A program made the position numbers and the translations under genes. Shown piece by piece: positions 1 to 64,000 of a stretch of DNA of 64,000 nucleotides (within the stretch, counting starts at the first letter, position 1; the number at the start of each line of letters is the position of its first letter). Source of the DNA: Aristolochia californica (taxonomy: Eukaryota; Streptophyta; Magnoliopsida; Piperales; Aristolochiaceae); contig JARWKL010000012.1 in assembly GCA_029961685.1 (NCBI GenBank), forward strand, positions 16,911,227-16,975,226. Reading direction: 5' to 3'. The notes under the pieces were generated by a model. That model was not told where the DNA came from. It did no database searches and saw only the letters and a list, made by a program, of their open reading frames with translations.

Positions 1-326
1 ACTCATTCTACCACCTCTATTTTCAACCCCTCTCATAGTTTGACCCCCTCTCATATTTCTGCCCTGTCCTCGGGTTGAGGAAGATGTTCCCCGATTGCGA
101 GAGAACATCACCGATGGAGCATCAATAGGAGAAGGAGGGATGGATCCGGTATCCGAAGTAATGTCGCACTAATATCATCGAAGGATGGAAGAGCAGAAGA
201 ACTTAGAAGCTAAGTTTTGGCCATCTCAAGGTATGGTTTAATATTCAATAAGCAAATGGCTGCTGCCAAAGCTTCTCTTTGTCGTTCTTGAACGGAAATA
301 TCAGTGGAATATGGCTGAGCTAGTTT

Positions 327-752
327 TCATTCTTGAAGAAGACCTCGAAACCATGCCAAAAATTCGTGAATATTATCTCCATGTTTCGTATGCAGCATGT
401 TTTGTAAGACATCACATATTTTTTGTAATGAAGCAGTGCTTGAGTAAAGTTTGGCACAAGTGTCCCATATGTTCTTGGCGGTTTCCAAGTGGACCACATT
501 GTTGGTCACCTGTTCTTCCATGCTATTAATGAGCCAACTTATCACCATGTTATCATCCTTAACCCACTTGTGGTAGGACGCGTCTTCTTCATCAATCGGA
601 GGAGGAAAGTTAACAACGTGGCTCAAGAGGTCACGAGTAATAAGAACCCTCCGAACCGATTGTGACCAGCTCATATAATTGGAGAGACCTCTAAGTGGAA
701 TTGTAGTAATATGGACTATATCACTCTTATTACTATTGTATCCAATCTCCAT
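327..752 (-). pseudogene. Copia gag fragment (Cop1)
   Basis: An open stretch of 141 codons starting near 752 encodes the N-terminal part of a Copia Gag, the capsid protein that packages element RNA in cytoplasmic particles. Recognisable family features are the SNYMSWSQSVRR motif, the ISWLINSMEE segment and the NIWDTCAKLYS segment of the UBN2/retrotrans-gag fold. The same protein begins the gags of CopG (near 9535) and CopK (29727). Homology continues to position 1 in other frames, so the gag is frameshifted after about residue 140. No zinc knuckle is reached in the window. This is a decayed element gene and not a host gene. Confidence 0.85.
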
Positions 753-1658
753 GATGAGGTAAGTAAAATATAGAGGTCAAGGGAAAATGCCTTCTTCAAA
801 GAACAATTACTCAATGTAATTTGAAAAACCCATAGACCAAATCAGTCCCCAACAAAAGAGAACAAGAACCAATTTCTTTCATGAGGGCAAGCACCAGATT
901 ATCAACAAATTTGTGCCTTTAGAAAGTGATAATAACATCCAGCCATCACTCAACTTCTCTTGTATTCATAAGAACAAAGAGAAGAAAGTAGATGCAACCG
1001 ATTAGGCCTTAATCCAAACTCTAACACAAACGAGCAATAGACAAAAATTTAGAGAAGATTTAACGGCAAACTAAGACACTTGGAAGAGATTTATCTTCAG
1101 CTCATGGGAGACTTCAACGTAAAAAAAAATTCAATTGTTGAAGTTAAAAAAAATGGAACTACAAAGGGTGAATGACTGTTGGAATTTCTTCAAACATATA
1201 ATGGGCATCCAACAACATAACACAAACCCATGAGCAACTTTAAGTAGGAGAAGATACAACAACATGTGCTGGGATTCTACCTCAAATGAGATGGATCCAA
1301 ATTACATAAAGGTAATTGAATTTCACCCATCAATCATAATAAGATGCAAACAACAAATGATCTTGATCACTCTTGTAATTGATTTACAAGGAGTCAAGAT
1401 TATAACATCAATTTAGTCATAGAAATAAATCTTTACAACATATAAAGATTTATCTTGACTTGATGTGACTCAAAATTCAAGAAGTAAAGAAAAACAGTAA
1501 AAAAGAGTATGTAAATAAGAAAAGGAAACAAAAAAAAACATAAATAAGAAGAGCATGAACTTATCTCTTCATGACTGAACTCCTTTTACAACTTCTTGAA
1601 CAAATTTTATAATAACTCCATGAAGAGAGATCCTAAACTCCTTACTCTAATACCATGT

Positions 1659-1872
1659 TACTAACCATTGCGCCAAAAGATCGACCTTTTAGCGAAGGCG
1701 TAACTTGCTAATTAAAGACAGGCCCATTCCAACACTCTGCACGGGGAACACCCATGTACAAATGCAAATGCAAAATCCCACCTATACGGGGATGGCCAAA
1801 GACAAAGTCCCACCTATGCGGGGACGGAACAAATGGGGGAGCGGGACTCGAATTTGAGACCAACCTGCCCTG
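1659..1872 (-). repeat. tRNA-like (SINE-type) segment inserted at the Cop1 primer site
   Basis: A 214-base insert interrupts the junction of leader and primer site. It is flanked by direct repeats ATACCATGT at 1650-1658 and 1873-1881. On the minus strand it ends with GGCGCAATGGTTAG, like a pol III A box, and begins with AAATTCGAGTCCC, like a B box. The two boxes are in the wrong order unless the insert is read through the flanking repeat. That suggests a SINE head that itself contains an ATGGTATCAG stretch and joined Cop1 by homology with the primer site. The body has two copies of a GGTGGGA-containing motif. Confidence 0.45.
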
Positions 1873-1878
1873 ATACCA
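1868..1878 (-). other. Primer-binding site of Cop1
   Basis: The minus strand reads TGGTATCAGGG directly after the LTR end. It is complementary to the 3' end of plant initiator tRNA-Met, with one change from the TGGTATCAGAGC seen in the other elements here. Confidence 0.8.
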
Positions 1879-2272
1879 TGTAGAATTTAGGATCTCATTA
1901 AAGGAAGTTTAGATCAACAAGAAAGAAGAAGAAGAAGAAGAAGAGAGAAGAAGAGGAGAAGAAGAAGAACGTGGAAGGAGAGAGTTTGGATTAAGGGAGA
2001 AAAGGGTTGCGTCAGAAAGAAAAATGAGGGTTGGACGAATTTGTGGAAAGAGAGGAGAGTGTTTCAATGCCCTACCTCTTAGCCAATGCCTTTATTTATA
2101 GTTTTAAAATGCCCTTAGGGATACAACTTGATAAAACAAAAGACATAAAAGGAACACATATTTACACTTCTATGCCATATTTAATGAAAGTACCATATTT
2201 TACACATATGCCACTCCTTTGACATGTGGGCTTCTTGTCTTGAGTTCATGGGCTTGAGCCCATCTTCCAACA
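1879..2272 (-). repeat. 5' LTR of Cop1
   Basis: The 394-base LTR is bounded by TG...CA on either strand. The primer-site end is shared with the LTRs of CopG, CopK and CopM (TGTAGAATTTAGGATC on the plus strand). The far end carries the GGGCTTGAGCCCATCTTCCAACA-type terminus seen in several families here. Confidence 0.85.
1921..1972. repeat. GAA-rich purine microsatellite in the Cop1 LTR
   Basis: About 50 bases of almost pure purine (GAAGAA repeats) lie inside the LTR. Homologous purine tracts occur in the CopG LTR (near 10645) and, as CTCTCT, in the CopK LTR (near 28460), so the tract is a family feature of the transcribed LTR. Confidence 0.8.
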
Positions 2273-3276
2273 TGAAGAATAGAAAATCATGCAACCAAAT
2301 TAATACAAGTATTGATTTTGATAAAGTTGCTTGGAAGATTGGGAATACTCTTAAGTGTGAAGATTTTAGAGATAATGGTGGGGCTGGTAGGCACGCAGGA
2401 AAGGGAAAAGTTAAACAAAATAGGAAAAGGGGAATCCAATCAGATGATTCCAACCCAAAATCCATGTGGGTTTGTTTACAGTGTGGCCATGTGGCTTGTG
2501 GTGGGCCAGTGAGTGATAGGGTACCCAAAAGCCATGCTCTTCAACATACTCGACGCACTCAACATCCATGTGTAATTCAATTCGATAATTCACTTCTTTG
2601 TTGGTGCTTCTCGTGCAACTCACAGGCTCATGTACATTCTGATGGAATCAATGAAGAAACGGATGGTCGTTTATCAAAAGTTAAAAATTTGATCAAGGAG
2701 CAGCTGGACATGTTTGGCTAGGTGGATGTTGAAGATGATTATGTGAGCAGTAGTTTGGAAAATAAGGGACTAGCAAAGTTAGAGGCTTCTGTTTTGGATA
2801 TGAAAGGTTATAAAGTGCAAGGTTTGGTTAATCTTGGGAATACTTGCTTCTTTAACTCGATCATGCAGAACATCCTTTCTATGAAAGTTTTGCGGAACTA
2901 CTTCTCAAATTTGAACATTTCTGTTGGACCCCTCACCATGGCCTTGAAGAAGCTTTTCTGTGAAACTGGCTCCGAAGTGGATTCAAGGAGCAGCTTGAAT
3001 CCTAAAAACATTTTTGTGTGCATTTGTTCTAAAACTCCTCAATTTAGAGGATACCAACAATAGGACAGCCATGAGTTGTTTCGCTACTTACTTGATGGTT
3101 TATACATTGAAGAAGTAAATGCTTGGAAATCGGCTTCATCTGATGATGAAGAGGTTAATTCGAAAGTGGATCCTACTTTTGTAGACTTGGTTTTTGGTGG
3201 TCAGATCTCTAGTACTGTTTTCTGTATGGAATGTGGGCACACTTCAATAGTCTATGAGCCATTTTTAGACATTGAA
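2273..3276 (+). pseudogene. Captured ubiquitin-specific protease fragment (UBP1/2-like)
   Basis: Translation from about 2280 gives a ZnF-UBP domain (CLQCGHVACGG, then the HALQHTRRTQHPC histidines and CWFSC-like cysteines). After a TAG at 2719 it continues in the same frame with the USP catalytic Cys box GLVNLGNTCFFNS, a [19 protein letters not shown] segment and FCMECGHTS. The domain order matches plant ubiquitin-specific proteases that carry a zinc finger and remove ubiquitin from conjugates. The catalytic His box is absent. In-frame stops at 2719 and 3061 and the lack of introns show a decayed cDNA-derived copy. It joins calnexin sequence directly after FLDIE near 3276. Confidence 0.85.
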
Positions 3277-3780
3277 GCTAAGAGGCCCAAAGATTGGGAT
3301 GCTGATGAGGATGGTGCATGGGAGGCACCGAAGATTGATAATCCTAAGTGTGAGTCAGCTCCTGGGTGTGGTGAGTGGAAAAGACCTATGATGAGAAACC
3401 CGGTTTACAAGGATAAATGGAATGCACCATTGATTGATAACCCTAACAATAAGGGTATCTGGAAGCCAAGGCAGATTCCTAACCCTAAGTACTTCGAGCT
3501 TGATAAACCTGAATTTGAGCCCATTGCAGCTATTGGAATGGAGATATGAACGATGCAGGATGGGGTACTTTTTGCCATTATTTTGATAGCTAGGGATGAG
3601 GAGACTGCATAATCTATCAGGGTGATTGCATGGAAACCTAAGTTTGAATAGGAGAAGGAAACGCAGCCGAAAGAGGAAGTTGCAGCATCTGGTGGACTTT
3701 CTGGTGTTCCTACGAAGGTCTTTGATGTGATATACCGGATTCCAGATATTCCTTTTTTCGCAGCATATAAGTTCAAGATG
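3277..3780 (+). pseudogene. CNX: Captured calnexin fragment
   Basis: The frame continues from the protease piece into the P-domain repeats of calnexin, the ER membrane lectin chaperone: [41 protein letters not shown] and [11 protein letters not shown]. The [11 protein letters not shown] and TMQDG segments of the C-terminal lectin strand follow. A stop at about 3547 (TGA in place of the expected Trp codon), a later stop near 3612 and another near 3648 break it. The KVFDVIYRIPDIP stretch near 3718-3756 may be the downstream calnexin region. It has no signal peptide or N-terminal lectin part. Absence of introns across a multi-exon gene implies an mRNA source. Confidence 0.85.
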
Positions 3781-3944
3781 AAATTGAGAAGGAAGATGCT
3801 TCGGGCCCACAACCAAGGAGGGCAAGAAGGGAAACATAAAACTACAAGTGGGAGATCCAAAATTTTGACAAGAGTTGGTTACGTCGTTTAAAAAAAAAAA
3901 CTGGCTTCTCTGGGTGGATGCTCTAGTTTTGTTGCCCAGAGGGC

Positions 3945-4052
3945 TGACACAGATACCGCATTTGACACTTGTGAATGGATAGAGACATCGACACGGGCAA
4001 GCAGACCGACCTTCGAGCTTGAGGACAAGCTCGTTCTTTCAGGGGAGTGTAA
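3945..4052 (+). pseudogene. Relic of chromovirus pol C-terminus plus polypurine tract
   Basis: In one frame this reads TDTAFDTCEWIETS and then PTFELEDKLVLSGE. It aligns with the end of the GypA pol in this window ([16 protein letters not shown], then [14 protein letters not shown]), which lies after its chromodomain. The AGGGGAGTG at 4041-4049 is the likely polypurine tract priming plus-strand synthesis just before the LTR. The same relic closes Pack-B and Pack-D and ties the Pack family to Ty3/Gypsy. Confidence 0.75.
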
Positions 4053-4389
4053 TGTTATGCACACAATAACATTATTATTTTAATTTATTTTCTTTAATTT
4101 ACTTTATTTATTTTAGTTTTAGGTCACAGGGGTATTTTTGGAATATTTTATTTATAGGGGTATTTTTGTTATATTTTATCTTAAACCCTAACAGGGTGAA
4201 CCCTATTTAAGGGGTAAGAGTAATGAGAAAGACAAGCATTGATTTTAGGTTAATTTTAGGTTAAGCAGGTTTGGAGCTCTCCTTACGAGTTCTAGGGTTT
4301 TCAAGCGTCCCTTTGGCTTGATCTTCATTTTCTCTTCTTTCTCCCTACGAATCCCTACGGATCCATGTGTCAGATCCGGGACCGTAATA
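4053..4389 (+). repeat. 3' LTR of Pack-A
   Basis: 337 bases from TGTTATGCACAC to GGGACCGTAATA (expected end TAACA). It contains the conserved CCCTATTTAAGGGG TATA region at 4201-4214. It is highly similar to six other LTRs at 13737, 17645, 42222, 44160, 49777 and 53021. Confidence 0.9.
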
Positions 4390-4709
4390 CCAAACTCTAA
4401 CACTTAAAGATAAGTCATAACCTTATTAAATAACCCAATATAAATAGAAGACTAACATGACTAAAACACCTCTTAACTGAAACTCTTCTATGAAACCTGC
4501 TTCCATAATAATTATGGTTTTGTAAGACTTCTTATTGTGCAAGACTCCTCATTGTGTAAGACTTCTCATGTCACCACACGTGGTCATGGTGGGACCCACC
4601 AGTTCGTGATCATGGTGGATCCATATCTTATGGGCTTCGGCCCATCTTTCAACACTCTTGAATATGTGGGCCTTCCTTGGTTGTGTGGTCTTGGGCTCAT
4701 CTTCCAACA
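4390..4709 (-). repeat. LTR remnant (E-type) that hosted Pack-A
   Basis: The right-hand part of a minus-strand LTR resembles the LTRs of LARD-E elements (CTAACACTTAAAGATAAGTC). It ends in CATCTTCCAACA at 4709 and abuts the CopF gag without an internal region. Its other part should lie left of Pack-A outside the window. Confidence 0.7.
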
Positions 4710-5674
4710 TCCATTAGCAAGATACACCTTCCCATGATCTCCAACAACATAATTCTTTGTGATCTCACGATAGGCGGTGGTGTGAAAAGAAGCTCCTGAA
4801 TTTAACACCCATGAGTCAATAGGGCTATCAACTGACAAGAGTAAAGTATCTTGTACCTCTTCAGTCACCACATTTACAGCTTCATTTTTCTTTTCATCCT
4901 TCTTCGGTGCTCTGTAGTTCTTCTTTATGTGACCAGACTTGCCACAATTCCAGCATTCCACATTCCTTCCGAATTTAGACTTGCTTCTACCATTCCTTGA
5001 CTTTCCTCTACCATTGCCCTTGTTGGAATTTCTCTTGAAGTTCTTGCCCCTAGTATCGACACTTAGGGTAGAATTAGATGTCGACGATTCTCCGGAGTCT
5101 TTTCTACGAACTTCCTCCATGAGAATAGTATCCCGAACATCATTAAAGATCAACTTCCCATTGCCTACAGAATTTATAACCACAACCCTCATAGGCTCTG
5201 AAAAATTTGGCAGAGACGCCAAAAGAATTAAAGCACAACCTCATTATCAAATTTAATTTGAACGGATGTCAATTCATTGACAATGGTGCTAAACTCATTC
5301 AAATGCAATGCAACTGACGTATTTTCTATCATCTTTAAATTGAAGAGTTTTTTCATGAGATGTACCTTATTATCTACAAAAGGTTTCTCATATATGTCGG
5401 ATAGAATCTTCATCATCCCCGCTGTTGTTTTCTCCAACGCCAAGTTGTGAACAACGTTCTTTGATAGTGTTAATGGGACTACTCCCAACACTTATCTATT
5501 GAGGAGATTCCACTCATTATCTTTCATACCTTTTGATTTCATATCCAGAAGTGGTGCATTCAACTTTTTACTGTAAAGATAATCTTCAATTTGCATCCTC
5601 CAGAATACAAAATCCATACCATCAAACTTGTTGATCCCTAGTGTTGATCCTTCACTGCTAGCCATTGTTCTCAA
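4710..5674 (-). pseudogene. Copia gag-protease fragment (CopF)
   Basis: The reading frame starts near 5674-5665 (a plausible start gives MASSEGSTLG) with a typical gag N-terminus: FDGMDFVFWRMQIEDYL. A stop follows near 5493, then more gag (LNEFSTIVNEL) and a frame change near 5225. Next come the CCHC zinc knuckle CWNCGKSGHIKKNY (His present, last Cys replaced by Tyr) and the protease entry SWVLNSGASFHTT, where the catalytic Asp of D-S-G is Asn. Retropepsin and nucleocapsid are therefore both damaged. Coding is lost at 4709, where the frame runs into LTR sequence. Confidence 0.85.
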
Positions 5675-5686
5675 TCACAAAATAAA

Positions 5687-5698
5687 GCTCTGATACCA
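5687..5698 (-). other. Primer-binding site of CopF
   Basis: The minus strand has TGGTATCAGAGC two bases downstream of the LTR end, a perfect match to the initiator tRNA-Met primer. Confidence 0.85.
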
Positions 5699-5700
5699 CT

Positions 5701-6100
5701 TGTTAGAAATTAGACGCCCTAATTCCAAACTAATGAGAGCAATAATAATAAACGCAGAAGAAGGGAAAAAACAAGCACAAAAAAGCACAACCAGATTTAT
5801 ACAGGTTCATCTCAAGGTGAGACTATGTCCTATCTTCTGCCGCTACAGTAATCCACTATGAAGATGAAATAGTTTACTAGAGAGATCTCACGCTTACAAG
5901 TGTTTCTCTCTAACCTCTCGGGCTGCAACTCAAGATACTCCTCGAATGAAGATGATCAAACCCTAATAGCGGCGTCCCACAATTATAAAGAGAAAATTAG
6001 GACGACCGTGATACAAGAGTAAAATTTTGAAACTATCCTTAATGAAACACCATTCAATATATCATGGACCAGGCGGGGGCTTCATCTCCACAACTTAACA
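5701..6100 (-). repeat. 5' LTR of CopF
   Basis: 400 bases, from TGTTAGAAATTAGACG at 5701 to CAACTTAACA at 6100 on the plus strand. There is no second copy in the window. It is followed at once by CopG RNase H-linker sequence. Confidence 0.8.
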
Positions 6101-6939
6101 GATAAGTTTGCCCACAAGTATTTGATATTTTCCAATATCAATATCTTCTCAAGAACTTGCACATAATTTTACATTCGCATCCATAGGTGTGCTAGCTGAG
6201 CGACACCCCATCATTCTCGTTTCTTCGAGGAGATCCAAGACATACTTTCTCTGAGATAATATTATCCCATGGAATGAAGAACTTCTATGCCCAAAAAAAT
6301 TTTAGAAGTCCACGATCTTTAGTTATAAATTCATGACATATCATGTTTTTTACTCTTTGTATGCTATGTGTATCATTGCCGATTAAGACAATATCATCAA
6401 CATACATAGCCAATAGTACCTTTCCTTTTGAGGTACCTTTATAAAATACAGAATGATCTAATGAGCGCCGATTAAATCCAAACTGTAGTAGTGCTTGGCT
6501 AAATTTATCAAATCAGGCTCAAGGGGACTATTTAAACCCATATAAGGATTTCTTTAAGTGGCACAGACTCCCCCTCAACCACATAACTAGGTGGTTGAAT
6601 CATATAAATTTTCTTGCGTATATCACCATTTAAGAAAGTATTTTTTACATCGAGTTGATAGATGGGCCATGAAGAGTGAGCTGCAAGTGATAAAAGGATA
6701 CGTACCGAATTTAACTTGGCAATAGGAGAGAAGGTCTCCTCATAGTCCACTCCAAAACATTGAGTGTACCCTTTAGTGATGAGGTGGGCCTTAAGGTGAG
6801 TAATGGACCCATCTAGATTATGTTTGATAGAAAACACCCATTTACAACGTAGTAGTTTCATACCTGTTGGAAGTGGTGCTAAGTCCCATGTCTGATTTTT
6901 ATATAAGGCTTGCATTTCCTCATCCATATCCGCCTTCAA
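6101..6939 (-). pseudogene. Copia reverse transcriptase (CopG)
   Basis: The frame 6939-6532 gives the start of RT: MDEEMQALYKNQTW, CKWVFSIKHN, GVDYEETFSPIAK and YQLDVKNTFLNGD. After a break near 6530, the rest continues to 6101 with the catalytic AMYVDDIVLIG motif near 6394-6405. Both Asp residues of YVDD are intact. This enzyme would copy element RNA into DNA in cytoplasmic particles. The GLKQSPRAWF region is deleted or garbled at 6520-6535. RNase H is missing because CopF inserted at 6100. Confidence 0.85.
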
Positions 6940-8232
6940 TCCTGAATGTTGCTGGGCCTCCTGATAGGTCTATGGAATATAGGTGGAAGAAAGAGATTCA
7001 AGGAACTAAGAACATGTGGAAGACAAATGATGGTGAGACATAAAGTTGGATATAGGATGAGTAGTACAAAAACGACGTTCTTTTCATAGAGCAATAGGTC
7101 GAGTATCAAACTATGAACCAAATGGAATAGAGGAATGATTTACCTCAACAGGATCCAAAAATTCCATAGGTGAGGTGTCGGCTGGTGCTTCGGGGGGGGG
7201 AGGTGTGGGAGGACAATGGCATTAAAGGGCACAAAAGGACAAGAAGTGGTAGGAGGGAATGACAAACCTAGAGGAGCATCATTCGAGGAATAGAATGAGG
7301 TGTCCTAAACAAAAGGTCACATCTCGAGATACAAGTAACCTCCGAAGTGTAGGATTGTAACAGACATAACCTTTTTGGGTGTGACAGTAACCCATAAAAA
7401 TACACTTCATAGAATGAGGAGCAAATTTACTTTTCTGAGGAGATGTGATATGACCGAAACATGCACAACCAAAAATTTTTACACGAAGAGAAAATGGGTT
7501 TCGCTAGGAAATAATACAAAATATGGAGTCTTATGACCAAGTACAGATGAAGGTAGCCTATTGATAAGAAACAATGTTGTAAGTATGGCATGAGGCCAAT
7601 AAAAGTGAGGTACCTTTCATGGAGTAGAGGAGTCCCCAAGCAACAACAAGGAGATGACGGTTCTTTCTTTCAGTAACACCATTCTTTTGAGGTGTGTAGT
7701 CATAAGATGCTTGATGGATAAGGCCATTACCTTCCCAAAAGGATTTAAACTCTCTAAACAAGTATTCTTTAGCATTATTAGACCTATGGATTTGAATTTT
7801 CTTGTCAAACTTAGGTAATACCATAGCATGAAAGGCCTTAAAGATAGTTATTATTTCAGATCTTTCTTTAAAAAGATATGACCTAGTAACCCTGGTAAAA
7901 TCATCAACAAATGTAACAAAGTATTCAACATGAGAAATATTATAGACACACAAGGGTCCCCATATATCAGAATGTAATAGAGAAAAAGGAGCAACACTTG
8001 TAGTTTTAGACCGAGGAGAATATGTACTCTGTTGGTGTTTGCTCAATTGACAAACCTCACAATTGAAAGTAGATAAAGACTTTAAAGAGGGAAATAAATG
8101 GCAAAGAGAAGGTGTAGATGAATGGCCAAGCCAGTTGTACCAAAGTTGTACCTCAGATGGAGAGGATGAAAGTGCAGCTAACAGAGGTAGGTCGAAGTAA
8201 TACAAGCCCCCTTTTTTTATGGCCACCACCAA
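6940..8232 (-). pseudogene. Copia integrase (CopG)
   Basis: The 8232-7558 frame (224 codons) shows the HHCC zinc domain (WLGHSSTPSLCH, then CEVCQLSKHQQSTYS) and the catalytic core start HSDIWGPL. FVDDFTR, then RSNNAKEY and TPQKNGVTERKNRHL follow. The second catalytic Asp, normally in RSDNAKEY, is Asn. The frame then breaks, and the C-terminal linker with RDV-type sequence is scattered through 7557-6940, which includes a G9 run near 7193. A non-functional integrase is expected. Confidence 0.85.
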
Positions 8233-8331
8233 TCACCCACTTTGTCATGAGATCCTAAAATACACAAGAAGAGGGTGAGAAGGTGATAGAGCAATTTAGA
8301 TGTTTTGCAAGTTGACTTACAGAGAGTAATT

Positions 8332-9535
8332 TTAAAGGGAATTGAAGAACAAATAAAACATCTTTAAATGGGATAGATGGTGTAATAGAAGATGGTCCCT
8401 TGCCAGTATTTTGGTTTGGGTGCCATTAGCAATAGTAAAAAATTTATTTGGAATACACGGAGATAAAGAATTGAGCATGTGTTTGTTACCTGAGAGATGT
8501 TCGGAGGCCCTAGAATCTATTATCAAAGATGAAGAGGAGGAAGAGGAAAAAAGCATACCTGAAGCAATCATGGTAGCAGCCATGGGTAAAGGTGTAAGGG
8601 AAGACTCCATATGTGAATTCATTTTCTGAAATGTGTCATAGTCGTAACGAGTGAGAGTCATCTTCCTGGTTTGTGAATCAACCATATCTTCCCGCTTATC
8701 AATTTTAACGAAGGCTGGAGTAGTTGGACCCATTCTAGTTTGCTATGAAGCTTCCAACAATTTTCTACAAAGTGGTTCTGACCACCACAATAGGTGCATA
8801 TTTGAGACTCTGTGCGGCAATGGGTAGGACTGGTTCTACCACCTCTAGTGCGGCCTCTAAAATTTGGACAAGGATTTACCTCTATTATCGGAGTACATAG
8901 TTGATGGAGCATCTTTATGTGAGTTAAGAGATGGATCAGGGATGCGCAGCAATGTGGCACTTATTTCATCAAAGGATGGAAGTATGGAGGAGTTAAGAAG
9001 TTGAGTCTTAGCAATTCAAGGTAGGGCTTGTTAGATAAATTGTTGTTGCTAACGCTTCCCTTTACCTTGCTTGAACTGCAATATCGGTGGAGTATGGTTG
9101 AGTGATCTTCCACTCTTGAAGGAAACCCCAAAATTGAGCCAAAAATTCATGAATATTGTCCCCTTGCTTAGTATTTAGCATATTTTGAAAGACATCAAAC
9201 TATTTTCTTAAAGAGGTCGTGCTAGAATATAACTTAGCACATGTGTCCCAAATATCTTTGGATGATTCCAAGTGGACAACATTGTTGGCTACATGCTCTT
9301 CCATACTATTAATAAGCCAACTAATAACCAAATTATCATTCTTAACCCAATTGAGGTAGCATAGATCTTCTTTATCAATCGGTGGAGAAGGTTTATTTAA
9401 GTGACCGAGAAGGTCACAAGTAATAAGAACCCTTCATACCGATTGAGACCAACTAAGACAATTTGATAGGCCTCTTAAGGGAACAGTAGTAATTCTGAGT
9501 ATGTCACTCTTACTACTTGTATTTCCAGCATCCAT
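8332..9535 (-). pseudogene. Copia gag and protease (CopG)
   Basis: Gag starts near 9532 (MDAGNTSSKSD) and has the VISWLINSMEEH and IWDTCAKLYSS segments, but stops break it in several places. The segment 8960-8740 holds the CCHC knuckle CTYCGGQNHFVENCWKLH. The 8733-8332 frame has the retropepsin entry LIIDSRASEHLSG, where the expected D-S-G reads D-S-R, followed by IANGTQTK. The order gag, knuckle, protease leads into integrase at 8232. It is the same protein family as the gag of CopK. Confidence 0.85.
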
Positions 9536-10602
9536 CTTGAAGCAAAAAACAGCTTAAAGCACACTCAAGATCAATTATAGAAGATCAAAATTTAAGAGTG
9601 AGTGAAACCAAAGTGGGAAGTCAATTTAAAATCATGCATAAGCTCCCAAATAAGTCAATCCGAATGCCCCAAATAGACCAAATAGGGGAAGATCTTCTAA
9701 AAAAAACCACTAATTCAAACTTGAAGGATCCGTGTACCAAATCAACCACTTGCAAATTGAGATATAGAATCTTATCCACAAGATCAGGCACTAAATCATC
9801 AAAACATTTATGCCTATGTCAAATGGGTCATCATCCATAAATGAACCATATCCTCTTTTATCCTTGAAAAAAATCTCAAAAGGATAGAGCGAAAACTTAT
9901 GCCTTGACCTAAATATCCAAAAATCATGGCTAAAAAACTTTAAGAGCCAGAATTTACTTCCGTTGGGATCCTTTGTAGCAATTAAGGTCTCTTCAACTCA
10001 TAGGATAAATCCAACTTCCAAATAACCAAGTGTTGGAATTCAAGAGAGTAGAGAAGGCAGCAGAATAATAGAGCCATGTAGATGAATTTTCATCTTGTTG
10101 GAATTTAACCATATGTTGATTCACCAGCTAAAAAAGGGACCACATGAGCAGCACCAAGTGTAAGAGGACTTGCAACAACGTGTGTTGGAATTCAAACTCA
10201 TAGGAAATCAAGCCAAGTCACATGTAAGTAACTGAAGCTGAAAACATTTCCATCACATAAGCACCCTCTTCTCAAATCATCAATCTTGATAAAACAATTT
10301 CTAACAACCAATCTTAATCAAACTTGTAATTTAGCAACAAAAGACCAAGATTATAACATCTTCTTAGCACAAGGAATTAACTTTCACAACTTCTCATATG
10401 AAGGTCTTCTTGTCTTGATGTAATCCAGATATCAAAGGCTCAACATATTGCAAATAAAATGTGTAAATAATAACCAAAAATGACTTATTTCTTCATGGTT
10501 GAACTCCTTCCTTCATAAGTAACTTCATTAGGCAGATCTTCATAATAATTTTTTTCATATACTTTACCAAAAGGGGATCCTAAACTCTAGACTCTGATAC
10601 CA
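9536..10602 (-). other. CopG untranslated leader and primer site
   Basis: About 1.07 kb between LTR and gag start has no long ORF. The primer site TGGTATCAGAG is on the minus strand at 10592-10602. The same long leader occurs in Cop1 (770-1650) and CopK (28540-29726), which marks it as a family trait. Confidence 0.75.
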
Positions 10603-11053
10603 TGTAGAATTCAGCATCCCTTGATAAGAACTTTAACCGAACTAAGAAGAAGAAGGAGAAGAGAGAGAGAGAGCAGAGATCAATCACCAAGGGAGAGAGC
10701 TTGGATGGAGGAGAAGAGGGAGAGCACCTACCAAGGGACAGAGCTTAGATGAACTTTGGGAAAAAGGAGGAGAGAATGCTCTACCTCTTAGCCACAACCT
10801 CTATTTATAGCTTTTAGGATGCTTTTTAGGGCTACAACATTATAAAAGAAGAGACATAAAAAAGACAAGTATTTACAACTTCATGCCATCTTTATGAGAA
10901 GTCTTTTTATTTACCCATATGCCACCTTAGATGTGTGGGCTTACTTTTCTTGGACGTGTGGGCTTGAACCCACTCTTCTAACACTTTTCTTGGATGTGTA
11001 GGCTTGAGCCCACTCTTCTAACAACATGTGTTCTTGAGTCCACTCTTCTAACA
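10603..11053 (-). repeat. 5' LTR of CopG with a tripled terminus
   Basis: The LTR begins at TGTAGAATTCAGCATCC (10603) and ends in TCTTCTAACA. The last part is repeated: segments ending in CCCACTCTTCTAACA stop at 10983, 11023 and 11053. The original terminus could therefore be 10983, with two extra terminal modules after it. Confidence 0.75.
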
Positions 11054-12516
11054 ATCTCATATGGAGATGATGAATTTAGTGTGAGAGCATCGAAGAACCT
11101 AACTTGGGGGAATTATTATCTTTGCTAGATGAATCAATGATTGTCCTGAAAAGAAAAGCCCAAAAAATTAAAAAAATTCATTGTACAGCTCAATAAGTTA
11201 CATGAGGAAATAATTTCCTTGAAATATGGATATTCCGTAAAATTAGAAGAGACACAAGGAAAAAATTACAAGTTCAATGTTGAATGTAAAAGGCTATATG
11301 CCCATGAAGATTTGAGGGATGGATATGAGAATACCTATGAAAAAAATAATCTCTCTCCTAGTCTAAAGTCTCTCCGACTCCCTAGAAATTGTTCTTTTAA
11401 AGAAAAACCTTAGAATTATCTCATGTTTAGAGAAAATTACTCTATGGAAGTCTATTCTCCAAGCAAAATCTGCCTTGGAGAAACACAAAGAAAGAAAAGA
11501 CATGTAGAAAGTGCCCATAAAGTTAGGAAACCATTGGATAGTGGTTCTTGCCAATATTATGGATGTAATAACTATTATGCATTTGAATGCTCAATAAGAA
11601 AATCTGAGCTTAGGGAGGGTGTTTGTGTGAGTGGTGGTGGAGAGGGGAGGGGGGAATTCAAGTAGGTTTCAATTGAGCTTGATATTGTAAATTTGAATGA
11701 TTTGAAACCACATGCTTGATTAGTTAAATTTCCTTGTCTTCTACCTATTATGGACTTTTGACATTGAATACAAATTTTCACAACCATAGTCAAAGGTCAC
11801 TACCTCAACAAAGTGAATTTGACCTAACTTGACTAAGTCAATCACCTTGTTGCTTTGCCTTTAAGAATAACATTTGTTAAGCTATAAGATATGCAAGTGT
11901 GAGCATCAATGTGTCATTTGTCCAAGTCATGGCGATTTGTCTTTGCTGCAAAGTACATAAGTTAAATCCTTACTATAAGGAAAGAAATTAATTAGGAAAC
12001 TATTTGATAAGATTGAGCATATAATTAGGCACCCCAAGCTCAAAATGTGATTCGGTCAAAGCTAAATCGAGCATAAAGTACCTCTATCTTTCAAGTCTGG
12101 AATATCTCGTCTTATGGCACAAAATTATATGTGCAAATTTTTTTAAATGATTGATTGATGATTTTGATGCATGAATTCTCAAACTTGAAATGAGGATTGA
12201 AAAAAGTTACTCTTTTGCAAGCTCGACATTAAGGGAATAATTGATTTGTTAAGAGAACCCCATCCCCTCTATAAAAATGCCAATATGCCCAATACTAAAG
12301 GTAAGCTTTAGAACCTAAATTAGAGCCTTAAATTTTAAAACCTATACAAGTAGAAAATGTATAAGAAAAATTAAGCCTCTTAGGACGTCCTTTTCCTATG
12401 GTATGAAAAAATATATATAGATACACACAAACCAAGCTCAATATACAAAAAAAATTCTTAGAATTGCTTAGTACTAAGCAAAGTTAGTCAACATGTCTCT
12501 TAGCTCCACAATGTTT
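11054..12516 (+). other. Unassigned sequence with a possible zinc-knuckle remnant
   Basis: Open stretches at 11219-11413 and 11423-11665 together resemble a decayed gag. Near 11550 a CQYYGCNNYYAFEC stretch looks like a C-x2-C-x4-H-x4-C knuckle that has lost residues, preceded by Lys/Arg-rich sequence. I do not recognise the family. From 11700 to 12516 the DNA is AT-rich, and I see no coding or repeat feature in it. Confidence 0.3.
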
Positions 12517-12875
12517 GTTGATTTTCAAGACTCCATGGATTTAGCTCATGGAGAAAAAAAAAAAAGGAACTCATTGAGAGAAAACAAGAGGAAGCTCAAT
12601 TTATAAATTAATCAAACTATATTATTAGAATAATACCCCTAAAAATTAAACTAATTATATCTGTGCCATATCTATCAGATTACTCTTTATTTACCATCCT
12701 TCCATCATTGCTTGGGCATGTGGGCCTTCTTCTTGATATATAGGCCTTGAGCCCATCTTCCACATCTCTTGGATATGTGGGTCTTCCTTGGTCTTATGGG
12801 TTTGGGCCCATCTTCCAATACACTTGGATATGTGGGTCATCCTTTGTCGTGTGGGCTTGGGCCCATCTTCCAACA
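12517..12875 (-). repeat. 3' LTR of LARD-H1
   Basis: 359 bases from TGTTGATTTTCAAGACTCC to GGGCCCATCTTCCAACA. It contains three tandem modules of the type CTTGGATATGTGGGNCTTCCTTGG followed by TGGGCTTGGGCCCATCTTCCA. Sequence CTCCCTCTCAAGCTGGGG follows as the antisense polypurine tract. Confidence 0.8.
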
Positions 12876-13736
12876 CTCCCTCTCAAGCTGGGGTGAGAGA
12901 ACATCATGAACTCCCAACTTGTTGCAAATGGTGTATAAAATCTTTTTGTATAAAATGGCAGTCCTCCACATCTTTCAACACTCTCCCTCACACTGGTGCT
13001 CTCTTCTATGAGACCCAACTAGCATAAGATAAGTGAGAGTAAAATCACTCTAACCCATATGACATTGTTTCATCCTCTAGTCATAACCCTTGCAGGATAT
13101 AGGGCACATTCCTATTATTCTTAGATAGTACCATTCCTATCTTCTGTAGATAGTGGGTCTATACTCGATGCTCAGAAGTGTAACAAAAAAACTCCTCCAT
13201 CACTGTGTCCCTCCATAGGACAATGAATCTCAAGTGATAGGAATAATAAATACCAATTCAGAGGGACTATATGATATTAGTAATAAACTCATCCATCATG
13301 GTGTCCCAATCTGGGCACTCTCATGGTGTCCCAACTATAGTAACACTCATAAGGTTACAATAAGTGTTTTTCCCAAAGATATTTTTGATAGTCAAATAAA
13401 TGATGGTATGAGAAAAGATATTGAGCCATCTCTTCTTCAATAATAATGTCTCATCCAAAGAGACACAATTGCAACAACTGAAATGGGTCTGGGCCCATTA
13501 ACACTAACCAAAATAATCCTTGTAAAATAACCCAAGAAATAATTTAAAGCAAGTATTTGTACCAAATAATATGTTGACCAAGGAATAAGCTGACAATACT
13601 TCAAAATAATAATCAAGCCAGAGAAAAGGTACCGAGTCGTGTTGAGTCAAATAGTAGACCAATATAGTCGAGTCGCAAAAATTAGGTATAAACCTTGTGA
13701 TCTGGACCCGTATAACCGAGACACGAAATAAGTGAG
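12876..13736 (-). other. LARD-H1 internal region, 3' part
   Basis: No credible ORF. The segment holds motifs shared with LARD-E and LARD-H2, including short stretches with CTCCATCACTGTGTCCCTCC and the antisense of a GGGCCTCAT block. The last bases GTGAG (13732-13736) are the target duplication of Pack-B. Confidence 0.65.
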
Positions 13737-14070
13737 TGTTATGCACGCAATAACATTGTTATTTTAGTTGTTTTTCTTTAATTTACTTTATTTATTTCAG
13801 TTTTAGGCCACATGGGTATTTTTGTAATATTTTATTTATAGGGGTATTTTTGTAATAATTTAACGTAAACCCTAAAAGGGACCCTATTTAAGGGGTAAGA
13901 GTAATGAGAAGGGAAGCATTGAAATATTGAGAATTAGGTTAATTCTAGAGTAAAAAGGCTTGGAGTTCTCCTCAACGAGCTCTAGGGTTTTCAAGCTTCC
14001 CTTTGGCTTGATCTTCGTCGTCCTCCTCTTCCTTCCTACGAATCCTTGTGTCAGATCTGGGACCGTAACA
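13737..14070 (+). repeat. 5' LTR of Pack-B
   Basis: TGTTATGCACGC to GGGACCGTAACA, 334 bases. It differs from the 3' LTR by scattered substitutions and small indels such as the missing TTAT near 17690. Confidence 0.92.
13883..13896 (+). promoter_or_regulatory. Conserved TATA region of the Pack LTR
   Basis: CCTATTTAAGGGGT is nearly unchanged in all seven Pack LTRs (near 4203, 13884, 17788, 42372, 44336, 49929, 53170). A like-placed CCTATTTAAGGG is in both GypA LTRs on the minus strand (36601-36612 and 41553-41564), and CCTATTTAAAG in the solo Gypsy LTR at 63066. Position and composition fit a pol II TATA box. The transcription start is inferred downstream. Confidence 0.65.
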
Positions 14071-14072
14071 AC

Positions 14073-14084
14073 TGGTATCAAAGC
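14073..14084 (+). other. Primer-binding site of Pack-B
   Basis: TGGTATCAAAGC lies two bases after the LTR. It differs at one base from the initiator tRNA-Met complement seen intact in Pack-C (42560-42571). Confidence 0.85.
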
Positions 14085-14090
14085 GGGAGC

Positions 14091-14384
14091 ATGATGAGCC
14101 AAGAAGACCCACGGTTGGCGATGCACAGACAAATTGGAGAAATGGCTGCAACATGCTTTGGAGTAGAAAGAATACAAAAATGGTGTGCCTCCTGGGTGAA
14201 ATATGGGCTATCAACGGAGTATCGAGAGGCATTCGCTCGAGAAGCTATCTCGAACGGACAGGAAACTCCAGCGACGGCCCTGTCAAAACAGGTCACACGA
14301 CCTCAAATCTCCGACCACATATGCGGACAAGAGGTAGCAGAAGCTATCTTGAACGGGGCAACAGGCCAAGGGCCGAAAAAATAA
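14091..14384 (+). CDS. Pack leader ORF (Pack-B copy)
   Basis: The first ATG after the primer site opens a 97-codon frame. Its C-terminal part, with RPQISDHICGQEVAEAILNG, matches the Pack-C leader (RPQFSEHDICTEEAAEAVSNG). The first part is unlike the LEEW repeats of Pack-C. I find no known domain. It may be a remnant of a Gypsy gag N-terminus or a new element protein. Position directly behind the primer site in three copies shows that it belongs to the element and not to a captured gene. Whether it is translated is unknown. Confidence 0.5.
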   Translation: MMSQEDPRLAMHRQIGEMAATCFGVERIQKWCASWVKYGLSTEYREAFAREAISNGQETPATALSKQVTRPQISDHICGQEVAEAILNGATGQGPKK

Positions 14385-15077
14385 AAAAATTTCGTCTGGT
14401 TTACCGGTCGAAGCACCTGCGGAAGGTTTGGGGGCGACCTCAAATCCGACACCGAAAACCATGGAAATTGTTGAGAGGGACACAAATCCGATTTCGGACT
14501 CAGACCTTCTGCAATCAAACGGTGGCGATTTTAGGAAATCGGAGGGGTATTTCCCAAACCCCTTATCATGGGAAACCAGAATTCCATAGGCGATGCCAAT
14601 AAAATCGCCCAGCGAAGAAGCCCCTAAGGGGTGTTGTTCACCGTCGGAGAGCTCAGCAGGCCCCCAACCACAACGCCTTTCCTCCTTCCGTCGCTTTGGC
14701 AGCCGGCATGGCGCGGAGCAAACGGGAGAAAGGGCGATGGGGAAAATGGGCGTCAGACCATATCTCGAACTATGAAACGACAACTCCTCCAGCGGGGACA
14801 CCTCGACGTCCTCCTGTTCACCACCGGAGGAAGAAGAGGCACCATCGGCGCCGTCGGAACCAACCCCGGTGGGATGTGACTTCCGGCCACCACCTCCCAC
14901 TCGCAATCTACTTCTCGGCATGCCTGAGTAAACTCAAATTCCAATTTGGGTGGGGGGGGGGGGGGGGGGGGCCGTGCGTGAGTAAACTCAAATTCCAATT
15001 TGGGTGGGCGGGGGGGGGGGGGGGGGGGGGGGTAAGCGTCTCGGAATTTTATTTTTTTTAAGAACTCTGTTGTTCTG
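14385..15077 (+). other. Pack-B leader continuation with possible splice donor
   Basis: The DNA is GC-richer than its surroundings and aligns piecewise with 50380-51030 of Pack-D and 43200-43440 of Pack-C. The right edge reads GGGTAAGC (15030-15037). Pack-D has TTGGGGGTAAGCTTCT at the matching place and Pack-C TGGGGTAAACTC, which would fit a 5' splice site. Plausible minus-strand ORFs here look like shadows. Confidence 0.45.
14928..15032 (+). repeat. Tandem duplication with two long poly-G runs
   Basis: A unit beginning GTGAGTAAACTCAAATTCC and ending in a G run occurs twice (first copy from about 14930, second from 14978). The runs are G20 at 14952-14971 and G23 at 15010-15032. The run lengths may be unreliable in any assembly. 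Confidence 0.85.
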
Positions 15078-15462
15078 TTGATTCACACAATACCTGTGTA
15101 TGTTAATTTGCCTGCTAGAATGCGTTGGAGAGCTTTGAATGAGATTGATCTTAGGATCAAAGAAGTTTTCACTATTCTGTTAGTGGATACATTTCATTTT
15201 AGTGGGAGTGCAACATCTTTTCCGTTGCTGAATTTTTTTTTGAGGGGCTATATTTTGCTGTTGATGAGCACAGTCACTGTGCGTGGGGTCATTACGCAAT
15301 TGACACGGTGAGTCCATTTAATTTTCCTCTTAATGAGTTCACCCACAGTGTGAATGTCCTGTATATATTTGTGCTTCATGGCATGCTCTTGCATGATACG
15401 GACGTTCCTTTTGAGAAAACAGCAACAACTACTCTACATGTTGAAGGGCTAAATTTTTTGGG
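15078..15462 (+). other. Pack-B region of unknown origin
   Basis: Open frames 15078-15311 and the start of 15308-15835 show no domain I recognise. A related region in Pack-C (43444-43860) shares the general position between leader and poly(A)-binding-protein piece. It may be element-specific sequence or an unrecognised capture. Confidence 0.35.
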
Positions 15463-15835
15463 TCTCGTCATGCGAGACGGAGTTGGGAAATTCCAATGTT
15501 TTGGAAGTGTTAATTTTGAGAATGTAGAAGTATGCAGTAGTGTTGTCTACAATGGTAAGAATGCATGCTTGTTAAATGATTTTGCTATTCTAGATCCACC
15601 TACTGTTGGGTATGTGGAGAAAGACGAATCAGTGTTGCATGTTTTTGTTATTAGAAGTGCCTCAGTTGATACTGCAGAAATGAGGTGCAACTCAACCATC
15701 TATCTTAGGAATTTCAGTGGACTTCAAGCAGCCACAAGTGTGAACTGTGAATCAGAGATGTCCTTCTTGGGAAAGGAGAACAGTGCTGCACTTCAACATT
15801 CCATTGTTCTTATATTTCAACCTGCTGAGGCATAA
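15308..15835 (+). pseudogene. Upstream section of the Pack-B chimeric frame
   Basis: This 175-codon frame contains unknown sequence, a poly(A)-binding-protein RRM piece (about 15463-15560), further unknown sequence and the start of an IAA-amino-acid hydrolase piece (HSIVLIFQPAEA). It ends at TAA 15833-15835. It is in the same frame as the 538-codon frame starting at 15854, so one stop separates the two within continuous hydrolase homology. Confidence 0.75.
15463..15560 (+). pseudogene. PABP: Captured poly(A)-binding protein RRM2 fragment (Pack-B)
   Basis: Translation GLVMRDGVGKFQCFGSVNFEN matches the end of RRM2 in cytoplasmic poly(A)-binding proteins, where MRDGDGKSKCFGFVNFEN is usual. The RNP1 motif is altered at two positions (KFQCFGSVNF). 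The same part of the same gene is present in Pack-C (43905-44159) and Pack-D (51847-51960). Only about 33 codons remain here. Confidence 0.7.
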
Positions 15836-16206
15836 GGAATAGGAGCTTGGAACATGCTCCTAGAAGAGGTGTTGGAAAATGTAGAGGCTATGTTGGGCAT
15901 TCACTTGGGGTTTCACTATCTCACAGGAGTAGTGGCTTTAAAAGCTGGAAACTTCTTGGCTGGCTGTGGACACTACAAAGCAAAGATTAGTGGAAAAGGA
16001 GGCCATGCAGCTATTCCACAATCTTCAATTGACTCTGTTTTGGTAGCATCATCTTCAATAATCAGCTTACAACAACTTGTCTCAAGGGAGGCAGATCCTC
16101 TAGATTCACAGATGGTTTCAGTGTCCCACATCAATGGAGGCAGTGCTTACACTTTCATTCATGATTCAGTAACAGTTGGCGGCACTTTCAAGGCATTTCG
16201 TGCAGA
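15785..16206 (+). pseudogene. Captured IAA-amino-acid hydrolase fragment (ILR1/ILL-like)
   Basis: Residues from HSIVLIFQPAE through [44 protein letters not shown] and [15 protein letters not shown] follow plant ILR1-like amidohydrolases of the M20 family, which release free auxin from amino-acid conjugates in the ER. The piece covers the middle of the protein, including the dimerisation insert. Metal ligands at both ends are missing except the QPAE region, where the second Glu reads Ala followed by a TAA stop. The family gene has several introns and this copy has none. It continues in frame into kinase sequence at about 16229. Confidence 0.88.
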
Positions 16207-17470
16207 GCAGCCAAGTGGCATGTTGGGGGAGATTATGAAGCATTTACCTCAACATCCAACCATAGTGCGCTTGAGGGTTACTTACGAGGGTAATACTGCC
16301 GTGTATCTTGTGCTGGAATTGTGTACAGGAGGTGAATTGTTTGCTCGTATCATTGCCAGGGGACATTTTGCAGCAAGGGCTGCTGCTGGGCTTACCAAAA
16401 CATGTGTGGAAGTAGTACAGATGTGTCATAAGCATGGGGTCATGCACCGAGATCTCAAGCCTGAGAACTTCTACTGTTGGGCACCTGTATCTACTGCTAA
16501 GGATGCATTTGTGTTGTATGGTTCTGCTATTAGTGCAGTAACTTCTGTTGGGTCTGCTGCTATTCCAATCAGCATTGGAATCGTGTTAGATTTCTTGTGG
16601 TATGAACCTTCTAGTGAGAGAATCAATGATATGGCAGCAGTTCAAAGGGCAAGAGATTTTCATCTTGGTTGGTTTCTGGAACCAAACAGATTTGGTCACT
16701 ACCCCAGATCAATGGAACTAATGGTAGGAGAGCGGCTCCAACAACTCTACTGGGTGAAATCAGATTGGAATAAAGATGAAAGAATGGCAGGTGATTGGGT
16801 GCACACTTCTGGAAAATGGAGTGGTCGCACTGATAAAGGCATCCAAACCTCTCCAGACTACAGAATTTTTGCTATCTCTTCACAGTTTCCTCAGCTCTCT
16901 ACCAAAGACAAGACCTTGGTCTTTCAATTTTCTATTAAACATGAGCAGCAGTTTGATTTTATCCCTATGAAGAGAAGCACCCTCCAGCAACTCAGGCAAG
17001 ATATGACATTGGCTTCACTACTTATTGATCAAATTACCTACCTTGATGATTGGGTTGTACGGGATAGAGAGCATTCACTGTCTTTGGCTGGGGCTACTGC
17101 AGCATTGGAAGCATGCCCTCTCCACCTTTCTGTCACTGATGGGGCGAGGGCAGATGTACAACTAGTGAAGGATTCAATTAGTTCAGCTATTCATGTTGTG
17201 CCAGTCATGGGTTCCTCAATGTATCATTTACTGTCAAGGGCAGAGGAGCTGAATTCTCTGGTGTCGGCACTTGCTACCGTAGCAGCACTGGAGAGTGTCC
17301 TGCTTGACGCATGTGGAGACCTATTAGCTTCAACAGTAGCAATGCCTGTAAAGGAAAGTAGCCTCAAAACTCACATTATACAACTCCAAACAAGCTCTAC
17401 TTCATCGGCTCTATCTATCTCAACCATCGAATATTTGTTTACCGGCCAGCGAAATGAAGAATGTCCATGA
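15854..17470 (+). CDS. 538-codon chimeric ORF of five host-gene fragments (Pack-B)
   Basis: One uninterrupted frame joins an ILR1-like hydrolase piece (residues about 1-118), a CDPK catalytic piece (126-210), a segment of unknown origin (211-240), a GH1 beta-glucosidase piece (240-296), a calreticulin N-terminal piece (297-367) and a QWRF-family piece (368-515), then an unplaced tail. The ATG is the first in frame after the TAA at 15833. No domain is complete, so no original activity is expected. Transcription from the upstream LTR is plausible but not shown. The frame ends TGA at 17468-17470, about 165 bases before the polypurine tract. Confidence 0.8.
16229..16482 (+). pseudogene. Captured calcium-dependent protein kinase fragment
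   Basis: The sequence [53 protein letters not shown] and [10 protein letters not shown] is the alpha-C to catalytic-loop part of a plant CDPK, a Ca2+-activated Ser/Thr kinase. The HRD and N of the catalytic loop are intact. The Lys of the ATP site, DFG and the calmodulin-like domain are absent. GARGHF-type changes are few, so the capture is fairly well preserved. In plant CDPKs this part lies mostly in the first large exon, so intron absence is not informative here. Confidence 0.88.
16483..16587 (+). other. Unassigned segment in the Pack-B chimera
   Basis: About 35 codons ([19 protein letters not shown] and following, up to IPISI) link kinase and beta-glucosidase sequence. The alanine-rich composition suggests a further small capture, but I cannot name the source. 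Confidence 0.4.
16571..16740 (+). pseudogene. Captured GH1 beta-glucosidase fragment
   Basis: [14 protein letters not shown], then [17 protein letters not shown] and [16 protein letters not shown] match plant family 1 beta-glucosidases in the stretch between the two catalytic glutamates. The usual wording is [16 protein letters not shown] and YGDYPKSM. Neither catalytic Glu lies in the piece. It joins calreticulin sequence directly after GERLQQ. Confidence 0.85.
16741..16953 (+). pseudogene. CRT: Captured calreticulin N-domain fragment
   Basis: [25 protein letters not shown], here cited only by its ends WVKSDW and GKWSG, is followed by [16 protein letters not shown] and [16 protein letters not shown]. 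This is the start of mature plant calreticulin, the soluble ER lectin chaperone. The signal peptide, the rest of the lectin domain, the P-domain and the HDEL tail are missing. Calreticulin genes have many introns; none is present. Confidence 0.88.
16954..17397 (+). pseudogene. Captured QWRF-family (augmin-8-like) fragment
   Basis: [69 protein letters not shown] and [15 protein letters not shown] match the C-terminal helical domain (DUF566) of plant QWRF proteins. These proteins associate with microtubules; one member acts as augmin subunit 8. About 148 codons are retained without a stop. The QWRF signature itself lies upstream in the family and is not included. It is the longest captured piece in Pack-B. 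Confidence 0.82.
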
Positions 17471-17574
17471 GAATTTATTTTTTTTCAAGACCTGAAAAAA
17501 AATCCTTGAAGGTTTGCTCCAGTTTTTGGGCATCCAAAGAGCGCACATGATTTTCGCGGATGCTACTCGGGCAC

Positions 17575-17644
17575 CAGTGAAGACGTCGGCATATAGACAC
17601 TACTTCCGAGCTTGAGGAAAAACACGTTCTTCCGGGGGGTGTAA
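17575..17644 (+). pseudogene. Gypsy pol relic and polypurine tract of Pack-B
   Basis: CTTCCGAGCTTGAGGAAAAACACG and the following bases are the counterpart of the FELEDKL codons at the end of Pack-A, with a frameshift. GGGGGGTG just before the LTR is the polypurine tract. Confidence 0.7.
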
Positions 17645-17974
17645 TGTTATGCTCGCAATAACATTATTATTTTATTTATTTTTCTTTAATTTACTTTATT
17701 TCAGTTTTAGGCCACAAGGGTATTTTTGTAATATTTTATTTATAGGGGTATTTTTGTAATAATTTAGCGTAAACCCTAAAAGGGACCCTATTTAAGGGGT
17801 AAGAGTAATGAGAAGGGTAGCATTGAAGTATTGAAAATTAGGTTAATTCTAGAGTAAACAGGCTTGGAGTTCTCCTCAACGAGCTCTAGGGTTTTCAAGC
17901 TTCCCTTTGGCTTGATCTTTGTCATCCTTCTCTTCCTTCCTACGAATCCTTGTGTTAGATCTGGGACCGTAACA
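17645..17974 (+). repeat. 3' LTR of Pack-B
   Basis: 330 bases from TGTTATGCTCGC to GGGACCGTAACA, followed by the target duplication GTGGG. Confidence 0.92.
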
Positions 17975-17979
17975 GTGGG

Positions 17980-19672
17980 ACATGTCTAACTTGACCCAGA
18001 CCGGGTTGACGCGGTCCGAGTTGGTCCCACCCACTGGATGAGCGGACAGAATGAGTCTGGCAGGTTGCTAGTTTGCTGGGAACTCAGTCAGTCCGGGTTG
18101 CTCGGCAAACACTTGACCCGGAATTAATAAGTTTCCTAACTTAGGAAACATATAATTTGTCAATAGTTATCGTCTTCCACACGGCATCAAACAGAGAGGG
18201 ATGAGCAACTGAGTCAGCTCTGTGACTTCCGAAAAAATAGTAGGAACGACTGAACCTTTCTGAACTTGATTGCTGCATTAGGATGGAATAGTAGAGATAC
18301 GAGGCGGAACCTTCCAAACTAGTTTCTGACTTCGAATGGAAACCAAGGTTAGAGTCTGCCACCAGATGGATGATTTTTAAACCAACAGGATGATAAGATA
18401 CCAAAGATAAACTTCCAAAAATAATCACAGATAAAAGAGTATTGAGCGAGGTCTAGTAGGAATGCAATCTATAGATAAATCAGGAAGCTGAGCAGTGATA
18501 TAAGAAATCTTATCCACCACCAACTTCCATAAATAAGATGGATGCTGGCTGGAAATCGGATTGCTATGCTGGAAATCAGATTCAGTCATACATAATCCTA
18601 GCAACTTTCCAAGATTGATGAGGATTGACAAGAAAGAGAAGGCTGATTATTTTCCAAAATGAGTTTTCTAGATTGACGGCAGATCAGCAGAGAGACAATA
18701 GAGCCTTCGTTCTTTAGAAAAAAAAATGTTAGCAGAAGGATACTGTTGGCTGACAGAAGTTCTCTTTTTCTCTTCTATAGCTTCAATTAGTTCTTGTGAT
18801 GCCGAGAAATAAGCATAAATGTTTTGTCTCATACGAGGATGCTGCACCATCAGCCATGGAACTTGACGAAAGCGACACCTTGATAAGGCCAAGGAAGGAT
18901 GATAAGGATTCACAAAATTAATCCCGCCAACAGGTTTCTAGCTGAGTTTTCCAAAACAAAGGGTAGTGAAGCAGCATAACCATGGAAACTAGTAGAAATT
19001 GATATCTTCTCCTTCCGCCTTTCTCCAAATTCATTTTTCTCCTTCATAGAGAAAAGAGATTGAAAAGGAAAAGAATCTCTACCATGGATGAATCTTTGCT
19101 TTGTATTTGAGTTTTTACAAATCCCTTTCACTCGCAATACAAAGTTGTGTTGCTTTCATTAAGACTTCCCAGCATCACAAATTTCTCTTCATTTTTTGAC
19201 ACTGGTACTACTCTTTTTAGTAGTAAAACTATCATCATGCCTATCACTATATGGCTAGCAAATGATGACTGATCTAGAGCCAAGTGAAGTCAGAAGGCAA
19301 AAGATTCAACGCTCAGACGGTGGAGACTATTCTCTCAAGAATAACACAAAAAAATCCAAAGAGCTCAAATAATCATGGAGCTTAAGGAGATGACACCAAA
19401 TGAGGGCTTTCAATAGTAATCCCTGTATCGAATTAGGATGCTGAAAATTCAAACAAAATAAATAAAATTGAAATGAAAGGTTGTTTCCTAGAAGAATGTC
19501 TAAACTCTAAAAAAAGTAATCGGACACTATAAAAGTTTCTAACAACTATAAAAAAATGAAGCATCAATATGACCAAGAAAAAAAATGGTTTCGGGAATTC
19601 TAAAAAACCATAGCTACGAATCTTGAAAATCAACATTGAAAATCAACATTGAAAATCAATGCTCTGATACCT
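17980..19672 (-). other. LARD-H1 internal region, 5' part, with primer site
   Basis: This 1.7 kb stretch aligns in its first part with 57930-58090 of LARD-H2 (repeated GACTCGG/GTTGAC words) and has several short minus-strand ORFs of 60-95 codons (such as 18668-18913). None of them shows a domain I recognise. The primer site (antisense GCTCTGATACC) is at 19661-19671. The short repeat GAAAATCAACATT precedes it. Confidence 0.65.
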
Positions 19673-20070
19673 TGTTGATTTTTAGGACTCCATGGATTTA
19701 GCTCATGGAGAAAAACAAAGAGGGACTCATTGAGAGAAAACTAGAGGATGAAGAGGTTATGGACTTATGTCTTAACCCTTCCCCTGAAGCTCAATTTACA
19801 GATTAATTAAACTATATTATTACAATAATACCCATAAAACTTAAACTAATTACATATGTGTCATCTCTATCAAATTACTCTTTATTTACCATCCTTCCAA
19901 CATTGTATCGGCATGTGGGCCTTCTCCTTGATATATGGGCCTTGAGCCCATCTTCCACATCTCTTGGATGTGTGGGTCTTCCTTGATCTTATGGGCTTGG
20001 GCCCATTTTCCAATACACTTGGATATGGAGGCCTTCCTTGGTTGTGTGGGTTTGGGTCCATCTTCCAAAA
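19673..20070 (-). repeat. 5' LTR of LARD-H1
   Basis: About 398 bases, TGTTGATTTTTAGGACTCC to CATCTTCCAAAA (expected CAACA). It has the same three-module GGGCCCATCTTCCA terminus as the 3' copy. Confidence 0.8.
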
Positions 20071-20215
20071 AATGACACAAATGAACAAATGAGCCAAAGA
20101 TGATCATATTCATGAAAAGTGTGATTTAGCCAAACTGTCTTCTGTTGAAGTTGTAAAATTATGAGGATGTGAGAAAACCAATGAGAGAGATAGAATCAAT
20201 ATAGAGTAAGAAAAA

Positions 20216-20934
20216 ACTACTCAGCCCCTAGAAACATTGGCTGACACCACACCTGCTGAGTTGTCAGATCCTACCTAGGTAAGTCATTCTTCTCCAGTTA
20301 TTTTTGGCCCACAATATGATACTCATCCTATTTCAATTAGGAAAGTGCCCAGATCATACACCATGCCCTCTACTTCTCATCCCATAACAAAATTTGTGTC
20401 TCATTATCGTCTATCCCTTGTTTGTTATCAATTTTTGTCTGCTATTTCCTCCATTTATGTTCCACAGTCCTATCAGGCGATTCTCAAACATCCAGGGTGG
20501 AAGGCGGCTATGGATGAAGAAATGTAAGTACTGAAGAAGGGGTAGATGTCGGCAAATATCAAGGATTGGTGGGAAGACTCATTTACCTCTGTGTAAAGAG
20601 GTCAGATACTTCATATGCAGTCAGTGTGGTAAGTCAATATATGCACAATCCACAACTCAGTCATTGGCAAGCACTCGAACGAATATTACGATATCTCAAA
20701 GGAGTACCAGAAAGAGGACTTCTCTATAAAAATCATAGACACTTCAACATCGAAGGTTTTTCAAACTGGGTTGGATCCCCAAATGATAGGAAATTGACTT
20801 TAGGATATTGTACAATGGTTGGAGGAAACTTGGTTACATGGAGGAGCAAGAAACAGAATGTAGTTGCACGATTTAGTGCAGAAGCAGAGTATAGAGCCAT
20901 AGCAGAAACAGTCGGTGAACTCGTATGGACCTCT
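20216..20934 (+). pseudogene. CopN: Copia pol fragment with RT deleted
   Basis: The segment carries the linker before RT and reaches the RT start (HPGWKAAMDEEM, 20490-20525). It then jumps directly to the RNase H region: GVDVGKYQGLVGRLIYL, SYAVSVVSQYMHNPQLSHWQ and RSKKQNVVARFSAEAEYRA. Nearly all of RT, including YVDD, is missing, a loss of several hundred bases. The frame 20566-20961 encodes the RNase H part. It ends abruptly at about 20934, where LARD-E sequence follows. It is related to CopP, which starts 300 bases downstream, and may once have been continuous with it. Confidence 0.85.
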
Positions 20935-21234
20935 GATTCTTGTAATGCAAATATATCTTAAAATATAGATCAGATTGTCATGAATTGTTTTCATTATGAA
21001 ACTAGACTTAAATACCTTTCATCTAAGTATAACTTCCCTTCATAAAATATAATTATTAGAGGATAAATAATCTGATATATTTTGGTCTCTGTCATCTGGC
21101 CGAACTAAGCACTATTTCTCTTTTTTTTCAGCACGACCATTGACTCTTCCAAGATCAATATATCCTTATAAAAAACTCAAATCGAGAATTGGTTGAATAG
21201 GAAATTAAAATAGACTCACCTTCCTAAATATAGA
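20935..21234 (-). repeat. LARD-E internal fragment without LTRs
   Basis: About 300 bases match the LARD-E2 internal region near 33850-34130 (for example ATAAATAATCTGATATATTTTGG). No LTR flanks it, so it is a deletion remnant between two Copia pieces. Confidence 0.7.
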
Positions 21235-24134
21235 TATGATTCAAGGGAAAGGATCCACTTCTATTACACCATCACTTCCGCTCACTGATATCCTTTTCGT
21301 TCCTACTTTCCCTTTGAATCTTTTATCGGTTAGTCAGCTCACCAAATATTTTAATTGCTCTATCACTTTCTCACCCACTTCATGTGTGTTTTAGGATCTT
21401 ACAATGAAACTGGTGATTGGTGGAGGTCATGAAAAAGGGGGTTCTACTACCTGGATGTGCCACAAATAAATACTGCATACACCAGTGACACTAAAACCAG
21501 GTTATGGCACAACCGATTGGGACATCCATCCGCCCAATCTCTTCATCATATTGTTCCTAAAGAACGGTCGGACCTTCATTGTGAAGCATGTCAAATAAGT
21601 AAATATCAGAGGTCTACATACTCACCTCATCCAGAAATTAAAAGTGTCTCTCCTTTTTCTTTAATTCATACTGATATATGGGGACCCTTGAGTGTCTCCA
21701 ATATTTCTCAAGTGAAATATTTTATTACATTCATTGATGACTTCACTCGTGCTACTTGGTTATTTTTGTTTAAAGAGAGTTTTGAAATACCATTGATATT
21801 TAAATCTTTTTATGCAATGGTATTCACTCAGTTTTGGGCAGAAAATTAAAGTCCTTCGGTCGAATAATGCCAAAGAATACACATTCAAAGATCTTGACTT
21901 GTTTTGTCAAGAAAATAGCATTATTCATCAAACATCATGTGCCTACACCCCTCAACAAAATGGTGTAGCCGAACGAAAGAACCATCATAATCCTGAGGTA
22001 GCTCGCGATTTACTATATGTCATGCAAGTTTCATACTTTTATTAGCCGCATGCAGTTCTTACTACATATTTTTGTAAACCGGTTACCCTCTTCGGTTCTT
22101 GGTAAAAAAATTCCCTACTCTCTATTATTACATGATGATGATCATTTTTCACTGCCCTTGAGAGTGTTTGGCTGTCAATGTTTTGTCCATATTTCCTCCC
22201 CAAAACACAGTAAACTTGATCCCAAATATGTGAACTATATCTTCTTAGGATACTCTTGCACACAAAAGGGCTATGTTTTCTATAATCCCTTTCTTCAGCT
22301 TTTACTTGTGTCTAGGGATGTCACATTTTTTTTAGACTCTCCATATTATTTTGATAATGCTCCTCCAGGTTTATCTTCAGTACCAGGTTCTCCTCGACTG
22401 GTTGTGCCCCATGCTGCAAAAACTACTCAGCCCCCAGAAACACTAGCTGACACCACACTTGTTGAGTTGTCGGATTCTACCGAGGTATGCCCATCTTCTT
22501 CTATTATTTTTGGCCCACAATATGATACTCATCCTATTGCAGTTAGGAAAGAGCCCAGATCATGCACCCAGCCTTCTACTTCTCATCCCATAACAAACTT
22601 TGTGTCTCATCATCGTCCATCCCCTATTTTTTGTTAATTTCTATCAGCTATTTCCTCCTTGCATGTACCACAGTCCTATCAGGAGGCTCTCAAACATCCA
22701 GGGTGGAATGCGGCTATGGATGAAGAAATGCAGGCCCTTTATGAAAATCAGACATGGGCTCTAGTCCCCCTTCCTTCAGATAAGAAACCTGTCAGTTGCA
22801 AATGGGTATTTATAGTGAAACACAATCCGGATGAGTATGTGGCTCAGTTGAAATCTTGTCTTGTTGCTAAATGCTATACACAATGTTAAGGCATTGATTA
22901 TGAAGAAACCTTCTCTCCAGTGGCTAAATTAAACTTGGTACATTTGTTATTATCATTGGCAGCTAACTCTTCCTGGCAGGTCTATCAACTTGATGTCAAA
23001 AATGATTTTTTGAATGGTGATAAAAAGGAGGACATTTATATACAACAACCACCTGGGTAAGTCATTGAGGGGGAGTCCGTATGTCAACTACAAAAATCCA
23101 TTTATGGTCTCAAACAGTCGCCTCGTGCATGGTTTGAAATTTCTTGCCAAGCACTCGTACGGGCCGGATTTCATAGATGCTCTGGAGATCACTCTGTCTT
23201 TATTAAAGAGACACCAAAGGGCAAGGTAATTCTAGTTGTATATGTTGATGACATTATTATAGCTGGCAGTGATCCCGAGGGCAACCAAAAGACAAAAGAA
23301 AGATAAGTACTGAATTCAAGACAAAGGATCTTGAACTGTTCAAATATTTTTTGGGTACTAAAGTACTACAATCCAGATATGGAATTATATTATCTCAAAG
23401 GAAGTATGTCATTGACCTACTGGAGGAGATCAGAATGCTGGCATGTAGACCAGCATAAACTCCTTTGGGCTCGAATACAAAATTATGTACAGGTACTGGG
23501 GAAAAAGTAGATGTCAGAAAATATCAAATATTGGTGGGAAGACTTATTTATCTTTGCGTAACGAGACCAGATATTTCATATGCAGTCAGTGTGGTAAGTC
23601 AATATATTTACAAACCACAAATCAGTCATTGGCAAACACTAGAACGGATATTACGATATTTGAAAGGAGCACCAGGAAGAGGGCTCCTCTATAAAAATCA
23701 TGGATACTTCAACATCGAAGGATTCTCATATGCAGACTGGGCCGGATCCCCGGATGATAGAAAATCTACTTCGGGATATTGTACAATGGTTGGAGGAAAC
23801 TTGGTTACATGGAGGAGCAAGAAACAGAATGTAGTTGCACAGTCTAGTGCAAAAGTAGAGTACAAAGCCATGACACTCACTGTCAATAAACTCCTATGGA
23901 TCAGATCTCTCCTAATTGAACTTGGTTTTTACAAAGATGCTCCAATGAATCTTTATTGCGATAATCAGGCTACAATTCACATCACATCAAATCCAGTCTT
24001 CCATGAGAAGACAAAGCATATAGAAATAGATTGCCACTTGATACGAGAAAAATTCACTGCCAACATCTTATCTCTCCAGCATGTATCTTCACAGAACCAG
24101 ATTGCAGACATTCTCATCAAACCAATCACTCATA
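21235..24134 (+). pseudogene. CopP: Copia integrase, RT and RNase H
   Basis: From left: end of protease (ILFVPTFPLNLLSVSQL), integrase with HHCC (WHNRLGHPS, CEACQISKYQRSTYS), HTDIWGPL, FIDDFTRATW, and RSNNAKEY (Asn for the second catalytic Asp, 21861-21871). TPQQNGVAERKN, linker and RT (MDEEMQALYENQTW, GIDYEETFSPVAK, KSIYGLKQSPRAWF, YVDDIIIAG near 23238) follow. The RNase H frame is 23465-24134 ([52 protein letters not shown]). Frameshifts occur near 21850, 22020 and 23220-23470, with stops near 22637 and 22888. It ends in fusion to CopJ. Confidence 0.9.
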
Positions 24135-24353
24135 CTACATGCTTTCTTATAAATAGGCTACCTTCTTCCGTGCTTGGTCATAAATCCCCATATTCCTTAA
24201 TTTTTACACATGGTGATCCTTTTAGCTTCCCGTGAATGTCTTCGGGTGTACAGGTTTTGTTCATATCACCTCCCCACAACGCAGTAAACTTGATCCAAAA
24301 TTTTTCAAGTGTATCTTCTTAGGATACTCTCGCAACGGTTATGTTTTTTACAA

Positions 24354-24789
24354 TGTTGGAAGATAAGTTCAAGCCCACATGACCAAGGAAGGCCCACATA
24401 TCTAAGATTATTATAAGATGGGCCACACGACCAAGGAAGGCCGACAAGATGGGCCCAAGCCCATAAGAAGTAGGACCCACAATGATTACCATGAGCTCCT
24501 TATCACATCAGTTAGAAGATCAAGAAAGAGTCACAAAAGTATCTTATCTTATCGTCACATCAAAGAAAAGTTTTAGTATGAGTTATATTTGTCTTTTATC
24601 TATATTGAGTTATTTAATTATGTTAGGACTTATCTTTAGGTGATAGAGTTTGGGTGTAATTTGGACAAGGGAAGTTTTATTGTAATTGGACTCTACTACC
24701 TACCTCAATTATAAATAGAGGTTCATATACTCTGATTACAACAAGTTATTTATGTCAATAATATATTCCACTTTTCTATAAATTCAACA
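24354..24789 (+). repeat. 5' LTR of LARD-E1
   Basis: 436 bases, TGTTGGAAGATAAG to TAAATTCAACA. It is rich in GGCCCA/TGGGCC words in its first 130 bases and has a likely TATA region (CAATTATAAATAGAGG near 24705-24720). Confidence 0.9.
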
Positions 24790-24979
24790 TGGTATCAGTG
24801 CAGGTTCTGTGAATTGACTTGGTCAACTCAAAGAGGTAATGAGATCCTTTTCTTTAAACCCTAAACCCTAGGTCTAGGTTCGTAGATTTTTTTGCTTTTG
24901 TTACCTTTATAAGTAGTTTAAATATTGAAAATTATATATTGAAGGAAATATATTTGAGTCTACTTTCCAAATAAAACCT

Positions 24980-25375
24980 ATTTGTTCCAATCTGAGTTAT
25001 CTACAGAGAGATATCGATATTTTAATCAGTTAAGATTAGATTGTAAAAAGGTTCGAGCAGTAGCAGCAATCTTTAGATTACGAGGTATAGTTTGCTATCA
25101 AAAACTAGAGTTTATATGGAGAGATATATATCAAAAGAAATATCTGTATGTCTATTATTTTACCTATTCAGCCAATTTTTTATCTGAGTTATCTATAAAG
25201 AAAAATCGATATTTGAAGCAGCAAATGTCAGATTTAAAAAGAGGTTCGAGCGCTAGCAGAAAGCCTCAACTTTCCAGGTATTTTCTACTATCAAGAAAGA
25301 AACTTTATATGGAGAATTATATATCAAAAGAAAGATATGTAAGTATATTTTATTACCTATTCAATAAATTCTCGG
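24980..25375 (+). repeat. Imperfect tandem repeat in LARD-E1 internal region
   Basis: Two units of about 190 bases start at about 24985 and 25175. Both contain GAGTTATCTA, a GAGAGATATCGATATTT-like block, AAAAGGTTCGAGC, GTATTTTCTACTATCAAGAA-like sequence and ATATATCAAAAGAAA. The ORF 24982-25380 (132 codons) spans both and looks incidental. Confidence 0.75.
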
Positions 25376-26129
25376 TATGAATTTTTTATAAGGAGGTATT
25401 GATCTTGGAAGAGTCAATGGTCATTCTGGAAAAATAGGAGAAACAGTACTTAGTTCAGCCATGTGACAGAGACCAAAACCTATCAGATTATTAATCTTCT
25501 GATAATTATATTTTATGAAGAGATGTTATACTTGGATAAAAGGTATTTAAGTCTAGTTTCATAAAAAGAAAATTTAATGTCAATCTGATCTATAATTAAA
25601 GATATATTCGCATTGGAAGAATCAAAGGTCATACTAGTATTCTGTTGTATTGAAAAATCCGAATTTATGCACAGTGTTTTGAGTCACTTTTTTAGTTGAT
25701 ATATCAGGAAAATATCTCACTTCTCCATGGTTTGTGAGCTTATTTATACATCTCTATTATTTTGGATTACAGCTACATCTATGATATTTGGTTCAAGTTG
25801 GGATCACTGGCATTACCTCCCAGCTTGAGGGGGAGAAGTAGAAGAAGTATAAGAAAGAGGTATTTTATTTCATATGTTGTGAATAAGTTTATGTGACCAA
25901 ATATTCAAGAAACGGGGAGCACAAAAGATGAAGCTCGTGCATCTAAGAAGAAATTTTTATATCGGATTATTTCATGGGTTCTTTTACAAAGTTTATTATT
26001 TGGTTCGTGTTGTATGTGTTGGAAAATGGTCGTGTGATATTCGGCTACAGCTATGATGTCTCTTTGGGGACATTATTATTGAAGAAGAGGTGGCCTCATA
26101 TCATCATTTATTTTACCCCATAAAAAAGA

Positions 26130-26290
26130 TCAAAATTATTTGTGGTTGGGAATCCATGACGGTGGAACTTCATCCCCGTCAAAAAGATCAAAATTATTTG
26201 TGGTTGGAAGTCCATGACGAAGGAACTTCATCCCCGTCCAAAAGATCAAAATTATTTATGGTTGGAAGTCCATGACGGATGAACTTTTTA
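26130..26290 (+). repeat. Short tandem repeats (about 57 bases) in LARD-E1
   Basis: Three successive units each contain GATCAAAATTATTTRTGGTTGG, a CCATGACGG-like step and AACTTCATCCCCGTC. The same block is tandem in LARD-E2 on the minus strand near 33225-33370. Confidence 0.8.
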
Positions 26291-26660
26291 ATACATCTAT
26301 GTAATCCCCCCTATAATGGCTTTTATATCTCCTACCACTTGAGATTCGTCCTGTGGAGGCACACGGTGGTGGAAACTTCAAAGCAATACCGATAGACACA
26401 CTTTCAATAAAAGACAGAGTGTACCCTACATCCAGCATTAGGATTAGAGTATGAAGTAATGGCTGACCGGCTAGGAGTGATTTTTACTCTCACTTATATA
26501 ATGCCGCTGGGCCTCAATGAAGGATGCAACAGCATGAGGGGGAATGTTGGAAGATGAAGGCATATTGGAAGATGTGCCATTTTATGCAAAAATATTATAT
26601 ACATCATTTGCAGTAAGCTGGGAGTTCATGATGTTTTCTCACCCCCAGCTTGAGGGGGAG

Positions 26661-27100
26661 TGTTGGAAGATAAGCTCAAGCCCACACAACCAAGGAAGGC
26701 CCACATATTTAAGATTATTATAAGATGGGCCACACGACCAAGGAAGGCCCACAAGATGGGCCCAAGCCCATAAGAAGTAGGACCCACAATGATTATCATG
26801 AGCTGGCATCCTTATCACATCAGTTAGAAGATCAAGAAAGACTCACAAAAGTATCTTATCTTATGGTCACGTCAAAGAAGGGTTTTAATATGAGTTATAT
26901 TTGTCTTTTATCTATATTGAGTTATTTATTTATGTTAGGACTTATCTTTAAGTGATAGAGTTTGGGTGTAATTGGGACAAGGTAGTTTTATTGTAATTGG
27001 ACTCTACTTGCTTCGTCTATTATAAATAGAGGTTCATGTACTCTGATTACAACAAGTTATTGATGTCAATGAAGTATTTCACTTTTCCATAAATTCAACA
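26661..27100 (+). repeat. 3' LTR of LARD-E1
   Basis: 440 bases, nearly identical to the 5' LTR, ending CATAAATTCAACA and followed by TACAA. Confidence 0.9.
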
Positions 27101-27647
27101 TACAATCCTACTCTCAAAAGGTTACTTGTGTCTAGGGATGTGCCCTTTTTTGAAGATTCTTCATACAACTTCAAAAATACCCCATTAGGTCTCTCCTATG
27201 TACCAACCTCTCCTCGACAAGTTGTGCCACGTGCTACGAAAATTGTTCAACCCCTAAAACACTGGCTAACACCATACCTACAGAATTTGTGGAGGCCATC
27301 GAGGTAAGTCCATCTTCTCTTATTCCTTTTTTACCACAATATGATACTTGACACATCACCTTAAGGAAAGAACCCAGAGCTTGAGCTAAGCCATCTACTT
27401 CTCATCCCAAATACAATTTTGTGTCTGACCATCATTTATCTTCTTCATGTTATCAATTTCTTGTGTCTATCTCCTTCATATCTATCCCACAATCCTATCA
27501 AGAGGCTCTGAGACATCTAGAGTAGAAGGTGGCAATAAAAAAAAATGCAAGCACTCTATGAGAATCAAACATGAGCTCATGCTCCTCTTCCATCAGGCAA
27601 AAAACTCATTGACAATAAGTGGGTTTATATGATTAAACACAACCCGG

Positions 27648-28077
27648 ATGAGTCGGTTGCTCACCTTAAAGGCCCGCCTCATTGACAAAGGCTATACTCA
27701 TTGTTATGGGATTGATTATGAAGAAATTTTCTCTTCGGTGGCCAAATTGAACTTGGTACATATCTTATTATCCCTTGATACTAATTCTTCCTTTTCAGTT
27801 TATCAACTTGATGTGAAAAATGTTTTTCTCAATGGGGATATAAAATAAAAAATTTATATGCAACAACCACCTGGATTTGTGGTTGATGGGAATTGGCGTG
27901 TCCATTGAAAAATCCCTCTATGGTTTGAAACAGTCTCCTTGTGCATGGTTTGGTAAATTTAGCCAAACACTAATAAGAGCCGGATTTCATAGATGTTCTG
28001 TATATAACTCTATGTTTCTAAAAAACACGCCTAAAGGGAAAGAGCTTTGGCCATCTATGTTGATGATGTTGTCTTAA
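27648..28077 (+). pseudogene. Copia reverse transcriptase fragment (CopJ)
   Basis: Two short frames give YTHCYGIDYEEIFSSVAK with YQLDVKNVFLNGD, and KSLYGLKQSPCAWFGKFSQ with FHRCSVYNSM. These are conserved RT blocks 1-4 of Copia. A stop lies at about 27846 and a frame change before the catalytic region, whose TATGTTGATGATG codons (28055-28067) still read YVDDV in another frame. Confidence 0.85.
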
Positions 28078-28103
28078 CCAGCAGTGATCTCAAGGGCATT
28101 CAC

Positions 28104-28527
28104 TGTTAGAAAATGGGCTCAATCCCATATGTCCAAGGAAAGAAAGTGGGCTCAAGCCCACACGACCAAGAAAAGAAAGCCCTCTCATCTAAGAGGTGGC
28201 ATATGGGTAAATAAGAAGAGTTCTCATAAAGATGGCAGGAAGTTGTAAATACTTGTCCTTTTTATGTTTATTCTTTTATAATGTTGTAACCCGAAAGGGC
28301 ATTGTAAAAGCTATGCATAGAGGCCTTGGCTAAGTGGTAGAACATTCAAGCTATCTCCTCATTTTCCCAAAAGTTCATCCAAGCTCTCTTCCTTGGTAGG
28401 CGCTCTCCCACTTCTCCTCCATCCAAACTCTCTACCTTGGTGGTTGATCTCTTCTCCCTCTCTCTCTCTCTCTTCTCCTTCTTCTTTGTTTGGTTGAAAT
28501 TCTTATCATGGGATCCTAAATTCTACA
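28104..28527 (+). repeat. 5' LTR of CopK
   Basis: 424 bases from TGTTAGAAAATGGGC to CCTAAATTCTACA, with a CTCTCTCTCT tract near 28460. The primer site TGGTATCAGAGC follows at once. Confidence 0.9.
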
Positions 28528-29726
28528 TGGTATCAGAGCATAGAGTTTAGGATCCCCTTTGATAAAGTAAACGAAACAAATTATTATGAAGATCTGCCCA
28601 TGAAGTTACTCATGAAGGAAGGAATCCAGCCATGAAGAGATAAGTCATTTATGGTTATGATTTACATATTTTCTTTGTTATATGATGAGCCTTTGATCTC
28701 TGGATTACATCAAGACAAGATGACCTTCATATGAGAAGTTGTGAAGGTTAATTCCTTGTGTTAAGAAGATGTTATAATCTTGACGTTCTTGTAGCTAAAT
28801 TACAAGTTTGATCAAGATTGGTTGTTGTTAAGGATAGTCCTACATACATTAGTGAGTATAAAGATCTTACATTTATTAGTTGAAGAAGAGGTTTCTTAAG
28901 TCACTAGTCATTTTAGGATAAGGCCTTGGACCCAATTTAACAGTTTTTACAAGTTGTTTTATCAAGATTGATGATTTGATAAGAGGATGCTTATGTGATG
29001 GAAATGATTTGAGCTTCAGTTACTTACATGTGACATGGCTTGATTTCCTATGAGTTGGAATTCCAGCACACGTTGTTGCAAGTCATCTTACACTTGGTGC
29101 TGCTCATGTGGTCTATTTTTTTAGCTGGACAATCAACATGTGGTTAAATTCAAGCATGATGAAAATTTATCTACATGCCTCTACTATTCTGCTGCCTTCC
29201 CTACTCTCTTGAATTCCAACGCTTGGTTATTTGGAAGTTGGATTTTCCCTATGAATTGAGATTTATAAGATATCTTATTTTCTACAAACGATCTCAACGA
29301 AAGAAAATTGTGGTTCTTAAAGTGTTTAGCCACGATTTTGGATTATTGGGTTAAGACATAAGTTTTCAGTCTATCCTCTTGAGATATTTTTAAAGATATA
29401 AGAGGATTTGATTCATTTATGGATGGTGAATCCACTTGACATAGGCACAATTTTTTGACGATTGAGTGCCTGATCTTGTGGATAAGATTCTATATCTCAA
29501 TTTGCAAGTGACTGATTTGGTACACGGATCCTTCAAGTTTGAACTAGTAGATTTTTTGTTTTGAGAAGATCTTCCCCTATTTGGTCTATTTGGAACATTC
29601 GGATTGACTTATTTGGCAGCCTATGCATGATTTTAAAGTGACTTCCCACTTTGGTTTTACATAATCTTAAATTTGGAACTTCTATAATTGATCTTGAGTG
29701 TGCTTTAAGCTTTTTTTTGCTTCAAG

Positions 29727-30690
29727 ATGGATGCTGAAAATACTAGTAAGAATTATACTCAGAATTACTACTATTCCCTTAAGGGGCCTAACTAATTATC
29801 TTAGTTGGTCTCAATTGGTACGAAGGTTCTTATTACTCGTGACCTTCTCGGTCACTTAAACAAACTTTCTCCACCGATTGATGAAGAAGATCTATGCTAC
29901 CTCACATGGGTTAAGAATGATAATTTGGTTATTAGTTGGCTTATTAATAGTATGGAAGAGCATGTAGCCAACAATGTTGTCCACTTGGAATCAGTCAAAG
30001 AAATTTGGGATACATGTGCTAAGCTATATTCTATCACGGCCTCTTTACAATAATTGTTTGATGTCTTGAAAAATATGTAAAATACTAAGCAAGGGGACAA
30101 TATTCATGAGTTTTTGGCTCGATTTTGGGGTCTCCTTCAAGAGTTGAAGATCACTCAACCATACTCCACCAACATTGCGGTTCAAGAAAGGCAAAGGGAA
30201 GCCTTAGCAACAGCAATTTGTCTAACAAATATCAAGCCCTACCTTAAAGTTGCTAAGACTCAATTTCTTAGCTCCTCCGCACTTTTATCCTTTGATGAAA
30301 TAAGTTCCACATTGCTTCCCATTCATGATCCATCTCTTAACTCACATAATGGTGCTCCATCAGCTATGTACTCTTGTAATAGAGATACATCATCCTCCAA
30401 TCGAGGACGCAGTAGAAATTTTAGAGGAGGTTGCACAAGAGGTGGCAGAACTGGTCCTACCCACTCTCGAATAGAGCCTCGGATATGTACCTATTGTGGT
30501 GGTCAAAACCACCTTTTGGAAAATTGTTGGAAGCTTCATGGCTAACCAGAATGGGCCACAGGTACTCCAACCTCCATTAAAATTGATAGGCTGGAAGATA
30601 AGGCTGACTCACAAACCGAGAAGATGACTCTCACTTCTGAAGACTATGACACATTTCATAAAATGAAGTCACAGATGGAGTGTTCCCTTG
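29727..30690 (+). pseudogene. Copia gag (CopK)
   Basis: The start MDAENTSKN at 29727 is followed by two early stops (near 29790-29803), then the gag body VISWLINSMEEHVANN and IWDTCAKLYSITAS, stops near 30052 and 30078, then the frame 30114-30545. The latter has QERQREALATAI, an Arg/Gly-rich stretch (SNRGRSRNFRGG) and the zinc knuckle CTYCGGQNHLLENCW. Gag forms the particle and the knuckle binds RNA. At least five stops make it a pseudogene. Confidence 0.88.
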
Positions 30691-31791
30691 CACCTTTCCC
30701 TTAAGGCTTCTACCACGATTGCTTTAAGTATGTTTTCTTCCTCTTCCTCCTCTTTGTCTTGGATAATAGACTTTGGGGCCTCTGAACATTTCTTAGGTAA
30801 GAAACACATTCTCAATTCTTTATCTCTGTGTATTCCAAATAAATCTACTATTATTGCTAATGGCACCCAAACCAAAGTAATTGGCAAAGGATCTTCTCCT
30901 AGTATACCCTCTATCCCACTTCAAGATGTCTTATTTGTTCCTCAATTCCCTTTAAACTTACTCTCAGTAAGTCAGATCACAAAACATCTAAATTTCTCTA
31001 TCACCTTCACACCCTCTTCTTGTGTATTTCAGGATCTCACTACAAAGTGGGTGATTGGTAGCAGCCATGAAAAATGGGGCTTGAATTGCTTCAACCTGCA
31101 ACTGTTAGCTGCACTTTCATCCTCTCCAACCAAGGCACAACTTTGGCACAACCGGCTTGGCCATCCATCTATACATTCTCTTTGCCATTTATTTCCTTCT
31201 TTAAATTCTTTATCTACTTTCAATTGTGAGGTTTGTCAATTAAGAAAACATCAACAGAGTACATATTCTCCTTGGTCTAAAACTACAAGTGTTGCTTCTT
31301 GTTCTCAAGTACATTCTGATGTATGGAGACCCTTGTGTGTCTCTAATATTTCTCATGTTAAGTACTTCATTACTTTTGTTGATTATTTTACCCCGATTAC
31401 ATGGTTATATCTTTTTAAAGAAAGATATGAAATAATTACTATCTTTAAGGCCTTTCATTCTATAGTATTAACTCAGTTTGACAAGAAAAATAAAATACTT
31501 AGGTCTAATACTGCTCAAGAATACACTTCTAGTGAGTTTCAATCCTTCTATGAAGTTAATGGCCTTATCTATCAAACATTTTGTACCTACACACCTCAAC
31601 AGAATGGTGCTACTGAAAGAAAGAACCGCCATTTCCTTGAGGTACCTCTGGGCCTCCTCTATTCCATGAAGGTACCTTACTTTTATTGGCCCCATGCCAT
31701 ACTTACAACTCATTTTCTTATCAATAGATTACCTTCATCTGTACTTGGTCATAAGACTCCATATTCTGTATTATTAGTGGATATTTTTTAG
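30688..31791 (+). pseudogene. Copia protease-integrase frame (CopK), 367 codons
   Basis: This is the longest Copia frame in the window. It holds retropepsin (WIIDFGASEHFLG, with D-F-G for the catalytic D-S/T-G, then IANGTQTK), LFVPQFPLNLLSVSQ, and integrase zinc domain (WHNRLGHPS, CEVCQLRKHQQSTYS). The core HSDVWRPL (Gly to Arg), FVDYFTPITW and RSNTAQEY (Asn for the second catalytic Asp, 31501-31514), TPQQNGATERKNRHFLE and LINRLPSSVLGHKTPYS follow. Despite being open it has damaged active sites in both enzymes. The frame is offset from gag by a shift near 30690. Confidence 0.88.
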
Positions 31792-31912
31792 AAGATCTTC
31801 CCCTATTTGGTCTATTTGGGACATTCAGATTGACTTATTTGGCAGCCAATGCATGATTTTAAAGTTACTTCCCACTTTGGTTTTACTCAATCTTAAATTT
31901 GGAACTTCTATA
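31783..31912 (+). repeat. Copy of the Copia leader fused to CopK integrase
   Basis: GAAGATCTTCCCCTATTTGG and the next 110 bases repeat 29560-29687 of the CopK leader with a few differences. The junction near TTTTT suggests a microhomology join. The CopX LTR then interrupts at 31913. Confidence 0.8.
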
Positions 31913-32385
31913 TGTTGAATTTACGACCCCATGAATAATACCTCAAGCAAGGGGAGAGAGAAAGAAAAGGAGAAAAACAAGAAAGACTCTCAGTTTGAGA
32001 GAGAAGAAGAAAAAATAAAAAGAGGTTTGGAGAGAGAGCTTCACACGAGAGGAGAGAAACTAACAGGCTTGCTTGATTGATTTTCGAGTTACAATCACCT
32101 CTATTTATAGTTGAGGAGATGATAGAGTCCGTGTACAAGTAATCTTAGGACTCCTAAGTACATTCCAACTAGAACTTTCTAAGATAAACCTATCATGATA
32201 AGATTACATTATCTATTTAAGAGACTAATTTGACTCAACTTCTAACTCTTCTTTGAGCTCGTGAACAAAGATAGAAAACCAGCTTGTGGTCTTATCTTTG
32301 TGCACATGATCTTCCAACTCATGTTGATAGAGATACCAACTAATGGTATCTATGTGGGTCCCACTTGATCTTCAAATCTTATTTT
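31913..32385 (-). repeat. CopX 3' LTR, first part
   Basis: It starts TGTTGAATTTACGACCCC and is interrupted by LARD-E2. The rest, ending GTCCACATTGTAACA, is at 35170-35300. The total is about 604 bases. A related but shorter LTR belongs to CopY (62009-62338). Confidence 0.8.
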
Positions 32386-32826
32386 TGTTGAATTTATGGA
32401 AAAGTGAAATACTTCATTGACATCAATAACTTGTTGTATTCAGAGTACATGAACCTCTATTTATAATAGAGGAAGGTAGTAGAGTCCAATTACAATAAAA
32501 CTACCCTTGTCCCAATTACAGCCAAACTCTAACACTTAAAGATAAGTCCTAACATAATTAAATAACTCAATATAGATAAAAGACAAACATAACTCAAACT
32601 AAAACTCTTCTTTGACGTGACCATAAGATAAGATACTTTTGTGAGTCCTTCTTGATCTTCCAACTTAGGTGATAAGGATGCCAGCTCATGGTAATCATTG
32701 TGGGTCCTACTTCTTATGGGCTTGGGCCCATCTTGTGGGCCTTCTTTTCTCGTGTGGCCCATCTTATAATAATCTTATATATGTGGGCCTTCCTTGGTCG
32801 TGTGGGTTTGAGCTTATCTTCCAACA
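32386..32826 (-). repeat. 3' LTR of LARD-E2
   Basis: 441 bases, TGTTGAATTTATGG to CTTATCTTCCAACA on the plus strand, followed by the antisense polypurine tract. Confidence 0.9.
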
Positions 32827-34728
32827 CTCCCCCTCAAGTCGGGGGTGAGAGAACAACATGAACTCCCAGCTTGTTGCAAATGATGTACAAAATATTTTTG
32901 TATAAAAAGGGCACATCTTCCAATATGCCTTCATATTCCAATACTCCCCCTCACGCTGTTGCGTCCTTCATTGAGGCCCTACGGCATAATATAAGTGAGA
33001 GTAAAAATCACTCCTAGTCGGTAAGTCATTGCTCCATACTCCAGTCCTAATACTGGATGTAGGGCACACTCCGTTTTCTATCGGAAGTGTGTCTATCGGC
33101 ATTGCTCTGAAGTGTCCACCACTGTGTCCCTCCACAGGACAACGACTCTCAAGTGGTAGGAGTCATAAAAGCCATTACAGGAGGGGATAACATAGATGTA
33201 ATAATAAGCTCCTCCGTCATGGACTTCCAACCACAAATAACTTTGATCTTTTGGACGAGGATGAAGCTCCTCCGTCATGAACTTCCTATCACAAATAATT
33301 TTGATCTTTTTTATAGGGATGAAGTTCCTCCGTCATGAACTCCCAACCACAAATAATTTTGATCTTTTTGACAAGGTAAAATAAATGATGACATGAGGTC
33401 ACCTCTTCTTCAATAATAATGTCCCCAAAGAGACATAATAGTTGCAGCTGAATATAACACGACCATCTTCCAACACATATAACATGAACCAAAATAATAA
33501 ACCTTGTAGAAGGACCCATGAAATAATCATAATCCGATATAAAAAAAATTTCTTTGATGGACAAGATTCATCTTTTGTTGTCTCCCTTTCTTGAATATTT
33601 TGGTCACATAAACTTATCCACAACATAAGGAATAAATACCTCTTTCTTGTACTACTTGTACTTCTCCCCTTCAAGCTGGGAAGTAATGGTAGTGATCCCA
33701 GCTTGAACCAAATATCGTAGATGTAGAAATAGACTGATATAACAGAGATATATAAATAAGTCCAGGGAGAAGTGAGATATTTTCTGATATATCAACTCAA
33801 ACATTGACGCAAAACAATCGGCTTAAATTCGGATTTTCAATGTAACTGTAAACCAGCATGACCTTTGATTCTTCCAATTCGAATATATATTTCAATATAG
33901 ATCAGATCGACATGAAATTTTTTCCTTCTGAAAGCAGACTTAAATACCATTCATCCAAGTATAACTTAAATTCATAAAATATAATTTTCTGAAGATAAAT
34001 AATCTGATATATTTTGATTTCTGTCATCTGGCCGAACTAAATATTGTTTCTCCTATTTTTCCAGAATGATCATTGACTCTTCAAAGATCAATATATCCTT
34101 ATAAAAAGATCATACTGAGGATTGGTTGAATAGGTAATAAATTATACTTACGTATCTTTCTTTTTATATATAATTCTCCATATAAATTCTCTTTCTTGAT
34201 AGCATAAAATACCTCAGAATTTGAAGCTTTCTGCTGCCGCTCGAACCTCTTTTTCAATCTGACCTTTGCTACTTAAAATATCGATTTCTCTTTGCATATA
34301 ACTCAGATAAAAAATTTAATGAATAGGTAAAAGAATAGACTTGTAGATATTTCTTTTTATATATATTTCTCCATATAAAGTCTAGTTCTTGACAGCAAAA
34401 AATACCTCGGAATCGGAAGATTGCTGCTGCTGCTCGAACCTTTTTTCAATCAAACCTTTGCTCATTAAAATATTAATATATCTTTGTATATAAATCCGAT
34501 TGGAACAAATAGGTTTTCTTTGGAAAGTAGACTCAAATATCTTTCCTTCAATATATAAATTTAGTATAAAAAATTATTTAAAGGGGTTAAAAAAGCAAAG
34601 AAAACTATAAGAGTGGGGACTGAAAAAAATAACTACTAACCTAGACTTTGGGTTTAGGGTTTAGAGAAAAGGATCACATTACCTCCGTGAGTTGACCAAG
34701 TCAACTCACAGAACCTGCTCTGATACCA

Positions 34729-35169
34729 TGTTGAATTTATGAAAAAGTGAAATACTTCATTGACATCAATAACTTGTTGTAATCAGAGTACATGAACCTC
34801 TATTTATAATAGAGGAAGGTAGTAGAGTCCAATTACAATAAAACTACCCTTGTCCCAATTACACCCAAACTGTAACACTTAAAGATAAGTCCTAACATAA
34901 TTAAATAACTCAATATAGATAAAAGACAAATGTAACTCAAACTAAAACTCTTCTTTGACATGACCATAAGATAAGATACTTTTGTGAGTCCTTCTTGATC
35001 TTCCAACTTATGTGATAAGGATGTCAGCTCATGGTAATCATTGTGGGTCCTACTTCTTATGGCCTTGGGCCCATCTTGTGGGCCTTCCTTGGTCGTGTGA
35101 CCCATCTTATAAGAATCTTAGATATGTGACCCTTTCTTGGTCATGTGGGCTTAAACTTATCTTCCAACA
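34729..35169 (-). repeat. 5' LTR of LARD-E2
   Basis: 441 bases, closely similar to the 3' LTR, preceded by the antisense primer site. Confidence 0.9.
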
Positions 35170-35300
35170 CTATTTAATTCCAGCTCATGTTCCTTATCTC
35201 CTAGCTCGAGCGAATTTGTATGAGGGCCCTTATTGACATCTCTCAACCTCATGGTGGGTTCCACCAGCTCGTGTAGCCATGGTGGGTCCACATTGTAACA
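35170..35300 (-). repeat. CopX 3' LTR, second part
   Basis: Continuation of the LTR at 31913 after the LARD-E2 insertion. It ends GTAACA next to the antisense polypurine tract CTCCCCCAAAAC. Confidence 0.75.
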
Positions 35301-35924
35301 CTCCCCCAAAACATTGTAGATGCCCAGCTTGCAACAAACGGTGGACAAAGTTTTATGAGTGACTGGTTTAGTGAGAATGTCTGCAATCTGGTTCTGTGAA
35401 GATACATGCATAAGAGATAAGATGCCTGCAGTGAATTTTTCTCGTATGAAGTGGCAATCTATTTCTATATGCTTTGTTCTCTCATGGAAGACTAGATTCA
35501 ATGTGATGTGTATTGCGGCCTGATTATTGCAATATAGGTTCATAGGAGCTTCTTTTTAAAATCCAGTTCAGTAATGAGATATCTGATCCATAGGAGGAGT
35601 TCACTGATTGTGTGTGCCATGGCTCTGTACTCTACTTCTGCACTAGATCGTGCAACTACATTTTTATTTTTGCTCCTCCATGCAACCAAGTTTCCTCCAA
35701 TCGTCGTACAATATCCTTAAGTAGATTTCCTGTCATCTAGGGATCTAGCCCAATCTGCATCTGAAAAACCTTCAATATTGAAGTGTCCATGATTTTTATA
35801 GAGAAGCCCTCTTCCTCGTGCTTCTTTTAGATATCGTAATATCTATTCTAGTGTTTGCCAATGACTGAGTTGTGGATTGTGCATATATTGACTTACCACA
35901 TTGGTTGCATATGAAATATATGGT
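35301..35924 (-). pseudogene. Copia RNase H (CopX)
   Basis: The frame 35543-35300 gives [17 protein letters not shown] (CDNQ to CNNQ), [16 protein letters not shown] and [17 protein letters not shown], the C-terminal RNase H that degrades the RNA strand during reverse transcription. Further upstream in broken frames are AEVEYRAMAH-like, GGNLVAWR-like, DWARSLDDRKST-like and QYMHNPQLSHWQ sequences up to the GypA edge. Loss of the active-site Asp (N in CNNQ) and frameshifts indicate a pseudogene. Confidence 0.82.
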
Positions 35925-36810
35925 TGTTACGGTCCCGGGTCATGGATCGAGTAACACAGCGTGAGATTTGTGAATCCAGCACTGGTACTGAGTTGCTGGA
36001 ATCGGTATGAGGGTAAAAAAACTCTTCCTTGCTGGTTTTCTCTCACGTGGATGAGACTCTTGATGGATGCAATATTTTGATTGCTAAATATATGAAATTA
36101 AGCCATCAATGTTGACCAGAATAAAGTAAGAAGAATACCTTTTTCTTCTCACGAAAATCAGGGTTTCGACCCAGATTTGGTTGTAGAACGTCAAGCTATG
36201 TACACCTGGCTTGTAGCACTCCTTGGCCCACGTGCATGAATGATTATCCTCTCTTTCCTTGCTGGCTCCAAGCTTAGGAACAGCAATTAAGCTCCTTCAC
36301 GTGAATGACCAGAAAAACTCTCCACTTGCTACTCGTCAAGAGGGTTAGACCCCCTGATGGTTACTGACATTGATGAAGAGGGAGAACCCTCTCTTTGGGC
36401 TTGGAAAAGGGGCAGGAAGCTCCTCTTCTTAGTATGGATGATGAGGGATGAATTTGGGTGAAGATGGATGGCAATGGGGGGTGAAGGATAGGTTGGATTT
36501 TTGGAGTAAACCCTAAACTCGAGATCAAGAGGTGATCTCAACCTGTTTAGACTAGGTTATTCTAAAATCTCAAAGCTTACCTATTTCATTCATACCTTTC
36601 CCTTAAATAGGTCATTTCAAGGAGTTTTAGGGTTAGGGTTACAATAATTCCCCATAATGCCCTTACATATAAAGTAATTAGAAATAACTCCTACTTAAAA
36701 CAATATAAGAAATAAATCCTACTCAAAGAAATATAAGAATTAAATCCTATTGAGTGAGTTGTTGTTGTCTTCTTCGTTGTGTGACTCGGTGTGCTATTGA
36801 GTCCACAACA
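35925..36810 (-). repeat. 3' LTR of GypA
   Basis: 886 bases; on the minus strand TGTTGTGGACTCAATAG to GGGACCGTAACA. It differs from the 5' LTR mainly in the 100 bases next to the 35925 end. The pol frame runs into it, ending near 36747. Confidence 0.92.
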
Positions 36811-37127
36811 TCTGCCTCCCCATGGAGAAAGAGCTTGTCCTCAAGCTCAAAATTTGGGTAGACTTGTTTGAAGATGTCCACCCATTCCCATGTTGCAGCG
36901 TCTAGGTCAGTGTCCGTCCACTGAACGAGAATCTCCCAATGGTCATTGGTCAGCTGCACGCGTAACACCGCAGCGGGGTTAAGAATAACCTCGCGATTAT
37001 CAATCTGTGGTAGGAATGGAGTGGATATAGGCTGTGCTCTAGAATGCGGCTTCAAAAGAGAGACATGAAACACATCGTGAATTCTGGCTGTATCCGGTAA
37101 TTTGAGTTGATAGGCAATTGGTCCCAC
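36747..37127 (-). CDS. GypA integrase C-terminal (chromodomain) segment
   Basis: [25 protein letters not shown] is the conserved end of Gypsy integrase. The following [30 protein letters not shown] and [13 protein letters not shown] form the chromodomain-like tail that targets chromoviruses to heterochromatin. The last 25 codons ([14 protein letters not shown]) read into the LTR. The FELEDKL words recur at the 3' end of the Pack elements. The segment is a downstream part of pol broken off from the integrase core by stops near 37130. Confidence 0.88.
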
Positions 37128-37199
37128 ACGTTGAAAAATGGGAAATGGCCCAAAAAATCTAGGTGAGAGCTTATGACGTGGAGGTCCCGCAAGAGACTG

Positions 37200-38171
37200 C
37201 TAACGGTAGGGCTGGAGCCGTAGCCACACATATTCCCCAACCTCAAAAGAGACCTCACGATAGCCTCTATCGTATACATCCTTCATCCAAGCTTGGGCGC
37301 GTCGTAGCCGTTCTGCGATATTATGTAGTAGTAGTTCCCGGTCTATGAGTTCCTGATCAATCGCGTCCACGCGGGTGGACCCTGGGTTGTACGAGAGTAG
37401 GCGAGGTGGATCCCGGCCATATATAACCCAGAAAGGAGTGGATTGCAAGGCAGAGTGGAATGAAGTGTTGTAACAGTATTCGGCCCACAGAAGCCATTAA
37501 ACCCATTGCCGCGGACGATCCCCCACCAAGCACCGTAGATACATCTTGATGGTGCGGTTCACCACCTCAGTCTGCCCATCTGTCTGTGGATGATAGGCGG
37601 AGGAGAACTTCAATTTCGTCCCACTCAAGCGAAACAATTCCCGTCAAAAGGTGCTCGTGAAAACTGCATCTCTGTCACTCACAATGGATTCTGGAATACC
37701 ATGTAAGTGGACTATCTGCTCCAGGAAAGTCTGAGCAAACCGTGTTGCTGTATACGGATGAGCCATCGATATAAAATGTCCGTACTTGGAGAATCTATCA
37801 ACCACTACGAAAAGTACGGATTTGCCAGCAGACAGGGGTAGGCCTTCCACAAAATCCATTGAAATGTCGGCCCAAACCTGAATAGGAAGGGCCAAAGGCT
37901 GGAGAAGACCGGCTGGACTCAAGTGCTCGGCTTTGTTGCACTGGCATACCTGACAGTCACCCACATAAGTCGGAATAGAGGTTTTCATGGCTTGCCAGTA
38001 AAAATCAGCTTGAATTATGTGCAACGTCTTCTGGATCCCCTCGTGTGTACTGTCATGGTAGGCCAAGAGAATAGCTGGAATTAACTCGGACTCATGTGGC
38101 AGGAAATTCCGCTGCTTGTAATAAATAAGTGAATCCTGGATGGACCACTTCAAATTCATTGTCCCTTCCAT
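37200..38171 (-). pseudogene. GypA integrase
   Basis: The frame 38171-37644 contains the zinc domain (H in STHEGIQKTL, then CQVCQCNKAEH) and the DDE core: ADISMDFVEGLP and FVVVDRFSKYGHF. HLHGIPESIVSDRDAVFTS holds the second Asp. A stop follows, then FSSAYHPQTDGQTEVVNR (third residue Glu) in 37640-37500, and 37448-37200 with STPFWVIYGRDPPRLL and YDRGYREVSFEVGEYVWL. The catalytic residues survive but the frame is broken twice. It acts in the nucleus to insert element DNA. Confidence 0.9.
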
Positions 38172-38194
38172 TCCGAGATCTTCTGATGCAGTTC

Positions 38195-39274
38195 CTACAG
38201 TGCAGGGTTAGTGGCATGTGCATCTCGCACCAAATCCAGAATGAGAAACCTCGGCTGGCTGATAGAATAGACCAACTGCTGATCTTCAAAACACCGTGAC
38301 AAGGCATCTGCCACCTTATTTAATCTGCCCGCACGATACTCCACCGAGAAGTCAAACCCCAACAACTTACTGATCCAGTGTTGTTGTGGCGACGTCGTCA
38401 AACGCTATTCTAGTAGGAATTTAAGGCTGTAGTGATCCGTGCGTATGAGAAAAGCCCGGCCCCAAAGATAAGGCCTCCAATGTTGGACCTCTTTGGCCAA
38501 CCCAATCAATTCACCCTCATAGGCTGCAAGCTTGTGATGACGGACTGCCAACTGTCTACTAAAATACGCAATAGGATGACCCAGATGCTGTAAAACGGCT
38601 CCAATGCCCACACCCAAAGCGTCGCACTCTACCACGAACAATTCATCAAATTTGGGAAGTTGTAATACTGGTGCGGATGCGAGGGCAGCTTTGAGTGCCA
38701 CAAACGACGTGGTGGCCCCCTCATACCAAATAAAGGATTTTTTCTTGAGTAGACTCATCAATGGTGCTGCCACTGGCCCATAGTTCTGAATAAATTTGCA
38801 ATAGTAGCCCGCAAGACCCAAAAAACCTCGTAATGCAGAACACGACTGTGGCTGCGGCCACTCGTGAATAGCTCGGATCTTATCGGGATCCACCATAACC
38901 CCCTCATGTGAGATAATGTGTCCCAGATACCCCACATGTGAAGCCGCAAAAGAACACTTGGAATGTTTCAAATAGAGCTGATGTGCTCTTAACAAGTCGA
39001 AAACAATCCTCAACTGTGCCAAGTGCTCCTCAACCGACTTGCTATATATCAAAATATGATCGAAAAATACAAGAAAAAATTTTCGAAGATAGGGGCTAAA
39101 TACCTCGTTCATCAAAGCTTGAAAAGTGAAGGGTGCATTGGATAACCCGAACGGCATGACGACGAACTCAAAGTGGCCATGGTGCGTGCGGAACATCGTC
39201 TTCTCGATATCAAAGGGGTGCATCTGGACCTGATGGTATCCCGAACGGAGGTCACAGTGCCTCATGGGAGGCAA
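38195..39274 (-). pseudogene. GypA reverse transcriptase (N-terminally deleted) and RNase H
   Basis: The 39274-38405 frame starts at CDLRSGYHQVQMH and continues with FEFVVMPFGLSNAP, FFDHILIYSKS, YLGHIISHEG, LRGFLGLAGYYCKFI and RNase H (VVECDALGVGIGAVL, AYFSRQL, IRTDHYSLKFLLE). After a stop near 38404, QQHWISKLLGFDF and NKVADALSR follow. The region coding the first RT blocks is missing, because GLPPMRH joins directly to CDLRSGY. The catalytic F-x-D-D reads FFDH. The enzyme cannot be active. Confidence 0.9.
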
Positions 39275-39277
39275 CCC

Positions 39278-39946
39278 CTAAGGCTCCTGGAAGAGGTCAG
39301 AGAACTCCTCAACCAAACCATCACTAGTACTGTCAAGATGAACTCGTGTCTGCACAGTGTGCATGCGGTGGGCCCTGTCCACCTGACAGCCCTGTAAGAG
39401 CACCCGACTTCCGGCCAAATCAAAGCTCATGGTTAAAGCCGAAAAGTCCCACAGAATGGGCCCCAATGTTTGTAACCATTTAATGCCTAATACCATATCA
39501 AATCCCGCCAAGGGAATAACAAAAAATTCCGTAATAAATGAATTAAATCCAATGGAAAAAGTTACCGCCTTACTAATCCCATAGCTAGGGACCTTCTCGC
39601 CATTGGCAACTAAGACAGTGGTTGTCGGATGAATGAATATCTGGAGCTGGAGATGTTGTGCGGCTGTCAAACTCAAAATATTGTGTGTACTCCCCGAGTC
39701 GACTAGTCCCATCAGTTCTCGGTCGACGACATGAGCTCGGACTTGCATTGTAGTAGGCGATTTCTGCCCAGTAATAGCATGCAAGGATATCTCTGGTGGT
39801 TCCTCCTCGATAATATCCTCTGGATCATCTGAATCCTCCACCTTGAGCCAAAACAATTGTTTACATTGGTGTCCAACCCCACACTGCTCATCGCAATTAT
39901 AATATAGATTTTTGGACCACCTTTCTGCCATCTCCACACTCGTCAA
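39278..39946 (-). CDS. GypA aspartic protease region
   Basis: A 222-codon frame carries the end of gag with a degenerate CCHC (CDEQCGVGHQCKQLF) and the retropepsin domain: VVDRELMGLVDSGSTHNIL with catalytic D-S-G, ATTVLVANGEKVPSYG-like flap and DMVLGIKWLQTLGPILWDF. It ends LVEEFSDLFQEP, a spacer before RT. Protease cuts the Gag-Pol precursor. This part looks intact, but it is separated from gag and from RT by stops. Confidence 0.88.
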   Translation of the reverse strand: MTSVEMAERWSKNLYYNCDEQCGVGHQCKQLFWLKVEDSDDPEDIIEEEPPEISLHAITGQKSPTTMQVRAHVVDRELMGLVDSGSTHNILSLTAAQHLQLQIFIHPTTTVLVANGEKVPSYGISKAVTFSIGFNSFITEFFVIPLAGFDMVLGIKWLQTLGPILWDFSALTMSFDLAGSRVLLQGCQVDRAHRMHTVQTRVHLDSTSDGLVEEFSDLFQEP

Positions 39947-40109
39947 TTTTTTTATAAAGCTCGGTAGGGAATTACCAGGGCGGGGATCGGCTACCCGAGT
40001 CGTAGTCGGAGTGTGCCTGGATGGCGCTGTTGTAGATACTCCCTGAGATGAATTATAGCGGCGCCCTTGCCATGTGGAGGAAGTGTTCCTCTCACTCGAC
40101 CAACCCGGC

Positions 40110-40935
40110 TTACGTTGCTGCAGCTGTTGCTCGGGCCATATTCATGGCATGAGCTAGATCCGTGGGCATAAGGAGTTCTACCTCTAGCCGTAAATATTCA
40201 TTGAGACCTGCTGTGAATAAGGAGACCTGCTGGTCAACCAATACCCTCTCACCAGCACGAGCCAACTTTTCCTGGAATAGTTTTTGATATTGTTCCACCG
40301 AACCCGTTTGTCTCAATAGGACTAACTCTCCCAAGGGGTTGCAGTTGGCGGGAGGCATAAATCTAACTGTGCATAGATTTTTAAATTCTCCCCAAGTCAT
40401 TCCCGGTCTCTCTTTCTCTACTTGAGTAGCCCATAACATGGTTTCATCTATCATATGGAAAGAGGCTAGTTGCACATTATCCCATTCAGTAGTCCATTGG
40501 TTCAAAAAAAAGAAACAATTCACATCTATGCAACCAAATTAAGGGATCCACAGAACCATTGAAAGAGGGAAACTCTAACTTGGTGTACCTTGGGACTGTG
40601 CCTCCATGCTGAGGTCCTTGGACAGCAGTGCGCCCAGGCCACTGCTCCCCTCTTCTATGATATGGTTGAGCAACCTCTCTCACCTCTGGACTCTGATATC
40701 TCTCTATCCTCAACTCCTATAGCATGCTGATGATTCGGCTCATCTCTTCTTCCAAACCACAAACCTTTCCCAACACTGGTTGTGTTGTTTCAAGGCTATC
40801 TTTTATCTTTTGTATCCTGATTTGGATTTCTTCATTGCTGATATTTTCCCCCATGTTACCCTGCTCTGATACCAAGTTGTTACGGTCCCGACTCATGGAT
40901 CGAGTAACACGGTGTGGGATTTGTGAATCCAGCAT
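40110..40935 (-). pseudogene. GypA gag
   Basis: It starts near 40935 (MLDSQIPHRVTRSMS). A stop near 40717, then 40713-40486 with VPRYTKLEFPSFNGSVDPLIW, and a frame change near 40510 lead into 40523-40110. That last frame has LASFHMIDETMLWATQ, MTWGEFKNLCTVRFMPP, LGELVLLRQTGSVEQY and FTAGLNEYLRLEV. These are the Retrotrans_gag capsid blocks of plant chromoviruses. The A-run near 40502 is the likely site of the frame change. Confidence 0.88.
40863..40874 (-). other. Primer-binding site of GypA
   Basis: The minus strand reads TGGTATCAGAGC three bases after the LTR end, complementary to initiator tRNA-Met. Confidence 0.88.
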
Positions 40936-41763
40936 TGGTACTAAGTTGTTGGACTCTATATGAGGGTAAAAAAAACTCTTCCTTGCTGGTTTTCTCTCAC
41001 GTGGACAAGACTCTTGATGGATGCAAGATTTTGATTGCTAAATATATGAAATTAAGCCATCAATGTTGACCAGAATAAAGTAAGAAGAATACCTTTTTCT
41101 TCTCACGGAAATCAGGGTTTCAACCCTGATTTGGTTGTAACACATCAAGCTATGTACACCTAGCTTGTAGCACTCCTTGGCCCACGTGCATGAATGATTA
41201 TCCTCTCTTTCCTTGCTGGCTCCAAGCTTAGGAACAGCAATTAAGCTCCTTTACGTGAATGACCAGAAAAACTCTCCACTTGCTGCTCTTCAAGAGGGTT
41301 AGACCCCTTGATGGTTGCTGACGTTGATGAAGAGGAGAACCCTCTCTTTGGGCTTGGAAAAGGGGCAGGAAGCTCCTCTTCGTAGTATGGATGATGAGGG
41401 ATGAATTTGGGTGAAGATGGATGGCAATGGGGGGTGAAGGATAGGTTGGATTTTTGGAGTAAACCCTAAACTCGAGATCAAGAGGTGATCTCAACCTGTT
41501 TAGACTAGGTTATTCTAAAATCTCAAAGCTTACCTATTTCATTCATACCTTTCCCTTAAATAGGTCATGTCAAGGAGTTTTAGGGTTAGGGTTACAATAA
41601 TTCCCCATAATGCCCTTACATATAAAGTAATTAGAAATAACTCCTACTTAAAACAATATAAGAAATAAATCCTACTCAAAAAAATATAAAAATTAAATCC
41701 TATTGAGTGAGTTGTTGTTGTCTTCTTCGTTGTGTGACTTGGTGTGCTATTGAGTCCACAACA
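40878..41763 (-). repeat. 5' LTR of GypA
   Basis: 886 bases, equal in length to the 3' LTR and very similar. It has CCTATTTAAGGG (minus strand) at 41553-41564 as a likely TATA region. Confidence 0.92.
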
Positions 41764-42221
41764 ATGGCCTCATTATGCAGAGGTGCATGAGTCTTCCCAC
41801 CAATCTTTGATATTTGTCGACATCTACCTCTTCTCCGGTACTTGCTCATAATTTTGTATTCGAGTCCATGGGAGTTTCTGCTGGTCTGCATCCCAGCATT
41901 CCTGTCTCCTCCAGTAGATCAAGGACATACTTCCTTTGAGATAATATGATTCTATGTTTGGATTGTAGTAATTCAATGCCCAAAAAATATTTGAGTAGTT
42001 TGAGATCCTTTCTCTTGAATTCAGCACATATCTGTTCTTTTGTCTTTTGGATACCCTCGGGATCACTGGTGGATAATGTCATCAACATATACGGCTAGAA
42101 TCACCTTGACCTTCGGTGTGTCTTTAATAAATACGGAGTGATCTCCAGAGCATTTGTGAACTTTGGCCAGTATGAGTGCCTGGCTAAAATTTTCAAACCA
42201 TGCACGAGGCGATTGTTTGAG
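41764..42221 (-). pseudogene. Copia reverse transcriptase C-terminal part (CopX)
   Basis: On the minus strand: NRLVHGLKI-like sequence at the Pack-C edge, CSGDHSVFIKDTPKV, AVYVDDI (near 42075-42095), FKRKDLKLLKYFLGIELL, SQRKYVLDLLEETGM and EEVDVDKYQRLVGRL. YVDD is intact, but a frameshift follows it near 42065. The segment stops at LCIMRP where GypA inserted. Confidence 0.85.
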
Positions 42222-42557
42222 TGTTATGCACACAATAACATTATTATTTTAAATTTTTTTCTATAATTTACTTTATTTATTTCAGATTTAAGCCACAGGG
42301 GTATTTATGGAATATTTTATTTATAGGGGTATTTTTGTAATATTTTATATTAAACCCTAACAGGGTGAACCCTATTTAAGGGGTAAGACTAATGAGAAAG
42401 GAAAGCATTGATTTAGGTTAATTTTAGGTTAAACAAGCTTGGAGCTCTCCTTACGAGTTCTAGGGTTTTCAAGCTTCCCTTTGGCTTGATCTTCGTTTTC
42501 GCTTCTTCCTCCCTACGAATCCCTATGAATCCTTGTGTCAGATCTGGGACCATAACA
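42222..42557 (+). repeat. 5' LTR of Pack-C
   Basis: 336 bases, TGTTATGCACAC to GGGACCATAACA, with CCTATTTAAGGGG at 42371-42383. The upstream five bases are TTGAG. Confidence 0.92.
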
Positions 42558-42559
42558 AC

Positions 42560-42571
42560 TGGTATCAGAGC
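42560..42571 (+). other. Primer-binding site of Pack-C
   Basis: TGGTATCAGAGC, a perfect initiator tRNA-Met complement, two bases after the LTR. Confidence 0.88.
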
Positions 42572-42580
42572 GGGAACACA

Positions 42581-43222
42581 ATGAGCCATTCCCTAGAAGA
42601 ATGGATTGTCGTGATCAAAGAATTATCCCTAGAAGAATGGATGGCCATGCTTAGAGAATTATGCAGAGAAAAGGAAGAAGAACGTGCACGGGGTATTCGC
42701 AAAGAAGCGGAAATAATGTGTGACTGGCGTGCAGCTTCCATTAAAAAATTTTATGCAAGGAAGCAATTGGCTGCAACAGAAAAGGTCATACGACCTCAAT
42801 TCTCCGAGCACGACATATGCACAGAAGAGGCAGCAGAAGCTGTCTCGAACGGGTGGAAACAGGAAATTTCAATATGTCTGAGCAGGGGAACTCTAGCAAT
42901 GGGTCAGAAAAAATTGATTTCCAAATCAGGGAAATTGGACAAGAGGGACCCTACACATCAGAAATCGAAGTCGACTTCAAATCCGAAATTGGCCTCAAAA
43001 CTTCCAAAATTAGACCGCGGAGACACTGCAAATCCAAAATCGAAGGGTTTTGGGGAAAAGTGTCCTTCGGGACGATACGATGAGCTCCAACCCCTTGTTT
43101 TTGCTCTCGGTCTTCAATTGGGAAATCCATCCTCTCTGGAAATTCTAGAAACGAGGATTTCATCGGCCAAATTTCATCGATTTGGGCTCAAGTTCAAATC
43201 AATTACGTGCAAGACACCATAA
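42581..43222 (+). CDS. Pack leader ORF (Pack-C copy, 213 codons)
   Basis: The first ATG after the primer site opens an uninterrupted frame. It starts with two related units (SLEEWIVVIKEL, SLEEWMAMLREL), then a charged EKEEERARGIRKEAE stretch that could form a coiled coil, then RPQFSEHDICTEEAAEAVSNG shared with Pack-B. A Ser/Lys/Pro-rich half (KSKSTSNPKLASKLPK) follows. Pack-D encodes the same start with three stops. I recognise no domain. Size, charge and position recall a Gypsy gag N-terminus, but no capsid block is visible. It is the best candidate for an own protein of the family. Confidence 0.55.
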   Translation: MSHSLEEWIVVIKELSLEEWMAMLRELCREKEEERARGIRKEAEIMCDWRAASIKKFYARKQLAATEKVIRPQFSEHDICTEEAAEAVSNGWKQEISICLSRGTLAMGQKKLISKSGKLDKRDPTHQKSKSTSNPKLASKLPKLDRGDTANPKSKGFGEKCPSGRYDELQPLVFALGLQLGNPSSLEILETRISSAKFHRFGLKFKSITCKTP

Positions 43223-43904
43223 GGGTGTTTTCTTCACCGTCGACAGGGAAATATTTCAAGCCTCGAAGCCACAACGAGTGGCTGTTCAACACCGGAAATT
43301 GAGGAGGAGGCTCCGTCGGCGACGTTGGAAACAACTCCGATGAGATTTGACTTCCGGCCACCACCTCACGTTCCCTCTCAACCTCACTCTCGGTCTCGGC
43401 AACACAGTGGAAAACAAAATTCCGAACAAACTGGGGTAAACTCTTGCGAAGAATTTCTCCATATTTCATCTTCTCTTTTCTCAAATCCCTCTATGTTCTA
43501 CATAATTCCTCTCCAATGGCGTTGAAATTGTTTCGTAAAAATTTTGGGGCTGTGACGCAAGAGGGACATTTTTTGGGGATTTCGGGAATGGAAAGCACAA
43601 AATTTCTATGGGTGCTGATTTATTTTTCGGTTATTGAGAACAGCACCGATGCGTATGTTCATCTTCAAGTTGAATTCGTTGTATCTAATTTTTTGGATAA
43701 TATGTGTGCTGCTGCTCGAGCCCTGTTCGTGCTAAATGGGATGTCTTCTATTGTGGTGAATGACTACAGCAGCAGTGTGGCATTTTGGGTAATTTTTATA
43801 GTAGTAACAATCCATTTAAAATAGTGGTGTTAATTTTTTTGGATGAATTATATGATGCTCAACCATTGTTTATCATAATTCTTCACCCTGGTGTGCCTTT
43901 TGGT
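43223..43904 (+). other. Pack-C region between leader and capture
   Basis: The part 43230-43440 aligns with 50850-51030 of Pack-D (CACCGTC/GGAAA words, GACTTCCGGCCACCACCTC shared with Pack-B 14878). An ORF at 43444-43824 shows no known domain. The TTTTTTGGGGA and GGGAATGGAAAGCA-like words near 43570 recur in Pack-D near 51220. Confidence 0.5.
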
Positions 43905-44159
43905 GATGAAGATTTGAAGAAACTATTTGGTGGGTAAGAAAACATTACAAGCGTTGCACTACTGAGAGAAGGAGATCGGTAATCCAAATGTTTTGGATTT
44001 GTTCACTTTGAGAATGCGGAAAATGCTGCTCTAGCTGTTGAGGAACTTAAAAGGAAAAAAATTGATGCCAAGGCGTGGTATGTGGAGCAGGCTCAGAAGA
44101 AATCAGAATGGAACATGGATTTGAAGGGACGGGTTGAGCAGATTTATAAGACAATTGTA
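43905..44159 (+). pseudogene. PABP: Captured poly(A)-binding protein fragment, part 1 (Pack-C)
   Basis: Conceptual reading gives DEDLKKLFGG, ENITSVALLREGD, SKCFGFVHFENAENAALAVEEL, AKAWYVEQAQKKSEW and DLKGRVEQIYK. This is the second half of RRM2 plus the linker of a cytoplasmic poly(A)-binding protein, which binds mRNA tails. Two stops (near 43936 and 43982) interrupt it. The solo LTR at 44160-44590 splits it, and the protein resumes as VDKYQGVNLYLKNL at 44591. No introns are present. Confidence 0.85.
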
Positions 44160-44590
44160 TGTTATGCACGCAATAAAATTATTATTTTAGTTGTTTTATT
44201 TAATTTACTTTATTTTATTTCAGTTTTAGGCCATAGGGGTATTTTTGGAATTATTTATTAATAGGGATATTTTTGGAATATTTTATTCATAGGGATATTT
44301 CTGTAATATTTTATTAAACCCTAACAGGGTGAACCCTATTTAAGGGGTAAAAGTAATGAGAAAAGAAAAAGCATTGAAGTATTAAGAATTAGGTTAAATA
44401 TAGTGTAGACAGACTTAGAGTTCTGCTCAACGAGCTCTAGGGTTTTTAAGCTTCCCTTTGGCTTGATCTTTCGTTTTCATCTTCCCTATGTCTTCCTACT
44501 ATCCCTACGGTAATGCTTGGAAGACCCATAACCCGTGGCAGACCCCAGATCCTCCCAAAGAATCCACGTGTCAGATCCGGGACCGTAACA
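44160..44590 (+). repeat. Solo Pack LTR inside the poly(A)-binding-protein capture
   Basis: 431 bases, TGTTATGCACGC to GGGACCGTAACA, longer than other copies because GGGATATTT-type units are repeated near 44260-44310. Flanks are TTGTA (44155-44159) and CTGTC (44591-44595). With the LTR and one flank removed, the protein frame is continuous across the site. It marks an insertion of another Pack element that was reduced to one LTR. Confidence 0.85.
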
Positions 44591-44706
44591 CTGTCGACAA
44601 GTACCAAGGGGTGAACCTGTACTTGAAGAACCTGGTTGACAGCATAGCTGCTGAGAAGCTGAACCAATTGTTTCCTGAGTTTCGTCTACTTACTTCATGC
44701 AAGGTT
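44591..44706 (+). pseudogene. PABP: Captured poly(A)-binding protein fragment, part 2 (Pack-C)
   Basis: VDKYQGVNLYLKNLVDSIAAEKLNQLF, here split as VDKYQGVNLYLKNL and EKLNQLFPEF, is the linker and start of RRM3. The RNP2 motif LYLKNL is intact. Homology ends after LLTSCKV, where a different sequence begins. Pack-D has the same RRM3 start (EKLEELFSALGIITSC). Confidence 0.85.
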
Positions 44707-44999
44707 TTTGCCGTGAACTTGATAAATGTGTTGAGTGGTATATATGCTATCATCACAAGTCGTTCTAAGAGCCCTGCTGTGATAGGAGATTCACAGTATA
44801 GTATGTCCAATAGCAATGATGGGCATGGGCTTAAGCATGACATGCTAATGCAATTAAAGAAAACCCTGCCTGATCCTGTACAAGGTTTTAGTCAAGGATA
44901 TGAAGGGAAAGACGCGGTTATTGAGAACTTGAGACAGTTGTGTGTTTTAGAGGCGAGCAGGTTAGATTCTCAAAGGGCAAGATTCCCAAGATTTGCTCT
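44707..44999 (+). pseudogene. Unidentified captured fragment (Pack-C)
   Basis: The frame from the poly(A)-binding-protein piece continues open for about 97 codons to the LARD-E3 edge. It contains FAVNLINVLSGIYAIITSR, QYSMSNSNDGHGLKHDM and DAVIENLRQLCVLEASRLD, which look like ordinary plant protein sequence with helical segments. The source is not recognised. It has coding-like composition and probably comes from one or two host mRNAs. Confidence 0.5.
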
Positions 45000-45440
45000 T
45001 GTTGGAAAATAAGATCAAGTCCAAATGACGAAGGAAGGCCCACATATGTAAGATTATTATAAGATGGGCCACATGACCAAGGAAGGCCCACAAAATGGGC
45101 CCAAGCCTATAAGAAGTAGGATTCACAATGATTACCAAGAGTTGGCATCCATATTACATCAGTTGGAAGAGCAAGAAGGACTCACAAAAGTATCTTTATC
45201 TTGGGGTCACGACCAAAAAGAGTTTTAGTTTAAGTTATATTTGTCTTTTATCAATATTTAGTTACCTAATTATGTTAGGAATTACCTTAAGTGTTAGAGT
45301 TTGGGTGTAATTGGGACAAGGATAGTTTTATTGTAATTGGACTCTACTACCTTCCTCTATTATAAATAGATGTTCATGTACTCTGATTACAACAAGTTAT
45401 TGATGTCAATAAAGTATTTCAATTTTTCATAAATTCAACA
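45000..45440 (+). repeat. 5' LTR of LARD-E3
   Basis: 441 bases, TGTTGGAAAATAAG to TAAATTCAACA, very close to the E1 and E2 LTRs. Confidence 0.85.
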
Positions 45441-46614
45441 TGGTATCAGAGCAGGTTCTGTGGGTTGACAACTACAAAGGCAATGTGATCCTTTTCTATT
45501 CACCCTAAACCCTAGGTCTAGGTTCGTAGTTATTTTTTTTCAGCCCCTATACCCATAGTTTTCTTTGCATTTTTTAACTCTATATAATTTTTCATATTGC
45601 AAGTTATATATTGATGGAAAGATATTTTAGTCTAATTTCCAAAGAAGAATGATTTGTTCCAATCGGAGTTATTGACAGAGAGATATCGATATTTCAATGA
45701 TCGAAGGTCAGTTTGCAAAAAGGTTCGAGCAGCAACAGCAATCTTCAGATTCCGAGGTATTTTTTGTTATCAAGAACTAGAATTTATATGAAGAAATATA
45801 TATAAAAATAAATATCTGTATATTCCTTGGTCAACATATTATTTGGTACAGACTCAGATCAGATTATTTTAAGGGTCCTTTTACAAGGTTTATTATTTCA
45901 GCTGCAACTATTGTATCTCTTTTTATGAGACATTATTATTGAAGAAGTGGTGACCTCAGCATTACCCATTGGTGATTTGGCAGCCTTTCTCCTACCATCC
46001 TTTATTTAACTCTCACATATCTTTGGGCCAACCTTTTGCGTGTTGCTTCGGTTGGGAATTTAAGTCCATCATGTTCAAACATAAGGATGTTTTAAGTCCA
46101 TTGAGACTTTTTTAATATATACCCGTGGTTCTTTTATTGCCATCTTGTGAATGACAGTCATTACCCACTTAGCACTCATTTCTACCTGTGAGAATCGGTG
46201 CCCGGGTTGGGACACCGTGATGGAGGAGCTTATTACTATATATATGTTACCCCCCTTAATTGGCATTTATTACTTCTACCACTTGAGAGTCGTTGTCCAG
46301 TAGAGGGACACGGTGGATGGAGGAGTTTTATAACACTTTTGAGCATTGCGTATAGACCCACTACCTGCGAAAGATAGGAGTGTGCCCTACATCCAACATG
46401 GGTTATGACTAGAGTATGGAGTGATGTCATACAGCTTGGAGTGATTTTAATCTCACTTATCTTATGTCACTTGGGCCTCATGGAAGAGACCACCAATGTG
46501 AGGGGGAGTGTTGGAAGATAAGGAAGACTGCCATTTTATACTAGAAGATCTTATACATCATTTGCAGCAAGTTGGGTGTTCATGATATTCTCTCACCCCC
46601 AGCTTGAGGGGGAG

Positions 46615-47027
46615 TGTTGGAAGATGGGTCTAAGCCCACATGACCAAGGAAGGCCAACATATTTAAGAGTGTTAGAAGATGGGCCCAAGCCCATAAGATA
46701 AGGACCCACCATGATCACACAAGTTGGTGGGACCCACCATGATCACGTGAGGTAGCATGTTCAGTCTTACACAGCTAAAATTATTATTGAAGCATGTCTC
46801 ACAGAAGAATCTCATTTTAAAAGTGTTTTAGTTATGTTAATCTTCTATTTATATTGAGTTATTTAATTATGCTAGGACTTATCTTTAAGTGTTAGAGTTT
46901 AGGTGTAATGGGACAAAGGTAGTATAATTGTAATTGGACTCAACTACCTTCCTCTATTATAAATAGAGGTTCATGTTCTCTGATTACATAAGTCAATGAA
47001 GTTTTTCTCTTTTCCATAAATTCAACA
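46615..47027 (+). repeat. 3' LTR of LARD-E3
   Basis: 413 bases, TGTTGGAAGATGGGTC to AAATTCAACA. Its first part carries a second TGTTAGAAGATGGGCCC start at 46669 and differs from the 5' LTR, for example by GGTGGGACCCACCATGATCAC. This supports a mixed origin. Confidence 0.75.
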
Positions 47028-47992
47028 TGCATCATCGCCGGTTAAGATAATATCATCAACATATATAGCTAATAATATTTTTCCTTTGACGGTATCTTTA
47101 AAATATATTGAATGATCTACTGAGCACCGATGAAAACCAAACCGTAGAACGAGGGACTATTTGTGCCAATATAAGGATTTTTGTGACCAACATACCAACT
47201 CCCCCTCAACCTCATAACCTGATGGTTGAACCATATAAATTTCCTCACATATATCACCATTTAAGAAGGCATTCGTTACATCGAGTTGATATATGGGCCA
47301 TGATGAGTTAACAACAAGAGATAAGAGGATACGTACCAAATTTAATTTTGCAACAGGAGAGAAGGTCTCCTTATAATCTATCCCATAGCACTGAGTGTTT
47401 CCTTTAGCAACGAGTCGGGCTTTAAGGCGAGCAACGGACCCATCTGGGTTATATTTAACCGTATAAACCCATTTACAACGAACCGTTTTTTTTTTCCTTT
47501 TGGGAGCGATGCTAAGTACCAGGTTTAATTCTCATATAAGACGTGCGCTTCTTCATCCATAGCTACCTTCCATCCTGGATGCTTCAGGGCCTCATGATAG
47601 GATTGTGGAATGGAAGTAGAAGAAAGAGATGCAAGGAACTTAGAACAATCGAAAAACAAACAATGGTGAGACATAAAGTTGGAGATAGGGTGAGAAGTAG
47701 TACAGGAACAATGTTCCTTTCTTAAAGCAATAGGCCGAGTATCAAATTATGGCCCTAACATAGGAGGAGAAGAACTTACCTCGGGTGGATCCGACAACTC
47801 CACAGGTGAAGTAGAGGCATGTGCTTCAGGGGGCTAAGTAATATTGACATTGAAAGGCACAAGTGGACAAGGAGTGGTAGGAGGAAATGTCAACCCTAGA
47901 GAAGCATCATGCGAGGAGTAGCAAGAAGTGTCCTCAAAGAAGGTCACATCCTGATATACAAGCATCCTCCAAAAGGGTAGGATTGTAACATA
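47028..47992 (-). pseudogene. CopL: Copia RT and linker fragment
   Basis: On the minus strand: pre-RT linker (near 47950-47580, with DVTFFEDTSCYSS and PLVPFNV), RT start (DEEARLI-like near 47540), CKWVYTVKYNPDGSV-like and VRILLSLVVNSSWPIYQLDV at 47339-47157. NGDICEEIYMVQPSGY follows, and sequence up to YVDDI near 47060 ends the piece. Stops and frame changes are frequent. LARD-E3 bounds it at the left and the CopM LTR at the right. Confidence 0.82.
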
Positions 47993-48366
47993 TGTAGAAG
48001 TTAGGACCCCATGAGAAGGACTTAAGTTAATGTGGAAGAAGAAAGAGAGAAGAAGGAGAAGGACGTGAGAGAGGAGAGTTTGGATTAAGGGAAGGAGATA
48101 ATGCGTCAAGGGAGAAGAGAGGGTGGTTGGACAATATCTAAAAGAGATGAGAAGGCTTGAATGCCTAACCTCTTAGCCAATGCTCTTATTTATAGTGTTA
48201 TAATGCCCTTAGGGTTACAACTCAATAGATTAAAAGACATAACAAGACAATGTATTTACATCTATATGCCATCCTTATGGAACATATCATAAATTACAAC
48301 TTTGCCACTCCTTTGATGTGTGGCCTTCTAGCCTTGAGCTTGTGGGCTTGAGCCCATCTTCCAACA
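47993..48366 (-). repeat. 3' LTR of CopM
   Basis: 374 bases, TGTAGAAGTTAGGACCCC to CATCTTCCAACA, of the Cop1/CopG/CopK family. It is followed by the antisense polypurine tract CTCCCCCTC. The internal part continues to 48441, where LARD-E4 interrupts, and resumes at 54063. Confidence 0.8.
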
Positions 48367-48441
48367 CTCCCCCTCAAGCTGGAGGAGAAAATACATCATA
48401 AATACCCAATTTTCCATATATATAAGATAGAATTTTTTTTG

Positions 48442-48823
48442 TGTTGGAAGATAGGGCCAAAGCCCACACGACGAAGGAAGATCCACATACCTAAGAGTGG
48501 TGTAAGATGGGCCCAACCCATAAGAAAATCAAGTGTGACCCACAAAGATAGCCACGAGCTGGCATCCTTATCATTATCACATGCCACATAAGAGTTTCAA
48601 TTTAAAAGGAGTTTTAGTCAGGTTAATCTTCTATTTATTATGGATTATTTAATTATGATAGGACTTATCTTTAAGTGTTAGAGTTTGGGTGTAATTGGGA
48701 CAAGAGTAGTTTTATTGTAATGGGACACTACTACTTTCTCTATTATAAATAGAGGTTCATGTACTCTGATTACAAAAAGTTAAGAAAGTCAATGAAGTAT
48801 TTTTCTTTTTCATAAATTCAACA
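48442..48823 (+). repeat. 5' LTR of LARD-E4
   Basis: 382 bases, TGTTGGAAGATAGG to CATAAATTCAACA, shorter than the E1 and E2 LTRs through loss of part of the GGCCCA-rich repeats. Confidence 0.85.
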
Positions 48824-49776
48824 TGGTATCAGTGCAGGTTCTATGAGTTGACTTGGTCAACCCATAGACGTAATGAGATTCTCTTTTCTGATATATCATC
48901 TTTAACATTGAGGGTTCGTAGTTATTTTTTCAGTCCCTACACCCATTAGTCGCTTTATTTATTTATTTATGGATTATGAAACTACATCGGATTTTACTAC
49001 AGCGGATTTTTTGCCCGCACTATTTGGGATCGACGGAAGGTTGAACATGTCCCTGATTAAATTTTTTTCGAAGTTAGGAAAAATTTAATCAGCGCTAGGT
49101 CGCACCTCTTCAACCCAGCGAGCTAAGTCTCGTGTCAAATTGGGCCGACTGAACCAAGCCCGAGCTTGCTTCTGTTCTTTACCGAGTCAACTCAGTGAGT
49201 CAACTCGGATCAAAGTGAAAAAAAAAAAAAGAAGAAGAAGTGTATACCCAGGCTCAACTCGGTTCGATTCAACCCGGGTCTGGGTCAATCCAACTCGGGC
49301 CACTTATGTTTTTTGCCTCGATATACGTGTCTGGGCCAAAGCTTGTACATATTTCTACCAAGGCTTGGATATATTGTTTTACTATTTCACTCGTCATGAC
49401 TCGATAAATTTTTTCTCTGGCTGGATTATTATTTTTGAAGAATTGTCAGATTATTCCTTGGTCAGCATATAATTTGGTACAAATGTGTGTATTAGATTAC
49501 TTCATGGGTCAAATTTATAAGGATTATTTTGGTTCATGTTATATGGGCCCAAGCCCATTACAGTTGTTGCTATTATGTCTCATTGGATGAGACATTATTT
49601 GTTAAGAAGAGGTGACCTTAGTATATGTTACATCACCATGACGGAGGAGCTCATTACTACATCCACTACCCGTAAGGACATCTACGTTATTTCTCCGTGA
49701 AGGAAGAGTTTATTACTAACTTTATGTTATACCCACATGAATTGACATTTATTACTCCTACCACTGGAGAGTCATT

Positions 49777-50115
49777 TTCTATGCACACAATAACATTATT
49801 ATTTTTATTTTATTTTTCTTTAATTTACTTTATTTATTTCAGTTTTATGCCATAGGGGTATTTTTGGAATATTTTATTTATAGGGGTATTTTAGTAATAT
49901 TTTATATTAAACCCTAACAGGGTGAACACTATTTAAGGAGTAAGAGTAATGAGAAAGACAAGCATTGATTTTAGGTTAATTTTAAGTTAAACAGGATTGG
50001 AGCTCTCCTTACGAGTTCTACGGTTTTCAAGCATCCATTTGCCTTAATCTTCATTTTCTCTTCTTCCTCCCTACAAATCCCTTCGAATCCTTGTGTCAGA
50101 TTTGGGACCGTAATA
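49777..50115 (+). repeat. 5' LTR of Pack-D
   Basis: About 339 bases. The expected start TGTTATGC reads TTCTATGC and the end reads CCGTAATA, so both termini have decayed. CACTATTTAAGGAG marks the TATA region at 49927-49940. Confidence 0.85.
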
Positions 50116-50138
50116 ACTGGTATCAGAGAGGGAACACA

Positions 50139-51035
50139 ATGAACCATTCCCTAGAAGAATAGATTATCGTGTGCAAAGAATTATCCCTAAAAGAATGGAT
50201 GGTAATGCAGAGAGATGAAGCGAAAATAATACGTGAATAGCATGCAACATACATAAAAAAAAATTATGCAAGAAGGCAACTGGCTACTGCATAAAATTTC
50301 ACCGCCTCCAAGCACGAATTAAGGACCAAACGAGAGGCAACAGACGTTGTCTCGAATGGGAAAATAGGTCACGAGCAAGAAAATTTAAAAATTTTGTCCT
50401 TTTTACTAGCCGAAGTCCCGACGGAAGATTTGAGGTGGTCCGGATTAAAAGGACATGCTTCAGAAAAATTCAATATTTCCGCACAGCGAGATCCAAAGCC
50501 GACCAACGGGGACCACATTTTGGGGAAATCGGCAGAGTTTTATGCCAAAACGTCGTCGGTAGTGGACGATATTGGTGTGACACCAAATCCGAATCCGGAG
50601 ACCTTGAAAATCTCCGAGAAGGACCCGAGAAATCTGAAATCGGAGAGGTATGATGCTAAAACCTCGTCGGCGTTGCAAACCTCAAATCCGAAATTGCGGA
50701 CAATGGCAATCTCCAAGCAAGGATGCCATGCGCAACAATCCCAAGCAGGGCAAGGGGACCCAGCAATTTCGAAATCACACCAACGAGGCTCACAACAAGC
50801 AAAACTCCTCGCCAAACAGAAGAAGGTAATATTTTTGGCGCTTCTTCCGGCCGGATGTGTTTCCGAGAGCCCTCTATCTTGGAAAATCTCCAAGCGGCGA
50901 AGCCTCCTAGGGCTGTTGTTCGCCATTGGAGAAGGGGGAGACTCCGTCGGCTTCATCGGACAAATTTCCACACAACCTCGCGCAACGAAGCCCAACGGAG
51001 AACCTTCTTCAACTAAATTGGGGGTAAGCTTCTGA
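50139..51035 (+). pseudogene. Pack leader ORF (Pack-D copy)
   Basis: The first ATG after the primer site (TGGTATCAGAGA, 50118-50129) starts MNHSLEE, as in Pack-C, but stops follow at three places before 50300. The same frame is then open from 50394 to 51035 (213 codons) with a Ser/Lys-rich composition (KISEKDPRNLKSERYDAK) and no known domain. The end lies over TTGGGGGTAAGCTTCT, a possible splice donor. Confidence 0.55.
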
Positions 51036-51315
51036 AACATCGACTATTTTTAGGTCACATCTATTGTTCCCTTGGGGGTGAAGGGGCTCCCAGGGGCTGA
51101 GCAGCAACAACGCTGCTCGAATTTTTAGACTGGGGGTTTTCTGTTCCGGGAGGCAAAGAACCAACATCGTTTTGGTGAAATTACGGCTGGTGTGTATGAA
51201 TTCCGAGAGGGAATTTTTTTGGGGACGCCGGGAACGATAGAAATTTTTTTCTAGATGTGGTTTTATTTTCTACTGCTGAGAAAAGCAACTGTGGGCCTCT
51301 TCCAATTTTTGCAGC

Positions 51316-51690
51316 ATGCGTGGATGCAGGACATGTTTCATATTCTTTGATGCTGAAATTTTTTTGTGGAAGAATTACAATGATGTGGATGCTTGGCATA
51401 CCATACAAAAATTTCCATTTGTAAGATATAAAAGCTTTGTTCTGGTGATCGAAGCCTTTGGAAGGATTGGGCAGCTAGACCAAGCAGAGGAATTATGGTT
51501 GGAGATGAAGTCCAACAGCAGGTTGAAGCGGACTGAGCACTTCAACTCTCTTATATCTACATATTGTAGACATGGGTTTGTAAATAACGCATCAAAGCTT
51601 TTTCAAGAAATGGAAACTAATGGCTGCAAGACAAACGCCATTACGTATAGAAACCTAGCTCTTGGCTATTTCATAGTAGGCTTGGTAGAA
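51316..51690 (+). pseudogene. Captured pentatricopeptide-repeat protein fragment
   Basis: From about 51420 the frame gives SFVLVIEAFGRIGQLDQAEELW, here cited as FGRIGQLDQAEELW, then LKRTEHFNSLISTYCRHGFV, NASKLFQEMETNGC and TNAITYRNLALGYF. These are about three 35-residue PPR helical repeats of a plant organelle RNA-binding protein of the P class. The targeting peptide and other repeats are missing. The frame runs into a short tandem repeat after LVEDQ and stops at 51858. The first 35 codons (51316-51420) belong to the element. Confidence 0.85.
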
Positions 51691-51800
51691 GATCAGATCA
51701 GACCACAAGCAGTTGGGTTAGGATCAGACCAGACCACAAGCTATTTCAGTTCGGATCAGATCAGACCACAAGCAGTTGGGTTAGGAGATCAACACCGTGG
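51691..51800 (+). repeat. Short direct repeats after the PPR fragment
   Basis: GATCAGATCAGACCACAAGC followed by AGTTGGGTTAGGA occurs at 51691-51723 and again at 51754-51787, with a partial third copy between (GATCAGACCAGACCACAAGC). The word GATCAGA is frequent. It may be slippage during reverse transcription at the capture junction. Confidence 0.85.
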
Positions 51801-51846
51801 ATGGAATCCACACTTTTACTTGTTGAAATATTTGCTGATAGGGGTG

Positions 51847-52000
51847 CTGCAGATTTGAAGAAAATATTATGTGGGTAGGAAAACATTACAAGCACTGTAG
51901 TAATGAGAGAGGGAGAGGGGAAAACCAATTGTTTTGGATTTGTTCACTTTGCAAATGAGAAGCTGGAAGAATTGTTTTCTGCGTTGGGAATAATTACTTC
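51847..52000 (+). pseudogene. PABP: Captured poly(A)-binding protein fragment (Pack-D)
   Basis: ADLKKILCG, a stop, ENITSTVVMREGEGKTNCFGFVHFAN and then EKLEELFSALGIITSC join part of RRM2 directly to the start of RRM3. About 60 residues of RRM2 and linker are deleted at HFAN-EKL compared with Pack-C. The stop at the FGG(W)ENITS position is shared in place with Pack-C, which suggests common descent of the capture. Confidence 0.82.
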
Positions 52001-52190
52001 ATGCCTTCATTTATTTGAAACCAAATGCAAATTGTCTGTCACTCCTGGTGATGGCTTGGAATCAAATGTTTGGAACGCTAGGACAGTCAGATTCTGCCAA
52101 AAAAGGACCGCAAGGGAGGCAATGAGTGTCTTTGAGGAGATGGCATTACAGCAGGGGTCCAGTTATGAAGAATTTGCGAATGCAGCAACT
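52001..52190 (+). pseudogene. Unidentified captured segment (Pack-D)
   Basis: An open part of frame 51903-52472, about 60 codons containing LSVTPGDGLESNVWNARTV and REAMSVFEEMALQQGSSYE, lies between poly(A)-binding-protein and NAP1 sequence. It looks like normal protein, but I cannot name the source. Confidence 0.4.
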
Positions 52191-52960
52191 GCTTCTAATG
52201 TTGCCAAGTACCAGAAACTTTATGACCCACTATATACCAAGAGATATGAGATAGTAAATGGAGTAATTGAAATCAACGAATCTATAGAACCTATTGAGGA
52301 GGTTTTTGAAGAAGAAAATGCAGTTGAAGAGAAAGGTGTTTACCATTTCTGGCTTACGGCGATGCAAACTAATGAAATGCTTGCAGAGGAGATACAAGAG
52401 AGTGCTGAGGGGGCTCTTAAATATTGGAACGATGTCCAGTGGTCTAATATTTATACTTCCAAGGGCTGCTAGCTGGAGTTTTTTTTTATCCCAATCCATA
52501 TTTTACATATATTGTCTTGGTCAAAATTTCTCACATGAAAGCAACAGGGACAGATATTCAGTGGCTTCCAGGGAAGAGGCTGGACACAGAAGGTTTTGAA
52601 GCAGCCAAACAAGGGATCAAAGGACACCACACCCATCACAAAAACTGAAATGCGTGACAGTTTGTTTATTTTCTTCCGTCCTCCTCAATTCCTAGATGAT
52701 GATGATATTGATGAAGCAACTGCTGAATAGCTTCAGACTCAAAGGGAACAAGATTATGATATTGGATCCACCGTCAAAGCCAAACTTTTCCCACAGGCTG
52801 TCTCATGGTTTATGGGAGAGGCTGTTTAGGGTGATGAGTTTGATGATATAGAAGGGGATGAGGATGAACATGATGCAGATGTTGATGACGATGATGATGA
52901 TGAAGAGGACACTACTGCCAAAAACAGGCCTAAGAAGGTATCTGCTGGATGGAAGGTGAC
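52191..52960 (+). pseudogene. NAP1: Captured nucleosome assembly protein 1 fragment
   Basis: KYQKLYDPLYTKRYEIVNG, EEKGVYHFWLTAMQTNE, LAEEIQESAEGALKYWNDVQW and, after frame changes near 52490-52580, [34 protein letters not shown] and [13 protein letters not shown] follow plant NAP1, a histone H2A-H2B chaperone. The acidic tail remains as a GATGATGAT-rich stretch (52850-52910), followed by KNRPKKVSAGWK. Most of the NAP domain is covered. At least three stops or shifts inactivate it. NAP1 genes are intron-rich and this copy has none. Confidence 0.88.
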
Positions 52961-53020
52961 ATTGGCATACAGACCTTACTTTCGAGATTGAGGACAAGCT
53001 AGTTCTTCTAGGGGGTGTAA
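52961..53020 (+). pseudogene. Gypsy pol relic and polypurine tract of Pack-D
   Basis: ACTTTCGAGATTGAGGACAAGC encodes the TFEIEDKLVLL relic in one frame. AGGGGGTG at 53010-53017 is the polypurine tract. Confidence 0.72.
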
Positions 53021-53338
53021 TGTTATGCACACAATAACATTATTATTTTTATTTTTTTTCTTTAATTTACTTTATTATTTTAGTTTTAGGCCACAAGGGT
53101 ATTTTTGGAATATTTTAATTATAGGGATATTTTTGTAATATTTTATATTAAACCCTAACAAGGTGAACCCTATTTAAGGGGTACGAGTAATAAGAAAGAC
53201 AAGTATTGATTTTAGGTTAATTTTAGGTTAAACAGGCTTGGAGCTCTCCTTATGAGTTCTAGGGTTTTCAAGCTTCCATTTGGCTTGATCTTCGTTTTCT
53301 CTTACGAATCTTTGTGTCAGATCTAGAACTGTAACATC
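53021..53338 (+). repeat. 3' LTR of Pack-D
   Basis: 318 bases, TGTTATGCACAC to AGAACTGTAACA, followed by TCGTT. Confidence 0.9.
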
Positions 53339-53680
53339 GTTGTTCTATGGTGGGACACAGTGATGGAGGATTTTTTTATTACACTTTTGAACAGCATATA
53401 GACCCACTACCTACATTAATAGGAGTAGCACTACCTAAAAAAGATAGGAGTGTGTTGAACATCCAACATGAGTTATTTGACTGGATTAAAGAGCAATGTC
53501 ATACGACTTGAAGTAATTTTACTCTCAATTTTCTTCTGCCAGTTGGGCCTCATGAATGAGAGCACCAGCGTGAGGGAGAGTGTTGGAAGATGTGCCACAT
53601 TATACCAAAAAAAAAATTATACATCATTTGCAGCAAGCAGGGAGTTCATATTGTTCTCTCACCGCCAGCTTGAGGGGGAG

Positions 53681-54062
53681 TGTTGGAAGACAGGGTCCAA
53701 GCCCACACGACCAAGGAAGACTCACATACCTAAAAGTGGTGTAAGATGGGCCCAAGCCCATAAGAAGATCAAGTGGGATCCACAAAGATAGCCATGAGCT
53801 GGTAGCCTTATCATTATCACGTGCCACATAAGAGTTTCAGTTTAAAGGAGTTTTAGTCAGGTTAATCTTCTATTTATTGTGGGTTATTTAATTATGATAG
53901 AACTTATCTTTAAGTGTTAAAATTTAGGTGTAATTGGGACAAGAGTAGTTTTATTGTAATGGACTCTACTACTTCCTCTATTATAAATAGAGGTTCATGT
54001 ACTTTGATTACAAAAAGTTAAGGGAGTCAATGAAGTATTTTCCTTTTTTCATAAATTCAACC
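53681..54062 (+). repeat. 3' LTR of LARD-E4
   Basis: 382 bases, TGTTGGAAGACAGGG to TAAATTCAACC (terminal A changed to C). It has the same length as the 5' LTR. Confidence 0.85.
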
Positions 54063-54480
54063 TGTTTGGTGAGGATACTATCTACTTTCTCTTGAGATGA
54101 AACATATTTAAGAGAGATTATTCCTACTTGAAACTTTTTCCATATAGAATGACAATCTACCTTAATATGTGTAGTTCTTTCATGGAAGACTGGATTTGAC
54201 GTAATGTGAATAGTTGCTTGATTATCACAATGTAGGCCCATGGAGCCTCCTATATAAATTCCCAATTCGGTAAGAAGAGTCTTTATCCATAAAAGTTCAC
54301 TTACAGTGTGGACCATAGCTCGGTATTCTGCTTCAGCACTAGATCTTGCAACCACATTTTGATTTTTGCTTTTTCATGTGACCAAGTTTCCCCCAAGAAG
54401 GGTACAATACCCAGACGTAGATTTTCTATCATCGGATGATCCAGCCCAATCTGCATCTGAGAAACCTTCTAGAACATACT
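54063..54480 (-). pseudogene. Copia RNase H (CopM)
   Basis: The minus-strand frame ending at about 54063 has ADWAGSSDDRKST, VVARSSAEAEYRAMVHTV, LLWIKTLLTELG, LHCDNQATIHITSNPVFHERT and HIKVDCHSIW. The catalytic Asp residues of ADWAG and CDNQ are kept. It is the continuation of CopM beyond LARD-E4. The left end reaches KYVSSQEKVDSILTKQ. It is cut at about 54480 by LTR-I sequence, so most of pol is missing. Confidence 0.82.
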
Positions 54481-54566
54481 CTTACAATAAGAAGTTTCAT
54501 AGAACGAAAATTAATATGGAGTCACACAAGAGTCTCACAAAAAATGTCTCAGTTAAAAGTGTTTTA

Positions 54567-54900
54567 ATTAAGTTAAATTTTTGGAAAAGAGAAAAACTTC
54601 ACTTTCTTGGTGTAATTGAGTACAATGAGCCTCTATTTATAATAGAGGAAACAAGTAGAATCTAATTACAAATAAATTACCCTTATCCCAATAGCAACCA
54701 AAGTTAAACACTAAAAGATAAGTCCTAGAACAGTCGAACAACTGAATATAAATACAAGACTAACATAACCAAAAATAACTTTAACTATGACTCTTCCGTG
54801 AGACCTCCTCTTGTGAAACTCCTATAAGACAGAATTCTAAATCAATGAGACTTCTTGCTGTGAGACTCATTTAAGAATCTTTCATATCTTCTCTTCAACA
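54567..54900 (-). repeat. LTR 1 of the LARD-I chain
   Basis: Minus-strand LTR ending TCTCTTCAACA at 54900. The start is blurred, and about 85 bases of plus-strand E-type LTR sequence precede it. It contains TTATAATAGAGG near 54636 as an antisense TATA region. Confidence 0.65.
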
Positions 54901-56532
54901 TTCCCCCTCAAGTTGGAGTTTACAACTTCAGCTTGCACGGAAAAAAATTCTTGGTTTTCAATCTTCTTTTACAGAAAAAAATCTTCCTATATGCAAAACT
55001 TTATTTTTTGTTCTCCCCCTTTCTTCAATATTTTTGTCACACAAAAATTACCACAACATGTAGAACAAGATACCTCTTTCTTGTACTTCTTCATCTACCT
55101 CTTCTTCTACTTTTCCCCTTCAAGTTGGGGATAAAAATGACATATAGATACCCAACTTGAACAGAACGCAATGTGGGAGAAGAAAATCACTCCTAGTCAT
55201 ATGACAACACCCCATACATTAGTCAAAAAGGTCATGGTCTAAAATACATTCTGCTCAATTTTAAAGGCGGAGAAACTACCTAACTTTAGGGATTAACAAA
55301 GAGACTACTCACTTTTTTATGGGTAGTTCAAATACTAACCTGTTAAGCACCTAGCCAATACTACTCAAAAGACCGCTCTGTTAGGAGCGGAAGGCATAGG
55401 TACTTAACCCTAGGACCATAACATAACCACCTCTTGGGTGAAGAATAAAATACTTGACACAAGTTGGATGTTGGGCACACTGCTATACTTTTTAGGTAGA
55501 GGGTAGCATTGTTCTAAAGTGATGAAAACACAAGAAGATAAATTAAAGAAATACTTGAGAAAAACAACTTTATCCAGAAGGAGGCGACTATGCGACACTC
55601 ATACTTCCAAACAAATCAAGAATATGACCTTTCTTATTGAAAAACAAGGGGAGACTATAATGAATTTGATAAGTATAATTTTGTTGGGGGTGACCACAAT
55701 TTTTGGAGTTGACGATATGTAAGATACACAACCAAGTATTAAAAACACAAAACTTGAAAACAACATTGAAGTAGGAAATTTTTACATATCTTGAACGAGC
55801 ACATCATGGAGTGAATAATTCTGACAAAAAATATCTAATAAGAAGAGAAATTTGGCTAAAAAAACTAAGATTCTAGGAGAAGAATACTCAATTCACATCA
55901 ATGTATGGAGATTTCAGAGGAGAGAAACTAGGAAAAATGAGAGATTTTTTACTGAACCAACCTTTAATACTTCTAATATCAGTATCTCCTACAATGTAGA
56001 ACAACATCACAAGCAATTTTTTCTTAAGGAACTAGACTCAAACAGATTTAATTTGATACCTAATATTACATTAAAAAAACTTCATTCTTGAAATTGTTAT
56101 GACCTCTTGATTTGCTTTGTTCTGTAGCTTGATGGTTGTAAACTCTAATGTGAATATCTCATTATATATAGATCAAATTGACATGAAATTTTCTCCTTCT
56201 AGAAATACACTTTCATACCTTTAAATAAACTATAATATTTATTCATAAAATATACTTCTTTTAAGAGAAATAATCTAATAAATTTTAGACTTCATAAACT
56301 GTACGAAATGAATATTCTTTCTACTTTGGGCAGCATGACCATTGAGTCTTCCAATAATATGAAAAGTTCAGTATGGAGGTGTGAATGCCAAGAAAAAAAT
56401 AGGTAATGGCACAAGAAAGAAAAAAAAAAGATAAAAATTCAAATCTAAGCTACATGAGATGATATATCAAAAAATGATCACATTATCTTTGTGGGTTGAC
56501 CGAGTCAACTCATAGAACTTGCTTTGATACCA
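54901..56532 (-). other. LARD-I internal region, copy 1
   Basis: Starts with the antisense polypurine tract (CCCCCTCAAGTTGG) and ends with the antisense primer site GCTTTGATACCA (56521-56532). There is no gag or pol. ORFs such as 55852-56091 show no domain. It is homologous to 59763-61570. Parts (for example 56155-56350) also resemble LARD-E internal sequence. Confidence 0.7.
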
Positions 56533-56798
56533 TTTTGAATTTCTAGAAAGAGAAATACTTCATTAACATGTTGTAATTTGAGTACAATTAGCCTTTATTT
56601 ATAATAGAGAAAACAAGTAAAACCCAATTATAATTAAACTACTTTTATCCAAGTTACACCTAAAGTTAAACATTAAAATATAAGCCCTACAATAATTGGA
56701 CAACTAAACATAAATAGAAGACTAACATAACTAAAACACCTTCAAATAAACTCTTTTATGAGACTTCCTCCTATGAGACTCCTCATAGACTCCACTAT
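56533..56798 (-). repeat. LTR 2 of the LARD-I chain, first part
   Basis: Starts TTTTGAATTTCTAGAAAG after the primer site and is interrupted by LARD-H2. The rest is 59691-59762, ending TTCTTCAACA. This LTR serves the internal regions on both sides. Confidence 0.7.
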
Positions 56799-57235
56799 TG
56801 TTGATTTTCAGGACTCATGAATTTAGGTCATGGAGAAAAAGGGAAAGAAACCATTGGGAGGAAACTAGAGGAGAAGAGGTTATGGACTTAATTCCTAACC
56901 CTCCCCCTGATGCTCTATTTATAGATCTATGAAACTATTGTATTATAATAATACCCCTGAACTTAGGGTTTAGAGTTTAGGGTTTTAACCTTAACCCTGA
57001 AACTTTAACTTAATTACATCAATGTCATCTCTATGAGATGACTCTTTATTTACCATCCTGCCATATTGTATGTGGGCCTATGGGCCTTATCCTTGATCTG
57101 TGGGCCTTGAACCCGTCTTCTATATCTCTTGGGTGCATGGGTCTTCCTTGGTCTTATGGGCTTGGGCCCATCTTCCAACACACTTGGATATGTGGGCCTT
57201 CCTTGGACGTGTGGGCTTGGGCCCTATCTTCCAAC
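56799..57235 (-). repeat. 3' LTR of LARD-H2
   Basis: 437 bases, TGTTGATTTTCAGGACTC to CCCTATCTTCCAACA. It includes telomere-like TTAGGGTTTAGAGTTTAGGG at 56960-56980 and three GGGCTTGGGCCC/TGGGCCTT modules near its end. Confidence 0.88.
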
Positions 57236-59246
57236 ACTCCCCTTCAAGCTGGGGGTGAGAGAACAACATGAACTCCCAGCTTCCTGTAAATGATATATAA
57301 AATATTTTATTGTATAATTTGGCAGATCTTCCAACACTCCCCCTCACGCCCTCACGCTGGTGCTCTCCTTCATGAGGCCCAGCTGGTAGTGGGTCTACAC
57401 GCTGTTCGAAAGTATAATAATAAAAAAAACTCCTCCATCACCGTGTCCCTCCATTGGACACCCACTCTCAAGTGGTAGGAGTAATAGATGCCAATTCATG
57501 GGGGTATAACATAGAGTTAGTATTAAACTCTTCCATCACGGTGAAATAACATAGATGTCCTTACGGGTAGTGGATGTAGTAATAAGCTCCTCCGTCACAG
57601 TGATGTAACAAATACTGAGGCCACTTCTTCTTCTTCAATAATGTCTCATCCAATGAGACATAATAGCATCAACTATAATGGACTTGGGACAATAAAACAT
57701 GAACCAAAATAATCCTTGTAAAATTGACCCATGAAATAATCTAATGCACATATTTGTACAAAATAATATGTTGACCAAGGAATAATCTGTAAATTCTTCA
57801 AAAAATAATAATCCAGCCATAGAAAAAATTTTCCGAGTCGCACCTAGTCAAATAGTAGATCAATATATCCAAGTTGGGACAAAAATATGTATAAGCTTTG
57901 GTTTAGATACGTATATCGAGGCAAAACATAAGTGGCCCGAGTCATGTTGACCCTGGTCAAGTTGACCTACTGAGTTGACTCGGACCGGGTTGACTCGGTC
58001 CGAGTTGGGTCAGCAGTCTGTCATTGGGTGAACTCTGGTCCAAGTCCGGGTTAGAACTAGCGGGCAACCCGGATTTAATGAGTTTCCTAAGTTAGAAAAG
58101 GTAAATATTTCAACTGTGTTTCTTCCTCTTCTCAGCGCCGAATAGATCGACTCTTCAAAAAAAAAAATTCTCGGATTTTGGACTCTTTCCCATTATCATC
58201 GGCAATAGTAAAAATTTGGAAAATGTTTCCTTCTTCCCCATGGCGCCGAAGGACTCGAAATACCTTCGTCTTCCTCATGGCGCCAAACCACTCAGGACAA
58301 CAACAAAAATATATACCAACCAAACTCGAAATTTAATCGCATGAGACTTCCAAAAAATACCAACGAGAATCGGAATGGACTGTTGATCAAGCGACGAAAA
58401 TAACTTCTGAAGATAGCAGAAAATCTTCTCGGTGGAAACCGTCCAGAAACAGCAACTCGCATAATTCGGCATCATCTTCCTCCCACGGAAACCATGCAGC
58501 AGGCTTTTTTTTTCTCTCGGGTGTAGAGTCGTCTTAACCGGTGATGGTGGGTCATCTTCCCCGTCAGCCGAACAAAGTGGAACAACAACGATACATCTTC
58601 TTCCTCGATGCCGACTCGGAATGTAAAAATAGAAACGGTAACAAAGCTGGTGGGATATCACGGAGAAGCAGTGGACAAAAGATCAATCAGTAGAGGAGTT
58701 TCCGAAAATAGCAATGGAGTTGCCTTCATCTTCTTCACAGTGCTGAGTAGCGCGGCCAATTGAACTTCGTAACAACAGCGAAAGATACTTTCTGATCAAT
58801 GATAAACTCCGATAAACCGAGACGGGACTCGCTGAAGGGCTTTAATGTCGGGGAAGATGAGCACTGTCGAAAGGGAAGACTCTTCTCTGTTGTAACTCTT
58901 CTCTGTTCTATGGTAGCACAAATAGTTGCCACTTGCGTTCTCCGACAGTGTGGCAAAAAAATCAACAAGATGCCAATCTTTGTTTCCTATCTGATGGTGC
59001 AAGGTGATGCAAAAAGAAGGCACCGTAATGAAACCAGATGTCACAAGGATCAGAGCAGCTCTGGTGGTGATATTCCAAACGAAGGCAATCGAGACAAAAA
59101 GGAGGTCTTGTGAAAAAAAAACTAATCAAAGAATCGATAAAAAACTAACAACAAGATGATGAGAAAAAAACTAAGCAACGGTAAAACAAAGAAAATATGG
59201 GTTTTTTTAATGTAAAAAACCATAGGTGTGAGTCCTGAAAATCAAA
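57236..59246 (-). other. LARD-H2 internal region
   Basis: It contains the conserved blocks of the E/H group near 57420-57610 (CTCCATCACCGTGTCCCTCC, TCCGTCACAG) and the GACTCGG/GTTGAC-rich block near 57930-58030, followed by 1.1 kb with higher GC. The minus-strand ORF 58275-58661 and plus-strand ORF 58799-59113 overlap other-frame ORFs and show no recognisable protein family. I see no host-gene match. Confidence 0.6.
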
Positions 59247-59258
59247 GCTTTGATACCA

Positions 59259-59685
59259 TGTTGATTTTCAGGACTCATGAATTTAAGTCATGGAGAAAAA
59301 GGGAAAGAAACCATTGGGAGAAAACTGGAGGAGAAGAGGTTATGGAGTTAATTCCTAACCCTCCCCCTGATGCTCTATTTATTGATTTATGAAACTACTG
59401 TATTACAATAATACCCCTGAACTTAGGGTTTAGGGTTTAGGGTTTTAACCCTGGAACTTTAACTACATCAATGACATCTCTATGAGATGACTCTTTACTT
59501 ACTATCATGCCATCTTGTATGTGGGCCTATGGGCCTTCTCCTTGATATGTGGGCCTTGAGCCCGTCTTCTATATCTCTTGGGTGCATGGGTCTTCCTTGC
59601 TCTTATGGGCTTGGGCCCATCTTCCAACACACTTGGATATATGGGTCTTCCTTGGTCATGTGGGCTTGGGCCCTATCTTCCAACA
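59259..59685 (-). repeat. 5' LTR of LARD-H2
   Basis: 427 bases, with TTAGGGTTTAGGGTTTAGGG at 59422-59441. It is very similar to the 3' LTR. Confidence 0.88.
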
Positions 59686-59690
59686 ACCAT

Positions 59691-59762
59691 ATTATTTTAG
59701 GCTCTTGTGAGACTTCTTGTTGTGAGAGTCATGTAAGACTCTTTAATATTTTTTCTTCAACA
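59691..59762 (-). repeat. LTR 2 of the LARD-I chain, second part
   Basis: Continuation of the LTR at 56533 after LARD-H2, ending TTTCTTCAACA, followed by the antisense polypurine tract CTCCCCCTGAAGC. Confidence 0.7.
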
Positions 59763-61570
59763 CTCCCCCTGAAGCTGGAGTTTATAACTTCAACTTGCAA
59801 TGAAAAGGATTCTTGTTCTTCAATCATCATTGGCTAAAAAAAATTAATCTATGTAAAATCTTCATCTTTTGTTCTCCCCCTTTATTGAATATTTTGGTCA
59901 CATAAAAATTACCCCAACAAGTGGAATAATATTCCTCTTTCTTGTACTTCTTCGACTTCTCCTTCTCAAGATGAGGACAAAAAGGACATAGAAACCCAAC
60001 TTGAAAAAGCACAATGTTGGAGAAGAAAATCACTCCTACCTATATGACAAAGTTTTATACACCAGTCAAAATAGTCATAGTCTGAAACGCACTCCACTTA
60101 ATTTTATAGGCGGCAACCCAACTTTAGGGGTTAACAAAGAGACTACTCACTTTTTAAGAATAGTTCAAACACAAATCACCTCTTAGGTGAAGAATAAAAG
60201 ATTTGACTCAAGATAGATGTTGGGCACACTCTTATAATTTTTAGGTAGTGGGTCTAGCTATTGCTCTAAAGTGATGAAAACATGAGACGATAAATTGAAT
60301 AAATACTAGAGGAAAACAACTTTAACCTGAAGGAGGCGACTATGCAACACTCATACTTCCAAACGAATCTAGAATATGACTTTTTTTAAATAAAAAAAAA
60401 AGTAGGCGAGACTATAATGGTAGAACTTAATAAATTTGGCCAAGTATAACTTTTTTTGGGGGGTGACAATAATTTTTGGAGTTGATGATGCATAAGATAC
60501 ACAACCAAGTAATAAAAACTCAAAACTTGAAAAAAAACATCGAAGTAGGAAATTTATGCATACCTTGACCGAGCACATCCTGGAGTGATTAATTCTTACC
60601 AAAAATCTCTTATTGGAAGAGAAATTTGGCTAAAATTAGGATTCTAAGAGAAAAGGAAACTCAATTCAAGTCACATGGAAAGATAATAGGAGAGAAAATA
60701 GGAAAAATGAGACATTTTCGGCAGAACTAACCTTTAGTACTTTTGATATCAATATCTCCAACAATATAGATTAGAATAACAAACCATTTATTGCAAAATA
60801 AACTACACTCAAATAGGTTTAATTTGATACCTAATTTGACATAAAAGGCTTTGTTCTTGAATTTGTTGTGACCTCTTTATTTTCTTCATTTTATAGTTTG
60901 ATGGTTGTCAACTAAAATGCGAATATCTCCTTACACGTCATATTGAAATGAAATTTTCTCTTTATGAAACTAGACATTTATACCTTTCATTCATGTATAA
61001 TTTTGCCACATAAAATATACTTATTTTTAGAGAAACAAACTGATAGATTTCAGGCTCTATAATGTAGTCGAACTAAATACTTTCTTTTGTGGGCAACATG
61101 ACCCTTGAGTCTTCCAATATTGATATCTCCCTCTATAAAACTCAGGTTTATAATTGGTATAATAGGTAAAAAAATAGAATTAAAGATATTTGTTTTGACA
61201 TATAATTCTCCATATAAAATCCCATTCTTGATGGCATAAAAACATTGAAGTTTTCTACTGCTATTAGAACCTCTCTTGTAGTTTGACATTTTCTACATCA
61301 AATATGGATTTCTCTTCTTAAAAAACTCTAATTTTCAAAATTCTTTTTGTGTTAAAAAGTAGAATCGATAATCTTTCCTTCAAGATATAAATTTTAATAT
61401 GAAAAGTTCATTATGGAAGTGTGAATACCAAGAAAATAACAGGTACTAGGACATAAAAGAATGGAAAATTTAGAATACGAACCTAAACTACTAAAGATAA
61501 TAAATCAAAAAAGAATCACACGATTTTTGTGGGTTGGCTAAGTCAACTCACATAAACTGCTCTAATGCCA
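59763..61570 (-). other. LARD-I internal region, copy 2
   Basis: Homologous to 54901-56532 over its length (for example GGCGACTATGCRACACTCATA at 55585 and 60338, and GGGGTGACMAYAATTTTTGG). It ends with a mutated primer site (GCTCTAATGCCA, 61559-61570). No coding capacity. Confidence 0.7.
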
Positions 61571-61667
61571 TTTTGAATTTCGAACAAACAAAAATACTTC
61601 ATTAACTTGTTGTAATTTGAGTACAATGAGCCTCTATTTTATAATGGAGGAAACAAGTAGAGCCCAA
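61571..61667 (-). repeat. LTR 3 of the LARD-I chain, truncated
   Basis: The first 97 bases of the same LTR (TTTTGAATTTCGAAC to GAAACAAGTAGAGCCCA), broken off where E-type internal sequence starts. Confidence 0.65.
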
Positions 61668-62008
61668 GCTCAATGAAGCAAAAAAGTTGGCTTAAACTCG
61701 GATCTTCCCATGTTATAAGATACTTGCATGACATTTGATTCTTTCAATGTGAATATCTCCTTAAATATAGATCAGATTGAGATAAATTTACTCCTTCTGA
61801 AATTAGACATAAAGTATAACATTTCTTCATAAAATATACTTATTTTGAAATAAATAATCTGATAGATTTTGGACTTTGGAATCTGGTCGAACTGAGTACT
61901 CTTTCTCCTTTGGCAAGTATAACCATTGACTCTTTCGAGATCGATATCTCCATATTTAAAACTCAGAATGAGAATTTGTTGAATAGGTAAGAAAATAGAC
62001 TTACAAAT
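61668..62008 (-). repeat. LARD-E type internal fragment
   Basis: Sequence with GGCTTAAACTCGGATCTTCC and ATAAATAATCTGATAGATTTTGG matches LARD-E2 near 33815-34020. No LTR. It is ended by the CopY LTR. Confidence 0.65.
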
Positions 62009-62338
62009 TGTTGAATTTAGGATCCCTTTACTGAAATCTCGAGCAAGGTTAAACTACTATTCTCCTAATTACACCCAAACTATGACTCTTAAAGATAAGT
62101 CTATCAAAATTAAATAACTCAACATAATTAAAAGACTAGCATAACTCAAACTCAAACTCTTCTATGATGCATGTGATCTTATGATAAGATGCCAGCTCGT
62201 GGTTATTATTGTGGGTCCCACTTGTTCTTCAAATCTTCCAACTCATGCCAGCTCATGTGATGACCCATAATGCCACCCCACGTTCTCTTGGTGGGTCCCA
62301 CCAGCTCATGCAACCATGGTGGGTCCCACATTGTAACA
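62009..62338 (-). repeat. 3' LTR of CopY
   Basis: 330 bases, TGTTGAATTTAGGATCC to CCCACATTGTAACA, followed by the antisense polypurine tract CTCCCCCTCAAG. Its end matches the CopX LTR (GTCCCACATTGTAACA), so CopX and CopY are related. Confidence 0.8.
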
Positions 62339-62884
62339 CTCCCCCTCAAGTTGGGGGTGAGAAAACATCATAAATACCTAACTTGCTGCGAATGGTGGAC
62401 AAGATCTTATGAGTGAGAATGTCTACAACTTAGCTTTGTGAAGATATATGTTTGAGAGATAATATGCCGGTTTGAAATTTTTCTCGTATGAAATAGCAGT
62501 CTACTTCAATGTGTTTTGTTCTCTCATGGAAGACTGGATTTGATGTGATATGTATTGCTACCTGATTATCACAATATAGATCCATAGGAGCTTCTTTATA
62601 GAATCCCAGTTTAGTGAGAAGGGATTTGATCCATAGGAGCTTCTTTATAGAATCCCAGTTCAGTGAGAAGGGATTTGATCCATAGAAGCTCACTAATTGT
62701 GTGTGTCATGGATTTGTATTCTGCTTTTGCACTAGACCTTGCAACTACATTCTGCTACATGCTTCTCCATGTAACCAAGTTCCCTCCAACCATTGTACAA
62801 TAACCCGAAGTAGATTTTTTGTCATTCGGGGATCCGGCCTAATCTGCATCTGAGAATCCTTCTATGTTGAAGTGACCTTGGTTC
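62339..62884 (-). pseudogene. Copia RNase H C-terminal part (CopY)
   Basis: The minus frame 62693-62430 has LLWIKSLLTKLGFYKEAPMD, split here as LLWIKSLLTKLG and YKEAPMDLYCDNQ, then [21 protein letters not shown] and ILSLKHISSQS. Further right, DADWAGSPNDKKST-like and QNVVARSSAKAEYKSMTHTI-like sequences lie in other frames. The CDNQ Asp is kept. A 62-base tandem duplication (62578-62700) inserts a repeated segment near the N-terminal side of this frame. Confidence 0.82.
62578..62700. repeat. Direct tandem duplication in CopY RNase H
   Basis: GATCCATAGGAGCTTCTTTA and the following bases, up to GTGAGAAGGGATTT, occur twice in succession, starting at about 62579 and 62629, with one base difference (CAGTTTAG versus CAGTTCAG). 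The start of a third unit follows (GATCCATAGAAGCTC). Confidence 0.88.
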
Positions 62885-63696
62885 TATTGAGGGCTCAATA
62901 GCACACTGAGTCACCCAAAGGAGGAGGCAATGACTCACTAAGTTTATTACTTTTAAATTTCATATTTTATATTGCTTTATGTATAATTTTTCATTAATTA
63001 TGTAAGAAGCAAGCACGCAGGGGCAAAATTGTTATTTTAGCCCTAAAACACTTATAACGTCAAACCCTATTTAAAGAGTAGAGAAATAGAGAAAAAGGCA
63101 AGTATTGAATTAGGTTAAACAGGGTTTGGAGTTCTCCTTGACGAGCTCTAGGTATGGTTCTCTTGATTTGAGTCTTATTTCTTCTCTCTTTGAATTCTAC
63201 TTTGCATTGAGATTATTCAAGATAAAGGGAGAGGGGCTTGAGTATTGTTTTCCGAGTTCAAGGAGGGGCTTTAGCCTCTTCCATGTTTATAGCAGCAAGA
63301 AGGAAGAGTTTTCCTTCAATACGAGCAAGAAAAGGGAAGTCTTGAGTCCCTAATCGAGCAGCACATCTAAATGAGGCAGCTTTAGCCTCTAACCGAGTAA
63401 GGAAGGGTTAGGAAGTCCTAATCTATCCTCAGTGGGCAGCAGCAACGTTTCTAGAGGGTCCCTACCTTCTTAGATGTGAGCAGCAAAAGGGGGTTAGCCC
63501 TTTTTGGCCTAGAACAACAAGAGAAGTATTTCATTTACGTAGAAGACTAAGAAAAGGAAACTCCTTTTCAATCCTACCAAGAACAGGTAAGGAAAGGAGA
63601 TTCTTTTCTTCATTACTGAGACCAAGAACCCTAATACAGTGTTGGATTCACAATTACCTCACCGAGTTACTAGATCCATGACTAGGGACTATAACA
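62885..63696 (+). repeat. Solo LTR of a GypA-like chromovirus
   Basis: 812 bases from TATTGAGGGCTCAATAGCAC to GGGACTATAACA, the counterpart of the GypA LTR ends TGTTGTGGACTCAATAGC and GGGACCGTAACA. Flanks GGTTC (62880-62884) and GATTC (63697-63701) form the target duplication. The part 63060-63150 also resembles the Pack LTR (TTTAAAGAGTAGAG, TAGGTTAAACAGG, GGAGTTCTCCTTGACGAGCTCTAGG as separate blocks), so it may be a link between GypA and Pack LTRs. Confidence 0.82.
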
Positions 63697-63931
63697 GATT
63701 CTTATAGAGAAGTCTTCTTCCTGGAACTCCTTTCAAATATCGCAATATTCTTTCTAGTGTTTGCCAGTGACTAAGTTGTGGCTTGTGCATGTATTGACTC
63801 ACCACACTTACTGCATATGATATATCCAGCCTTGTTACACAAAGATAAATGAGTTTCCCCACGAGTCTTTGATATTTTCCAATATCCACATCTTCTCTAG
63901 TACCTACAGATAATTTTTTATTTGAGTCCAT
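63689..63931 (-). pseudogene. Copia RT to RNase H linker (CopY)
   Basis: The 80-codon frame has EDVDIGKYQRLVGKLIYL, CVTRLDISYAVSVVSQYM, HKPQLSHWQTLERILRYLKG and RRLLYKN. It is the usual Copia sequence between RT and RNase H. The frame runs into the solo LTR at 63696 and would continue at 62884. Confidence 0.85.
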
Positions 63932-64000
63932 AGGGGTTTCTGCGGTCTACAACCCATCATTCATGTCTCCTCTAGTAGATCAAGGACATACTTCCTTTGA

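Follow-up and report, generated by a model that had tools for sequence, protein, structure and literature searches.

Four elements, A, B, C and D, occur in a 64,000-nucleotide stretch of Aristolochia californica DNA (the window), and the evidence supports placing all four in a single family of non-autonomous LTR retrotransposons that is spread through the genome and carries many intronless fragments of host genes. Ten host genes are represented by fragments in the window, and with related loci and proteins added the number of families involved is 21, a list that excludes a TBC-like segment, itself a putative reading.

Architecture of the elements

The original prediction was of four elements and seven LTRs of one family, sharing a primer site and leader, without gag or pol but with a relic of Gypsy pol. 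The seven LTR sequences are indeed of one family, not several, with pairwise values of approximately 80-95%; C is broken, and the 5′ LTR of A lies to the left of the window, at C24:16906323. The LTRs have TG..CA ends, TGTTATG...GTAACA with point changes, in A, B and D and also in five copies from the genome. A tRNA primer site of the TGGTATCAGAG type, which we take to be iMet, begins 2 nt past the 5′ LTR and, like the leader, is common to family members as anticipated. The 3′ LTR is adjoined by a G-rich tract, but TGTAA intervenes in most of the copies listed. Near the 3′ end the members have in common a short tract of approximately 65-165 bp, which no search identified as Gypsy, and the proposed Gypsy label was not confirmed. 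Target duplications of 5 bp, with at most one mismatch, accompany 8/8 of the cargo-bearing elements whose LTR pair and flanking sequences could all be read, more than chance would give; they bracket the whole element, the cargo lying between the LTRs.

Neither gag nor pol was detected in A-D, using three sense frames of each, three antisense frames of B, C and D and one of A, in agreement with the prediction, and the same test returned reverse transcriptase, integrase and gag from a Copia element that lies nearby, also within the window. Three sense frames of 17 further locus stretches, mostly partial elements, held no retroelement domains. An autonomous partner of the family was not found; no copy scanned has pol, and an Rfam scan gave 0 matches. 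The host fragments in A-D are all sense relative to the element; the antisense scan (three frames of B, C and D, one of A) revealed no host family and one chance-level match.

A nested LTR element, ending at 2272, interrupts the ubiquitin protease (UBP) fragment of A. The features of A are:

2273..4389, + strand: element A, in-window part; target duplication CCAAA on both sides (right copy 4390-4394)
2273..3268, + strand: fragment of a UBP1/2-type ubiquitin protease with zf-UBP and UCH, 97% identical to host gene L062
3269..3890, + strand: calnexin fragment, sharing the UBP reading frame and retaining its own stop and 3′ UTR
4053..4389, + strand: 3′ LTR of A

The UBP and calnexin pieces overlap by 3 nt (GAC) at their junction. 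Near 3890 in A, an A-run that may be a poly(A) remnant comes after the 3′ UTR of calnexin.

In element B the cargo fragments, which additionally include a piece like poly(A)-binding protein (PABP), abut one another, with about six gene pieces in one frame:

13737..17974, + strand: element B, LTR to LTR; target duplication GTGAG / GTGGG
13737..14070, + strand: 5′ LTR of B; primer site from 14073
15203..17467, + strand: fused reading frame, 210 + 544 codons with a single stop between
15776..16204, + strand: ILR1-like amidohydrolase fragment
16229..16477, + strand: CDPK kinase fragment
16496..16744, + strand: GH1 beta-glucosidase fragment
16748..16957, + strand: calreticulin fragment, weak in B (E 0.16) and clear in the related protein P0122
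16958..17395, + strand: QWRF / AUGMIN subunit 8 (AUG8) fragment
17645..17974, + strand: 3′ LTR of B

Element C and the solo LTR that it contains are represented by:

42222..44999, + strand: element C, consisting of 5′ LTR, leader and PABP cargo, without a 3′ end in the window
43902..44138, + strand: PABP RRM fragment
44160..44590, + strand: solo LTR of the family inside the PABP of C, not the 3′ LTR of C

The idea that C is complete was rejected. The outer flanks of such an element differ (TTGAG versus CTGTC), and the relatives L006 and L085 show an unoccupied site, TTGTC, where C has the solo LTR. Since 44160-44590 is a solo LTR, C is left without a 3′ end in the window. By reading, the PABP of C appears to resume past it, at 44591 (VDKYQGVNLYLKNL); a Pfam search of one frame of 44591-45010 gave nothing.

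Element D comprises:

49777..53336, + strand: element D, LTR to LTR; target duplication TCATT / TCGTT
51400..51700 (approximate ends), + strand: PPR fragment
51852..51959, + strand: PABP RRM fragment, weak in D (E 0.017), with E 1.5e-7 in the relative L033
52182..52955 (3′ end approximate), + strand: NAP1 fragment
53021..53336, + strand: 3′ LTR of D

Cargo sharing and capture from spliced RNA

Is the family a local one, with different cargo in each element, as was first proposed? The host fragments named at that stage were recovered, namely UBP and calnexin in A, PABP-like, ILR1-like, CDPK, GH1, calreticulin (weak) and QWRF/AUG8 in B, PABP in C, and PPR, PABP (weak) and NAP1 in D. A purely local cluster was rejected, copies being genome-wide, and the cargo is not private to each element; modules are common to several copies, exchanged, and amplified jointly between LTRs. 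The whole cargo of B is present at 93% in four further places in the genome, that of A recurs at C111 and that of D at C46. Such recurrence together with LTRs argues against entry of the fragments by unrelated later insertions. With cargo B as query, 23 scored places start exactly at position 1152 and two stop exactly at 1142. PABP is present in many of the loci examined, among which there are three cargo copies of UBP, and the long beta-galactosidase piece was scored in four places. Within the parts of L012, L027 and L055 that were scanned, Pfam identified no host family, it gave nothing in one frame of L060, and a PDB search with one L006 frame gave 0 matches.

Judged by comparison with host genes, the fragments are captured from spliced RNA. 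The intron test covers calnexin, beta-galactosidase, EF2 and endoplasmin. The host calnexin gene is interrupted by three introns (110, 122 and 120 bp, each bounded by GT..AG), all of them absent from 4/4 element copies checked (L073, L074, L076 and L079). Three introns lie within the captured part of host beta-galactosidase and are absent from both elements compared, the one intron of host EF2 is missing in the element, and the endoplasmin exon matches, split in the host, are continuous in the element. The UBP fragment falls within one large host exon and is therefore uninformative about introns. Two candidate exceptions were rejected: an apparent retained intron in the EF2 module is coding sequence deleted in L008, and an apparent fourth beta-galactosidase intron is coding sequence deleted in L006 and kept in the C1 element.

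The clean absence of introns led us to reject entry of the fragments into LTR elements as DNA, whether by Helitron, Pack-MULE, nested insertion or double-strand-break repair, and we regard this as very improbable. Other plant transposons do capture gene DNA, according to the cited passages of PMC13317346, but the window fragments are sense to the LTRs, those of B abut, and target duplications flank the whole unit. In place of the terminal inverted repeats of Pack-MULEs or the ends of Helitrons there are LTR ends and 5-bp target duplications, and introns are absent. Intronless copies would be expected equally from LINE-made processed pseudogenes that had landed within LTR elements. That origin is likewise given very little credence, as the captured pieces come from within the CDS and follow one another directly. 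In addition the beta-galactosidase capture is resolved as a triple, comprising donor, pre-capture copy and post-capture copy, in which the new piece took the place of approximately 422 bp of older cargo, and the junctions that were read, those of beta-galactosidase and of UBP with calnexin, show neither an inner target duplication nor a poly(A) tail.

UBP and the long beta-galactosidase piece displaced older cargo, which indicates that capture was ongoing when those sub-families arose. This displacement, by pieces that are 97% (UBP) and 90-96% (beta-galactosidase, over exons) identical to the host, together with the involvement of 21 gene families, makes it rather unlikely that there were only a few ancient captures, with present diversity due to recombination among members and not to continuing capture. 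Such a history would nevertheless fit the wide sharing of modules, PABP in particular, and the structure of B, which looks as if two types of cargo that already existed had been joined at query 1142-1152.

The best explanation of the whole, and in our view very probably the correct one, is a trans-mobilised family with template switching onto host mRNAs, amplification, and an apparent preferential spread of open-frame chimeras. Reverse transcription of element RNA would depend on enzymes provided in trans. During minus-strand synthesis a switch may occur to a co-packaged spliced host mRNA and back, or to the RNA of another member, a step to which the junctions, intron loss and sense orientation point. 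New pieces would replace or lengthen older cargo, and the chimeras would then multiply as units between LTRs, the part of the scheme that was observed. Amplification seems to favour those whose RNA is readable in a single long frame, although there is no clear constraint on their amino acids; an open frame might shield the RNA, perhaps against nonsense-mediated decay, or couple it to translation and packaging.

Reading frames and constraint

Adjacent host-family pairs are in one frame in 10 of 14 cases (1/3 expected, P 0.004), a small sample in which some pairs have common ancestry; the open copy L088 and a one-frame scan of L070 were left out. Such frequent in-frame fusion was no part of the original prediction. 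The pattern might be due to chance or ascertainment, long open frames being easily noticed, and the sample size, the shared ancestry of some junctions and dN/dS near 1 are compatible with this. We are inclined to doubt it, since the count derives from Pfam matches in all three sense frames and not from ORF length, and the out-of-frame cases (4/14 pairs) include copies with later indels (D versus L033). An open frame that is stop-free over 1,033 codons in one copy (926 codons read) would be hard to obtain by chance, though the copy was noticed via an annotated protein. The junction of beta-galactosidase to glutamate synthase in the C1 element is out of frame.

Protein-level constraint is unsupported. 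Values of dN/dS over the modules range from 0.59 to 1.53, near 1, with copies left out if they spanned less than 50-60% of a module, and the uppermost value is a single UBP pair. The low values are those of the leader frames (0.59 and 0.63), where a shifted-frame reading of the same alignments gives 0.55-0.86, and of an RRM piece (0.65) and the L088 tail (0.68), where changes are spread about evenly over the three codon positions. There is no third-position excess in the modules tested. Stop codons are modestly depleted when each distinct change is counted once, with 34 seen against 48.7 expected (P 0.017); counts against the hosts in which shared changes enter repeatedly gave 27 seen and 55.2 expected, an effect that shrank with the distinct-change count. 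UBP displays no depletion (4 seen, 2.9 expected).

Some predicted Aristolochia genes are element-type fusions, for example the NCBI gene models for A. californica proteins P0122 and P0241, as might be expected if the fusions were host genes in the making, that is domesticated chimeric proteins. We consider this improbable given that the modules tested are without third-position excess or clearly low dN/dS, that many copies contain stops and that the copies are many and dispersed. More tentatively, and at somewhat less than even likelihood, the family could act as an engine of exon shuffling at the RNA level, with a filter on reading frame, which samples host mRNAs repeatedly and in which only chimeras open behind a common N-terminal peptide (MGVKGLPG...) multiply, openness being selected and not protein sequence. 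If so, translation or escape from RNA surveillance would condition retrotransposition. Several of the sampled mRNAs encode ER-made proteins (calnexin, calreticulin, PDI, endoplasmin, ILR1-like and secreted glycosidases).

Relation to known gene-capturing elements

Gene capture by LTR elements is already known, as in maize Bs1; we found no description of one family capturing serially. Bs1 is one low-copy element. The cited passages of PMC13317346 describe it as an LTR element with segments of three host genes that yield a chimeric, transcribed and translated gene. The likeness is of an LTR element with several host-gene segments, the chimeric open frames of the Aristolochia family being predicted from sequence and gene models; the difference is that here 21 host gene families are involved, in a large family whose copies exchange modules. 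TRIM and LARD elements are non-autonomous LTR elements moved in trans with an internal region that is usually non-coding, whereas that of the Aristolochia family is a series of host coding fragments. Pack-MULEs and Helitrons are DNA transposons, without LTRs or primer site, in which introns may be kept. Pack-MULEs and gene-capturing Helitrons resemble the present elements in forming families in which pieces of host genes are collected and shuffled and chimeric transcripts are made (cited passages of PMC13317346).

Host genes or fragments inside LTR elements are on record in maize, rice, sorghum and pepper (cited passages of PMC2774510, PMC3726574, PMC5664825). For maize, the same passages list 425 elements whose fragments trace to 189 captures or more; under the conditions applied there, none carried fragments of more than one standard nuclear gene. 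For pepper, the passages cited place most retroduplicated NLR genes within non-autonomous LTR elements and give two or three genes in single LTR elements (PMC5664825), so multi-gene cargo is not wholly new. Element B differs from these in holding about six gene pieces in one frame, in a family still swapping cargo. LTR capture is known mainly as scattered events, and a serial, often in-frame, amplifying family provides many datable junctions with known donors; capture mechanism, choice of packaged mRNAs and possible frame filtering would become testable by counting.

Haplotype 1 of A. californica is 661.61 Mb, over twice the genomes of two relatives, according to the cited passages of PMC11334207, and the family may bear on this large genome size.

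Element structure and genomic copies

Self-comparison of the window (G000:C24:16911227-16975226, within a genome of 659,574,684 bases and 521 contigs) bears out the original prediction that its seven LTR sequences all belong to one family. Pack-B and Pack-D (B and D) are LTR-to-LTR units. The 5′ LTR of Pack-A (A) lies 4.9 kb to the left of the window and its ubiquitin protease (UBP) fragment is interrupted by a nested LTR element. Pack-C (C) comprises a 5′ LTR, leader and poly(A)-binding protein (PABP) sequence, the last interrupted by an LTR at 44160-44590. Other elements noted are as follows.

C24:16907587 to window 2272: second LTR element, nested in the UBP fragment of A, its own LTRs 93% alike
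Window 6050-11000, minus strand: decayed Copia element that matches gag, integrase and RT and was used as a positive control

Sequence related to the Copia element also occurs at 28141-31775. The LTR at 44160-44590 is a solo LTR, since by reading the PABP resumes on its right and the relatives L006 (the element on contig C221) and L085 carry uninterrupted PABP sequence there. The site in L006 is TTGTC; the two sides in C are TTGTA and CTGTC.

A 5-bp target-site duplication (TSD) with at most one mismatch surrounds each cargo-bearing element whose two LTRs and two flanks were available, eight of eight, with the LTR end of A and L014 set two bases past the computed end, at a terminal CA or TA.

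Perfect: A, CCAAA; C1 element, CAGGT; C221 element, CTCTC
One mismatch: B, D and the loci L003, L014 and L020

K2P distances between paired LTRs range from 0.035 to 0.102, or about 1.3-3.9 My at an assumed 1.3e-8, a rate quoted in PMC5664825 that may not be that of A. californica. In most copies listed five bases, TGTAA, separate a G-rich tract from the 3′ LTR start, TGTTATG; in integrated 5′ LTRs TGTTATG directly follows the TSD without TGTAA. The TGTAA before 3′ LTRs may suggest trimming of the cDNA end above the usual. Long poly-G tracts occur in the leader of B (window 14953-15033) and in L037, just before its 3′ LTR.

An LTR query of the genome gave 3,295 first-look candidates, a number that is not a copy count; 40 were scored and 30 fetched. 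Copies holding 24 of these 30 loci carry host-gene cargo, assigned through Pfam matches or through resemblance of the DNA to cargo already assigned. L023 has cargo common to other copies without an assigned family, L004, L005 and L022 are LTRs alone (perfect 5-bp duplications at L004 and L005), and L012 and L027 show no host-gene cargo in the stretch scanned. Family copies cluster at C111:33.9-34.7 Mb, where L025, L026 and L029 have PRMT-type cargo.

Match pieces for cargo and protein queries (first-look candidates; scored)
Cargo A: 73 (61; 40)
Cargo B: 41 (556; 40)
Cargo D: 75 (395; 40)
Beta-galactosidase cargo: 67 (347; 40)
L008 cargo: 61 (514; 40)
Protein P0241: 117 (1,039; 81)

Captured genes and their reading frames

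Pfam searches of A-D in all three sense frames place zf-UBP/UCH and calnexin of A in one common frame, and M20 (ILR1-like), kinase, GH1 and QWRF of B in a single frame; calreticulin, at E 0.16, lies among these B domains. C has RRM. In D the PPR and NAP matches fall in different frames, a weak RRM sharing that of NAP. Solved-structure matches concur (ILR1-like hydrolase, CDPK, beta-glucosidase, AUGMIN 8, calnexin, USP16 and PABP). The antisense strand (three frames for B, C and D, one for A) gave no host family and one chance-level match.

Outside the window the captured families include PRMT, DUF760, beta-galactosidase, GH3 and aspartate carbamoyltransferase. In L008 a single frame holds glutamate synthase of the GXGXG type together with EF2 and DEAH-helicase HA2; the GXGXG match is clear in L085. 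Cpn60 reaches E 7.5e-8 yet falls below Pfam's cut-off. PDI (P0122) and endoplasmin (P0241) were added through annotated A. californica proteins. The total is 21 host gene families, ten of them in the window; by plain count, eight of the 21 presumably make ER or secretory-path proteins. The P0241 locus, L088, was placed in the LTR family by its common leader and 3′ cargo; no LTR context was seen for P0122. The public gene models P0122 (PDI-like) and P0241 (endoplasmin homolog) are fusions related to the LTR family, which affects annotation.

Adjacent pairs of different host families (E up to 0.01, all three sense frames) were compared in A-D and 17 other stretches. Ten of 14 pairs share a frame (P 0.004 against the one third expected), although the pairs are partly non-independent, as some junctions may be common to D, L033 and L048.

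Same frame: A 1, B 3, L008 2, L047 1, L033 2, L071 1
Different frame (four): D, L042, L071, L048

The count excludes L070, scanned in a single frame in which RRM, carbamoyltransferase and calnexin all occur, and L088, where PRMT is at E 0.014; a bPH_9 match (E 0.0095) overlapping PRMT in L024 was not taken as a neighbour. In L033 PPR, RRM and NAP follow one another in a single frame that stays open for 391 codons, so the offset in D looks like a later indel. Counting against in-frame fusion, the beta-galactosidase to glutamate synthase junction of the C1 element is out of frame. The same element has a 510-codon frame spanning leader and PABP. A copy at C329:7681708-7683237 sits within a 1,033-codon open frame, of which 926 codons were read, containing an N-terminal peptide common to the C1 element, endoplasmin and further host-like pieces; this peptide is 74% identical between P0241 and L002 (within the C1 element) over 128 residues.

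Capture from spliced RNA and exchange of modules

Intron loss was assessed for calnexin, beta-galactosidase, EF2, endoplasmin and UBP. Within the captured region the host calnexin gene, L078, is interrupted by three introns of 110, 122 and 120 bp with GT..AG ends. None of the three is present in L073, L074, L076 or L079, the four copies checked, which are continuous across these sites. A lacks the first intron, and the region of the other two is deleted there. Three introns in the captured part of host beta-galactosidase L084 are absent from the C221 and C1 elements. An additional gap in L006 relative to this host is not an intron; coding sequence retained in the C1 element was deleted. Host EF2 (L086) has one intron. 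Endoplasmin exons, separate at host C13:33855123-33856821, are continuous in the element. UBP, whose host gene is on contig C1, is uninformative because the fragment falls within a single 881-codon open stretch. Over 99% of the query this host gene matches an A. californica protein at 100% identity, against 77% for A. fimbriata, the best match from any other species.

For beta-galactosidase an older state (L085), donor (L084) and product (L006) are all present. In L006 about 570 nt of spliced sequence stands in place of about 422 bp of older sequence, with about 1 nt shared at the 5′ join. Two beta-galactosidase genes, at C35:24764839 and C35:24778123, about 13 kb apart and in opposite orientation, are equally near the captured copy by scored exon matches. 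In A, UBP replaced the 5′ part of calnexin and the preceding carbamoyltransferase, both of which are present, for example, in the relatives L014 and L070; the UBP-calnexin join shares GAC. Among the 40 places scored with cargo B, four further places carry its whole cargo at 93% identity, 23 start exactly at query position 1152 and two stop exactly at 1142; these exact limits indicate that modules are swapped between copies at a common breakpoint.

Plant LTR examples named in a 2026 review (PMC13317346) are Bs1, with three genes, a TRIM and Rider; the review also sets out template switching among co-packaged RNAs. In maize, fragments from at least 189 captures are reported in 425 LTR elements, none combining pieces of two or more standard nuclear genes under the conditions used (PMC2774510). 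Captured genes number 672 in rice and 1,343 in sorghum (PMC3726574). In pepper, non-autonomous LTR elements hold about 72% of retroduplicated NLR genes, and single elements with two or three genes are mentioned (PMC5664825). Open-licence PMC papers, judged by title and start of abstract, yielded no description of a family with serial in-frame capture.

Selection on the cargo

Values of dN/dS among copies are 1.23 and 0.82 for calnexin, 1.08 for NAP, 1.07 for carbamoyltransferase, 0.82 for PPR, 0.65, 0.89 and 1.00 for RRM pieces, 1.53 for UBP (one pair) and 0.90 for the N-terminal peptide (bootstrap 95% 0.76-1.09). Leader frames give 0.59 and 0.63, and the same alignments in shifted frames 0.55-0.86. 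The L088 tail gives 0.68, with changes about equal across the three codon positions. On these values, constraint on the amino acids is not clearly evident. Changes that create stops are modestly below expectation, 34 against 48.7 in six modules with distinct changes counted once (P 0.017, treating changes as independent); UBP has no deficit (4 seen, 2.9 expected). Together the dN/dS values and stop counts fit, weakly, a filter that acts on openness and not on protein function.
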